Shown in pieces: positions 1 to 64,000 of a DNA stretch of 64,000 nt. The DNA is from Aurelia coerulea (Eukaryota > Cnidaria > Scyphozoa > Semaeostomeae > Ulmaridae). Position numbers and translations under genes: made by a program. The stretch spans positions 15,770,501-15,834,500 of the forward strand of contig CM076944.1 in the NCBI GenBank assembly GCA_039566865.1, written 5' to 3'. The notes beneath the pieces were generated by a model. The model worked only from the letters and a program-made list of their open reading frames with translations, was not told the origin of the DNA and did no database searches. Numbering within the stretch: position 1 is the stretch's first letter; the number at the start of each line of letters is the position of its first letter.

Positions 1-260
1 ATGTTTGCACAGTTCGACACAACTGCTTACAAGTCGATAAACTGGGATTAATCTTACTGTTGTGTAAGTGAACAGAATTAGAACCAGAGATGCAGATGAG
101 TCTGGACTTTATCAAACTAGCTACGTGATTATTGAGGTTGATTGTATACTGCATTGCAATCATTGACTGAGTTGATATTGACAGAAGAAATAACAGATAT
201 TAATCCAAGATCGAAAGATGCAATGAAATTGGCTGGCTCAACGAACTTTTTTTAGCACTA
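1..260. other. No feature seen
   Basis: AT-rich sequence with no open frame, repeat or RNA gene that I recognise. Confidence 0.5.
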
Positions 261-651
261 CCGTAAAAGCTCTGTTTAGCCCACTCTCTATTAAGCCTCA
301 TTCTCTAATAAGCCCCTCCCATCTGAGCCAAATTTTAAATAAGCCCCCCTCAACTTATATCAAATTACAGAGGCTACCAAATAGTTTCCATTAATTTAGC
401 TAAACAATTTTGCATGTTGATTTTGATAAGTTTTGGGATAAAACTATATCAAATTTAAGTATTTCTCTTGAAAAGTTCTATGTTGAATCCACAAAATATT
501 TGGTAAAAGAACTGAAAAGCCACCACATATATCCTTGCTATTTGATTTTGTGAATGAACCCCCCTCTTTAATAAGGCCCCTCCTTTTTTAAACCCCCACT
601 GGAGCGTCTAAAATTAGATAAGCCCTTGGGAGCTTAATAGAGCTTTTAAAG
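261..651. mobile_element. MITE-like repeat with TAAAAGCTCT ends
   Basis: The left end reads GTAAAAGCTCTGTTTAGCCC and the reverse complement of the right end reads TTTAAAAGCTCTATTAAGCT, an imperfect terminal inverted repeat of about 20 bp. The interior holds many short AAGCCC/CCTCC words (around 290, 310, 345, 565 and 620). It has no coding potential, so it looks like a short non-autonomous DNA transposon. I could not fix the exact ends or a target duplication, so the superfamily is open. Confidence 0.4.
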
Positions 652-890
652 TACTATGCTAAGATAGTTTCTTAAATTATATCCTCCCATTACTGGATTT
701 TCTTGTGGTCTGAAAGAAATATATGTACAGCCATTGTTGCAATGGGTAGTTTGGCAAACTGCAGAGTACCCAAATCTTATAAAAGAAACTAAGAATGTAA
801 CTTGGTACTGAAATTCTTGAAATTCCTCGAATTTGAGTACCCAGGTTATAGGGTTCCCTATTGGATTTCTGTGCATTCTTCATGTTTTAT
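652..890. repeat. Partial copy of interspersed repeat R1
   Basis: The stretch beginning near 667 (AGTTTCTTAAATTATATCC, then CCCATTACTGGA) matches the words near 15583 (TTGTTTCTTAAGTTATATTT, then CCCAGTGCTGGA). The phrase AGAAACTAAGAAT near 785 also recurs at 15382. These phrases belong to a non-coding repeat seen more fully at 15340-15990, 46260-46855 and 47095-47470. The short open frames here are shadows of the repeat. Confidence 0.4.
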
Positions 891-1371
891 CCCTCTGCCC
901 ATTTAAACATTTCACAATGCAATTTCATGAAGACAATCCACTTTCTATGAAGTACTTTAGAACATTGCAATTAATACAATACAATAAACAAACTAGAATT
1001 AAGTGAAAAGAAGCTTGGGATTTCTTATCAAATGAAAGAAGGTTTTTTAGACAACTTTGTTCCAGTACTGGAGTCCCTTGTTTATTTAGCAAATCATTGA
1101 TTTGAATTTCTAATCAACAGCTTATATGAATAGATATGAATAGAACATGATGAATAGAATAGATAACGTATGTTAAAAATATGGTTTCTAGATTTGAGGA
1201 AACGAACATCAAAGCAAACCCTAAAACTAAAATTCCTATGCCTATCAAGAAATTAACTAAAGCCAGACGGAGATTGAATCTTACTTCACATAAATATAAT
1301 TAGAAATCTTACATCATATGAATAAGAATTAGAACCATAAACATAAACTCTGTTGCCACTGTAAATGTATC
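891..1371. other. No feature seen
   Basis: AT-rich non-coding sequence just upstream of the Penelope-like element. It may include more of that element's 5' region, but I see no diagnostic motif. Confidence 0.4.
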
Positions 1372-1379
1372 ATTTTAGC

Positions 1380-1411
1380 CTGAAGAGTCTGCATGAACAG
1401 ATGAAACTAAA
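1380..1411 (+). ncRNA. Degenerate hammerhead-ribozyme-like motif, copy 1
   Basis: The CUGANGA box appears as CTGAAGA, followed by a stem GTCTG/CAGAT with a six-base loop and then GAAAC. No UH cleavage triplet follows in the expected place (the sequence runs on as TAAAACG), so this copy is probably dead. Hammerhead motifs are known in the pseudo-LTRs of Penelope-like elements, which is why I flag it. Confidence 0.25.
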
Positions 1412-1560
1412 ACGCCAATGAAATGAGAGTTGTTTTTGTTAATGCCTTCTTATAGTTTCGACATATATTTTACTTGCGTACTGTACTACCTTTAGTTTCG
1501 ACATATATTTCTTCTTACGCATAAGGGTCAGCTGATGCCGAATGATTCTATATACATATA

Positions 1561-2521
1561 CAGGGTGTCCCAAAAAAAAGTGTCCGACTTTTAAATTTGA
1601 ATATATCCGAGACTATTTGATGTATATCAACCATTTAGAGATTTTTTGAAAGCTTAAACATATAATTTTCTGTTGAGTCTATTCCTGTTTCAATTTGGGA
1701 ATTTTTAGGAAACCAGGGGATGCCTTAAAATTGACGTTAATCTTTAAGTGTTTTCGCTCATTTCTCCACTATTCTCCAATGTTATTCTTATTTCTAAATA
1801 GATTGCCTAGATAGTCCAGAAAAACAATTAAAGTGCTTGTAGAAACCTGAGAACGTAATTTATTAACTTGAAAAATTTCCAAATCTTAGATGTTGAAGAC
1901 GGGGGGACACCTAAAAATTAGCTATGAAGGACACAATCCTTCTAGCCCCTTGGTAGTGGAGATGTCAGATTTTTCAAGTTTTGGTCAGTTATGTTAACAT
2001 TCCGCTTTGAAATTGAATGCATCTCGGACAGTTGGGCAGTTTCTTGAATGGCAGTTGCAAATTTGTTCAGTTATTCTTTCAAAACCAGGCACTTATCTTC
2101 TTTTCTCCAAATCTGTACATGTTGAGGTCAATTTTGACATAATGCATCGCTGCGTTATCTGGGGTAACACACCTCCTTACCAGTGGTAGCACATAATTTC
2201 TGGTAATTCGAGTAACTCAGGTTCAAAGAAAGAAACCTGTAGCCTTCTTTTACACTAAGAATAGAGCTAGTTGGTTTTCCAACAGTAAATATCACTGTAA
2301 AGTTAGACAATAGTAGAGCAAAGGTCAAGAAAACTTGTAAAAATTGGCCGTAACTTTGAGAACCCCCTGGTTTCTTTGTATTCGTCAAATTTGACGTGCA
2401 ATAGGCTCAAAAGAAAATTACATGTCTCAGCTCTCAAATAATACCAGAACGGTTCATATAGACCAAATATTTCCTGATTTATTAAAAATTAAAAGTCGGA
2501 CACTTTTTTTGGGACACCCTG
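1561..2521. mobile_element. 961-bp Tc1/mariner-type non-autonomous element (TA target)
   Basis: Both ends start CAGGGTGTCCCAAAAAAA and the inverted repeat runs for about 38 bp through GTGTCCGACTTTTAA. The element is flanked by TA on each side (1559-1560 and 2522-2523), the duplication made by Tc1/mariner transposases. The interior has no transposase frame. It lies between the two pseudo-LTR-like motifs of PLE-1, so it inserted after PLE-1. The small open frames at 2007-2189 and 2155-2388 are not convincing. Confidence 0.8.
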
Positions 2522-2554
2522 TATACAGTAAAGTTAATGTGTAAGTAATGGAGC

Positions 2555-2587
2555 CTGAAGAGTCTGCGTGAACAGACGAAACTAGTC
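2555..2587 (+). ncRNA. Candidate hammerhead ribozyme of PLE-1, copy 2
   Basis: The sequence has box CTGAAGA, then a perfect 5-bp stem (GTCTG pairing with CAGAC) closed by CGTGAA, then GAAAC, a two-base loop and GTC. This matches a type I hammerhead core with a minimal helix III, with cleavage predicted after C2587. The weak point is helix I: only two flanking base pairs are obvious. Seen: box order and stem II. Known: PLE pseudo-LTRs can carry hammerheads. Inferred: activity. Confidence 0.4.
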
Positions 2588-3447
2588 GCGTGAAAATATA
2601 TCATATTAGTGTTACATCTCAACGAGTTTGTTGTCATTTCTGTGTTTCGACTTATATCTTACCGTACCTGGATAACTTCGTGTTTGGCTGTATATACTTC
2701 TCTAGTGTACTAAGATGGCGTCAAACCCGAGGAGACGTGCACGCACTGATAGCTCAGCAGAAGAGAACGTTGAAGAATCTCAGAGCAATAACAACAATGA
2801 AGTACTGTTAAAAATATTGGGTAAAATGTCAACAGTTATTGACAAATTAGATAGAATTGCGGCACTCATTATGCAGGCAAATCAAAATGATGTCATAAAG
2901 TCTGAATTTAAAGAAACGAGGGACGTAATGGCAAAGGGCTTCTCTACAATAGCTGAGCAAGCAGAAACAGCAACCAACCTACTTCAACAGCAAGACCATG
3001 AAAAATTGAAAGCAAAAATCAAACAATGGAAGAACACCCTCAACGACCGAAAGAAGATTTACTGGTTGTACTTAAAAAAACATCAAACTTGCAAATAAAT
3101 ACGATGAATGGTACAATGCAGCACCAACAAACTCCCGAACAAGTTCCTCCCAAAGACAATACCCGGTGAAGCAGAAGAGCAAAAAGAGATAAGGGATGCG
3201 GCATGCCAAAGAAACAATGAAATGGATATGATGAAAGCAAAGGTAAACAATTTTAAGTGCAAGTACGAAGCCATAGATCAGACGCTATTTTCAGAAATAG
3301 AAACATCATCCAACAATGATTTAACAAAAGCCATACTACGACAAATCTGGATGAATGACTGCAAATCCGAGGAGGTAATTTCAGAGGAAGCGTGGAAGGA
3401 AAAGGAAGAATGGATTTTCAACCAGGAATTTCAGCTCGAGCAGGCAG

Positions 3448-3972
3448 AGCATAGGTTCCAAATCTTTAAAAAGGCTGGTGTAAAATTCAGTTACTTACTT
3501 TTTTGAACTGAATGACTTCAAAGAAACTTTAGCTACTTCTCTATAATTCTACCGTTGGACTTTCCTGAAATCTTCAATATTTTCAGAATTAGAGTGTTTT
3601 TCTAATTTTTCAAGAATTCAAGAAAAATTTTCAAAAAAACTTAAAACTATCGTAATTTCTAAACTGTTTGAAGCAACATGAAATAATTTCGAAGAAAACC
3701 ATAGTTTATGGATGTCTACAATATGGTATCAAGCAAAAGTCTGTCACTTTTCTGGTTTATGATTTAGAAATTTGATGACGTCACACCCTCAAATGAGTTG
3801 AAATGTAACATACGCTGAAATTTCGAAAAATATTGAAAACTTCTGAAAAGTCCAACGGTAGGATTAAAGATAAGTAACTGAAGTTTGTTTCAAGCCACTC
3901 AGTCAGAAGAAATAGATCACAGAATTTTACACCCACCTTTTTACGCCGAGTTAAAGATTTGGAAGCTATGCT
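3448..3972. mobile_element. 525-bp DNA transposon with perfect 9-bp target duplication (family N9)
   Basis: The left end reads AGCATAGGTTCCAAATCTTT and the reverse complement of the right end reads AGCATAGCTTCCAAATCTTT; the inverted repeat continues imperfectly for about 120 bp. The flanks carry an identical 9-bp duplication, AGCAGGCAG, at 3439-3447 and 3973-3981. It interrupts the PLE-1 coding frame. Its ends and interior (for example ATAGTTTATG and CTACAATATGGT) match the element at 40655-41165. A 9-bp duplication suggests a Mutator-like (MULE) transposase, but the duplication length alone does not prove it. No coding capacity. Confidence 0.85.
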
Positions 3973-4565
3973 AGCAGGCAGACAGTAACAATAGTCGACA
4001 GTCCCCTCGGGAAATAGGATAGAACAACAACTTCAATAACCCCCCAAACCAACAAAGAGGAAACAGACAGAATGAAAATGGCCAATTTAGACGCCCGATC
4101 TATGCACCAAAAGGCAGCAGAGGCAATGGCCGAATCGACAGGGGAAGAGGGAGATATAAGTACAACGGGAGTAACCAAAACAATTTCCCACAATATGGTA
4201 ATGAAGAAGGAAGAGAAATGGAACAAAGTTTACAGAGAAGTAACTCTTTTTGTCCAAGGGCCGGAACCAGGGCTCGAAATTTAAGCAGCATCTGAAGCAA
4301 TAAAGCCGAAGCTCATAATACTAACAGACAGCTATCGGCAATAAGGCAAAGGAGACACTAATTAAATGTGGCCTTGAAATTACTCCTATTCCAGAAAAGA
4401 CACAACTGAATTAAAAACTGATGTAAAAAAATTTTGTAGAAAATTAAGATTAATAGAATGTTTCGCAGATGACCAAAGTACTGATAATAATTTTGACCCC
4501 AGATTGGTAAAGAATCCAAGCAAATTTAACCAACCAGCACATAGATATTTGGTCTTAGATACCTA

Positions 4566-4777
4566 CCGGGTGTCCCAAAATGATGTATTATTGAGTGATT
4601 GCTTATATGACCATAACTGATGAACCGATTTTCAAAAACTGGGAAAAACAACAACCAACATCTTACAATACAATTTAGCCTTTAGGCAATCAAATAAAAC
4701 AAATTGTTTGAAAATCTGTTCATTGGTTATGGACATGTAAGCAATAAAACAATAATACATCATTTTGGGACACCCGG
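4566..4777. mobile_element. 212-bp hairpin MITE, TA target
   Basis: Perfect 28-bp inverted ends begin CCGGGTGTCCCAAAATGATG, and the pairing continues with mismatches to about 70 bp from each end, so most of the element folds into a hairpin. TA duplications lie at 4564-4565 and 4778-4779. Removing the element and one TA leaves the PLE-1 frame reading LDTYIDYLTKYP without a break, which confirms the boundaries. Confidence 0.9.
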
Positions 4778-5766
4778 TATATTGACTACTTAACAAAATA
4801 TCCCCTAAGGAAATATCAGAAAACCAGGGGAGACCTAAATTTAATTTGAATAAAGAAGAATGGAGTGCTATATTACAAATAAAAAAAGACAAAAGTCTAA
4901 TTATAAAGGAGGGAGATAAAGGTGGAGCGTGTGTAGTAATGGATAGCGACTATCATAGAGAAAAAATAACGTTGCTACTAAGTGATGAAATGACTTACAA
5001 GGAAAGAAATAATGCAAATATACATAGAAAAGGAAATTCTAATTAAACTTAAAAGGTTAACACGAACATATGAAGATGATCTTACAAAAAAAGAGGTTGA
5101 TTACCTAACAAATTTTGACTACAAACCAAGCAACATATATGGTCTTCCTAAAGTACATAGATGCAAGGAAGTACTAGATAAAGTTCAAAATACCCCTAAC
5201 AAATGCGTCATAGTAAATTGCCCAAAAAGTTTAAAAATGCGACCTATTATTGCAGGTCCAAAATGTGTGACAAGAAGACTAAGTGATTTTATTGACAAAA
5301 TACTACGACCATTATTAAAACAGGTTGATAGCTATGTTAGAGACGATATCGATTTTCTTACTAAAATGCCCCGTAGCGCACATAAAAGCAAGGTGCTCGC
5401 AACTTTTGATATTTCAAGCCTATACACCAACATCGACAATAACTCGGGACAAGACTCAATAAACTTTTGGCTCGAAAAATATCCAGAGAGCAAAACAAGA
5501 AATATTCCAAATGATTTTTATCTTAGAAGCCCTAAAAATTGTTCTTGAATACAACACATTCAATTTTGACAGGAAAACATTTCTGAAAATCAGAGTTACA
5601 GCAATGGGGACAAAATGCGCCCCTGTTTATGCCACATTGGTGATAGCCTTTTTAGAAATAAAGCTGTACGATAAATTTCAGGAGTGCTATAGATTAGAAG
5701 CACGTAATAAATTCCAAAGCGAATGGATGAGATGTTTAGATGATTGCTTCATTTATTGGGACACTA

Positions 5767-6401
5767 CCGGGTGAGTCAGAAAAAAGAATCCCCGCTTGGA
5801 AGGCCACTACTCCATGAATATCAAAGCAATAGTATTGAAAACTGTCTTGTTTTATTGCCAATATGTTCAATTAGGTTCAGTAATTTACCCGGCCTTAATC
5901 GGCCATTCCTTCCCGTCGACATGGATGATTTTCTGCAGAAAGCCCCTTCCAAAAACCTGCAAAAACGAATGAAAACAATAAGCAAATTTTCCTTCCTAAA
6001 ATTGATGACACTCAAATAAATTCATGTATTTTGTCCTCTTGGGAGAATGGAATCCCCTTGAATAGATCATCGATACCAGGGGGAGGATTTGTTCATCCTC
6101 CCCAAGAGCATAGTACGTGCTAAAGCTAAAGCGTCCACAAGTCATTGCTGTAAGGCTATTGTAAGGCAGAAATGCAAGGGAAATTTGTTCATGATTTTGG
6201 GCACGTTTGAAGGTTTTTTGAAGAGGCTTTCTCGAGAAAATCCTTCATAATTTCAGAATGGAGTGGCCGATTTCAGTCAGGTAAATTTTATAGTATAGTT
6301 GAACATTTCTACCATAAAACTATACCTTTGCTGATATCATTGTCTTGATATCCAGGGAGCCATGACCTTTCAAATGGGGATTCTTTTTCTGACTCACCCA
6401 G
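5767..6401. mobile_element. 635-bp MITE with CCGGGTGAGTC ends, TA target
   Basis: The left end is CCGGGTGAGTCAGAAAAAAG and the reverse complement of the right end is CTGGGTGAGTCAGAAAAAGA, running on to AATCCCC. TA flanks are 5765-5766 and 6402-6403. Excision in silico joins WDT to RIGPIKEL in the PLE-1 RT, in frame. There is no transposase, so it must have been moved in trans by a Tc1/mariner-type enzyme. Confidence 0.9.
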
Positions 6402-6795
6402 TAGAATAGGTCCAATTAAGGAACTTCATAATATTCTTAATAGTTTGCATGACAGTATCAAATTCACTGTAGAAACAAACTATGAGAAAATGAACTTTTT
6501 AGACATACAAATGATAGTACAAAACGATAAAATTATTACGGACATTTATTTTAAGCCAACAGACACTCAAAATTATGTCCCATTCAAATCAGCTCACCCC
6601 ACACATACCCTAATAAACATTCCTTACAACCTAGCGAGAAGACACTGCACCATGGTCGATGAAAAAGCAACTCTGAATATAAGATTAAAGGAGTTAAAAG
6701 AAATTTTAAGGCATCTTGGGTACCCAAAAACGTTGATAGATAACGGTTTTAAAAAAGCCAGAGAAATTCCACAAGCGTTGTTAGGCCCTGGTTGA

Positions 6796-7811
6796 CTGGA
6801 TGGAATATCTCACCACTGTATACCGGGGCAGTTTCTTTGAAAAAAAATGACAGCTCCCTATATGGTAGCATATGACATTATATAAAGTTCATTATTTTCT
6901 TTCCAAAAGCTTGTTAAAATTTCTAATAAGAATTTACTTCCACCTGCTTGCAAATCAATCGTCGAAAATGGCGAAATTCAACAACAGAGAAAATACACTT
7001 CCATCTAAGTGGCGCATGCTGAGATCCATTGCAGTCTCTCTTACATGTCTCATGTTCACACAGATGTCTCTGGTGTAATTTCTCCTTTTTCAAAATCCAG
7101 TATAGAATCCTGTTTTGTCAGCTCTGATTAGTTCTCTTCCCTGATTTAATTTCTACTGTCTTTACATTTCACATGTAGCTACTTGTCTTTCTTTATACTC
7201 GCATGATATTCGCACAATGATTCTCTTCACTCCATCTAAGCCATAGTTTTGATTATTTTCCAAGTTACTTCTTTTCTGTCTTTAATGCTGGTAATGCCAT
7301 ATCGTTTAATATCTCTTTAATGTAGCCACTCTTTGCACCAGCCTTTCACTAAATTCCATTCTACTCCGTCTCTCCTGTCTACTCCGAGACCTTTTTGCAT
7401 TGTTAGTTGATTCATCTGCATTTGCTATATGCACCCTGTATCTTAAAAATACCACCGTTTTGTTTCTCGCAGCCGTCTCTATTCTTGTCCTTCCTTCTGC
7501 ATAGCTATTCCCTTTTTGAAACACAAACTCTTACCACATATAGGCACGGTTTAATCGGTGTTCATTTCCCTCGATGCTTGCCAGCGTTTTTCATAATTCC
7601 AAAGATAGAGGCAAGATGAACCGGCTCTTTCTTGTTCCTCTATTTCTCGTTCTCCCCATTGCCTCCTCTGTTCACTGTTTATATATCCTTTTTGTGCTAA
7701 ATGTTCATGCAATTTAAAGTCCCTTAAGATTTACCCAATCTATCATGCTAGCTCGCGCTGCCTAATTTCCCACATTTCCCACAGTTGCAGTCATTGCTCT
7801 TGTTCCGTTAG
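6796..7811. other. Unassigned sequence after PLE-1
   Basis: No recognisable gene. On the minus strand around 7300-7720 several open stretches (for example QRRQWGEREIEEQERA near 7650) look somewhat protein-like but are broken and match nothing I know. They could be an old retroelement or captured exon. Confidence 0.3.
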
Positions 7812-8234
7812 GGAGCAGTCATTTTGATCATGGGTACCAAGGCGGAGAATTTTTGACAGGGGTATAAGAATTTTTCCCATTACTTTGTGGGGGTATCCAA
7901 ATATCAAGGGAAATTGGTATGAGGTGCAAAACTATTTTGCTTGAAAAATATTTATATGAAGTCATCAGTTAACATTTAAAAAATAAAATTGAACGACAAC
8001 TGGAAATGATGATCACTTGACCTGTATGAAAATCACCTGGGACAAATTGGCATGTGTGCATATATATATTTTACGTCACGTCCTCGAAGACTTCTGGATG
8101 GGGTACCAAACCATTTCGCTGAAAGGTGGTGGGGTATAAAACTTTTTCCTATATTCAAGATGGGGTATGAAATGCTGTCTAAATCTGTTGAAGCATCCTC
8201 CGCCCTGGTACCCAGGATTAAAATGACCGCTTCC
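7812..8234. mobile_element. 423-bp PIF/Harbinger-like MITE (TTA target)
   Basis: The left end is GGGAGCAGTCATTTTGATC and the reverse complement of the right end is GGAAGCGGTCATTTTAATC, continuing into TGGGTACCARGGCGGAG. The flanks are TTA at 7809-7811 and 8235-8237. A TWA target and G-rich ends fit PIF/Harbinger. The interior contains repeated GGGGTATNAAA words and no coding frame. Confidence 0.55.
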
Positions 8235-8987
8235 TTACTTTCCATCGTTTGCCTTCTTTGCTCTTCTGAAATTAACATACTAATGCTCCTCCGTAGTACC
8301 CAAATTCACTATATATATCATCTGTATAAGTGAGGAAATATTTGGATAATCTGTGATTTGGATAAGCCTAGGCTACTGTCGTTACGTGCAAATACGACAT
8401 TGAATAAGAAACTCCTAGCAAAACCCCCAGGGGGGAAGGTTACTTATCACATTTGTCCGACAGGGATGTTCCGTTTTTCAGGGTATCGTTTTCACCAATT
8501 GTTTCTAGCACGGGGTATCAAAATAAGGAAATAAGGCAATCTTTCTAGAGCAGGTTGTCAAAACATAAACATGCCAAAAGGGGATAATTTGCCAGACCCC
8601 TCCGGGGCAAAACGTAAGTTTCATTGAAAAGAATAGCTTCTGATTGATTAACGAACGAACGAAACAGTCAATCGTTATCACACCCCTCGACCCTTTCAGC
8701 AGATTCCTTGTTCAATTCACTAACTGTTCAGAATAAACTTCTCCTCTCATTCAAACTCCCCTTCCCCCAAAGGACTCCTATGCAGCGAGCATATTTATTT
8801 CCTCTCCTCTAGAATGTGCGAAAGTAAGAGAAACTCTGAGTAAGACATATCTATCATTGCCCATTTATCTCCCGTACTCTTTTTTTAGCTCTATGCCCCT
8901 CAGAATAAATCTCCACTTTCATTCGAGCCTCCCTACTTCTCCGAAGCCTTCCTTTGTAAGGATGAACTCATGATCTTATTTATGACG
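8235..8987. other. Non-coding, unassigned
   Basis: Short GGGGTATCAAA-type words around 8480-8520 recall the MITE just upstream. Nothing else is recognised. Confidence 0.3.
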
Positions 8988-8989
8988 TG

Positions 8990-9020
<31 letters not shown>

Positions 9021-9046
9021 TGATGATAATAATAATAATAATAAAA
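8988..9046 (+). repeat. (TAA)n microsatellite, 5' border of Dong-like element 1
   Basis: About twenty TAA units with a short TGA interruption (ATGATGATG). The retroelement coding sequence begins directly at its end. Open frames through this run that give poly-Ile or poly-Tyr are artefacts. Confidence 0.9.
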
Positions 9047-9733
9047 CACATAGTTGGCAAAGAAATTGACAGCAGATGCAGGATGTGTTACAAGCAGTCT
9101 GAAACAATTGACCATATAACATCAGGATGTGAAGTATTAGCAAAGTCAGATTACATCGAAAGACACAACAAAGCTGCAGCATATGTACACTGGAATATTT
9201 GTAATGATCTAGGAATCAAAACCTCAGACAAGTGGTATGAGCACCAACCGAACACAGTAACTAACACTGAAACACATACAGTGCTATGGGACATGGCAGT
9301 GCATACAGACAGACATATAGGTGCGAACAGACCTGATATCATAATCAAGGACAAAGTGAATTCAACTTGCAAGCTGATAGACATGACTGTGCCATGTGAT
9401 AAAAATGTTTCAATCAAAGAAATGGAAAAGAAAAGCAAATATCAAGATCTGGAAATTGAGATACAAAGGATGTGGAAAATGAAAACAGAAGTAATACCCA
9501 TTGTGATAGGAGCCCTCGGTACCATCAGAAAAGGAATGGAAGATAATATCAGAAGCGTCTCAGAAAATATGAATCTTCAGACGGTCCAAAAGACATGCTT
9601 ACTAGGAACTGCAAGGATCCTTCGTAAAGTACTTAGCATCTGAACTTCAGGACATGACATGCCTTAGGTGTATTGTTTACACCCGGCCAAAGAAAAAGCA
9701 ACCAGTATGAACTGTGACATTTAGCACCACGTA
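9047..9733 (+). mobile_element. Dong/R4-like non-LTR retrotransposon 1, 5'-truncated
   Basis: The open part (to the TGA at 9641-9643) encodes the C-terminal end of a non-LTR protein. It has a zinc knuckle CRMC...HITSGC (near 9077-9128), then a PD-(D/E)XK-like restriction-type endonuclease signature: RPDIIIKDK near 9331, LIDMTVP near 9376 and a KYQDLEIEI helix near 9440. It ends in LLGTARILRKVLSI. This order (CCHC, then RPD, then a beta-strand Asp) is that of the R2/R4/Dong group, which cuts specific targets. The RT is missing. TAA repeats sit on both sides; Dong of silkworm is known to target TAA repeats. The coding end is uninterrupted but clearly incomplete. Confidence 0.7.
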
Positions 9734-9753
9734 TAATAATAATAATAATAGTA
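9734..9753 (+). repeat. (TAA)n, 3' border of Dong-like element 1
   Basis: A short TAATAA run follows the 3' untranslated region (about 90 bases after the stop) and abuts the left arm of PLE-2. Confidence 0.8.
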
Positions 9754-9823
9754 TTAATATAAACTAAACCACTTTTAAAGTAAAACAGAAATAAAATGAT
9801 AAAAACACAACTGTTTCAGGGCA

Positions 9824-9850
9824 GACGTTTCGATATAAAATCTTCTTCAG
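9824..9850 (-). ncRNA. Hammerhead-like motif, left arm of PLE-2
   Basis: On the minus strand CTGAAGA, a weak stem (GAT/ATC around TTTAT), GAAAC and GTC occur in hammerhead order. One extra A precedes stem II, so the fold is less canonical than at 2555. It is identical to the right-arm copy at 13058-13084. Confidence 0.25.
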
Positions 9851-10339
9851 TGTATTTACAATCCTAGACAGCCAAGTATTTATACTAAAATTTACATAAA
9901 AATAGTTTCTATACCCTAGACAAATAAAAGAAAAGAATATTATTTTAGAATACTATCAACAAGATCAACATAGAATAATGTTTTTATATTACATATAGAC
10001 AAAGCCGCAAAAAACAAGGCATGAATTTCTTTCTACAAAACTCCCCAATGACCTTACTCGAAGATGTTTTCCCCCTTTTTTGGATTTGAATAGAAAGAAG
10101 CGATCTCTAAATCTTATAGACAAGGGACTGAAAGCTCTTCGCGACAACAACTTTTACAACCCGAGACAACAGGCAAGGGATATTGGCCATTGACCCTCCA
10201 AAGATTTCCTTAAATTGCTAAATCCAGGATAGCTCGATAGGGAATTCCACCCACCACTACGTGTAATTATACACGAAGTCAACAAGCCGACATCCCTGCC
10301 ATTGTGTTGCCCAAGGTTTTCAATGCAATGATATGAGAA

Positions 10340-10838
10340 CTAGGCAGTGCCACAAGCAAACATATCCAGCTCAACATCAGCCGCCCTCTCGTTTAGGCCA
10401 TTTGGTGCAAACAAACCCAATTTGTATTGCCAAAAGAGCTCTTTCCTACGAAGCGAGTACACATCCTGTGCTCCGTCAATGATACGAATAACGACGGAGA
10501 AGTCACCCTGATGGCCTTCCTCGAAAAAATGAGCGAAAAAACTTGCCTGTGGGACTGCCTTTCCCGTATCAAGAGCACCAGTATTGCGTTTCTGTTTGTA
10601 CGTCCGAAAATATGATTTGTAGACATTAAATCTTTGACGACATTTAGTTTTTGTGCTGCCAACATACTTTTTGTTACAACATGTACATTGCAACATATAA
10701 ACTACGTTTATCGAATTGCAATAGTACGCCCCCGAAAAATTCTTAAAAGATCGCGAATCATTCGCATTAGAAAAACTGGAGCCCTCTTTGATGATAGGGC
10801 AGATTAGACATCTCCTACCATTGCATTTAAAAGGAGCG
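10340..10838 (-). pseudogene. GIY-YIG endonuclease fragment, inverted arm of PLE-2
   Basis: This open frame repeats the last 163 residues of the plus-strand PLE-2 protein: FKCNGRRCLICP zinc ligands, the GIY-YIG core (VVYMLQC...KKYVGST) and the tail to DMFACGTA. Only the first ten residues differ, because they cross the inversion junction at about 10838. It lacks an RT and has no start of its own. It is the product of incomplete, inverted integration rather than a separate gene. Relative to the main copy it carries Y for D before CNSIN and C for F in TKxRQRF. Confidence 0.85.
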
Positions 10839-10872
10839 AGGGGAAATTGACGACAAAACATTAGAATATTTG

Positions 10873-12561
10873 ATGGTCAATAATCCCAAGCTTGGAAGAT
10901 TTTACTTGCTGCCAAAGATCCACAAAAGGCTAAATAGTGTTCCCGGAAGGCCTGTCATTTCTAACTCTGGTTTTTACACAGAGAACGTTTCGGAATTTTT
11001 GGATTACCATTTACAACCCCTTGCTAAAAGTGTCCGTTCATACATTAAAGACACGAACCACTTTTTGCAAAAAATTGCGTCATTAGACGGGCTTCCAGAG
11101 GACGCTATTCTTTGTACCATTGATGTTGTTGGGCTTTACCCAAGTATACCGCATGACGAGGGATTGAAAGCTCTACGTGACATTTTAAACTCTAGAAATA
11201 ATCAGTCTGTTTCTACGGAATCCCTTGTAGAACTTGCAGAGGTAGTACTTAAGAATAACTTTTTTGAGTTTAATGGGGCGTTTTATCATCAGCTGAGGGG
11301 TACAGCAATAGGCACCAAATGTGCGCCATCATATGCGATTTTGTTCTTAGCAGACCTGGAGGAAAAACTTCTGAGTGGCTCCAGCTGCAAACCTTGGCTG
11401 TGGTGGCGGTACATTGACGACGTTTTCTTAATTTGGACCCATGGGGAAGAGAAGCTTTCGGAATTTGTAGAATACCTCAACACTGCACACCATTCCATTA
11501 AATTTACAGCTGAATGGTCTAAGGAGAGCATCAACTTTCTTGACACTAAGGTCATCAGAAAAGGTAGTAAGTTGGTTACAGATCTCTACACGAAACCGAC
11601 TGATACGCATCAGCTCCTGCATCGTTCCTCTTGTCATCCTTACCACACCAAAAAGGGCATCCCATATGGTCAGGCCCTTCGCATTAGGCGCATTTGTTCT
11701 GAAGACTCATTTTTTAACGAACGGATGGGAAATTTAAAGTCATGGCTTATTGGGCGGCGGTATCAAGAAGGGGAAATCGACAGTCAACTAGACAAAGTTA
11801 GAAGCTTGGATAGAGAAAACCTGTTAAATAGAAATTCCAAGCAGAAGGATGACACGAGGATACCGTTGGTTCTAACTTACCATCCGGCACTTCAGGGGGT
11901 CAGCAATATTTTGCAAAATTGCGCAAATATTCTTCTTATCGATGACGAACATCGCAAACTATTTGCCGGAAAAATTTTCGTTTCATTCAGAAGGGCAAAA
12001 AACCTTAAAGATACTTTGGTTCGCGCTAAATTGCAAACTCAAGATCAGGAGCTGGTGCCAAAGGGAACTTTTAAATGCAATGGTAGGAGATGTCTAATCT
12101 GCCCTATCATCAAAGAGGGCTCCAGTTTTTCTAATGCGAATGATTCGCGATCTTTTAAGAATTTTTCGGGGGCGTACGATTGCAATTCGATAAACGTAGT
12201 TTATATGTTGCAATGTACATGTTGTAACAAAAAGTATGTTGGCAGCACAAAAACTAAATTTCGTCAAAGATTTAATGTCTACAAATCATATTTTCGGACG
12301 TACAAACAGAAACGCAATACTGGTGCTCTTGATACGGGAAAGGCAGTCCCACAGGCAAGTTTTTTCGCTCATTTTTTCGAGGAAGGCCATCAGGGTGACT
12401 TCTCCGTCGTTATTCGTATCATTGACGGAGCACAGGATGTGTACTCGCTTCGTAGGAAAGAGCTCTTTTGGCAATACAAATTGGGTTTGTTTGCACCAAA
12501 TGGCCTAAACGAGAGGGCGGCTGATGTTGAGCTGGATATGTTTGCTTGTGGCACTGCCTAG
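10873..12561 (+). CDS. PLE-2 reverse transcriptase plus GIY-YIG endonuclease (N-terminally truncated)
   Basis: 562 residues from the first ATG, but the frame is open upstream to the inversion junction, so this start is arbitrary and the natural N-terminus (a few hundred residues) is lost. RT: YLLPKIHK (11-18), RPVIS (26-30), motif A CTIDVVGLYPSI with D84, motif B RGTAIGTKCAP (142-152), motif C YIDDVFLIW with D182-D183, then TDLYTKPTDTH. Endonuclease: FKCNGRRCLICP zinc ligands (400-411), VVYMLQC and CCNKKYVGST (443-459) as the GIY and YIG strands, and R465 as the likely catalytic arginine. Both domains act on DNA in the nucleus: the endonuclease nicks the target and the RT copies the element RNA there. 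No stops or frameshifts are visible. Penelope family membership is secure; the subfamily is not. Confidence 0.85.
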   Translation: MVNNPKLGRFYLLPKIHKRLNSVPGRPVISNSGFYTENVSEFLDYHLQPLAKSVRSYIKDTNHFLQKIASLDGLPEDAILCTIDVVGLYPSIPHDEGLKALRDILNSRNNQSVSTESLVELAEVVLKNNFFEFNGAFYHQLRGTAIGTKCAPSYAILFLADLEEKLLSGSSCKPWLWWRYIDDVFLIWTHGEEKLSEFVEYLNTAHHSIKFTAEWSKESINFLDTKVIRKGSKLVTDLYTKPTDTHQLLHRSSCHPYHTKKGIPYGQALRIRRICSEDSFFNERMGNLKSWLIGRRYQEGEIDSQLDKVRSLDRENLLNRNSKQKDDTRIPLVLTYHPALQGVSNILQNCANILLIDDEHRKLFAGKIFVSFRRAKNLKDTLVRAKLQTQDQELVPKGTFKCNGRRCLICPIIKEGSSFSNANDSRSFKNFSGAYDCNSINVVYMLQCTCCNKKYVGSTKTKFRQRFNVYKSYFRTYKQKRNTGALDTGKAVPQASFFAHFFEEGHQGDFSVVIRIIDGAQDVYSLRRKELFWQYKLGLFAPNGLNERAADVELDMFACGTA

Positions 12562-13057
12562 TTCTCATATCATTGCATTGAAAACCTTGGGCAACACAAT
12601 GGCAGGGATGTCGGCTTGTTGACTTCGTGTATAATTACACGTAGTGGTGGGGTGGAATTCCCTATCGAGCTATCCTGGATTTAGCAATTTAAGCAAATCT
12701 TTGGAGGGTCAATGGCCAATATCCCTTGCCTGTTGTCTCGGGTTGTAAAAGTTGTTGTCGCGAAGAGCTTTCAGTCCCTTGTCTATAAGATTTAGAGATC
12801 GCTTCTTTCTATTCAAATCCAAAAAAGGGGGAAAACATCTTCGAGTAAGGTCATTGGGGAGTTTTGTAGAAAGAAATTCATGCCTTGTTTTTTTGCGGCT
12901 TTGTCTATATGTAATATAAAAACATTGTTTTATGTTGATCTTGTTGATAGTATTCTAAAATAATATTCTTTTCTTTTCTTTTATTTGTCTAGGGTATAGA
13001 AACTATTTTTATGTAAATTTTAGTATAAATACTTGGCTGTCTAGGATTGTAAATACA

Positions 13058-13084
13058 CTGAAGAAGATTTTATATCGAAACGTC
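13058..13084 (+). ncRNA. Hammerhead-like motif, right arm of PLE-2
   Basis: CTGAAGA, then GAT...ATC, then GAAAC-GTC. The same layout is seen at 2555 in PLE-1, though stem II is weak and there is an extra A. It lies about 500 bases after the PLE-2 stop codon, in the position of a pseudo-LTR. Confidence 0.3.
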
Positions 13085-13108
13085 TGCCCTGAAACAGTTG
13101 TGTTTTTA

Positions 13109-13110
13109 TA

Positions 13111-13147
<37 letters not shown>
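13109..13147 (+). repeat. (TAA)n microsatellite, 5' border of Dong-like element 2
   Basis: About twelve TAA/TAG units lie between the PLE-2 right arm and the first codons of the second Dong-like element. Confidence 0.9.
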
Positions 13148-13149
<2 letters not shown>

Positions 13150-14268
13150 GGCATTGCAACATGGGCAGTAGCTATCTTCAGATATGGGGCTGGAATACTG
13201 GACTGGAAAGGAAGTGAACTGAAAAGCTTAGGCAGAACAACAAGAAAGACGATGACAATGTATGGTGCGTTTCATCCTAAGAGTGATGTGGACAGACTGT
13301 ACTTGAAGAGGCATGACGGAGGCAGAGGTTTGATAGGCATAGAACATTGTGTTAGAGGAGAGGAAAATAGCTTAGGCTTGTATGTATTGAATTCTGCAGA
13401 AAAGTTAATTCAGGGGGTTTGTACATCAGGGACGATTGAGACAGAAAGTACCATCAGTAAGAGTGAATTCAAACGAAAGAAGGCTCAGGAGCTTAAAGAC
13501 AAGTGGAAGGGGAAAAGGATGTATGGCCAGTTCATCAGGGAAATGCCGGAGAAGGTAGACATGGAAAAAACCTGGAATTGGTTAGTCAGAAGCGATTTAA
13601 AAGTTGAAACGGAGGAGTTGTTATGTGCTGCACAGGAACAGGCGATCAGAACAAATTATGTAAAACACCACATTGATAAGAGTATTGACAATCCTCTTTG
13701 TAGGATGTGTGGAAAGAAAGGAGAAAGTGTGCAACACATAATAAGTGAATGTGAGAAATTAGCTCAGAAAGAATACAAGAGACGCCATGATAATGTAGCA
13801 AAGAAAATTCATTAGGAACTGTGGAAGAAAAATGCATTAGAACATAAGGAAAGATGGTATGAACATAACCTAGAAGGAGCGGTAGAGAATGAAAGTGTAA
13901 AACTGTTGTGGGATATAAATATACAATGCGATAATGTGATAGAGGCAAGGAGGCCAGACATTGTTATAATTGATAAAAAGGAAAAAAGCTGTATAACTGT
14001 GGATATTGCAGTACCCGCCGATGGAAGAGTACACGAAAAGGAAAGAGAAAAGGTGGAGAAATACCAGGACTTGCGAAGGGAAATTGGAAGACTGTGGCAA
14101 TTGAGAAAGGTGCAGGTTGTTCCTGTGGTTGTAGGTACCCTTGGAAGTGTGACAATAGAATTTGACAAGTGGATTGAGAAGTTGGGGATACCGGGTGATG
14201 TCGGAGCTGCACAAAAGACTGCCTTGTTAGGAACTGCAAGGATCCTGAGGAAGGTGCTAGAGATGTAA
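13148..14268 (+). pseudogene. Dong-like element 2 C-terminal polyprotein with one nonsense codon
   Basis: The frame runs from the TAA repeat to TAA at 14266. It opens with the post-RT linker (RYGAGILDWKG, TTRKTMTMYGAFHP, KRHDGGRGLIGIE). The knuckle is CRMCGKKGESVQHIISEC near 13705, followed by YKRRHD. The endonuclease is RPDIVIIDK near 13952, TVDIAVP near 13998 and EKYQDLRREI near 14058. The end is LLGTARILRKVLEM. An in-frame TAG at 13813-13815 splits the frame after KKIH; element 1 has Trp at this place (VHW), so a TGG-to-TAG change is likely. Otherwise it is open. The catalytic PD...D...K pattern is retained. Confidence 0.75.
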
Positions 14269-14366
14269 GAGAGAGATTTCCTGTTATCCCTTGGTCATTT
14301 GTTATGACCCGCCTAACAGGAGAAATGACGGCAATTCCAACAGCCAGAGCGTAAGCTGAAACAATG
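13148..14366 (+). mobile_element. Dong/R4-like non-LTR retrotransposon 2, 5'-truncated
   Basis: A longer copy of the same clade as element 1 but a different subfamily. It starts inside the RT thumb/linker region directly after a TAA run, contains the zinc knuckle and restriction-like endonuclease, and ends with a 3' tail of about 95 bases and ACAATAATAATTG at 14366-14380. TAA-type sequence on both sides matches element 1. Confidence 0.75.
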
Positions 14367-14380
14367 ACAATAATAATTGC

Positions 14381-14576
14381 AGCGCAGCGGTAGCGGAGCT
14401 GCGATTTAAATGAAACTTACTTCCAAAAACACGGGTGCCTATATATGTGAACAAAGGAGTAGAGAGCCATGACTCTTATTAGGCCTTTGTTTTCCGCATC
14501 GGTGTGTGTGAACAAAGGAGCGCAGAAAGCCATGACTCTTAGGCCTTTTTTTTCCACATCGGTTAGCTAACTCCAA
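14381..14576 (+). repeat. Tandem duplication of about 65 bp
   Basis: The phrase TGTGAACAAAGGAG, then AGCCATGACTCTT, AGGCCTTT and CACATCGGT/CGCATCGGT occurs twice, starting near 14447 and 14508. No coding potential. Confidence 0.6.
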
Positions 14577-15339
14577 CATAGGTCCACAAGTGTTCATGTA
14601 ACCCCTTTGCCATCACCTAGGATTGAAAAATTACGGCGATTTGAATGTTTGTCTTTGGTATTTTTTCAAACAGGTAGTGGCATCCTGCTCGCCCTCCCCC
14701 CCAAAATTAGTTTTTTAGCAAAATTATCAAAAATATACACATTTCCATGAATAATTCTTCCGAAATTTCCGAAATTTGCGCTTTACTTCGCCTTGACTTG
14801 CGAATTTGCGACACCTAAAAACTCTGTCCTTCTTCCGTGTATGGTAACTTATGCCTCTCTCTGGTCTGGACCCAACATAACAGGAAAAGGCGGGAAAATA
14901 AGTCTTTAACGGTGGCGGTGTCGTCATGTTTTTGTTGGTAAATCATTTATCGTCTCAAATGTTTCTTTAAAAATGGGGAAAGGAAAAGAATAATCTCGTT
15001 TAAATGCAATGCATATTGACTGGAAGAGCTTGACAACAGTTTTATTAAAATCTGAAAGCGCGTCTTAGACTTGGCAACATCTTCTTCAAAGCATTCACAT
15101 CATTGAAAGAAACACTCCATAAACGAATTTTTTGCATTGACTGCCTGATGATATGTCTCAACAAGAGAGAATATACAAGAATCTTGCCAACTAAAATCAA
15201 AAGTCTACCTTTGTATCAAAAGGTTTGTTGGAGTTGTAAAAACAAAATATATTTCACAGATAACAATTACCAACAATTGCATTACTGTACATGTATTCTT
15301 TTTGTAAGAAGCTGCTTTTAAGAAACGCAAGCCTCAAAT

Positions 15340-15990
15340 CGCCAAATATTATTAGAAACTGTTGTACACATACTTTTTTATAAGAAACTAAGAATTGGGT
15401 CAGTGCTGAAAGCTCCTTAAAAGAATTTCAGTACTCTGAGTTTGTTAGAGGTTCCATAACAATCTTCAAACATTTCAAAACAAGGTTTTTGAAGCCTTTC
15501 CAATGCTAAGCATTACAGGAAACAAGTGAAAATAAAATAAAGATATGTCAAGGATTTCCTTAATCTTTATGAAAATAGATTGTTTCTTAAGTTATATTTT
15601 CCCAGTGCTGGAGTTTTGCAATTTTTTAGCGATCTGAGAGTTGAGTTTTTTACCCATTCTAATAAAAAATACGTGTTCTGGGAAGAAACTATTTATTATG
15701 ATAGAGGAAGTCCTTGGGATATTTTACTTTATTTTCACTTGGTTATTGTATCATGTTGCTCGGAAGGGGCTCGGAAGGTACTTGAGAAAAGTCTAAATAA
15801 ACATTAGAAAGGCTACAAAAACATTGTCTCGAAATGTTCACGGGGCACAGGTAGTAAACATGAAGATTGTTATATGTCTAAACATTGGAAAGGCTTCAAA
15901 AACCTTTGTTTTGAAATGTTCACGGGGGCACAGGTAAACTTTGAGTAGCTACTCAAAATCTGATAATCTTAAGAAACATTTATTACTTTC
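15340..15990 (+). repeat. Interspersed repeat R1, copy A
   Basis: Diagnostic phrases are AAGAAACTAAGAATT, AACATTGGAAAGGCTTCAAA, GAAATGTTCACGGGG, GGCACAGGTAGTAAACATGA and TCAAAATCTGATAATCTTAA. The block with AACATT...GGCACAGGT is duplicated inside this copy (15805 and 15880). The same phrases occur at 46260-46855 and 47095-47470. Open frames here are incidental. Confidence 0.6.
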
Positions 15991-16399
15991 ACAACTGGCC
16001 CAAATTTTTACAACAAACTTGACCCCAGTTCTTCCCGGGGTAAAAGTTTCTCCAAGATTTCTTAATTTTATACAAAATTGAATTTACAATTTCACACAGC
16101 ACATGCGGCTTCTTTCTTGTAAAAATTGAGCGGAAATCGTTGTCAAAATCGTCTTTTGATAAGAATTTAAAAATTTGAACTGCCCTCATTGCAAGACGAA
16201 GTAGAAGGAAAACTTACTTCATCGTGATCTTGATCGCTCCTGATGCAATACCGTCGTCTTCTTTGAGAATTGTTTGCAATGCTGTCAGGGTTTCACTCAC
16301 ACTCCATCCCAAGCGCGGGAATTAAAAATATTGGCAGTTGTTTCGATACTTTGCTTCAACTTCAATGGTAATCGACAATCTTCTTATAGAATTGTGAAC
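15991..16399. other. Unassigned interior of the 2.2-kb inverted-end element
   Basis: AT-rich; no repeat or coding signal recognised. Confidence 0.3.
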
Positions 16400-16961
16400 A
16401 AACATTTGAGACGATAAATGATTTTACCAACAAAAACATGACGACACCGCCACCGTTTAAGACTTATTTTCCCGCCTTTTCCTGTTATGTTGGGTCCAGA
16501 CCAGAGAGAGGCATAAGTTGTCATCCAGGGAAGGACAGGGTTTGGAGGTGTCGCAAATTCGCAAGTCAAGGCGAAGTAAAGCGCAAATTTCGGAAATTTC
16601 GGAAGAATTATTCATGGAAATATGTATATGTTTGATAATTTTGCTAAAAAACTAATTTTTGGGGGGAGGGCGAGCAGGATGCCGCTACCTGTTTGAAAAA
16701 ATACCAAAAACAAACATTCAAATCGCCGTAATTTTTCAACGTTATGTGATGGCAAAGGGGGTTACATGAACACTTGTGGTCCTATGTATAAGCATCCTTT
16801 TCCTATTGAAATTTTCAAAAAATTCGATTTATTCGAGCGTGCAATATTTTTTTAATGGGGGTTACCCAAAAACGGCCTAAATCTAGCTGCGAAACGCGGA
16901 AGTAATGAAATGACGGCACCTGATTGGTCAATTTTAGGAGAAAACGCAATCTGATCAGAGG

Positions 16962-17067
16962 ATGAGTCAGCGTCCCAGGGGAACTACGGACAAAAGAAAA
17001 GATTTGGAGGCTATGCTGGCTACATTGCACTGCAAGTTGAGAAGAAGAAGGGACTTCACACACTTAG
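16962..17067 (+). CDS. Possible first coding exon (weak)
   Basis: ATG at 16962 opens a basic stretch (MSQRPRGTTDKRKDLEAM, then RRRRDFTHL) ending at a good donor, TTAG|GTATGT, at 17067/17068. A GATTGGTCAAT (inverted CCAAT box) lies about 40 bases upstream. I do not recognise the peptide and found no partner exon. It could be a real first exon or chance. Confidence 0.2.
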
Positions 17068-17257
17068 GTATGTATCAAAATTTGCCTCTATATCATTGCA
17101 AATATGAGAGACTTTCTTTTTATTCTCTCTGTTGTTTTGATAATTCATAGAATTGGTTGTCCAGCTGAAATGTTTCAGAGACGGGAAGCTGCACTGCAGC
17201 GGGCCTCGGCGTAGTTGGCGCTGCTTGTAGGTAACGATAGTAAAAAATGCAATACAG

Positions 17258-18244
17258 ATGGTGTACAGTTATCTAGCAGGTAGAAGGCAACGAGTCAAAA
17301 TAAATGGTTCATTCAGCTCTTGGAAAGAAATGAAATTAGGTGTTCCCCAAGGATCAGTTCTGGGGCCTCTCCTCTTTAATATATTTATCAATGATATTTT
17401 CCTTTTGTTGAATGAGACTGAAATCTGTAATTATGCAGACGATACGACAATTTACTGTTCTCATCAAGAGTTACGGGAAGTTATTTTAAGGCTAGAAAAG
17501 GATACTACTGAACTAAGCAAATGGTTTGAACAAAACTGTATGAAATTAAACGAGGAGAAATGCCATCTCCTTGTACTTGGCGAGAAAGAAACTGAAATGT
17601 CAATAAAAGTTGGTTCCTCTGTCATTAAAGAGAGTAAAGAAGAAAAATTGCTGGGCGTTGTAATTGACCAAAAGCTAAATTTTAAGCAACACGTGAAAAT
17701 GGTGTGCACAAAAGCAAGCCAGAAGCTACATGCTCTTGCAAGGGCCTCAACGTATATGCCAGAAGAAAAAATTAAGATTGTCATGAGGGCTTTCGTAATG
17801 TCACAGTTTAGCTACTGTCCATTGATATGGATGTTTCACGATAGACGAGTTAACGCAAAAATTAACTCTATTCACGAAAGAGCATTGCGAATAGCGTATC
17901 ATGATCGGACCTCCAGTTTTGAAGAACTGTTAATTACAGACCATTCAGTCTCCATTCATCAACGAAATCTACAGTTGCTTGTCACTGAAATTTACCGAAC
18001 AAGAATGTATTTAAATCCTTGTTTTATGAGAGAAATTTTCGCGGAGAGAGAAATACATTACAACTTAAGAGTTACGAGCAACATCTATGCACGCAAACCT
18101 AGGACTACAGCCTATGGGCTAGAAACTGTGAGCTTCCTGGGGCAAAATCTCTGGCGAGATTTGCCATTGCATATAAAAAAGTCCCGATCTGTAGGGAATT
18201 TTAAAAGGGAAATTAAGTTTTGGAATTTTTTCATGCAACTGTAG
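17258..18244 (+). pseudogene. 5'-truncated jockey/CR1-like reverse transcriptase
   Basis: 328 codons of the C-terminal half of a LINE RT. They contain GVPQGSVLGPLLFNIFIND (motif B), NYADDTTIYC (motif C, catalytic DD intact), the LGVVIDQKLNF region, the thumb (FVMSQFSYCPLIWMFH) and a C-terminal domain ending FWNFFMQL. The endonuclease, motif A and the N-terminal RT are missing; ATG 17258 is simply the first Met after truncation. The tail ends at an ATTATTATTATAATTATT run near 18375-18400, the usual 3' microsatellite of such elements. The frame itself is uninterrupted, so the copy is fairly young. Confidence 0.8.
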
Positions 18245-18400
18245 ATTATGTAAGGATTTTATTGTAAATTTAGGTTATATTTAGGTTGATTATAATTATT
18301 ACACATCTTTTGTATCGATAATGGTTGGCATTAATTAGCCTAGTGCTATATACCACGCCAACCTTAAAGAAATTAATTATTATTATAATTATTATAGTAA
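18245..18400 (+). repeat. 3' tail of the truncated LINE, ending in ATT repeats
   Basis: About 130 bases of untranslated tail, then ATTATTATTATAATTATT. No coding. Confidence 0.6.
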
Positions 18401-18694
18401 AAGGGTACGGTGTGTTTAAGAATAAAATCTCTTCATATTCCCTTCGAGATCACAACAAACTTCTGGAACAACTCGGATAATTCGACACTTCCACTTCTAC
18501 GTTCTCTTATCTTAGACGGGGATAATGTCTTTACTGACACCGGTTATTATTTATACAATAAAAGAATTATCGTGGTTAGGCCAAGTAACATCTACATTTA
18601 AAATGTAAAAAAAATGATATCTTCATGACACAATATGTCGTTCAGAATCTTTTACATTAAATATGCCCTTATAGTGGGGGAGCTTATTACATGC
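18401..18694. other. Unassigned sequence
   Basis: No recognisable feature; a short open frame at 18410-18601 has no familiar motif. Confidence 0.3.
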
Positions 18695-18695
18695 A

Positions 18696-19290
18696 TCGTG
18701 CAAAATGTGATACCAGCATGAAATTTGGTGGAGATGGGCAGTTTGATACTCTGAAAAAGATGGGATGTGGACACAAGCTGAAAAATGCCCCCTTGTACTA
18801 TTTTTAGACTGGGGTACTAGGCTCCAGGCCTCTAAAATGGAAATCGTAATAATTTTGTTGCAAATTATGATACCAGCATGAAACTTGGTGGAGATGGGCA
18901 ATTTGATACGCTGAAAAAGATGGGATGTGGACACAAGCTGAAAAATGCCCCCTAGTGCTATTTTTAGACTTGGGTACTAGGATCCAGGCCTCTAAAATGG
19001 AAATCGTAATCATTTTGCGATACCACCATGAAATTTGGTGGAGATGGGCAGTTTGATACGCTGAAAAAAATGGGATGTAGACACAAGCTGAAAAATGCTC
19101 TCCTTGTGCTATTCTTAGTCTGGGGTGGTACTCTGTTCCAGTCTTCAAAAAAGACTGTCGTAAGAATTTTGCTGCTAATTGTGATACCAGCATGACATTT
19201 GGTAGGGATGGGCAGTTTTGATACGCTGAAAAAAAAAATGGAATGTGGACACAAGTGTAAAAATGACCCCAAATTTTCTTTTTAGACTTG
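18696..19290 (-). repeat. Left array of 160-bp satellite (about 4 units)
   Basis: The unit marker GATACCAGCATGAAA starts at 18709, 18869, 19019 (one base changed) and 19183. Spacings are 160, 150 and 164. Other constant words are GAGATGGGCAGTTTGATAC, GATGGGATGTGGACACAAGC and GAAAAATGCCCCC. The innermost unit is the most diverged. Confidence 0.9.
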
Positions 19291-20959
19291 CTTATTTGGT
19301 CCAGTACTTCTAGCTGAAATTTGAAATTGATGTTGCTAAACTAGCTGATCGCCAAAATGATTTTACTGCATGCTGCTGTTGAGCGGTGTGATCCATCTAT
19401 TTATCTAGTGGGGTAGTGGGGTGACCCTATCTTCACTCCTGATTTTCTGCCATCATTGACGCACCATGCTAAGTTGTTAGTAGACACACTTTGCACACTT
19501 ACATCTACACTTACAATTCAATGGACAGTTAAAAAACGAGCCATGCAAATCTTCATGCAGACAAAAATAGCTAAAAAGACAAGAAGAACCAATGCAAATA
19601 ACGCAAATGGTTTGTTCATACTTTATACACAGCCTGTAGTTCGTTGATTAATTTGATGGTACCTTTTCCCCCAAACCTCGCATAAAACCAACGTAGGCAA
19701 TTCCCTTTCCCCAACCACCTATGCTTTCCCTTTCCAGTGCTTCATGTACAATTCGCTCTCCATCCCATCATTCATAAATAATTTTTCATAACACGACATA
19801 AACTGATACAACCAATAATTACAACTACAAGACCTAAATTCAGCACAATATCCAATATCTCAATCTAAACTCAATTCATCTCCCTTCAAACGCAGCGCAA
19901 CAAAAATCACAACCAAAACTAACTATATATAGCAGCCAACTGACAGTGTCCCACTGGCCAGGGATCACTAAGGGTACCCCCATCCACCTTCGGGGGGCAA
20001 TGTTCCGATCTTAATACCTTAGAAAAATTTACAGGACAACAGCTGAAGATCAAATGATTGTAAAGAATAAGCAACAATATACAAAAACAACAACTAGAAA
20101 GTGATTTTAACAAATGACTCCACCAGTCAAATTGCCTTGCTTAGCACAACCCCCCGCCCTCCAACCGTCACTCAGCATTTCCTTTGGTTAGCTTAGCTCC
20201 TCCCTTAAAAATTGCGAGCCTATTCTCACACCCTACCCTTTACAAACTTGACACAGAAGCTTAACATCACATAAAATACATGACAGAACCTTTAACAACC
20301 AAATTCAAAAAAGGCGTTGGAGTATTCTAGCCCCCCACTCTCATGCCCCATTCCCTATTTCCTCCAAACCACAACATGACACACATTATACCAATCCCAC
20401 CAGGCAACATGATAAGTATAAGAGGCCTCTGTATACGGAGATTCTTGGGGGGGGGCACGTGCCCCCAATGCCCCCCCGGTTCCTACGTCTCTGCCTGTGC
20501 CAAACCTAACTCAGTCCCATTTTTCGCATCCTTCTCAGCGTTTTCACCATGTAGCTTCTTTGATTCTCTTTCAAAACAAACACCAGTACACACAAGAACA
20601 ATAAACCTGATATCGAAGGAAATGTATTCCAGAAAATATAACAAAATAACAACCTAAATTGTGAAGACATTTGGTGAAATCCACCCCCGTCCCTTTACGA
20701 ACCAAGACACTGTAAAACACTGGTAAAACACCCACAAAACATTACCAAAAGGTCCCCTTTCAATTGTGATCCTACAATACAACAAACTCTGCCTCAGTCC
20801 TCGAGAGCACTGCTGGGGGAGCAGCCGGTTGGGTAATACCTCATATATTTCTTACTTAACTTCATTATCGTTCCTTCAAACAAAATAGCCATTTATAGGC
20901 TCACATCTAACTCTTGGGTTTCGGCGCGATATTACGAGGTGGAAAAAGGGGCATGGAAC
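19291..20959. other. Interior between the two satellite arrays
   Basis: AT-rich with low-complexity C-rich patches. Around 20445-20485 there is a G9/C-rich palindrome (GGGGGCACGTGCCCCC). No convincing gene; the open frame at 20343-20657 crosses this palindrome and is not believable. Confidence 0.4.
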
Positions 20960-22046
20960 CTAGTATCTAGTATCCAAGTCGGAAAAAAGCAAGGGGCATT
21001 TTAAGCTTGTGTCCACATCCCATGTTTTTCAGCGTATCAAACTGCCCATCTCTACCAAGTTTCGTGCTGGTATCATAATTTGCAGCAAAAAATTGCGATT
21101 TCTATTTTAGAGGTTTGGAACCGAGTACCCCTGTCTACAAATAGCACAAGGGGGCAATTTTCAGCTTGTGTCCACATCCCATCTTCTTCAGCGTATCAAA
21201 TTGCCCATCTCCACCAAGTTTCATGCTAGTATCATAGTTTGCAGCAAAATGATTACGATTTCCATTTTATAGGTTTGGAACAGAGTACCCCCAGTCTAAA
21301 AATAGCACAAGGGGCATTTTTCAGCTTGTGTCCACATCCCATCTTTTTCAGCGTATCAAATTGCCCATGTCCACCAAGTTTAATGCTGGTATCATAATTT
21401 GCAGCAAAATGATTATGATTTCCATTTTAGAGGTTTGGAACCGAGTACCCCCAGTCTAAAAATAGCACAAGGGGGCATTTTTCAGCTTGTGTCCACATCC
21501 CATCTTTTTCAGCGTATCAAATTGCCCATCTCCACCAAATTTCATGCTGGTATCATAATTTGCAGCAAAATGATTACGATTTCCATTGTAGAGGTTTGGA
21601 GCCTAGTACCCAGTCTAAAAATAGCACAAGGGGGCATTTGTCAGCTTGTGTCCACATCCCATCTTTTTCAGCGTATCAAACTGCCCATCTCCACCAAGTT
21701 TCATGCTGGTATCATAATTTGCAGCAAAATGATTACAATTTCCTCTTTAGAGGCCTGGAGCCTAGTACCCAAGTCTAAAAATAGCACAAGGGGGCATTTT
21801 TCAGCTTGCGTCCACATCCCATCTTTTTCAGCGTATCAAATTGCCTATCTCCACCAAGTTTCATGCTGGTATCATAATTTGCGGCAAAATGATTACAATT
21901 TCCTTTTTAGAGGCCTAGAGCCTAGTACCTCAGTCTAAAAATAGTACAAGGGGGCATTTTTCAGCTTGTGTCCACATCCCATCTTTTTCAGCGTATCAAA
22001 CTGCCCATCTCTACCAAGTTTCATGCTGGTATCACAATTTGCACGA
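20960..22046 (+). repeat. Right array of 160-bp satellite (about 7 units)
   Basis: The word CAGCTTGTGTCCACATCCC (one variant with CTTGCG) recurs with spacings of 158, 160, 161, 159, 160 and 160 from about 21003 to 21961. The units are reverse complements of the left array. Serine/histidine-rich open frames across the array arise because 160 is not a multiple of three and stops are rare. Confidence 0.92.
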
Positions 22047-22047
22047 T

Positions 22048-23789
22048 TCACCTATTTTTTGTGCAAACAGCCCTCACTATTATTCAGTTATTGTTTTTGT
22101 TGCAGGACCAAAGAATTGCCTGTTCTAATTCCTGTAATGAATTTGTTCAGGTCTGATTTGCATTCATACAAAGTAAAACACAGTGGGATGGAAAGCCATT
22201 AATTAAAACAATGTGCTGCAGGATGGACAATTACAGTTGTCGAGATTAAACATTGCGCATTATGAACTATTTCCATCAAGATTGTTTTTCACTCATACAA
22301 AACCTGTTTTCCTACATTGTTGGAATTAGACATTGAACAATGTGTTGTGATGATACAGCTGTTTGGTTATTCCCGATAATGCTTATCAATGCAGTTGGGT
22401 GGAGCAACAATGGACGAAAAGAGAAAGCTAATCAGAAAAGAAAGGATCAAAGCCAGTGATGCGAATATGACTGTGAAGTGCCATTCATAGAAGTTTAAAA
22501 GAATAAAGTTCACAGGAACTTTTGAACGATTAACATTTACTACAGTACCTGTAGCTGACAATCTGCAATTTATTGAGACCAGAATTACATTTGGCTGTAA
22601 TGGATTTTGTAATTGTGGTAACCTGTCTTGAAATGAGGAAACTGTTGTCATGTTTATGTTTGGAATATTTCGACTTCAGAACATTGGAGACAGCTCCCTG
22701 AGAGGGCCCTAGAATGTAAAATTTCATTTTTGGCAAGACATATTAGCTATTCTAAAAAAGCATCTGTATCGAAAGATATTTTGATACATTTTGTGTGCAC
22801 AATAGTGATAGAAGCTCTGACACTATTCAATCGAACGTCTTGTATAAAAATGATGCTCGATCCCGATTCTTTTGAAGGTCTATTTGAAAAAACTTATTTT
22901 TCTCAAACAATAGGCTATTGTTTCAAATAGATTGCGCGCAAGACAGATTTTTCAATCTTGCTTGAAGCTGCAGTCACTTAACTACGTTAACAGCTAGTAA
23001 TAATACTTTATTTCTACAGGGTAATTCAGTCAGCTATAACGTAAGCTGCTATCAATGGAATCCCTGTAAATCAATAGAAGCCCTGTCTATCAATAGAAGC
23101 CCTGTTTCTATGCATATTTATAATCTGACTTGTTAGTTCAAGCGATAACCATTCACTTCAATGAATGATACTGAGGCCTATGTGATGAACCTATCCCTGG
23201 CCTTTGATTTTCGTGACAACGTCAAAATCACACAAACAGGAGATCTATGACAGCATTTATCTGCTTTGTATCAGTATAATCCAGTGTATAATCTGATGTA
23301 GGTGTATAATCCGGAGCAGTGGAACCAGAGTGTGGAAGAATAGGGGCCTTGGATTGATGCTAAGGATGATCTCCCTTTCTCATATAAAGCCCCTATTAAA
23401 ACTCTCCTATACTCCCCCCTTTGGGCCAACGATATTTTTGCTTGAAAAAAAAGTTGATCTATGTAACTCTGCCCTCTGCTCCTTCTAAAAAGAAAGTCGG
23501 AATGAGACAAAGCTCCAATGCAATAATGGTCCAGCAATTGTGATATGTCTAAAGATCATTCCCTTGTACACAGAAAACTGAAAGAGGATTCCGTGGATCC
23601 TTTGGTTTCACCAAATTTGCTCCTTTTTCTGCTTTGGGGGCCGAATTTGAGAAAAAGAAATCTTTATTGCATCAAGTACAGGGAAGACGAAGATATTTGG
23701 AAAGTTTCGCGAGGATCAGTGCAACGGTGCTCGAGTTTTACGTGCAACAACATTTGCTTCAGAAAATATTAATATGGTAATCATAATTT
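22048..23789. other. Downstream flank of the host gene, mostly unassigned
   Basis: No gene recognised. 22737-22810 shares about 60 bp with 25150-25215 (TAGCTATTCTAAAAAAGC, then TTTTGATACATTTTGT), an interspersed repeat. At 23763-23815 the phrase AATATGGTAATCATAATTTA is repeated in tandem. Confidence 0.4.
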
Positions 23790-23806
23790 AAATATGGTAA
23801 TCATAA

Positions 23807-23812
23807 TTTAAT
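23807..23812 (-). terminator. Candidate polyadenylation signal (ATTAAA)
   Basis: ATTAAA on the minus strand, about 128 bases after the proposed stop codon of the PWWP gene. It is a common variant of AATAAA. The 3' end itself is not visible. Confidence 0.35.
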
Positions 23813-23939
23813 TTCTTGTCAATCATTTGATTTTGATTGTTTGCATCAAAGTCCATCTTCTAGTCACCAAGTTTAAAGATCATAGCTACTATAACAGCGG
23901 AGAGAAAGAGGGTGACCCCCCAGGTATTGACCGGATTTG

Positions 23940-23987
23940 TTACAATTTCCTTTGACGTTTCACAATTGTTTGACTACAATAGGTTGT
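23940..23987 (-). CDS. PWWP-protein gene, last coding exon
   Basis: The acceptor is a long T tract ending TTTTTTTTTGTAG just before 23987. The exon continues in phase 0 from the preceding exon and gives TTYCSQTIVKRQRKL before TAA at 23942-23940. A short basic C-terminus ending soon after the PWWP-associated helix is also what MBD5 has. The phase fit, strong acceptor and nearby ATTAAA support it; its shortness is the main weakness. Confidence 0.5.
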   Translation of the reverse strand, partial: TTYCSQTIVKRQRKL

Positions 23988-24330
23988 CTACAAAAAAAAA
24001 ATTCAATTTACCGACACTATAGCCTGGAATCATTGACGGGAGTGCGCTTGAAACATAAAATTAAGGTTTGATCAAACATCTCGACATCTTGACATAGCAA
24101 CTGTTTAAGTCAATTCGAAATATGATGCGGCTTTGCCGCAACAAAGTCAGACATTGTAAAAGTCAAGAAACATTTGGGCAGGGGTCACACCGTCAATGAC
24201 ATATCAAATCCTTCAATCTTTTGTTTTCCAGTAAAGCAAGACAGTACTTTAATTCTATCCATTACGGGCAATTCTACAAAATTAAAACTGGGCAGCAAAA
24301 ACAACGTACCATTAAGGGACCATCAGCTAC

Positions 24331-24385
24331 CTGCAAGGCCTCTGTAATTGCTTTTTCTAGACTCTCCGATGTCTTCTTAGAGCTC
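24331..24385 (-). CDS. PWWP-protein gene, 55-bp exon
   Basis: The acceptor is TTTATTTGTTTCAG|GAGCTC (exon from 24385) and the donor is TTGCAG|GTAGCT (exon end 24331). The first base completes an Arg codon with the two left over from the upstream exon; the rest reads SSKKTSESLEKAITEALQ, the only open frame of the three. This resembles the helix that follows the PWWP core in MBD5 (a basic linker, then an LE-AI-EA pattern). It ends in phase 0. Confidence 0.65.
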
Positions 24386-24666
24386 CTGAAACAAATAAAG
24401 AATCATGTTTTCGGTCACTCGTGCTTTGAGCCAATGATTTGACGAGATCCCGTGTGTTACATATAACTGCTTCTTTGTACAAATTGATAATTATAATAAT
24501 AACATTGAATTTCTTTAATTTTGCAGCAAGCTGGATAAATTACCGTGAGATAACATTATTTTGGCTCAAAATGAGCAACAGAGCAAGAAATTTGATGACC
24601 CTAACATGCCAAAAGTAATAGAAAAAGTCAAAAATACATGTGATGATGCAATATACATACAAGTAC

Positions 24667-24782
24667 CTGTTTTTCCTTCTTTTGCTGTTGTTTCTATATT
24701 CGTTCAAGCCTTCGTCTAATCTCTTAAGAGATCCTGTTTCCATTTGGCTATGGGTATGTTCGCCAAACCATCTTATCCATAC
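24667..24782 (-). CDS. PWWP-protein gene, exon with second half of the PWWP domain
   Basis: The acceptor is TGTAATTTGACAG|GTATGG (exon from 24782) and the donor is AAACAG|GTACTT (exon end 24667); length 116. In phase 0 it reads VWIRWFGEHTHSQ, the third and fourth beta strands of a PWWP domain (compare WVMWFG in relatives), then LKRLDEGLNEYRNNSKRR, an alpha helix followed by a basic run. It joins exactly to the exon at 55172, 30.4 kb upstream, which supplies the first half of the domain. The LK-L-EGL-Y pattern favours MBD5/MBD6 over DNMT3. Confidence 0.75.
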
Positions 24783-25249
24783 CTGTCAAATTACATAGCA
24801 ATTTCGTTAAGATTGTAATCTCAAACTAGCCTCACTCCATAAGGACCCTCAAGTTACGCTCATCTCATAGAGTTGAATTGGTGTTGTTGTTGTTGTTGTT
24901 GTTGTAGCTCCATTTAGGGCCATATTTCCCTGGAACCGTAAAACTGGACAAAAATGTCAATCGGCGACAGTTTTTCGTCGCCCTCGTTTGGAGATCAGAA
25001 TATGACCTGGAGGGCCTAGAGGAAGGAGGTTTTTGCAATTATGGCCAGAATGAACAGAAAGTTTTATGCTATTAAAGTTCTGGAACACTGCTTTTTGGTG
25101 CCTTTTAGGCCCAGCGGTCGTGAGAAACAAGTAGCAGGTGATTTAGGCCTAATAGATCTTTTAGCCATTCTAAAAAAGAGTCCGAATCGAACGATATCTT
25201 GATACATTTTGTAGAATGTTCGAATGTACACCATAGTGATAAGTCCATA
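24783..25249. other. Start of the 30-kb intron, non-coding
   Basis: Contains a (GTT)n run at 24880-24905 and the interspersed repeat at 25150-25215 shared with 22737-22810. Otherwise nothing is recognised. Confidence 0.5.
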
Positions 25250-25893
25250 CGCTGGGGTATCCCGTGGACATTTTTTGTGCCCGAATTAACTCTTCATAAT
25301 CGTTAACTACATCATTAGGCAAGTCAGAAAAACGAGGGTGGACGTCTGGGCGCGTGGTGGGTTTTCTGGAAATTGCGTCGAAAGATTGGACCCGTTTTGG
25401 TGATAATTCAATGGTAAAACATCCCATAAACGGGCTTTATGTGAGCAAATCTCACGATTTTCAACGCAAGTAAGCATCAGAATGGAGTTATTTGAAGAAC
25501 TAAACTATTCGAGACAAAAATAGACCCTGCTCATGAATAAATTGCTACTGCGCATGCACAGAAACGTGGAATTATCCAAAAAGTGGTGTCCTACGAAGGC
25601 ACTAAAGTATTTTCCTCGAACGAAGCGGTGCTCTTAGTTTAAAGTCACGCTACACACAGAACATGTACTTTTGATAGAATGTCAATGAATAGAACACAAG
25701 GAACAGATGTAGCTTCTGAATTTAGATGTTAAAATAAGAATGAACTTGGTCTAATTGAGAAATCCTGCAGAAATGCTCAGATGAGGGATTCATTTTGATC
25801 AATACAAAGCATTTAAAACGAGAAACCAAAAAAGAAGGAGAAGAAAGAGGATCCTCCTGTCCATTTGTCGATGATAAATTCCGTCATTAAACC
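25250..25893. repeat. Left arm of a 0.6-kb inverted repeat pair
   Basis: It pairs with 37097-37709 in opposite orientation. Shared words include GAATTATTCCACGTTTCT-type sequence near 25565, ACATGTACTTTTGATAGAAT near 25663 and GGATCCTCCTGT near 25849. On the minus strand the left arm is open for FDAISRKPTTRPDVHP and FSDLPNDVVNDYEELIRA (near 25385-25270), which looks like real protein; the right arm carries frameshifts and a stop there. Either a duplicated host or transposon exon, or the ends of a 12.4-kb element. Confidence 0.75.
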
Positions 25894-27610
25894 CTTGCCA
25901 GTAGAGGTGAAGTCGCTCTGAGTGTCAAGCAAAAGCAAGAAAAAGCTGCAGGCATTTGTACAAAGAGATGATTAACGGGCCCACAAGCAATGTTACTTTG
26001 ACATCCAGAAAGTGGTCAGTTATTTTTCATGAGATCCTCATTTTCGGTGGTGTTGTCGTATGATACCTCGCAGCTATTGCGCTAAAGGAGGCCGTACGCC
26101 TCCCCCGTCATCAATTTAGAAATTGTTTCCATGAATTTCCAAAGAAGATTACAAGGTTCGAATGAGAAGGCATTGATCCCAAAGACAAATCGTTAGTCTG
26201 TGTCAATTCCTGCGTGTAAAACCGGCAACCAATGCATCGTTGGAGAACGCACGCTCAGTTACTAGACAAATAACTCCTTAAGTCCAAATGAGGCAAGCCA
26301 GAAAAAGGTCTCACTGGCCACATAAGAATAAACATTTTTCTGCATTAAATCATTAAATGCAATAACACCACGGGGAGGGGGGGGGGGGGTTCTTGACTAT
26401 ATTTCAGATAAGGGTATGCCACCAGCATCTTCAAAATGATACCGTTGGCAACATAGAGAAAATAGAGAAAAGGACTAATCAATTTGTAAAATTCGTGAAA
26501 ACGAGGCCAGGTTTGGAACCGGTCAACGTTCAGCTTCCGCTTCTAAGAAGGCCGGGAGAAAAGGACTAATCAATGTGGAGCTCGACTTGGAGAAGCCCTT
26601 TGCAGATTCGTGAAATCCATTCTAACTGACTTGGAGGAAAACAAAATGGCCAAAAAGCATTTTCTTTCCGTTCAAAAAAGTTTATCAACTGGCACTAACT
26701 GAAATTTCTTCATCCTGATATTCTTTTTATTTTTAATTTTGGTAGTATTGTAAGTAGGTTTTTGCCACGGCCCCCTGAAAAGCAGCCACTCTTGGTTGAT
26801 GGGGCCACCGTGTATAAAGAATTTAAGATGAAAATGAAATTGAAATTTAATTTCCTTTTTTCGTTTGGATAGGAATAATTAAACTTAGGTTTTTTTTAGG
26901 GAATTTATCTGACAATGTATTAAGTAGAATTTGGAGTTTATTGAGTAATTAATTTTTTCTTTTTCTTTTTGTTTTTCTTTTCTGTTTTAACAGGGCACAT
27001 TGTAAAGCAGTTTCTTTTTCCGTATGAACTGAATGTTTTTTACCCTGTATAAATAATTTAAAATGAATGAATGAAAAATTATTGCTTGTGCTTGTGATGC
27101 TGTGATGTTTGCGTGTTGTTGCCAAGAAAATCTACAGTCGGTCCTCATTGGAATGATTTCTCTATGCCCCCATTTGCAATGTGCATTGCAAAGAATTCAT
27201 TGCAAAGAATTCTGCTGATAAATTTGCAATATGAAGCTATTTTTGCAGACAAAGAAACCTTTTGATTTCCGAATTGGAATCGTTTCGAATGGTAGAGGGC
27301 AAGGCTAACATATGGTTCAACGAACCTATGGTTCAACGAAATCATGTTAAAACTGCCAAACCCTCTGCATGGGATGTATCAAGTTTTTCAGCACCTCCAG
27401 AATTTCAGAGAACATTTGCTTTGATCTATTGATCCAACGATAACACCATATCTAGAACTTTAGCCTTTACTAAAAGACAATGTAGCTGAATTTGGGTAAA
27501 CTTTTACAAAAGGCTAAATGTGTAATATACACCTGTGAGCAAGACATTTAAAAAGAACCCACAATATAAATTCTTGTTGTTCTTAATCTTGCTACCAAAT
27601 CTTCATTAAA
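25894..27610. other. Intronic sequence with LINE-tail-like remnants
   Basis: Around 26770-26845 (GCAGCCACTCTTGGTTGATG, then GTGTATAAAGAATTTAA) and 26995-27075 (GTAAAGCAG, then CTGTATAAATAATTTAAAAT) the sequence resembles 3' ends of LINEs with ...TATAAA(t)AA tails. A G17 run with one A lies at 26373-26390. No coding frame. Confidence 0.35.
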
Positions 27611-29400
27611 CATTGGAAATCATCATCATCATCATCATCAAATTACGCTATTACGTCAGTCCCTGACATTGCGAGCCTGATAATTCCACTCCAAGTGTTT
27701 CTATTATTTGCTAGTTTCTTTAATTTGTTTGTGTCTTTTACATTCAGGCCTTGTCCTCCTAGATCTTTATCGATGAGGCCTAACCAGGTGAGTTTTGGTT
27801 TGCCTTTGGGTTTCTTCACAGGTCTTAGTGCTTCATATAGGGCTTGTTTGGCTGGTGTTTCCTCTGGCAGTCTGAGCCAAATGTCATAGCCAGCTTAATC
27901 TTCTCCTCTTAATTTCTTTGCTCCACTTTTCTACTTTTGTTATATCATAAAGATTCTGATTTGAGATGACTCTGGGCCATCTTATCTTTATTATTCGCCT
28001 TAGTTGTTTCCTTTGAAAAATATCTATCTGTTCTTCTTGGGCTTTTGTTAAGGTCCAGAGTTCACAGTTGTAGAGAAATACACTAGTAACATATGTATCA
28101 AATACTCTAATCTTTGTATCTATGTTCAACTTCTCGGATTCTATCATGTGTTTCAGCTTGTTACAGGTGTGTATGGCTAGTCCTTTTCTTCTGGTAATGT
28201 CTGACTGTGTTTCCAGCAGACTTCCTAGGTATTTGCATTTTTTCCACTCTTCACTTCCATTCCTTGTTATTTTATACTCCTCTGTTTTTTCTCTATTAAC
28301 ATTTAAATTTCTTTCCTTGAGTTTGTTTGGTATTTGATTTTTGTACTTTTCTATGATGTAATCTGAATCTGATATGTAGCTTATATCATCTGCGTACTGT
28401 TGGCTTAATTCAAAGTGATTATTTTTCGGTCTTACATAAGTGTGATCTTTAAGGTGGTGTGGTAATAGTTCTTCGGCTGCTACTACGGGTCTAGCATAAC
28501 TATGATCTTCATTTCTGGGTGGTTTAAGGGCTTGCGCAAGATATAGAGTGAAAAGTACTGGGCTTAGACAGTCTCCTTGTGGTACGCCAATATTTGTTTT
28601 GAAAGTTTTACCTTTTTCCTTATTGATCTTAACTTGCAATTCCACATCTTTTATAAGAATACTCATCATGTGCAACTCATCCTCATCCAGAATTTCTTTG
28701 AGATCTTCATACAGAGTGGCTCTTTGCACTGTATCAAATGCTTTACTCATATCTAAGAGCAATAGATGTGTAGTGTATGTTTTAGATGTGATTGCTTTTT
28801 CTGCTAGTGTTTTGAAACTAAATACCATCTCTGTTGTGCTTCTTCCTTCTTTGTATGCTGCCTGACTTAGTGGAATATTTTCTTGGAAATGTTCTGATGT
28901 TCTCCTAAGTATGCATATTGCAAGTATCTTTCTCAGAGTGGAAAGTAATATGATTGGTCTTAGGTGCCCTGTTGGTCCAGGTTTCTTTCCTGGCTTAGGC
29001 AAAGGTATTAAGATGCCTTTTCTAATTTCTTTTGGGAATTTTCGGCTTTTTTGCAATATTATTCAGGAGTTCTGCTATGCCTTCATATATTTTCTTTGGC
29101 CCATATTTGATTAGCTCAGCTTTTATATCATCACACCCAGGACTTTTGTTTCTTTTGAGTGATTTTGCTGCTCTCTCTACTTCAAGAGCACTGAAAGGTA
29201 TGCGCATTTCTTTGGGTTTAACATCTGGGAATTGCTTTTCATTTTCATTGTAGAAAACATTTTGAAAGAAATCTGTTATGATCTCACACTACATTTTTTC
29301 ATCTGTGACTAGGCCTGTATGTCCTTCAACTACTACTTTTTGTTTTCTTTTTTCACTTGATATCTCTCTAATAACTTTGAACATCTTTGTAGAATCATTT
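27611..29400 (-). mobile_element. RTE-like non-LTR retrotransposon 1, 5'-truncated
   Basis: Minus-strand element ending in (ATG)n (the ATC run at 27617-27640), a usual kind of 3' tail for RTE-like LINEs. The coding region is described separately. The upstream limit is about 29400, where LINE-like codons (KMFKVIREISSEKRKQKV) stop. The endonuclease is lost. Confidence 0.7.
27660..29400 (-). pseudogene. RTE-like reverse transcriptase 1
   Basis: Reading down from 29400: linker; AAKSLKRNKSPGCDDIKAEL (finger domain); a frameshift near 29040; LIPLPKPGKKPG; LRPIILLSTLRKILA; AAYKEGRSTTEMVF; motif A LLLLDMSKAFDTVQ; motif B GVPQGDCLSPVLFTLYL; motif C QQYADDISYISD (catalytic DD intact); then a thumb with CKYLGSLLETQSDI and FLYNCELWTLTKAQEEQID. 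A second frameshift near 27895 is followed by RLPEETPAKQAL and KGKPKLTWLGLIDKDL. The core of 390 codons (29056-27887) is open. An in-frame TAG near 29290 also breaks the 5' part. RTE-type by motif style and tail; the exact clade is not certain. Confidence 0.75.
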
Positions 29401-29873
29401 CATAGAAATATTGGAAAGGAAAGTGATATAAGTAAGAAAATATTTGATTGATCTGACAAGTGCCAAAAAGGATTTGTGAAAGGGCTACCACTGGCAAGTT
29501 ATCAGCTGTAATGGGGCACAATCTTGATGAAACTAGTTAATAATTTATGCAGACCAGCTGCTCTGCTATTCCATTCTTTTGTCCTGAAGCACATTCTTAC
29601 TTCCCAAGTACGACTCATGTTTGCCCCAGTAAGGATAATCTATCATATAAATATGAAACTGGAACATTAAATGATGTGAAACTTATGCTGGGAAGTGTAG
29701 GGAGAAATACTGTATTGCAAGCAAAACTCTTCGTAAAGAGTGTTGCTGAATTTCACTGATGATTCTGAGTGTAGAATTAGCTGAATTTTGGAGTTTTGAA
29801 AATTGAATGCATAATGTACTTGGCAAAAAGTAAAATCAAAGGCATCATTTGAAATGTCTAAAGACTGTCTGTG
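29401..29873. other. Unassigned intronic sequence
   Basis: No coding or repeat signal recognised. Confidence 0.3.
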
Positions 29874-30216
29874 GGGGAGGGCGTACTTCATTGTTAAATG
29901 ATACCGGATGTGCTGCATATTTGAGTGGGGTTTTCATCTGAAATTCCCTACACATTGGTCTGTTTTTATCATAATTCTGGTAGATGGGTAGTTTTTTGAG
30001 AATTTTCTCATCAATGGGGTCCATAATGATGATTCGCATCAAACAACTGAAAATTTCCTTTGTATTTTGCTCGAGAAATTCATACATGGGTCAGAAAATT
30101 CCGGATATATTTATGCAAATTGGTTTTAAATTCTTGAATATTCCGTCATACAATTGGGTCCTTTTCTCAAAGTTCAGATACAGATCCAACCATGTTCACA
30201 ATGAAGTACCCCCCTG
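29874..30216. mobile_element. Possible MITE with GTACTTCATTGT ends
   Basis: Left GGGAGGGCGTACTTCATTGT and right (reverse complement) AGGGGGGTACTTCATTGTGA form an imperfect inverted repeat of about 22 bp. No target duplication is clear. No coding. Confidence 0.35.
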
Positions 30217-32750
30217 GGGTACTGCTCTATCCGTCATAAGTATTACTTTTCACAAAATTCATACTGTATCTAAAATTTCCGGCCTTTCTTGAAAAATCAA
30301 GGTAAACAAAGTAAAAAGCAGTCATAAAATAGCTTGTTTTCTTTGAAAAGCTCAAGTTTCTTGCATCGATTAGCTCTTGCATCAATTAGTCATTTGACCA
30401 AAAGGAATATGTGAAGTAATTCTTTAATCATTTTGAACTGTTGATATTTGTGAAGAACAAACAAAAGTGTTATTCTGATAAACAGGTTTCAATCAATGTG
30501 TATAAATTTCATGAAAAACAACATTTTATGAACAACAACTGGATTCATTGATTTAAGACCACATAAGCTTCAATGTAACAAAAGAGAAAGTGCAATTCTA
30601 GCCAATGGGCATGGCATGTGCTTGTCAATCATAAATTCAACACTACACAATTGATTTTCCTTTATACTTCTTCTTGGGAAAATGTCTCAAGTTCACTTTG
30701 AAACCTCAATCACATCACAACAATTTCCAAATGGTTCAAAGAGGAGGCTGTTTACTTGCAAAATCTACTGGGTTCAGAAAACCTCCTGTGGTCCATTGAA
30801 AGAGGCAGAAAATCCCAATATTCTCACATGAACCAGATGATGATAAACCTGCAAAAAAGTGATAAAAATTGGATTGTGCAGCTGGTAACAAATGTCTCAC
30901 AGAGGACTGGAGGTTGTCAGAATTAAATTCAAATTTTCAACAAATTCCTGAGAAATAAAATTATCATTTAATTGGCAAGTATCACGTTGGTTGATTTCAC
31001 TTAAATTTCTGACACAAAATCAGAAGAAAATGCAGAAAATTAAAGATCAAGTTAATCTTATCCCCATTAGCTCAAGTGTGCATTTGGCTTAGCAATAAAT
31101 CCTTTACAAGCTGTGGTTCTTTGAATTATAATATTTGTTTCATATCAGACACTCAGTTGACATTTTCAATCCATTTCATCTGTATAAAAATTAATACCAG
31201 GTGGCCTATTCAAAACACACAGGCCTACCATATAAACAGTAGGAGGTGTACAGTAAAAATGACCATCAGATACCAAGTTTTCAAAGCGAAAATAAAGAAG
31301 TTTGCAAATTTTCCTGGAGAATCACAAAACACTGTCGTGTAAAGAAACATGTTGACTACCATTTTACGAAGTTTCATTGAGTGGACAGGTGGGGATTTGT
31401 TTCTGGAAATATTTTTATGAAGGGTAGTTGAGGGGCCACCATTTTCGGCCTAAACGTGCTTGCTTGCAAATCTTCTGAAAAAATTTCTTGCTGGGATAAA
31501 AGTCTTGAATCAATTACAAAAACCCAAAAGCAGGGTGTTTATGCTGTCTCTTGAACAATTCTGAGCCTCAAATTCCAAGAACTGTCACGTCAGTGTTCAT
31601 TTGATTAGGAAGAGGTCTTTTTGCCGGTAAGTCGAGATACTATGACTTGAGCAAAGTAACAGGTTTTCACAAGTATTTTGCAAATTTTCCCAGATATCCT
31701 ACCTTGTCCGCCATGTTCGTTGTATCTTCAAGTTTTGTTTTCACGAAGTTTGATTGAGTGGACAGGACCAGTTTTTGGACAATATTGATTTGAAGAAATC
31801 TCCATTTTGTGCGAAAACTCCATGAATTTGGTCACAGCAACTGAGACATTTTCCGAAGCTTCTTTGATGTATATTTGGAGATCTTCTGCTTTGGCAGCTT
31901 CGCCAACCTCCCACGAGACTGTTTTGATTTGAATCGGGCGAAAATTTTGGCGCGCAGACGGCGATCGGGTGCTAAAACCAGAGTCTGGCATCCGCCAGCT
32001 TCAATCCGGCCCGCCATGTTTTTCCTTGGGAGGAAGTTTGCGGCCAGCCTCGTTTTGCATTTCTTCACTGTGTTACCGTTGGCTAGACCAATTTTTGTGA
32101 AACTGATACCCTTGACCAGACTAAATTCTACATAAAAAATACCACGAGATGTCGTTTCCTACACAAAAATTGCCAAATTATTGCCTTCTCTTGTCCAAAA
32201 TCGCAAAAGTGTCAGATTTCAAGAAACGAATTACGAAAATTTGACATTGCCTTAACCAAACTTGCCAAAGAATACTAAAGTTGCCAAAAAGTATACCCTT
32301 GGCCAGAGTTGGAGTTCGAAAAAGTATATCCTTGTGAACGGCAGATCCCCAAGTACCTTTAATATGGAAGAAACCCCTCCCCTCCCCCCTCAACGAATAA
32401 AGGGAATAATCACACGGGCAAGTGAAACGAAGCAAGCAGTGGATTAAATACTAAAGTATGTGTCAACGGGTTTGGAATGATTGCAAACTAGTTAGATTAG
32501 AAAATAATTCTGAAGATAGCGTCAGAAAGGAGAAGCATGCTATAGCGGCCTTTTGTGACCAAATGAGCATAGAAAAGTGATTTTATAGATATTCATGATA
32601 AAATTAGCCCTTAACTGGAGACAAATTTGTACGGTGTTTCCCAAACTGTAAATCTCAACTTATGTGACAATTTTTTTGACGATTTTATGTCGAAAAGACA
32701 AATGGCATTTCTTCCTAATATATAGTGGATTCCTTCACAGGGATAAGCCA
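30217..32750. other. Intronic sequence, no gene recognised
   Basis: The phrase ACGAAGTTTSATTGAGTGGACAGG occurs at 31366 and 31745 (a local duplication). 31920-32060 is GC-richer with several CpGs and an unmatched basic minus-strand frame (MKKCKTRLAANFLPRKN from 32068). I see no splice sites around it that make sense. Confidence 0.35.
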
Positions 32751-33666
32751 ATTGAAAGTACAAGATCTGCTATTCATTCTAATTTGCAAGCTTCTCTCTC
32801 TCTTCATCGGTTTACACGCATGCGTGCGTCCGTGTTAGCCATCAGACTTCTCCACTGTTCTCTGTTGGTCGTCGTTCTTCTGAATACATTTCTGCTCTGC
32901 TCAGTCCATTTCTCCATGTCACTTAGCCACGATATCTGTGGCCTTCCTTGCTTCCTTTGCCCGTTGTCGTTTCCTTCAATAATTAACTTTTCCAAGCTGC
33001 CTTCCTTCCTTATCATGTGCCCAAACAGTCTCATCTTTCTTTTCATGATGTTTTTACGTAGCTGGAGTTGTCTTTTACATTTCTGTAGCACACACGCGTT
33101 TGCTTTCTTTTCACGCCAAAAATATTCTCAAAATTCTTCTATAGGCCCAAATTTCAAAAGCATCTATTTTTTCATCATTTTTTCTTCAAAGCCCAAGATT
33201 CACTTCCATAGCTCATAACAGGAAACACAATTGTGTCAATCAATCTTAACTTTAGTCTTGTACTCACGGCTTTGCTCTTCCAGATTTTTTCCATTTTCAT
33301 TGTAGCGCCCTTTGCCATTCCTATTCTTCGTTTAATCTCTTCAGTGCTGTCTCCTTTGAAATTAATGGTTCATCCTAAATAAACAAAACTGCTTACTTCC
33401 TCCAACTCATCATCGTCTAACTTAAAACCTTCTCTTGTTTCTCTGTTTTCATCTACCACCATAATCTTTGTCTTTTTTGCATTCAACAACAACTCTATCT
33501 CTTCATTTTCTCTCTTTAAATCGCTTAACAGCTTTAACAATTCTTCTTTGCTGTTACATATCACAACCGTGTCATATGCAAATCTTAGATTTGTTATCTT
33601 TTCGCCTCCAATCGTTATTCCACCTTCAAAACCTTCCAATGTTTTCCTCATGATATTTTCGGCATA

Positions 33667-34278
33667 CCGGGTGAGCCATAAAAAAGTTCCCACTTTTGAA
33701 AATTCATAGCATCAAGAGTACTTCACAGATTTAAATGATTCAAATTCTAATTGAAAGCCGAAAGATCAAAGTAGTTTTGTGATTTTTCTCGCTGTCTTTC
33801 GAGCACTAGAAATGCAGGTAAATTCAACTTTACAAAAATTTCATGGTTGCAAAATGACTAAAAAAGGGCTTAAAACATTGATCAAATCATAAGGCACTCC
33901 TCACACACAACAATAAAGAAAATGAGAGATATCCTCTGCACATTTATTGCCATGGGATTTAAAATCTTTAGTATTTGTTTGAAAATCAATGTATTATAAC
34001 ACATGAGAGAGATGAAATGCCCATTGCGTATTGTTCTGCGCGAGGAGAGTATTAACGATTTGATCAATGTTTTAGGCCCTTTTTCAGTCATTCTGTAACC
34101 ATGAAATTTTTATAAAGTTGAATTTACTTATACTTCTAGTGCTGGTAAGACGGCGAGAGAAATCACAAAAATATTTCGATTTTTCGTCTTTTAACTAGGA
34201 TTTGAATCCTTCAAATCTGTGAAGTACTCTTGGTGCTGTGAATTTTCAGGAGTGGGAACTTTTTTCTGGCTCACCCGG
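33667..34278. mobile_element. 612-bp MITE with CCGGGTGAGCC ends, TA target
   Basis: Left CCGGGTGAGCCATAAAAAAG and right (reverse complement) CCGGGTGAGCCAGAAAAAAG; the inverted repeat extends about 84 bp with few mismatches, through AGAGTACTTCACAGATTT. TA flanks are 33665-33666 and 34279-34280. On the minus strand, excision rejoins SLCNI to YAENIM, in frame. The ends resemble those of the 5767-6401 element but the interiors differ. Confidence 0.9.
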
Positions 34279-35194
34279 TATATGTTACACAAGGATTGTG
34301 ACATTATGCAGCCTTGTCTCACCCCTCTCTTCATGTTGAACCATTCTGAATTAACATAGGTAGCTCTGACTGGAGATTCCTGATCCTTGTATAATTTAGC
34401 AATAAGAGTTATTAGATGCGCAGGAAAACCCATTTCCTGCATTGTCTTCAACAACTTTATGTGATTTACATAGTCAAATGCCTTTGCATAATCTATGAAG
34501 CACATGTAAAGAAGTTTTTTGTGATTTCCACACTGTTCTATGATGTTTCAGATCCTGACTATCTGCTCACGTGTTCCCTTCCCCTCGTTAAAACCACCTT
34601 GCTCTTCGGCTATCTCAAATTTATAATTTGGTCTAATTTTTAATGTTATCACTTTCAAAAGTATCTTGCCAGCATGGTTGATCAAGCTAATCGTTCGATG
34701 ATTTGCATATTCCTTCAGATTTCCTTTCTTCGGCTATGGATAAATACTGCTCTGCACCGATCCATTGGCCACTCTCCACTTTTCCAGATTTTTGTACATA
34801 AGCTCCACGTTATGTCAATGCTAAATTCACCTAATTCTTTCCACAATTCAATTGGAATGTCATCTGCACCTGGTGCTTTTCCTTTCTTCAAAACTTTCAT
34901 TGCTTCCTCGATCTCTGATCTTAGAGGCGTTGATTCTATCTAATCCAGATTCAGGTCAATTTTAGCTTCTTGTTGGTCAGTTTTGTCGTATAATTTACTG
35001 CAGTATTCTCTCCATGGATCTTTAATTGCTTCTGCTTCTGTGAGCGTGTTGCCGTTCCTGTCGTTGATAACATCTAATTTTGTTGTCCCTTTCCCAGTGA
35101 TCTCTTTTAGTACCTTATAGACTTTCTTTGGATCACAGTTCGCTTGTTCTAATTCTTGACACTTTCCCTCTAGATCTTCCTTTATTGTCTTTAA

Positions 35195-36065
35195 GGTTAC
35201 GGTAAACGCTTGTGTAGGTCAAAAATGTCGATTTTCAGATTTCCTCAAATCTCAACAGCCCAACTTTTGAGAAACACAAAGATAGCATCTCTGGAAAGGA
35301 ACTACAATTTTTCACACAAAGTTTTCCGATGTGGCTCAACTGTTAATCCTAGTTTTTGACCTATTAAGCCGCTCGCATGCTTGAAAACAAATATGAAACC
35401 ACATTATTTGTATCAATCCCTTTGTTTAAATGGGTGAATTGCTTTTAAAGCCTAAATGGCTTGACCCGGACTACGATGTGGCTTACGTGTTCCAGATGTG
35501 TACATTGCGAGTGCCATGGCTAAAATCCTGTTTTCTCACGACTCACAGATCCATGCGGTACAGGTACGAAAAAACTATTTTGTACTCTTTGAAAAAATCG
35601 AATGGCTCGAAATTTGCACAAGGCCAGGGCAGACTTGCCGCTAGCAAAAGGTGTCCCAAAATCTGTGTATGTCCTCTGGTCCGTCTTTTATAGCCAAAGA
35701 CAACTGTGGGAGGGCACAAATATTATTTGCCCAATTCTCGAAAGCGGATAGTTTTGAGGGAAGGAAGAATTAAAAAAATCCCAGACACTGTTTGGAAGCT
35801 TAGAATCTGCACATCCTGCTGATATAAGTCAGAGTTTGGTACATCAAACGCAAGGGTACAAAATAGCTTTTGAAGGTGGTACACTCTTTTAAGCAATACA
35901 TTTGCCTGGACAACGTAATTTTACAATATTTCCCAAATATTTTGCTATGACTAGAATCCCCACATTGTTGTGCATCGAATGATGTAAGTTTAACTATGTT
36001 CCATTGATAGTTTGGCTTTTTGGGAGAGAAAACCAAATCTCGTGTTACAAACGTTTACCGTAACC
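35195..36065. mobile_element. 871-bp DNA transposon with TTAA target (piggyBac/Kolobok type)
   Basis: The ends are GGTTACGGTAAACGCTTGT and, reverse-complemented at the right, GGTTACGGTAAACGTTTGT. TTAA flanks lie at 35191-35194 and 36066-36069. TTAA duplications are made by piggyBac and Kolobok transposases; neither is encoded here. Removal restores the linker frame of RTE-like element 2. Confidence 0.85.
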
Positions 36066-36250
36066 TTAATCGATTTTTTCTAACTTTTTATTCAACTGTC
36101 TCCATCCCTGATCTTTGCCTTCTACTTTAGCTGCTTTTTTCACTCGTTATTGACATTATTTACTGAGAAATCTATTTTTGTTTTACATGTTTTGTTTCTT
36201 TGCAGCCCTATCTACGGTTTCCTTCATCAATGCAACAGAACCATAAACCT

Positions 36251-37096
36251 ATTTTGCACTTCTACCGTGTAACTTTCTGGAATCTCTTGGAGATCATATC
36301 ATATCGTATTGAGCATACAGCTCAAATCCTTATTGGGTGCTGAAGCACGCGGACATCATCCAATTTCACGGTGCTCAGCCAATCGAATCGCCGCTTTCTA
36401 ACCCCCCGATATCAAATTGGTCGTTGGAAGGGAATTCTTGAGTACCCTCACGAAAATTGAAATGGCTACTAAGTTACAATAATTACATGTAATTATTTTT
36501 TGAAAAATCGGTAGAAGAGATGCCCCTTTGCAGTTTGTAGCGTGCGTGGACAAATATCTCATTTGGAGCCGAAATTGTATTCACTTTCCGGTCGACGAAT
36601 ATTGACCTTCGAACTAACCCAAACACTTTCCCTTCTTTTATATTAAAAGGCGATTGATAAAATTCGCTACAAATAAGATATAAGGATAAAATCTTAGCAA
36701 TTATGGATAATTTGTTTCGTTCCGTCTTTCTCTGCCCTAAGAACTAATACAAAGTAAAAACACTTTGCACTCCTTCTTTTATATATGAAAATCTTTTTGG
36801 CTGCTTGGTAATTTGATGAATAGATTTTACACAAAACAGCAAAGCAAGAAACAGTTTTGAAAGCAGCTTTGTCGTATCTATTCTTGAATCAATCCAATCA
36901 AACAAAAGGAACAAAGCTTTAAACGTTTAGCGCAGAAAACAAATTGCATTTTCAGATGTATCTTGATGTTTGCTACTAAAAACTGGCAAGCTAGAGGAGA
37001 AAGATAATCAGCCACAAGAGATCTCAAGATACTCACTGCACAAAAAGGCCCCAAGTTGGCTGCTTGCATTTACATGCGGAAGAACTTGGCAAGACG
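36251..37096. other. Unassigned intronic sequence
   Basis: AT-rich; no repeat or coding signal recognised. Confidence 0.3.
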
Positions 37097-37709
37097 GAAT
37101 TTGTCATCGGCAAATGAACAGGAGGATCCTCTTTCTTCTCTTTCTTTTTTGGTTTCTCGTTTTAAATGCTTTGTATTGATCGAAATGAATCACTCATCTG
37201 AGCATTTCTGCAGGATTTCTCAATTAGACCAAGTTCATTCTTATTATAACATCTAAATTCAGAACCTACATCTGTTCCTTGTGTTCTATTCTATCAAAAG
37301 TACATGTTCTGTGTGTAGCGTGACTTTAAACTAAGAGCACCGCTTCGTTCGAGGAAAATACTTTTAAGCATTCGTAGTACACCACTTTTAGAATAATTCC
37401 ACGTTTCTGAGCATGCGCAGTAGCAATTTATCCATGACCAGGGCTTTTTTGTCTCGAATAATTTAGTTCTTCAAATAACTCCATTCTGATGCTAACCTGC
37501 GTTGAAAATCGTGAGATTTGCTCACATAAAGCCCGTTTATGGGATGTTTTACCATTGAATTAACGCCAAAACGGGTCCATCTTTCGACGCAATTTCCAGA
37601 AAACTTACCACGCGCCCAGACGTCCACCCTTGTCTTCTGACTTGCCTAATGATGCAGTTAACGATTACGAAGAGTGAATTCCGGGCACAAAAAAATGTCT
37701 ACAGGATCG
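37097..37709. repeat. Right arm of the 0.6-kb inverted repeat pair
   Basis: Reverse complement of 25250-25893 with scattered differences. The frame that is open in the left arm is broken here by small deletions near 37580 and 37640 and a stop near 37675. Confidence 0.75.
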
Positions 37710-37843
37710 ACTGGATGATTACAAAGTCCATCCTGAGCTAAGCAAGCATAAGAAAATCTGAAAATTGATTTTTTCATAACCCCAAATGATCGTTGATGCT
37801 GTTTTTAGCTACAGTCAGAGAGATGAGTGTTGCTGCTAAAGTC

Positions 37844-39511
37844 CAGAAGCGCCGGGAGGGGGGGGGCAAGGGGGGGCGGTCGCCCCCCAAATATTCTCCA
37901 GGACCACTTTTCTAATTCGTCTAATTCCGGTGTAAAATTATTGGGGGGGGGGGGGTAAGGCCGATGATCTTTGGCAATTATAATGTGAGTATCGGTTTGT
38001 ACAATCTTGCTGTATTATTACATTTTCCAACGATCTGTAGGGCACTGACTCAGAATTTTTTTTCTGGTCGCGAAGGCCCTAGACCCCCGTTTTATGTGCC
38101 CTCCGAACTTGCACATCTCAACAACATAGCTTGTGAAAGATCCAAGTCAACATCTTTTTCACAAACCAAATGAGGAGAAAGTAGTTCTGTATAGGATGGG
38201 TAGTAGGGTAAGATTCTTTCGGAGAAATGATGGAAAGTGAATGGTAGAGTCGTTCTAAGCCAATGTATAGGTTGGATTTTTGAAAAATTTCCGAGACAAA
38301 CTATCACAGAACTGTCAAAATTTCCATTTTGAGGCCAGGCAAATTGGATTGTTAGAACGGTTCTGGGACAAATTATAGTGTGTTTGGGCAAAAATTTTTC
38401 TGTGGTGGTAATTCATAAAAATACTGTTACCTAATTATGAAAGTTTTCAATTGGGCACTGGTAAAGATGGGATGCATTCTGAACCAAAGAATATCATATT
38501 TTTACAAAAATAGTTTCGAGGGGATGCTAATTTAAACAACTGTTACGAAATGATCAACAATTCTATTTCACCACCAGGTAACATGTGATCGGTAGAAGTG
38601 TTCTAAGCCAAAGTAAAGGGCGTGTCCCCGAAAATTTTCCTGGGGGCTTTGCCCCCAGACCCCCTCATCCAGTGGCGGATTTGACGTGAGTGCCATGAGT
38701 TTGGGAACTTAGTCAAGATTTCATAGATAGATTTGTCTCTGAGAATAGAATTACGATAATTATGAAATGAGATCCGCGATGAAAATAACAAACGATTTCA
38801 AAATCTGTTCAATTGCGCTTATATAAGGGGCTACAAACTAGGCCCCTTATATGTGTCAATAAGGCAAAATTTGGCTGGCTGAAGGAGAAACATTTGAGGT
38901 AAACTTAGGCCTTATGATCAGACAAAGGTCCAAAATTGGTTTCGTGGGATGCTTCTCATTTCAAATTTTATCAGTTATTAATAAGTTAAGAAAAATTTGA
39001 CAGCATTTTAAGGCAATCTAAAGGACGTGGCTGCAAAAATTTTTTCGTGGGAGTACCCCCGCACCCCCTAGCTTCGCTCACCTTCGATCTCATCATGGGA
39101 ACGCATTAAAATATCCGGCTAGATCCGCCCCTGAATATATACTGAACTGGAAGCTTCTGCTGGTCCCGATGCCCTCTTTTTCACAAACCATATACTTCAG
39201 ATTTCTGAATCTGAGAGAACTTGACATCCCTTCGATAATTCCATTACGGAGTGACGTTTTAGATTCGTTGCGGAAATTTTTGGAAATTCGAAGTTCGTCG
39301 TTCGGTCGCCGGTAGGACGTCATTTTCTAACTGTGGTACCCTACTTGTGTTATTTCAACAGACTCATTTATCTTTATGTCAACTTAAAAAGGGGTGTTGG
39401 CCGCATTTACAGCCAAAGTAGAGGGCGTGGTCCAAGAAAATTTTTCTGGGGCTCCGCCCCAGACCCCGTTATCTTTCGCCCCCCCAATAAAAAATCCTGG
39501 CGGCGCCACTG
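37844..39511. mobile_element. hAT-type non-autonomous element, 8-bp target duplication
   Basis: An identical 8-bp duplication CTAAAGTC lies at 37836-37843 and 39512-39519. The tips are CAGAAGCGCC and (right, reverse complement) CAGTGGCGCC, the CAG..GGCG type of hAT elements. G/C-runs lie next to both tips. Inside, the module AAATTTTTCTGGGG...CCCCAGACCCC recurs at about 38625, 39030 and 39440, and hAT-like tips CAGTGGCGGAT (38670) and CTAGATCCGCCCCTG (39119-39133) suggest a nested relative. No transposase. A minus-strand frame at 39323 (MTSYRRPNDELRISKN) may be a captured fragment but is unmatched. Confidence 0.8.
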
Positions 39512-39519
39512 CTAAAGTC

Positions 39520-40645
39520 ACCTTCAATAGAAAATCAAGCGCCTTGTATGTCTCAAATTAGATGTCATGTGAGATTTACGATAATGCAAAATTACTTATG
39601 TTTATGCAGAACCCTGCAGAACGTTTCTATTCGCGGGCATCTAGTTTGAGACAAGCAGTCACGAAAATAACCTCTGTGCAGAATCATATGCATGAAGATG
39701 TTTTGGTTCAGTGTGAGCCTCCAAGGTTGAATTATTTGCATTATGAATACTATCAATAAGTGGCTAATGATGCGTTCGTTATAGAAAACGATTGTTGTAA
39801 CATCATTAAGCTGCCAATGAAGTCAAGAACGTGCCAATTCTGAGTAATTTTGTTGTTGTGCCAGGGTAAACATCATGGTGATTTATCCATCTTACGGTGT
39901 CAAATCTGTCTAACATGAAATAACCCGACGTCAAACTTTGTTATATGATCGCGGGAAACTTCTGTCTTGTATGCGCTTTCTGTGCGCTTTCTTTATTTCA
40001 GTGCTAATTAGGGGAGATAAAACGTTAATCAATTGTTTTAACGAGCGTGACGGACTTTCTTTCTTTCTTTCTCTCTTTGTTTCTGACTTTCTTTCTGACT
40101 GACCTGGAGCCCCCTTAAAAAATTACAAAGTTGGACTTTGTAATCAAAAACCATTTTGTAATATGTCTAATGGTTGTTTTTCTGTGAACTAACAAAGTTG
40201 CGAGAATCTTCAGTTTTGAATCCAATGTTTGATCAAGCTGCTTTTGAGAAACCACTCATTCCTATTAAAACGATTGAAAGTGATATAGTTGTCCAAAACA
40301 TTTAAGCTATGGCTCATTTGAAAGGAAATAGCTTCTTCTACTGGAAAGGAATTTAGAACAAGTTTAAGGAATTGAATATAATTTTTCAGAATATTAAGAT
40401 TATTTCATGAAAGACAACTTTGAATTATATATTTTTATTGATACATCTAAGATACGTTTTTAAAAAGTGCATAGTGTTGCACACTAAAGCCGATAGCTTT
40501 TCTTCTAAGTAGAACCATATTAGAATAGAAAAATCAATGAATTACAAGTGGGAAAATATGGATTATACGGTTTGCTGCAATTTTAAATAATCATGTCTGA
40601 TTTTCGTGACTGGGTTTGAAGATAACTACGTTTAACAAAATAACG
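39520..40645. other. Unassigned intronic sequence with a CTTT run
   Basis: A (CTTT)-rich tract lies at about 40056-40105. TTACAAAGTTGGACTTTGTAA near 40120 is a short palindrome-like word. No gene. Confidence 0.4.
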
Positions 40646-40654
40646 CGAATTTAC

Positions 40655-41165
40655 AACATAGGGCTCAAATCTTTCACATATTTAAACAGGTCGGTGCAAA
40701 ATTCTACTGCATTTTTCTTTGCATTGGATGGCTTGAAAGGAACTCATGTTACTTTGTTGTAAATCTGCCGTGGAAATTTTTTGATATCTTGATTTTTTTC
40801 AAAATGGCGGCAATTTGATTAGTTTGGAAAAAATTGACGGACAATTTTGAAAAACTTTAAATCATCGCAAATTCTAATTTGATAGAGAAAACATCATATA
40901 ACCTTCAAGAAAATCATAGTTTATGAAGGTCTACAATATGGTGGCAAGCAGAAATCTGTAGCTTTTCTAGTTTGGGACTTAGAAATTTGATGACACCATA
41001 GCCTCAAATTTGATAAATGCCGCCATATTGAAACTAATGAAGATATCAATAAATTGCCACGGCAGATTTACAGAAAAAAACCTAAGTTCCATCCAAGCAA
41101 TTTATTTCAAGGAAAACTGCGATATAATTCTAAACCGACCTTTTTAAAGATTTGAGCCCAATGTT
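40655..41165. mobile_element. 511-bp DNA transposon, second member of family N9 (9-bp duplication)
   Basis: Left AACATAGGGCTCAAATCTTT and right (reverse complement) AACATTGGGCTCAAATCTTT, inverted for about 140 bp. A perfect 9-bp duplication CGAATTTAC lies at 40646-40654 and 41166-41174. The interior phrases ATAGTTTATGAAGGTCTACA and TTAGAAATTTGATGAC match the element at 3448-3972. Non-coding. Confidence 0.88.
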
Positions 41166-41174
41166 CGAATTTAC

Positions 41175-42197
41175 TCTTTCTCCAATTTCTCGTCTTTATT
41201 CGAAAACTCTATAATTTACAGTGATCTCGTCGATGAGCCCGAATATGGCTCTCTCTAGCTCTAGTTCGCAAGTTTGTGTAACTGTTTGCTCTTTACCTTT
41301 AACTTTTAACTCGCTAAGTCGCTCAATCACTAGACTTCCAAATTGCTAAATCGTTAAATAAATGTTAGCCGTATCCGTTTATATAGGTTTCTGTGTGGCA
41401 GTTTCTAGATCTACTGTGTCACGCTTACTACTTAATATTTCTAAATTACTGAGCTATACGTGAGAACGCTCTCGAAAACTATTACGTCATCTATTGAAAC
41501 GAATTACACGAAAACGAGGCTAAATGGCCGAAGCGACAATTGCGATGTTCCAGAATGTGGATCTGGAAAGTTCCAAAGCTACCACTAATAATTACGCAGC
41601 GATAAATGTTGCATCAGCGTGTGAAATTCCTATTATCACAATCAGGAGGTATGGCCAACGAAATCTACTATCGATGGTTTTGGTAAGGAAAAGTCTTCAA
41701 CTACAATCAAGCATGCTTTCTAAATAACCAAGACTCTAATCATATGATCAAAATTGGATACTGCCAGTGAGACTAAATGCAGCAGATTTTGTCCATACGA
41801 CATGTCCAAAATTAATAATTGTTTTGTTTGCATTAAGCTAGCCTGTTATTAGGGAGAACCTTTCAAATGTTTCCAACCTAGAATTCTTGAAAGTACATCT
41901 ATAATTACGCTTGTGTCTAACGTTTTGAAGTAAAACATATCGAGATTAGGTCCCAGTTCCGAGAAACTGTTTTCAGCAATCGGTCTTTGTGCTCGGTGAG
42001 TCGTAAATTTGTTCCTTGTTACATGCGTAAAAACACGTATCACTTAATAACTAGTGTCACGACGAACAGTATCATTTTGACCTCGACGACGACTTCGTGA
42101 AAAACAACGCTGATGTGGTCTTAAGTTGACAAATCGATTAGTAATATAGTGACTATCCGGTTAAGTAAATAGACAAGTCCATGTTAGTGACAAAGTA
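41175..42197. other. Intronic sequence, weak exon-like stretch only
   Basis: At 41524 an ATG in good context opens MAEATIAMFQNVDLESSKAT and reaches a donor-like TTTTG|GTAAGG at 41683, on the strand opposite to the host gene. I regard it as unproven. The region near 41850-42197 may be the 3' untranslated part of PLE-3 on the minus strand. Confidence 0.25.
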
Positions 42198-43558
42198 GGG
42201 TAAGACGGGGTAAAGTGAACTATTTTGGAGGTTTTTCAAGGATATCCTAAAGATATTGTAGCTGAGGGCAAACCTCTTTATGTTGCTTTGACATTATGTC
42301 TTTGGGTCAGTTTATCCAGAAAAAATATTTTTCAAATCTTTTTCCATTGTCTCACAAGAGAGCTTTCTTTGGCGACCGCTCTGCCTAGTTCACTTTACCT
42401 CGGACCGGGGTAAAGTGAACTACTTAGCAATTGTTCGATAAAACCAAAATAATGCTGGTAATACCCGAAAACATGGTTTATTTTGCAACTCTAAGGAGTT
42501 CTTCGCATGCCAAAACGAAACAAACCCTGAAATTTCACAAGACTGATATCTAAAAAAAATTAAATTGTGACCTATGTTGAGAACGATCTTTGCAGATGAA
42601 ATATTAACCAAAAACTATTGTCTAAGTCACAAATTCGAGTCAGATTGCGAGACCTGAATACAAGTCGATGAACAATATTGGGAATATTCTTCGAAAATAC
42701 TCTATTGCATAGAAATACCAAATTACCACGAAGAGAAACAATATTTTCAAAGTAGCTCACTTTGCCCTGAAACATCCGCCCAGAAATAAAACCAAACATA
42801 GTTGTAAATCTATAAAAATTATCAATATTCTAATTTCACAGTGATGGCCATTTATCCTTTTCATGTCGATAGGTATGCTTGCTTCATCAAATCCCAACAA
42901 AATTCTTGGATCAGTGACCGCATTTTTGAATGAAGGTCAAACTTCGGCTGTCAAATGTTTGGAGGTTTTTCAGGGAGCTGGTGTCAGAATATATTTCTGT
43001 GTCAGCAGAGCGAAAAATTATCCTGCAAATTATGATTTTCTGAAGGCAGAATTATGAAACAAATGAGATTGAAAGGTCTTCTTCATCTGACTTCATGTTC
43101 ACATGAGAAAATGAAAAATCATGGGTAGTTCACTTTACCCCGGTCGAAGCAAAATATCGACTGGACGGTAGATCTTTTAAAATATTATGTTAGCGTACAA
43201 AAAAGTCTTTCTTGGCCCTTTCCTTTTGGAAAATGTAAACACATGGTATGTGCTTCAAATCGATCAAAACAATTTTAGAAATGAATTTCATCTAGGGGTC
43301 AAAAATTAAGACCAAAGATATGAGCCCACACCTAACAACCATGATTTCCCGAGGTTGTTTTTACTGCCTCGGGTAAAGGAATTTTTTGCAACAACAGGAA
43401 GAACTATTTTGCAAAAATGATTTCATTTTCTGTGAGCACATGTAATAAAGCAGTTGGCATAAATCATGTTTTATCATTGCATGTTTGCTTTTGGAGAGAA
43501 GCGCGAATGTTCTGAGTAGTTCACTTTACCCCGTAGTTCACTTTACCCCGTCTTACCC
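42198..43558. mobile_element. GGGTAAGACG-ended element, copy 1 (TA target)
   Basis: The tips are GGGTAAGACGGGGTAAAGTG on both strands and TA flanks lie at 42196-42197 and 43559-43560. The word GGGGTAAAGTGAACT occurs at both ends and again inside (near 42413, 43130 and 43517, both orientations), perhaps transposase binding sites. The element splits the 3' end of PLE-3 just after EFDLL. No intact transposase. Copy 2 at 62155 is in the opposite orientation. Confidence 0.8.
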
Positions 43559-43560
43559 TA

Positions 43561-44345
43561 ACAGATCAAACTCATTTCTAGCCTTCTCTAGGATTGTAAA
43601 ATCTTCCAAATTAACACAATGGCCTGTTTGTTTGACATGTTCCCTAATGGCCGAAGGTGATGACTTAATAGGCTGACCTTTTTTCCTATTCCTAAATGTT
43701 CCCTACTTCTAATTAGCAAGTGGCGAGATGTTTTACCTATATAACAGGCCTGGCAACCTGAACACGAGTACTTATATACAACATGGGAGCAAATATTCTT
43801 AGGAATGCGATCCTTAAAGGGGAAATAGTTTTCAATACGTCTACCTGAACGAAAAACAACACGAAATTCGACGCATGGGTAAGCCCTACGCAGTAAACTG
43901 GATATATTGCGTTTAAGTTGAAGGCTAATTTGGCCTAAGTAAGGCATATAAAAGCACAAGGGCATTTTCTGGACCGTGGTAGGCTTAAGTCTGGGATCAA
44001 ACTGGTTATTCAAAACCCCCTAACAAAACGGTCAACTAAATGTTTAGGATAACAATTATCGTGCAATACTTTCTTAATAAATAGTACTTGCTTATGAAAG
44101 CCAATATAAGTAGAGCATATATGAAGAGCACGATACAGTAAGACTGTAATAAGATTGGTTTTGTAGTTAATAGGAATCAAGCTGCTAAAGTCCGTATAAA
44201 GCCCAGTGAATGTTTTTTTACGAAACAAATTAGTAACAAAAGTTGAACCATCCCAAGTACAAAACCAAGACATCCAAAAAGGATAACGAGTTGTTTTCCT
44301 CCATGTCATACGTAAATCTTATATTCTGATGTTGTCCGTATCACT
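43561..44345 (-). pseudogene. PLE-3: Penelope-like RT C-terminus plus GIY-YIG endonuclease, truncated
   Basis: Minus strand from about 44345. It reads IRFTYDMEENNSLSFLDVLV (with a frame change), then TNLFRKKTFTGLYTDFSS (post-motif C region), YKTNLITVLLYRALHICS, a frameshift near 44012, then LKPTTVQKMPL and the endonuclease VVYKYSCSGCQACYIGKTSR with HLLIRSREHLG. It ends in EDFTILEKARNEFDLL at the DNA-transposon junction (43559). The GIY (VYKY), YIG (CYIG) and following Arg are recognisable. It belongs to a subfamily different from PLE-2. RT motifs A-C are missing, so it cannot function. Confidence 0.75.
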
Positions 44346-45487
44346 TAATTCCCAGAAGATTGTTTATTCACTTTTCGAATTATTTGAAACACTTGCCTGC
44401 CTCGCATTTTGTTGGTTTACAAAAGAATACTTTTTACTAGCAGCGTTGAAATAGGTTGTCCAGCAAAGCAGTTGTTCTTTTGCAGTTTGCGTTTCGTAGA
44501 CAATAGGTCTTGAAATCTTCTGATTTGGTTTTCGCATTCAGTTTAAAAGCCAAAATTCTGACACGTTGCATTCGCATTTGGATGCAGAAAGCAAAGCAAA
44601 GCAGACGGGCGTGGTAAGGATCTGGCATTTCGTTGGGTTTTGCGATTTCTTTCACAAGACGACGGTAAGACCTGTCCTATTTTTTCTATCTGTAACGGCC
44701 TGTAACAATGTCTGATAATGCCAGTAGAACGTTTTAACACACTACGATTGGGCAAAGCGTTGGTTTAAGGGTTCAAGATCATGTGTATTCGATAGGGCCT
44801 TAGCCAAACGCAATTTATGCAAGCAAAAAACGTAGCCATCAGCCTGCAACTTCTTACTTCAGGTATACCAGCATCCAGTGTTTCTGAAAACCGCTCCTTT
44901 GATTTGAATAACAATTGAATTTGTCATGCCTTGTGTCATTTTGCCTACTCAGGGCGCTCAGCCTGCCTTGCTTTCAACCAGCTAATACAAGCCACTTCAT
45001 TTTACTACAATTTCTTATTATCCGATAATTTTTTCTCTAACCAAGATGTCTGTTTCCAGTGTGATTTGGGTTATGTTCCAGGCTATATTTATGTTATATT
45101 CACTTGATACCAGAACAGGCTCGAAACATCGCGTTTTTTAGGATCTCAGCTACTTCTGGTACGAAAATCATTCATGTGTCATATTGTCGTTTAATTGTTA
45201 TAGAAACATGCAAGAAACACATTTTTGTATATTCCAGGCTGCCTATATTTTGTTGATTTATGATTTACTTGCCAATGTAAATCTTTTGGGACCGGTAGCT
45301 CCTGCTTGTTTCAGCTGAAGAAATAAGTCATTGGAATGCGATAAACTATGAGGTGTCACGAATAAAGTTCCGAGTTTTGGGCGGGTTTTGATATTTTCAT
45401 AGATCCTCCCAGTCATGTTTGCATTTATTCGCTTTTTGTGTTTTGTTTTTTGGGAATAACCCCCAAATCAGCACGGCTATCTTCAAC
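44346..45487. other. Unassigned intronic sequence
   Basis: No gene or repeat recognised. Open frames at 44437-44755 (minus) show no known motif. Confidence 0.3.
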
Positions 45488-45702
45488 GGGGAACGGGGAA
45501 CGGGGAACGGGGAACGGGGAACGGGGAACGGGGAGAGGGGAGAGGGGAGAGGGGAGAGGGGAGAGGGGAGAGGGGAGAGGGGAGAGGGGAGAGGGGAGAG
45601 GGGAGAGGGGAGAGGGGAGAGGGGAGAGGGGAGAGGGGAAGAGGGGAAAGGGGGAAAGGGGAGAGGGGAAAGGGGAAAGGGGAAAGGGGAAAGGGGAAAT
45701 CC
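45488..45702 (+). repeat. Heptamer minisatellite AACGGGG to AGAGGGG to AAAGGGG
   Basis: About 7 AACGGGG units are followed by about 15 AGAGGGG and then several AAAGGGG or slightly longer units, so the array shows a one-way succession of variants. Purine-only on the plus strand, so it may form unusual DNA structures. Open frames rich in GERGEGR are by-products. Confidence 0.95.
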
Positions 45703-45859
45703 ACGAGCGAGCCCTTTGATTTCTTTACAATGATTCTACAAGCTCTTATGACGACTTACTTTCTAAAGCTGGGAAATGCACTATGAGAATCAGTCGTCTT
45801 TAGAACTCTTTGTATTGAAATCTATAAAACTGTCTCAAAACTAAATTCCCCTTTTATGC

Positions 45860-46086
45860 AGGTTCTTTTCAAACTAAAACAAACAACAACGTCAGCAAGG
45901 AACCCAAACGAATTAATTCATCATAGACCAAACCAAGTTACTTTTGGTTCAAATAGTCTCTTATCGTTAGGACCACAAATTTGGTATGCTTTGCCGAAAA
46001 ATATTAAATTAGCCGAGAACATTCAAACATTTAAGAGACTAATAAAACAATGGGTTGGTCCAACTTTGCAGCTGCAGTATTTGTAG
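45860..46086 (+). pseudogene. C-terminal scrap of a CR1/jockey-like LINE protein
   Basis: The open stretch RNPNELIHHRPNQVTFGSNS, then LLSLGPQIWYALPKNIK and FKRLIKQW, is the typical end of CR1/jockey-like RT proteins (GP-IW--LP). Everything upstream of this tail is gone. A CAACAGCAACAACAACAG run near 46230 may be the element's tail. Confidence 0.65.
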
Positions 46087-46259
46087 CTAGCAAACGAAAT
46101 ACGTACATTTATTTACTGCTAGTAGCGAGATATTCGATTTAGATTAGTTTCAATTAGACGCTAGAATATAATTGAATTAAACTAAGATAACAAACAAAAC
46201 AAAGCCCTACAATGTGCAGACGTCACGAGGCGCACAACAGCAACAACAACAGAAACTGA

Positions 46260-46855
46260 TAGGCAGTTTCTTAAATTTTTGGGCCATTTTGCCACCAAAA
46301 GTTTCTGATGTGTTTCTTATATTTTTAATGCCGGAAGTGTAGAGTTAATTTTGTTTTGTCTAAAGGCTCCCAAATTACTTAGTAAGATCTCAAAACAAGT
46401 AACTAACATTAATTCGCACTCAAAATATTGTCCAAACAGCTGCTATAACTGTACATTGTCAAAATATTTTGAGTGCGATAGGAAAATTAAAATTGTCAAT
46501 TACAAAAGTTTCTTAGCTTTTTCAATTCAGATAGGGTTGTTCTTAACTTTCGAAAAATTGAGCCTACCGTTTCTCATAAGTGGTTTCTTATAAAAAATGA
46601 GTGTATGTAATATCTAAACATTGGAAAAACTTCAGGAAAAATTTTGTTTTGAAATTTTCGCGAGGGCACAGGTTGCGAACATGACGATTGTAAAAGAAGA
46701 TTCAAAAAACTCGCAAGAAACTCTGAGTACTCAAAATCTGATCATTTTAAGAAACATTCAGTACTGGCCCAAATTCTTAGTTTCCTATAAAAAAATACAT
46801 GTATACGGTCTGCTATCTGTTGCTTATTTTGTTTTTATCAGAAGCTAGTTTTTTT
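46260..46855 (+). repeat. Interspersed repeat R1, copy B
   Basis: Contains AACATTGGAAAAACTTCAGG, AGGGCACAGGTTGCGAACAT, TCAAAATCTGATCATTTTAA and ACTGGCCCAAATTCTTAGTT, matching copies A and C. The exact limits are uncertain. Confidence 0.6.
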
Positions 46856-47094
46856 TAGAGTTTTGTTCAGTTCCATAGCCTGTGTAGGCAACAGTTTCAT
46901 AGCATTAGACAACATCTTCCAACATTCTAGAGTCTTTCTCTTAATCCAAAGTTCATACCCAGGACAGATTTCATTCTGCTAGCTACGGGCGGAAAATTGA
47001 AATAGTTGCAAATGTGCACTTGCAAGCAGTTGGTAGATACCTGATGGTAATGGGGGTGCCCCTCGCAGCAATTTTATCTCCATAATACATGTAT

Positions 47095-47470
47095 TTTATA
47101 AAAGAAACTGCCTATAAGAAACTCAAATCTCAGATGGCCTAAAAAGTAAGAAACTCCAGTACTGAGAAAATGTAATTTAAGAAACTATTTATTTTGAAGA
47201 AGGGAATCCTTAACATCTTTTATTTTATTTTCACTCGTTTCCTGTTTCATACTACTCGGGTGGTACTTGAGTAAGTCTAAACATTGGAAAGGCTTCAAAA
47301 ACTCTATTTTGAAACGTTCAGGGGGGCACATGTGGTGAACATGAAGGTTGTTATGGAACTTTTAAGAAAACGGTAAGAAACTTCTAGCACTCAAAATCTG
47401 ATAATTTTAAGCAACTATTAGTACTGGCCAAAATTCTTAGTTTCTTATAAAAAATACGTGTATGCCTGTG
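47095..47470 (+). repeat. Interspersed repeat R1, copy C
   Basis: Contains AACATTGGAAAGGCTTCAAA, GGGGCACATGTGGTGAACAT, CAAAATCTGATAATTTTAAG and TACTGGCCAAAATTCTTAG. Together with copy B it brackets a short spacer, so this region may be a local duplication of R1. Confidence 0.6.
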
Positions 47471-47883
47471 CCGCGAGGAAAAGGTACATGAATGTCGTAA
47501 CTCTCAGTATTGCATGTTCTGAATGTTCTGAATTTACATCTGTTCTGAACGTTGTGCTGAACAGTTGCTTATACAACGGTAGAGAGAGAGACAAAACACT
47601 ATTTTGGAGTACATTTTGCCATTTCGGCTCGAGTATTTTTCATGTTTGAAATAGATTCGTGTGGGCCATGCCTTGTGGATGAAGTAAGTTTCATGACTGA
47701 AAATTCGTACACAACAGGCCGAGAACTGTGCCGCAATGAAGTCATGACATCTGAAGACCAAACCAAATGATGTGAGAATTTAATTGAAAGGGAAGGTATA
47801 GGAATATCTACAGCTGAGAAAGGTATGCATTCCCCAAGGAAAGTTAAAAAGTTCAAATAAAACAAATTGCCTTTAAAATGTAC
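47471..47883. other. Unassigned sequence between repeats
   Basis: No recognisable feature. Confidence 0.3.
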
Positions 47884-48082
47884 CGTTCTCCGTTTTTCGT
47901 TCTCCGTTTTTCGTTCTCCGTTTTTCGTTCTCCGTTTTTCGTTCTCCGTTTTTCGTTCTCCGTTTTTCGTTCTCCGTTTTTCGTTCTCCGTTTTTCGTTC
48001 TCCGTTTTTCGTTCTCCGTTTTTCGTTCTCCGTTTTTCGTTCTCCGTTTTTCGTTCTCCGTTTTTCGTTCTCCGTTTTTCGT
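47884..48082 (+). repeat. 14-bp minisatellite CGTTCTCCGTTTTT
   Basis: About 14 near-perfect units, each made of two related heptamers (CGTTCTC and CGTTTTT). The reverse complement contains CGGAGAA, one base from CGGGGAA of the array at 45488. Open frames in several registers are artefacts of the 14-bp period. Confidence 0.95.
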
Positions 48083-48603
48083 TCCCTGTTTTAAAAATAG
48101 CCAATCAGCAATCAGTAAACAGAGATTTATTACCGGTCATTATTTCCAACTGATGTAATAGCGTTTGAAACTGCTCCAGATTCTAACATGATGTTCTTTT
48201 ATTGCTTCAGAATAATACTTGCAACTTTGTTAAAGGCAACGTTCAGCCGCGTAAACATTCTTATCAAAATATGCTGACGTGATGCTGGCGGGGGGCCTCG
48301 AGGGGCGCGCGGTGATTGGCAGAATTTAACAGATCACATGCAAACCAAAGTTTCAGCTCCGAAAGCGCAATCGCAAGTAGGTCAACAGTCTGCTTAGATC
48401 GCTTCCTTGCCCGTGTCACGTAGGGTTGGCATGGCCCCCGCAGAGCCGCGGTACTCATTAACTTTTCTCATTTTATCAATATTTATACACGAAAAAAAAC
48501 CTTTCAGCGTATTTACAAATTATTTCAAAGAAAAAATTTTAAAAAAAATTTGTAAATAATTTAGATATGCTGCTCTACCAAGGGGTCGTGTTCGGGTCGT
48601 GTA
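48083..48603. other. Unassigned; an AT palindrome near 48510-48563
   Basis: TATTTACAAATTATTTC pairs with a downstream ATTTGTAAATAATTT across an A/T-rich loop. It lies at the 3' end of CR1-A and may be part of its tail. A CpG-rich patch at 48290-48450 has no gene I recognise. Confidence 0.35.
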
Positions 48604-48606
48604 GGT

Positions 48607-49865
48607 TCAAAGATACTTTCTAAAACCTGTTTTAAAACGAGCGATTGATTCTTGTTCTCGAATGTTGTCCGGGATATCATTCCAATTTTTGACACCAGAG
48701 AAGTAGAAACTTCGCTTTGCATATTCTAACCTAACTTTGGGAATTTGCAGATCTCCATGATTTCTGGTTCTATGCTCTGAAATCATGGATCTTTCAGTGA
48801 ACTTATGGCGAAGATTTTCGGGACAAAGGTCATGCAGAATTTTATATGTCATGACTCCTTTGTCAAATGAGAGCAAAGACTTTACATTGAGCCATTTACA
48901 GTTTCAACCGTCCTTATATTTGGCGTCCAGTATTAGCTTCTTTGCCCTTGTCTGTAGTCGTTGCAGTTGGGATAGTTTGGTGTTGGAAAGAGTACTCCAA
49001 ACAATGTCGCCATAGCGAAGGTGGCTTTCAAAGAGAGCTTTGTAGACCTGGTCAAGTTTCCTTTGCGGGAAGGATGTCTTTCAGCTTTCTCAGGGAGCTC
49101 AAGCCCCCTTTCAGCTTGTTTTTTGATAGTTTTGTACTGCTCTTTCCAAGTAAGGCTTTCATCGATGTTGATTCCTAAATATTTTGTCTTGTCAACCCTT
49201 TTGATAACTTCATTATTGAGGACAAGATCTGGCAAATCATCACCTACCCTATTCAGTTGTCGCCTATGGCTTATAACCATATATTTACTTTTGCTGGCAT
49301 TCAAACTAAGTTTATTGATCCTCATTCAGTTCGATATATTTTCTAGCTCGTTTTTCAAATCTGTTAGAAGTTCATTCAGGTTTTCCGACGCGATATTCAC
49401 ACCTGTATCATCGGCATACATATTTGGGTTCATGCTTTCCAGACAGTTCTCAAAGTCATTAATGTATAGTATGAAAAGCAAGGGTCCCAAACACGAGCCC
49501 TGCGGAATACCACACTTTATGCTGCTTATGCTGGAGCTAGATCCATCAAAATAACAGAACTGCTCCCTATTGGTCAGATAAGAACTGAACCAGTCGTGGG
49601 AAGTACCGTCGGCACCATACTCTCGTAACTTTGACAATAAGATTTTATGGTCAACGGTATCGAATGATTTTTGAAGATCAAGAAATATACTCAAGTTTAT
49701 TTTATCCTCATCAGAGTTCTTGAACCATGGGTCTATAACATTCAATAGACATGTCAGTGTACTGTGCAGTTTTTGAAATGCAAATTGGTTCAAACAAAGT
49801 TTGTTTTGCTCTTTCAGATACTCCATTAATTGGTCGTGTGCAATTTTTTCTAATATCCTCGACAC
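48607..49865 (-). pseudogene. CR1-A reverse transcriptase, C-terminal part
   Basis: Motifs in order: QFAFQKLHSTLTCLL, motif A FLDLQKSFDTVDHK, motif B GIPQGSCLGPLLFILYIND, motif C NMYADDTGVNI (catalytic DD intact), then a TGA at 49326 where Trp is expected before MRINKLSLNASKSKYM, then YLGINIDESLTW, a frameshift near 49080, and the tail TYKILHDLCPENLRHKF with VKNWNDIPDNIRE to 48607. Apart from the nonsense codon and frameshift it is readable, so this is a moderately young copy. Confidence 0.8.
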
Positions 49866-49877
49866 AACTGACCATCC

Positions 49878-52800
49878 TGTTCAAAATGCATCAGAAAGAA
49901 CCAGAGTAGTGCTGTTTGCTTCAACTGCAAGCTGAAGTCTCACTTGAAATGTATGACAGATCGTTTTGCTGATAACTCAGAAGAGCTTTATTGCAGAACT
50001 TGCAGTGTCGACAAATTTCCCAATTTAGAGAGTGAAACCCCCGAAGAATGGGTACACGAAGAGCTAGATAGTTTCTGCAGTAAGAACAGGGGTCTTAAAT
50101 TTTTCCATCAAAACATAAATGGGTTACTTTGTAAAATAGAGAAAGTCAGGTTGCTACTAACGGGGACTCACCGAAACATCCATGCATATGGCCTAACGGA
50201 AACCCACTTGCACCGTTCAGTACTAGATGAGGAGCTATACATAGACGGCTACACTCTTGAGCGGGCAGACAGAGGTAAAGGTCATTACGGGGGCGTTCTC
50301 TGTTATATTCGCAATGACATTCAGTATCATAGAAGGAGAGACCTTGAGTCCCCTGGTCTGGAAGCCATCTTCATTGAAATTTTCATCGTAAAATCAAAAT
50401 CCATCTTGCTGTGTTTTGCCTATAGACCCCCTGATAACTCGGCCTACAGCGACAGAAACTTCACAGCGAAATTCCAAGAAATGCTTGAATTAGCAACAAA
50501 TGAAAATAAAGAAACCATTCTTGCTGGCGACTTAAATTGCAATTACTTGGTCCCTAATGATCATAAAGAAATAAAAGATGCCCTACGAATCAATGGATTC
50601 AAGCAACTTATCCAGTCACCAACAAGGACAACAAGGAAAACAAAAACGCTGATCGACATTATTGCAACAACAGATAAAACTAAGATTTGCAACTCTATTG
50701 TCCATGCAAATTCATTTAGTGATCATGATCTCTCAGGAATTGTTAGAAAAATGCACGTGCAAAAGTTCGTCCCAAAGACAATTTTAACGCGAGATTTTTC
50801 AAAATACAATAAAGAAGCTTTCAAAGATGACTTGCAGAACGTTGATTGGATAGAAGTCTTACAGACTGGACAAATCAACGAGAGAATAAACGCAGGTTGG
50901 GATTTATTCAAGCAGAAATTAACAGCAGTGATTGATCGCCACGCTCCTTTCATTGAAAGACGTAAACGAGGGCGTAGCTGCACGTGGTTAACCAAAGAAA
51001 TAAAGCAAAAAAATGCACGAGAGGGATTACCATCTTAGGAAAGCAAGGCAGACTGGTTGTGAACGTGAATGGTCAGCTTACAAAAGGCTACGTAATGCAG
51101 TAACGAAAGAAATCCGGCAAAGCAAAGCCAATAGCTGCCGAAAGATGTTCCGAGACAACATAGAGAAGCCAAAAGACTTTTGGAAACAAATTAAGCGATC
51201 ATATCCTTCAAATAAGAAAAGTCCAACATCTAATGTGCTTCGTGTTGAAGGTGAACTTGTTTCTGATAAAAAGAAGATATCAAACGGATTCTGTTCCTTT
51301 TTCACCAACATTGGGTCTTCCCTTCAAAGAGATGCCTCTACGTTGAATAGTAAAACTTGGCAATTTTTCAATGGAAAACCAATTTCTACACAGATCAACC
51401 CGAAATGTAACGTATTCAAGTTCAGGACTATAGAACTGAATGAGATAACAACAGCCTTAAGATCAATAAAGGTTTCCAAATCTGCTGGTCCAGATAACCT
51501 ACCTGCACAACTTATAAGGGATGGTGCTGAACAGATCGCGGCAATTTTATACTTTCTAGCAAATCAAAGTCTACGATCAGGATCTTTTCCGAACAGCGAG
51601 AAATGTGCAAGACTGACTCCGATTTACAAATCTGGTGAAAGGTCCAACTTTGATAACTACAGGCCTATTTCTGTATTAAACATCCTATCTAAAGTGCTAG
51701 AGAGACTTGTTCATCGACAACTCTCAGAGTACCTAGAACGTAACAACCTCCTTTCTTGCAGTCAGTTTGGGTTTCGACGAGAACGATCAACGCAGCATGC
51801 AGTAACTCTTTTCACTGAACACATCCGAAATAACATGGAACAGAGTCGCTGCACAGGCGCATTATTTATGGACTTACGCAAAGCTTTCGATACTGTCCAT
51901 CATGGAACACTGCTTGAAAAGTTAAGATGTTATGGCATACAAAATACAGAGCTTGATTGGTTTGAGGACTATTTATTCAACAGAAAGCAGTTTGTCTGCT
52001 AAGATCAATCAACATCACAAACTGAGCAAATAACATATGGGGTACCTCAAGGATCAATCCTTGGGCCTCTCCTATTCATCATTTTGATCAATGATGTTCA
52101 TTTGGTATTGGACAAATGCAAAATTCTTATGTATGCAGATGACACAGTGATATTCTTCTCGGAAAAATTGGTAGAGGCTGTTGAAGAAGTCCTGAATCAA
52201 GAGGCAAACTTAGTTGGTAAATGGTTTGCGAACAATAATCTAATACTGAATCTCAAAAAAGGCAAAACTGAACTCGTTATCTACGGTACAAGTCAAAAAC
52301 TAGCGAAACAACCGTCATGTAATGTCTCTCTGAATGGCACTCCGATAAACCAAACTACGAGCTATGAATATTTGGGAATCACCCTTGACAATCACCTAAC
52401 AATGAGTATGCAAATTGACAAGATCTACAAGCGAGCCTTAAGTCGAGTAAAACTCCTGCAAAGAATTCGTCCCAACATCTCTCCACTTGTTGCGGAGAAA
52501 ATATATAGCGTTATGATAAGGCCTGTGCTACTCTACCGCTATCCCATTTATCTAAGCGTAGGTGAAAGTGCCAAGAAAAGGCTGCAGTCAATCCAAGACA
52601 GAGCCCATAAGATCATAGCTCCTACTAAGTACACGACCCTGAAGATGGACACATTGGATCAAATCCGGAAAAAACGAGTATCGATCGACGTGTTTAAGTC
52701 TTTAAATGATTCTTGCCCTCCACCACTGCGAAACATGTTTCAGCGTTTTAATCATGGCAAGGATACACGAGGAAACGGCTCACGTCTTATATTGCCAAGA

Positions 52801-52935
52801 GTTAAAACAGAAGCAGGAAGAAAAACATTTGCCTTTCAAGGTGCACTAATTTTTAATGGATTGTCATCCGACCTTCAGAACGAATCTTTCTTTGTAAACT
52901 TTAAACGCAAAATAGATAATCTAAGCTTTGCATGA
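49878..52935 (+). pseudogene. CR1-B polyprotein (PHD finger, APE endonuclease, RT)
   Basis: The frame is open from 49872. PHD-like C4HC3 ligands: CSKC, CFNC, H, C, then LYCRTC (49878 to about 50003). Numbered from M49944, the endonuclease has FFHQNING (53-60), LTETHL with E86, AGDLNCN (194-200), TLIDII (235-240) and SDHDL (259-263), all catalytic positions present. A one-base shift in an A7 run near 51007 changes frame. RT: SAGPDNLPAQL, YRPISVLNIL, FGFRRERSTQHAV, motif A FMDLRKAFDTVHH, a TAA at 52000-52002 after KQFVC, motif B GVPQGSILGPLLF, motif C MYADDTVIFF. The C-terminus ends at the TGA at 52933. Role: the endonuclease nicks DNA and the RT copies element RNA onto it in the nucleus. Confidence 0.85.
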
Positions 52936-53053
52936 TAATCGTATAGTATTTTAGCTTTTAAATTTTTTACTTTGTCAACAGTTTCTTTAAACAGGACCCT
53001 TATTGATAGCAGTACTTTACTTTGTACTGAAAAGGTGTATCCTGTATAAATAT

Positions 53054-53054
<1 letters not shown>

Positions 53055-53099
<45 letters not shown>
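53055..53099 (+). repeat. (ATT)n tail of CR1-B
   Basis: Fifteen ATT units follow CCTGTATAAATATGT, marking the 3' end of CR1-B. Confidence 0.95.
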
Positions 53100-53100
53100 G

Positions 53101-54414
53101 TACTGAAATAGGCCGGTAATTGTTTACATCTGTTTTAGCGCCCGCCTTAAAAATTGGTGTTACTCTGGCTAATTTCCAGGTATGGGGGAAAATACCCCTT
53201 TCTAAAGATGCATTGTGGATTAGTGTCAGTGGTTTTGACACAAAGTCTACAGCATCTTTCAATATTTTGACGGGGATTCTGTTAGCACCAGGAGATTTGG
53301 AGTTATTCAGGGCTCTTATAGCGCGTTCTACATACCCTATGCTTACTGGCTGTAATTTAAATTTGGTACCATTGGAGTTGTTTCTAATGTATTTAAGAGG
53401 GTCATCAGAAGGGTGACTTTTAATTTTCTCCGCTAACTTAGGTCCAACCGTTGTAAAATGTTTGTAGAAAGCTTCTGAAATTTGCGAGGATGATTTAAGC
53501 TCTGTACCTTCAAAAAGGATGTTTTGAGTAACAGTGTGACTTGAGTTCTTATGCAAAACCTTATTTATTGCTTTCCACATAGCCTTCGGATTGTTTTGCG
53601 TTTCGTCAATAAGGTTATGGTAATATTCCTGTATCCTTGTACGAAGTTGATTAGTGACTTTGTTCCGCAATTTCTTATAGTCTGACCAATAGGAAGCATC
53701 TTTCTCAGATCTCTTTTTAGCTAAATCACGTTCCTTCGTCAGGCTTTTTAATTCGGCTGTAATCCAAGGAGCATGATGGCTAGTTGCCTTTCAACGCTTT
53801 AGTGGTGCATGCACCTCTAGAAGAGACGAAATAACACTATTAAAAACGGAGGCCATGAGATCAGGGTCACCATCAGTCGGAGCAAGAATCTCGTTCCAGT
53901 CAATGGCTGACAATTCGTCTAGGAATAGCTGCTTATCGCAGTTTCTAAGGCTACGCGTTTCGACTAGTTTTACTTGCTTATCTATGAGTCGCTTTGCATT
54001 TATTTTCCTTATTGCAAAGATAAGGTAGTGATCCACCATCCCTAGCTTTAGCACATTCGCTCTCAGAATGTAATTTGGGCGATTTGTGGCAAAGTGATCT
54101 ATGAGAGTCTTGGAAGTATGGGGAGCACCATCTTTCTCTAGAACAGCTACCCTAGTATATTCATTTATTTGCTGTTCAAATTGGAACTCGGAGTAAATTG
54201 ACTTTATGCTTTTGGTGCACCTATCGTTGCGATTTTTGAGATCACAGTTAGTGTCACCGATCAAGATGATCTTTTTACCCTCTGCATCTACAGCTGAGAG
54301 TAGGTTCCTTAATGCCGCAAAACTCTCCTGGTCATTGCCCTGCGAGGGGGGTCCGTACCAACAAATGACTAAAGACTTGACACTGACAGAATATTTCTGA
54401 GGATTGGCCAACAA
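53101..54414 (-). pseudogene. CR1-A endonuclease and RT, N-terminal part
   Basis: From 54414: CWYGPPSQGNDQ, IGDTNCDL (endonuclease Asp/Asn), TLIDHFATN, MVDHYLIF (the family has SDH, here VDH), LEVHAPLKR. After a frame change, WKAINKVLHKNSSHTVTQN, ISEAFYKHFTTVGPKLA, SKSPGANRIPVKIL (N for the usual D) and NNYRPISV at the junction. The first half of the endonuclease is missing, so this is a 5'-truncated insertion. Two possible losses of conserved residues (VDH, GAN) fit a decaying copy. Confidence 0.75.
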
Positions 54415-54420
54415 AAAATA

Positions 54421-55165
54421 AAAGATCAGAGTTTTGAAGATACTTCAGAGGCAAGGTTTTGAAGAGCAAAATGAAAACTATCGCGCTTCACACGGTTTTA
54501 CCCACATTTAGAAGATCCAATGTTGTTCGCAATCAAAGACGAAAAGTTTGGCGTGACCCCTGCCTCAGTAATAAAAGTTCGGCACTGTTTAAGAACAAGC
54601 TACTGTCGCTTTGCTAATTTATTTGCAATGATAGTTAAGAAATAGAAATACAATGATGACACAATGACTTGAAATTAAGACGTTAGCGTATTTGGCAAGG
54701 ATCAAGATCCCAAATAATGGGCCTTATTCAAAATCAGTTTTCTTCGAATTTGAGCGCTCTTTTAGAAAAAGCCGAGAGGACATTTAAAGATATTAGTACT
54801 GAGTTCAAAAACATAAATTTTTCCTGAATTTACCTTATAGTCGTTTCCACGATCCGTCCAATGTGAGGGGTACTGTCTCCCGTCGATTCCTTTGTTTATT
54901 TGACGTCATGGTCACATCTAATTGGCTAACGTGCAATTGTAAAGTTGTAAAGATCCGGTTCGGCTCTACCAAAAAATTATTTGCCCTTGTTTATCTTTGT
55001 AGCTTTCAAAATTTCAATAATATATTTAGGGGCTGTTTTCCTGATTTTTGAGGTCTTCAAAGACCCATTGCTAACCATGATCATTCCTGGCACCCACGTC
55101 GACGTTTGTGTTATCTAAAAGTTGTGTTTGGCTCGTGTTATCTAAAAGTCATAATGGGTAGTGCT
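54421..55165. other. Intron sequence next to the PWWP exon
   Basis: No exon or repeat recognised. TCTAAAAGT(T/C) with GTGTTATC is repeated near 55110 and 55135. Confidence 0.4.
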
Positions 55166-55171
55166 ACTTAC

Positions 55172-55443
55172 CTTGCCTTCTCCAGCGTGAGGTTCGTTGA
55201 TATCTGACTCCTGAACAATTTTTCCTGGCCATGCACTGTACCCCTTCTGATGTCCCCATATCAGGTCCCCAATTCGAAAACTACTGATGTCTGGCTTGGA
55301 AGAGCGAGACGATTTATCATTCATTTCAGGAGTGGGGGCACGGCTGTCCTCACTGGCAGCGTTGCAATCCTCGTTACATCTTAAATTCATCTCCTCTTGA
55401 TCTGCACTGTCAGGTGACCCGGTACCAGACCCTTTTGGCATAC
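55172..55443 (-). CDS. PWWP-protein gene, exon with first half of the PWWP domain (MBD5/6-like)
   Basis: 272-bp internal exon: acceptor TACTGACCAACAG|GTATGC (exon from 55443), donor GGCAAG|GTAAGT (exon end 55172), a perfect donor. From ATG 55441 it reads 90 codons: an acidic, Ser-rich linker (1-52), then SSFRIGDLIWGHQKGYSAWP (53-72) and GKIVQESD. This is the start of a PWWP domain, which binds methylated histone tails and DNA in the nucleus; the PWWP signature is SAWP here. The exon ends in phase 0 after Lys90 and continues in the exon at 24782 (VWIRWFG). Start Met is probably internal. MBD5/MBD6 fits best; DNMT3 or NSD-type is less likely. Confidence 0.78.
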
Positions 55444-55446
55444 CTG

Positions 55447-56533
55447 TTGGTCAGTACATGTAAAGAAAGTCTCAAAAACAAAAGTAAAAATCCTGGTCAT
55501 ATCTAAAACCTATAAAAAGAATAAGACACTAAATACATTTTAAATAGCGAAATGTAAAAAGTACAGGCCACTACATCAACGGCGTATGTGGGATTGGGAT
55601 CCAATAAAAAAGAATGCTTGCGATGGTGTGAACAACACAACACGAAAAAAGAAATGAATATCTACAACTGATGATGAAGAATATACAATAAAACCCCAAC
55701 AAAAGAAATTGCGGCTTAACTCTTTCCGCCTCTGCGTCTCAATCGGTCCCTACATCAAAAATAAGACCAAAATATGAAAGTCACAAAATCAGCTCCAAAT
55801 TCGGCACAAAACTGCATTTCAATTCTGGCAACAATTCTTAAAAATTTTGTCACAAAAGTGGCACAAGTGCACAGTGATCCACTGAAGCAATGGGGCATTT
55901 AGAGCAAAACCACTCTCCCTATTTAAGGATCGGAAGCACATTAGTGTTCTGGAATTTTCAAAAACGTTAACTTATACATGAAAGAATAGGAGTATTTCTA
56001 AATTTTTACCGAGGACCGATTTTTATCGATTTTTGTAACCCTCCATTCTGCCTATCAAGGCCAATTTGACAGATGAGATGCAGTGTTTGCTTGATAAAGA
56101 TTTGTTCTACAAAACACTTTTCAACACAAGGGAAACTATTAAAATGATTTTCAATAGAACTGTTTTCTTGGTTTAACAGCATTGCACAATTGTACTGCGA
56201 GGCTGAAAGTTATTTCAACTTTTAGATTCTAGATCATATCATAGACCATTATTGAAATATATTAGATTCCTTATGATTCTTTGTCGTTTTAAGTTTTATT
56301 TTCAAAAGTTTTCTTGATCATGAATAATTCAATGAAAGAAGAATATGCAGCTTCAAGGCACTTGAAATTAATGCAGAACATATACCTTCCCTCGCCTTAA
56401 AAGTATCTCTAAAAAATCAAAGGTATTCAGGAATTCCTGTAACAAGAAATGGCGCGAAAATAATCTTGGCTCCAGTCTCCAAAAATAGAAAATATTTCAG
56501 GACTTTGTGAATTCATGGCTAAATATGTTGGTC
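55447..56533. other. Intron or upstream sequence, no exon found
   Basis: AT-rich; I looked for the preceding exon of the PWWP gene on the minus strand and saw no convincing candidate. Confidence 0.4.
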
Positions 56534-57130
56534 TTCAACTTAAATGCACATACCTTGCATTTCGAAATCGATCCCCAAACACCGGAGATATGAGTTCACA
56601 AGGTCAAAATTTGGAGTGCACCTGAACCAGAGGTTTTGAGAAATGGCCTAGCCATAATTTGACAATAAACAGGCATTTTGCAAACGAATTTTTGGACTTT
56701 GACCTTTACTTTTTATTTTTGAAAATATTTATACCTTGAATTACTTCAATTGTTCTTGAAATGATTTTTCTTTTGAGGAAACGGTCCTTGCATTGCATTC
56801 GATCCCCAAGTGTTTTGTATTATAGAAGAGGAAATGGAGCACATGCACGCTTATTTTGGAGATGTGGCACGACTTTATCACTCTTACCACATTTTTACTA
56901 TATTTGTTTAATGAGGGGCATGTCCATGCATCTATCATTCTATTCAAAAGCAAAACACAGAAACTTAAAGTCTAAAGGTACTTTGGAAAATGTCCACGAT
57001 ACAAATCATGACTAGGCCCTTTTTCAAAACCTCTGGCTTTGGGTGCACTGCAAATTTCGACTTTGCGAGCCTGTATCTACGGTGTTTGGTGGACGATTTC
57101 AAAATGCAAGGTACGTGCATCTAAGTTGAA
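56534..57130. mobile_element. 597-bp MITE with long inverted ends
   Basis: Left TTCAACTTAAATGCACATAC and right (reverse complement) TTCAACTTAGATGCACGTAC begin an inverted repeat of about 125 bp through CCAAACACCG and CCAGAGGTTTTGA. No transposase and no clear target duplication. Confidence 0.75.
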
Positions 57131-57190
57131 CATTGATAAATTTAGCTGTGAAGTCGGGGAGCAATGATAACTTGGTTCCTATTTCCAGTC

Positions 57191-57221
57191 AAAAGGGGGT
57201 ACTTTTTTCTGAGACACCCGG
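57191..57221. mobile_element. Solo end of a CCGGGTGTCTC-type DNA element
   Basis: GGGGTACTTTTTTCTGAGAC followed by ACCCGGTA matches the right ends of the TA-flanked MITEs (GACTCACCCGG-TA pattern). I found no matching left end upstream, so the partner is deleted or was left behind in a rearrangement. Confidence 0.5.
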
Positions 57222-57544
57222 TACATCAAATTACAAAAAAGAACGAGAACAGCACAGGCGTCTCAGAAAGAAGAACTCCCTCGACCTTACAGCAGTTGCT
57301 CGACTCTCAAACGAGCACAGATAGATGAAACACCTAATGATACTGCGAGAATTATGTAGTATATCAGATCTGCTATTCGTGATACAAATGGGAGCACTTC
57401 TTCACAAGACACCCGCTACAAATACCACAAATAAAACGAAAATGTTCCAGCTGTTTAAATGACAAGGAGATTTTGTAAACAAGAACCCCCATTCAATTGG
57501 TAAATAATATTTTTCAGCCGATTTGTTGTTATCAATAAAGAGAG
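57222..57544. other. Unassigned, with protein-like fragments
   Basis: Plus-strand stretches such as KKEREQHRRLRKKNSLDL and RAQIDETPNDTARI look protein-like but are broken by stops and frame changes. I cannot place them. Confidence 0.3.
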
Positions 57545-58369
57545 GTCCAAGGACGGATCCTTGGGGAACACCAAGCTGAATATGTTAATAGTTACTGAAA
57601 GCTCCATTGATTTTTACTCTTTGTCGCTGATTTTTCAGATAACTATGGACAAGCAATAAAGCATCACAGCTAAAGCCATATGCATGTAACTTAGCAATCA
57701 GTAAGTCATGACGAATACAATCAAAGGCCTTTGAAAGGTCCATGAAGATAGCTCCAACTTTCCCACCATTGTCGAGGCACGTTCTCCATTTTTCGATTGC
57801 CCACAGCAATGCATGTTGAGTATTGTAGCCCTTGCAAAAACTACAAAGCAGAGATGATAAATACTGAGACATATGTGCAGAAATGTGAGCACCCATAAAC
57901 CTTTCCAATACCTTTGACACTGTAGGGAGAACACTAATAGGTCTGTAATTACCCTTGAAGGTTTTGACCCCATTTTTAAAGACAGAAGATACATCGGCTA
58001 ATTTCAATTCAACCGGAAAGGAAGAATGTTCTACTGAGTTATTGAATATGACTTGCAAAGGTGTACAAACTAGTTCTAACTCAGATTTTAACAACTTTGG
58101 AGGGATGCTCTTGAAATTGGTTGCTTTAGAGGGGTTTAGTCAACTAATTCAATTTTAGATATTTTCAATTGAAACCTTTTCAAATGAGAAAGAACCAATG
58201 CTCTCATAGAGGGAACGAATTTTTGAATACTTGGGTGCCTCAAAAATTTAAACAATATTTGATCGATAGGATAACTAACACCTTTAGAATCAAGAATAAT
58301 ATTTTCGTTTTCGACAATTCCAAGAGAATCGGTGATTGTGACAAAAAAGTTATTAAACGTTTCAGCCAT
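57545..58369 (-). pseudogene. CR1-like RT, N-terminal part
   Basis: From 58369: MAETFNNFFVTITDSLGIVE, a frameshift near 58135, LNPSKATNFKSIPPKLLKSE (in place of the usual PG-D), LADVSSVFKNG, GNYRPISVLPTVSKVLERF, GYNTQHALLWAIE, motif A FMDLSKAFDCIRHD, QRQRVKINGAFSN, a stop at 57587, then LGVPQGSVLGP (motif B). It ends soon after LFI. It resembles the RT at 17258-18244 in the overlap (QRVKINGxFS). Motif C and the C-terminus are missing. Confidence 0.75.
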
Positions 58370-58431
58370 GGATAAATAGTAGGGATGCGAAACGCAATGG
58401 TTTTGCGCGAGCGAGCATAAATACAGCCTCG

Positions 58432-58693
58432 TTTTAATGATGCAATTAGCAACCGATGTGAAGTTGGAAAAGCATTTGCAGCTAAAGTGAAGACAATAAG
58501 ATCTATGTCTAATCTCCCAAAAGACATGCTAGAAGAGATATACTTCAGAACAGTCATTCCAGTAGTGCTATACATCATTGTTGTATGGGGAAATTGTTCC
58601 ATAGGAGCTATGACTGGAATTGAAAGAATCCACAGAACTGCAGCTAGAGTAATTCATAAACTTGACACAAATACAACATCAGACCAAGTGTAA
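58432..58693 (+). pseudogene. CR1-like RT thumb fragment
   Basis: The plus-strand fragment CEVGKAFAAKVKTIRSM, LPKDMLEEIYFRTVIPVVLY and VVWGNCS, then IERIHRTAARVIHKL, is the post-motif C thumb of CR1-like RTs. It stands head-to-head with the minus-strand RT fragment and fused to a copia-type fragment downstream, so this is a rearranged scrap. Confidence 0.65.
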
Positions 58694-58699
58694 AATGAG

Positions 58700-59711
58700 A
58701 TCAGAATAATTTGTCACCTTCATTGATGATTACTCAAGATACACTCATGTATATTTCATCAAACACAAGTATGAAGTGCTGGATAAGTTCAAAGAATTTG
58801 TCAATTTCACAACAAACGTCACAGGAAAGCAAATGAAAACACTGGTGACAGAAAACCATGTGAAAACATTGCGTTCTGATAATGGCGGTGAATATGGGTC
58901 AAAGATATTTGATGCTTACATGAAAGAGAAAAGGATTGTACACCAAACCACAGTTCCATACAACCCAGCTCAAAATGGTGTTTCTGAAAGAATAAGCTGC
59001 ACTATTATTGAAACAGCTCTGTCAATGATGTCACAGTCAAAGATGCCAATGGAATTTTGGGCAGAGGCTGTCAACATTGCTGTATATTTGAGAAATCGAA
59101 GTCCTTCCACATCTCTGAAAGGAATCACACCTATTGAAGCCTTATTTGATCGAAAGCCTGATGTTTCGCATCTGAAAGTATTTGGATGTTTAGCATTTGC
59201 TCACATTCCAAAGCAGCAGCGCAAGAAGTTTGAAGAAAAGTCTCGTAAAGCAGTATTTGTTGGCTATCCAGATGGAACGAAAGGTTACAAGTTGTATGAT
59301 GTGAAGTCTCGTCGTTTTATTCGTAGCAGAGACGTTATATTTGCAGCGAAAGAGTTTCATGATTTTGATAATGGACAATCATTGAAATTGGATCCAATTT
59401 ATGATGCTCCAAATGTACCAGATGTAATTGCTGAAGAAGATCAAATTGCCGAAGAAGATAAAGAAAATGTTGATCCAGCTGAGCCAGAAATTGATGAACC
59501 TGCTGTACCTGATAATCAGCCAGTGGGAGTTACGTGTGAAGATAACTTTATCAGAAAAGTCAAACATTTGCCTCCACGAGGACAACGCAAACCTCCAGTT
59601 AAATTTACTGAGGAAGGGAGTTATAAAGTTGTATATGCTCTTAGTGCTGTTAGTTATGCTGCTAGATGTAATGCACATTGCGTTGCATTAAGATATTTGC
59701 CCTCAAAATGA
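58700..59711 (+). pseudogene. Ty1/copia-type integrase fragment
   Basis: The readable frame (from about 58710, ending at TGA 59709) gives FIDDYSRYTHVYFIKHKYE (first catalytic Asp), LRSDNGGEYGSKIF (second Asp), YNPAQNGVSERIS with CTIIE (third acidic residue), NRSPSTSLKGITPIEALF, LKVFGCLAFAHIP, KAVFVGYPDGTKGYKLYD and SRDVIF, then a long acidic linker. This is the integrase core and C-terminal part of a copia-type polyprotein, which inserts element cDNA into chromosomes. It stops before the RT; protease, gag, RT-RNase H and LTRs are absent. The frame itself has no stops for about 1 kb. Confidence 0.8.
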
Positions 59712-62154
59712 GTTACTTGAACAGAAAGGAATATGAACAGTATATACTGAAGTATTGAGGAGATTAATTGACTCACGGATCATCAAGTGAGAGTGTTAAG
59801 AACTCATTATTATTATGTTAGATGATGACCACTGTTACTGTTATAGACCTCTGCGTAGGAGCATCGAACGATCCTAGCGTGCTCGTGTTTCTTAGAGTTG
59901 TTGTTGCATTATTCACTTTGGCTGCTATGTTCGTTCAGATTTAGATGGCCTACTTCTTGTGTTCGTCTAGCTTCATATTTTAACAGCAAAAAGGTAACAT
60001 GTGGCAAACATACTGATTGAAACAGACTCTTTAAAGCTGCAACAATTATGTAATGATAGGGAAAATTTGAACTTATACATCAGTTGGCTGAAAATTTCTG
60101 ACGCTAATGCCTTACAAACTATATGTGCACATTGGTGTTAGGGTCACAAACAGTATGTTGTTGCAAGGATAGAATACTTCTTCAAGAGGCCTGCAGTCAT
60201 TACGGATTCTGTTTTGTTGTATGCACCTACTGTATAATATACTGTACCTTTCACTTTACCAGATTAGAGCTTCAAAATGAATGATTTGATCTGGTAAATC
60301 CATGGATATGTAAAGTCTAAACAATAAACATTAAATTTGATTTGAAACTATACCAGAAAGAATCATTCATCCAGATCTCATTTTTATGATATGTAGTACA
60401 AGACATGCAGTCAAAGAGAGAAAACACATTTGGACTTAACTGGCTGATAGGATCAAACAACAAACAATGATACAGCATCTTTGCAACATATATCCACAGT
60501 TTTTAAAAGATTCACATGTAGTGCATACAAAATCCAATTTTAAATCATACAGTGCTTACAATATACTGCAGCCTTTTGAAGTGAAATGTCCTAATTACAA
60601 CTTAATTACACACTTCTATTACTATTTTAGCTTCAAAAGTGAAAGGAACAAATGTGCATGGAATGGATTCCTGGATTGACAAAATCAAACAGAAAATCTA
60701 CATGTCAGAATCAAACATTTATGTCATCAAACATCTATTTACCTTATTTACTTTTTAATGCGTATTCAGACAAGTATGTTATGTTATGGAACTCATCTGG
60801 CAAGTTCTTTATAGTTAAACGGGGCTCCGTCATTAAACTGTAAACAAATCTGTAAACACCGCATGTGGCCATTGTTCTCCATCGTTTTCTGAAGTTTGTT
60901 TGGTGGCTGCGCCCAAGCCACCAAAGAATGCTCATTAAAAATCCATTTATACCCAAGCAATTGTAAAAGACATGAATGATTGGTTTTTTCCTCTGTAACA
61001 TACAAAGATTTATCTTCAAAATGATGCTTTCATTTGGAAAAACAGGTAAACATCTGATTGATATTGCCCATAAAAAAACTTCAAAATCACCGTTTCGACC
61101 AACATTTGGAGACGGAGCTCCTTTAAGTAAGCCAGTATACACAGTAATTGGTTACATGTTAGTACTGTACTGTGTATTATTTCAGAGTGTTGAAAGAAGA
61201 TGGAAATTGCAGCAAGTAGATATTATTTCTTCCTTTGTTTTGTTTCTCTCTTGAAGCTGCATGTCCAATTCAGATATTTTCTTCCTATCAAATCAAGTTT
61301 TAATGCCAAAAATACCATGGACATGAAATAATGGATTCCTACTAAACATTGCACCAAAAAGAGTATACCAATACTGCAAAAGGTGTTCCAGTCCCAAATT
61401 TTCAATTTCAAAAAGATCTTGAAACAAATAGTGACAATTTAGTGTCTTGTTTCACAGAATCTTTTGCTATTTGTTTTGGTTCTGATTCAACAGCAAGAGA
61501 GTCTACATTATGTCACAAGCACTAATAAGGCATCATGTACGCTTTTTGAAGGAGTGGGGTGCCCGTCGGCCGTGGCTTCCCTAGTCACCTGGTCAGTTTT
61601 TGTTTTTGTTTTGTTCTTGCTTCGGTATCAATATCGGGTTGTTCTTGAATCTGTCTCACCGAATGGCAGCTAAAAGTAATGATGGTGCAAGATTACGCAT
61701 GTGAAATTTCAAAATGATTCTAGTGCGGCATATTTTTTCTTTTTCTTTCACTTTGATATATATGTTCTTTTTGCCTGGCATTTGATGTGATAGAGACAGT
61801 ATTGGTAGATTGATTTGCATTTGCCAAGCAGGGGCAAATTTTGTGAAGCAAGGGATAGAGATCTTATCGGGGGGGCGGAGCGATTCGCCAACCTGGTGAA
61901 TGGATTTCGCGCATTTTGTGCAGTCAATCATAATGCTCCTCCTTCCTTGTTTGTTTTGATTTGATCGGGTGCACTCGGGGGTGAGGGGTCTGTTCTTCTG
62001 GGGGGCGGGTCGTTTTGTTTTCTTGTGGTCCTAGGTCTTTTGTTTCACAGAATTTGCCCTTGCTCATTTGCCACCATCTTTGTGTGGTATTGCTAAAAAT
62101 GGTGTATGACTAATTCCATTTGGTTAACATTTCCCGAAAACCTGTCAAATGATA
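59712..62154. other. Long stretch without a recognised gene
   Basis: AT-rich to 61540, then GC-richer. CTTTACCAGATTAGAGC pairs with ATCTGGTAA near 60255-60297 as a small hairpin. A 132-residue minus-strand frame at 61142-60744 matches nothing I know. Possible upstream exons of the PWWP gene were not found. Confidence 0.4.
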
Positions 62155-63471
62155 GGGTAAGACGGGGTAACGTGAACTACGGGGTTAAGTGAACTACTCA
62201 GAACATTCGCGCTTCTTTCCAAAAGTAAACATGCAATGATAAAACATGATTTATGTCCAATGCTTTGTTACATGTGCTCACAGAAAATGAAAACATTTCC
62301 ACAAAATAGTCCTTCCAGTTGTTGCAAAAAATCGGTTTACCCAAGGCAGTAAAAACAACCTCGGGAAATTATGGTTGTTAGGTCTGGGCCCCTATCTTTG
62401 GTCTTAATTTTTGACCCCAAGACGAAATTCATTTCCATAATTGTTTTGATCCATTTGAAGCACATACCATGTGTTTACTCTTTCCAAAAGGAAAGGGCCA
62501 AGAAAGACGTTTTTGTCAGCTAACATAATATTGTAAAAGATCTACCTTTCAGTCGATATTCTGCTTCCACCGGGGTAAAGTGAAATACCCACGATTTTTC
62601 ATTTTCTCATGTGAACACGAAGTCGGATGAAGAAGACCTTTTTAATCTCATTTGCTTCATAATTCTGCCTTCAGAAAATCATGATTTGCAGGAAAATTTT
62701 TCGCTCTGATGACACAGAAATATATTCTCATACCAGCTCCCTGAAAAACCTCTACAAATTTGACAGCCTAATTTTGACCTTCATTCAAAAAGGCGGTTAC
62801 TGATCCAAGAATTTTATGGGGATTTCATGAAACAAGTATAACTATCGACATGGAAAGGATAAATTGCCATCACTGCGAAACTATAATATTGATATTTGTT
62901 ACAGATTTATAACTATTTTTTGTTGTATTTCTGGGCGGAGGTTTCAGGGCAAAGTGAACTTCTTTGAAGATGGTGTTTCTCTTTGCGGTTATTTGGAATT
63001 TATATGCAATATAGTATCTTCCAAGTATATTCCCATTATTGTTCATCGAATTGAGTTCAGGTCTCGCAATCTGACTCGCATTTGTGACTTTGACAATAAT
63101 TTTTGGTCAATATTTGACCTGCAAAGATCGTTCTCAACATTAGGTCACCATTTAATTTTTTTCGATACCACTCTTGTCAAAGTTTTGGGTTTGTTTCGTG
63201 TTGGCATGCAAAGAACTCCTCAGAGTTGCAAAATAAATCATGTTTTCGGGTATTACCAGCATCATTTTGGTTTTATCAAACAATTGCTAAGTAGTTCACT
63301 TTACCCCGACCTGGGGTAAAGTGAACTAGGCAGAGCGGTCGCCAAAGAAAGCTCTTTTGTGAGACAATGGAAAAAGAATTGAAAAATATTTTTGCTGGAA
63401 AAACTGACCCAAAAAGACAATGTCAAAACAATGTTAAAAAGTTTGCCCTCAGCTACTGTCTCTTTAAGGTA
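62155..63471. mobile_element. GGGTAAGACG-ended element, copy 2 (truncated)
   Basis: It starts GGGTAAGACGGGGTAACGTG after TA (62153-62154) and matches copy 1 (42198-43558) in reverse orientation. Similarity ends at about 63471, so the far tip is lost. The GGGGTAAAGTGAACT word recurs near 62165, 62182, 62575, 63292 and 63313. A 151-codon frame at 62864-63319 has a related but broken translation in copy 1, so an ancient coding origin cannot be excluded. Confidence 0.75.
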
Positions 63472-64000
63472 ACTCTGCTTTCCGCTCTAGTGCACAGCGA
63501 AATGCCGTTTCTCAAAACCACTCTCCTCAGAAAACAGTTCATTTCTCCAATATTATTCGGCCTATCGAAAAGCGGTAAAAAGGATGTTGTTCTGTATAAT
63601 CTGGGCAATCGAAAGATGTATAAATCGCAATGTTTCCGTCAACCCTGGTTTCGCAAATCCTAGTTCAAATCCTTCTGCTAATTTCAGGAAAGTGGATTTA
63701 TCTCCAAAACTACTCGAAAAATGTTCTATTTTTTTTCGTTTCATCTTTAGCTAGGTTGTTGATCTACAACTTTGCCTAGTCTGATTGAAAAAGCTAGGCT
63801 AGATTTCCTGCAATCGAATTTCGTATTTCTGTTTACTTTTCGACAGCAAAATGGAGAAACCTTGGTCAACAGATTGCCATGCTATGAAGCACGCTTGCTA
63901 AAGCTCAGGCTTGAAATAAATTTCAGAAGTTTTTCCATTGGAAAACAAATGAACGTCATCTTTTGGGAATACCATACGCAGGTCTCAAAAGAAATCCTTA
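63472..64000. other. No feature seen
   Basis: AT-rich sequence to the window end; nothing recognised. Confidence 0.4.

Follow-up and report, generated by a model that had tools for sequence, protein, structure and literature searches.

A PWWP domain whose two halves lie 30.4 kb apart, on either side of a stretch bearing transposon remains, raises the question of whether one gene is being read or two and, if one, which gene it is. The domain occurs in 64,000 nucleotides of the genome of the scyphozoan jellyfish Aurelia coerulea (the window, that is, the whole stretch analysed), for which a preliminary description had proposed four exons, a transposon-packed intron and kinship with MBD5/MBD6. 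Our analysis makes it almost certain that the window contains the 3' portion of a gene of the MBD5/MBD6 type, the PWWP domain of which is split by a transposon-bearing, phase-0 intron of 30,389 bases.

Results

Two exons 30 kb apart encode one PWWP domain

The first part of the domain (two strands), preceded by a linker, is encoded by exon E1 (55172-55443, minus strand), which has AG/GT borders, runs from phase 1 to phase 0 and is unbroken in the predicted protein P0013. The second part and the start of a helical basic tail are encoded by E2 (24667-24782, minus strand; AG/GT borders, phase 0 to 2), and between the two lies the phase-0 intron (24783-55171, minus strand), across which the related proteins P0003, P0013 and P0014 are continuous. 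Against Pfam PWWP (PF00855, curated cut-off 25.6 bits) the E1 frame scored 27.6 bits (profile positions 1-33) and E2 16.2 bits alone, and the joined exons scored 56.9 bits over profile positions 1-91 of 93. With the join outscoring either part and being present in P0013, the domain can be taken as divided between E1 and E2; P0013, a public protein, here takes the place of the spliced reads that the preliminary description had called decisive. The whole 1265-residue model also exceeded the cut-off (52.0 bits, residues 1154-1244), with a C-terminal placing of the domain as in MBD5 isoform 1. Downstream, the C-terminal helix is encoded by E3, first delimited at 24310-24385 (minus strand; AG/GT borders, phase 2 to 0). 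The consensus splice sites and phases of 0, 2 and 0 ascribed to the minus-strand exons were borne out at the sequence level, with AG/GT borders for E1 to E3 and an AG before the proposed fourth exon, E4.

When the window was searched by tblastn with P0003, a metagenome protein, the best places among the matches listed were E2 (6e-16), E1 (6e-13) and E3 (0.002), with the next place at E 0.11; the matches of the three exons are more than chance. Across the whole 574-Mb genome the same query gave four places at E <= 10 from seven candidates scored, the best two being E2 and E1 and the third a DNMT3-type PWWP on another contig, C4. A better second PWWP half than E2, including one lying between the exons, which the preliminary description had named as a finding that would speak against the join, was found neither in the window, among the matches listed, nor among the genome candidates scored. 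In all ten relatives carrying the E1 half, likeness to the family breaks off directly behind GKV (nine cases) or GNV (one), which is the E1-E2 intron point; because their frames part at this same point we infer an intron there in these relatives.

That E1 and E2 come from different genes or are pseudogene pieces, two halves that complement each other by accident, might be suggested by the 30 kb and the retroelement frames between them. Yet P0013 has the E1-E2 join at identical bases, P0003 and P0014 run uninterrupted over E1, E2 and E3, and no alternative second half appeared among the candidates scored, which makes such an accident very improbable.

A seven-exon gene model with an MBD-like start

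A model of seven exons (A, B, C, E1, E2, E3 and E4) was built from the genome, with borders and phases consistent across all seven and a product of 1265 residues. The gene spans about 120 kb on the minus strand: its first exon has the ATG at C2:15914256 (C2 being the contig that carries the window), outside the window on the upstream side, and its stop lies close to window position 24274. A splice acceptor immediately precedes this ATG. Exon A carries the ATG and half of an MBD-like region, exon B the remaining half and a basic stretch, exon C (2868 bases) the long low-complexity middle of the protein, and E1, E2 and E3 the conserved linker, PWWP domain and C-terminal helix. The introns of the model measure, in order, 39.0, 2.1, 44.0, 30.4, 0.3 and 0.3 kb; since two of them exceed 30.4 kb, the E1-E2 intron is merely the third longest. 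A transcript that retained it would meet a stop nine codons beyond E1 and so encode a form lacking a complete PWWP.

P0013 is a EukProt predicted protein of 1261 aa ('Seg831.3_Seg831.7 ... GoldUCD ... Methyl-CpG-bin...'), presumably belonging to the Gold laboratory's Aurelia set, and was found only after the model had been built. Of 1260 aligned positions it shares 1234 with the model; it has all of the joins A-B, B-C, C-E1, E1-E2 and E2-E3, and differs in scattered substitutions and in its C-terminal end after DGPLM. A second relative, P0014 (Rhopilema esculentum uncharacterized protein LOC135682357 isoform X2, 1314 aa), has an MBD followed by a PWWP, each over its Pfam cut-off, and matches the gene at 41% (447 columns at the start), 51% (307 columns in the middle) and 59% (147 columns near the end); it differs in having 82 extra residues before the MBD-like part and another C-terminus. 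NCBIfam returned zero matches for P0013 and one, at chance level, for P0014.

The MBD-like region of the gene scored 17.1 bits against Pfam MBD when cut out and 11.9 bits within whole P0013, both below the cut-off of 21, and MBD was not listed at E <= 1 in Pfam for the whole 1265-residue model. The same region of P0014, with which that of the gene aligns, scored 28.9 bits, over the cut-off. No MBD was among the matches of the MBD-like region to solved structures, and its second half by itself had no MBD match in Pfam or among solved structures. In the motif TCKCGLECPL, K52 and C57 of the model are spaced like K61 and C66 of MBD6, which are needed for ASXL binding, a comparison by spacing alone. 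Human MBD5 isoform 1 has its MBD at the start, its PWWP at the end and the bulk of the protein between (PMC2917364). The jellyfish gene resembles it in layout, beginning with an MBD-like region and carrying the PWWP close to its end. The kinship with MBD5/MBD6 proposed from the 3' part only was supported.

The nearest solved structures to the PWWP part, by sequence and by fold, are the PWWP domains of DNMT3B and DNMT3A. The five-stranded barrel expected of a PWWP domain was looked for in an AlphaFold2 model of P0003 (three sequences), which reached a mean pLDDT of 68.9, two of the five models being alike in confidence and three lying at 38-42, and Foldseek with this low-confidence model gave PWWP domains as best matches (TM about 0.53). 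Such likeness in sequence and fold would fit a DNMT3-type DNA methyltransferase. Unlike DNMT3A and DNMT3B, however, the gene is without a methyltransferase domain, PWWP being the only Pfam domain to pass its cut-off when the model's 1265 residues were searched; its upstream part is MBD-like, and a closer, separate DNMT3-type PWWP sits on C4, without an intron at the E1-E2 point. An identity as DNMT3 was rejected on the missing domain and the separate PWWP on C4, and we consider it highly implausible.

The 3' end of the gene

P0013 ends in LMVRCFCCPVLIL, which is the read-through of E3 to TAG, so that E3 becomes the last coding exon (24274-24385, minus strand), its donor being read through as in P0013. 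The fourth exon of the preliminary description, E4 (23940-23987, minus strand), is absent from P0013, which runs through the E3 donor to the stop ending at 24274, and is not supported. For an end in E4, or for E4 and the read-through as alternative ends, speak an AG acceptor after a T run, a fitting phase and a stop; against it stand the passage of P0013 through the E3 donor and the C-termini of P0003 (SEAKKPRN) and P0014 (SEAKKPKR), both unlike E4, and we think it unlikely, if well short of negligible. These two C-termini are also unlike the read-through end, and no last exon with their SEAKKP end turned up in the 44.4 kb from E3 downstream, either by pattern or by tblastn (best E 0.32).

Retroelements within the intron

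The claim of an intron packed with transposons held for the retroelement-like frames, found by Pfam in seven of the ten frames scanned, and was not confirmed for the Penelope-like frames, which had no Pfam match; the DNA elements stay putative. On the minus strand, reverse transcriptase (RVT_1) frames lie at 27887-29062 (93.2 bits), 33373-33711 and 34194-34547 (30.0 and 43.8 bits) and 49329-49880 (82.7 bits). LINE-like frames on the plus strand, against the gene, occupy 49872-52932, with an endonuclease at 49872-51035 (Exo_endo_phos_2, 35.0 bits) and a reverse transcriptase in two frames at 51004-52002 and 52003-52932 (RVT_1, 69.0 and 54.9 bits). The frames 43591-44019, 44013-44318 and 53020-53790 gave no retroelement match in Pfam; the ten-frame scan left out 48933-49325 and 53791-54444. 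As a gauge of repeat content, at least 4450 of the 30,389 intron bases (14.6%, a lower bound) matched sequence within 171,474 bases of other DNA, and Rfam gave zero matches at gathering threshold over the whole window. Transposable elements are reported to make up 71.48% of Aurelia coerulea (PMC13243523).

Discussion

The gene is an ordinary chromatin gene, and the earlier reading of it is confirmed with one correction, that of E4; because the gene was already in a public protein set, as P0013, this is a confirmation and no discovery. The E1-E2 intron would be removed by ordinary splicing, its transposons travelling as passengers of the pre-mRNA. Proteins of human, fly and zebrafish are known to bind ASXL as part of the BAP1 complex (PMC9523997, PMC11077058). 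By analogy with these, the MBD-like part would bind the ASXL PHD finger within the BAP1 deubiquitinase complex, and the PWWP part would assist in positioning that complex on chromatin.

The import beyond the locus is small. The analysis supplies a checked model, of seven exons, for an MBD5-type gene in a jellyfish, and the locus exemplifies how transposon-grown introns spread a gene over 120 kb. A narrow literature search found no paper on MBD5 together with Nematostella, which may, at most, suggest that MBD5 of cnidarians has received little description. We judge the chances evenly balanced that the ancestor shared by jellyfish and vertebrates already possessed an MBD5-type protein with both MBD and PWWP, the PWWP being interrupted by a phase-0 intron at one shared position in several jellyfish-like relatives. 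If so, the subunit by which the BAP1/PR-DUB deubiquitinase reads chromatin would be older than the bilaterians.

Exons of the split PWWP domain

Four minus-strand exons were read from the DNA: E1 (55172-55443), E2 (24667-24782) and E3 (24310-24385), each preceded by AG and followed by GT, and E4 (23940-23987), which is preceded by AG and was the last exon in the preliminary description. The E1-E2, E2-E3 and E3-E4 joins fall in phases 0, 2 and 0, in keeping with the splice borders and phases claimed for them. Against the Pfam PWWP profile (cut-off 25.6 bits), the open frame containing E1 scored 27.6 bits over profile positions 1-33 and E2 by itself 16.2 bits, below the cut-off, over positions 39-75, whereas the joined exons scored 56.9 bits (E 3.1e-15) over positions 1-91 of 93, which bears out the proposed division of the domain between E1 and E2. 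The preliminary description is right in both observation and interpretation, except for E4.

The metagenome protein P0003 (143 residues) carries both PWWP halves and the C-terminal helix within a single chain, and was used to check for a closer second half between the exons. By tblastn against the window it ranked E2 best (6e-16), then E1 (6e-13) and E3 (0.002), with the fourth of the matches listed at E 0.11. Against the whole 574-Mb genome, where seven candidates were scored, P0003 found four places at E <= 10: E2, E1, a PWWP on contig C4 (36% identity) and a weak place on contig C9; thus no second half better than E2 was present among the genome candidates scored. The C4 place (L004, G000:C4:30679391-30679519) is a DNMT3-type PWWP (60 bits to DNMT3B), lying in one exon and unbroken where the MBD5-type gene has its 30-kb intron.

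AlphaFold2 applied to P0003 with P0013 (a EukProt protein) and P0014 (from Rhopilema esculentum) yielded a model of intermediate quality, with a mean pLDDT of 68.9 and a pTM of 0.58; the scores of three of its five models were only 38-42. The top Foldseek matches were the PWWP domains of DNMT3B and DNMT3A (TM about 0.53). Strands were predicted at residues 31-35 and 41-47, before the E1/E2 join at residues 61/62, and at 61-66 and 72-76, after it; because these flank the join, the intron would fall between strands two and three of the domain.

Relatives carrying one half of the domain

Two protein searches, with ten proteins listed in each, together gave 12 relatives (P0001-P0012), of which P0003 was continuous, P0011 had the E2 half and ten had the E1 half, P0001 among the latter being the window's own frame. 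Likeness of the E1-half proteins stopped directly after GKV in nine cases and after GNV in one (P0010), which, as seen in proteins, would look like a GT donor read through. For P0005 and P0011, representing the two halves, the longest contig has the same length, 355,974 bases, and the two are taken to lie on one contig of another species. Past the E1 donor the window's frame meets a stop after nine codons (55142-55171), and P0001 shows this read-through frame in seven public contigs, each of at most 1445 bases. For human MBD5, a short form made by intron retention is described (PMC2917364); a comparable transcript of the jellyfish gene would lack part of the PWWP.

Content of the intron

The intron had been described as packed with transposons, and this held for seven of the ten frames scanned within it, which matched reverse transcriptase or endonuclease families; the other three gave no retroelement match. 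Four of the retroelement-like frames run along the gene on the minus strand (27887-29062, 33373-33711, 34194-34547 and 49329-49880) and three against it on the plus strand (49872-51035, 51004-52002 and 52003-52932). When the intron was compared with 171 kb of other DNA, matches covered at least 14.6% of it, and two arrays of 14-base units lie inside it (45495-45699, about 14.5 copies; 47884-48092, about 14.9 copies). An opposite-direction pair (25259-25885 and 37093-37707) is 92% identical, and 33664-34281 is a 79% match to the reverse complement of itself; these are possibly DNA elements with inverted ends. Upstream of E1, a long plus-strand frame (58710-59711) looks by eye like a Copia-type integrase.

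The whole gene model and its C-terminus

The exon search was extended by 80 kb upstream of the window (C2:15770501-15834500; GC 37.7%; contig C2 of 36.3 Mb). This added a largely low-complexity open frame of 1021 residues, without any Pfam match, another frame in which the latter part of an MBD-like region is encoded and, 39 kb further upstream, an exon with its first half. The resulting seven exons (86, 332, 2868, 272, 116, 76 and 48 bases) agree in phase and encode 1265 residues, with introns of 38962, 2085, 43980, 30389, 281 and 322 bases. Two other introns of the gene exceed the 30-kb intron, the size of which is therefore not special. Aurelia coerulea is reported to have 71.48% transposable elements and a mean gene length of 13,449 bp (PMC13243523); at about 120 kb, this gene lies far above that average. 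At least one further upstream exon is likely, since the ATG of the first exon is directly preceded by a splice acceptor. Minus-strand frames in the first intron (G000:C2:15891614-15894025, in L012 and L013) look by eye like a Gypsy-type element.

Model residues 1110-1250, searched against proteins of similar length, returned two of 193 candidates. P0013, found after the seven-exon model was built, is a predicted protein identical to it at 1234 of 1260 aligned positions, and the gene model is already public. The name of P0013 begins 'Methyl-CpG-bin' and also suggests two merged models of one scaffold. P0014 (LOC135682357), from another scyphozoan, is identical to the model at 87/147 positions near the end (59%), 157/307 in the middle (51%) and 185/447 at the start (41%). 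P0013 has every model join except the last: E4 is absent, and the frame continues past the E3 donor until a stop, which ends at window position 24274, giving the end DGPLMVRCFCCPVLIL. E4 as the last exon was accordingly not upheld. P0003 ends in SEAKKPRN and P0014 in SEAKKPKR, both unlike the E4 and read-through ends, and nothing convincing of the SEAKKP type was found in 44.4 kb from E3 downstream. Just downstream of the 3' end of the gene lie two tandem arrays with a 160-base unit (18699-19288, 3.7 copies; 20993-22043, 6.6 copies).

Relationship to MBD5 and MBD6

Human MBD5 isoform 1 has its MBD at the N-terminus and its PWWP at the C-terminus (PMC2917364), and the jellyfish gene shares this order, with an MBD-like region first and the PWWP last. 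In a Pfam scan of the whole model PWWP was the only match over cut-off, and no MBD was listed at E <= 1. The MBD-like region scored 17.1 bits when cut out and 11.9 within P0013, both below the MBD cut-off of 21; the corresponding region of P0014 scored 28.9 bits in isolation and 23.4 within the full-length sequence. K52 and C57 of the model have the spacing of K61 and C66 of MBD6, both of which are required for ASXL binding (PMC9523997). We conclude that this is a putative MBD5/MBD6-type gene, its MBD being assigned through its relative P0014 and the order of parts rather than through its own score.

Binding of the MBD to the ASXL PHD finger in the BAP1 complex is known from human and fly cells (PMC9523997), and the MBD of zebrafish Mbd5 binds Asxl1 too, its PWWP doing so very weakly (PMC11077058). 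In mouse cells MBD5 needs both MBD and PWWP for its chromocenter location, and no binding of MBD5 or MBD6 to the methylated DNAs tested was seen in that report (PMC2917364). By analogy, we infer that the jellyfish protein may behave like the MBD5/MBD6 proteins of human, fly, zebrafish and mouse.
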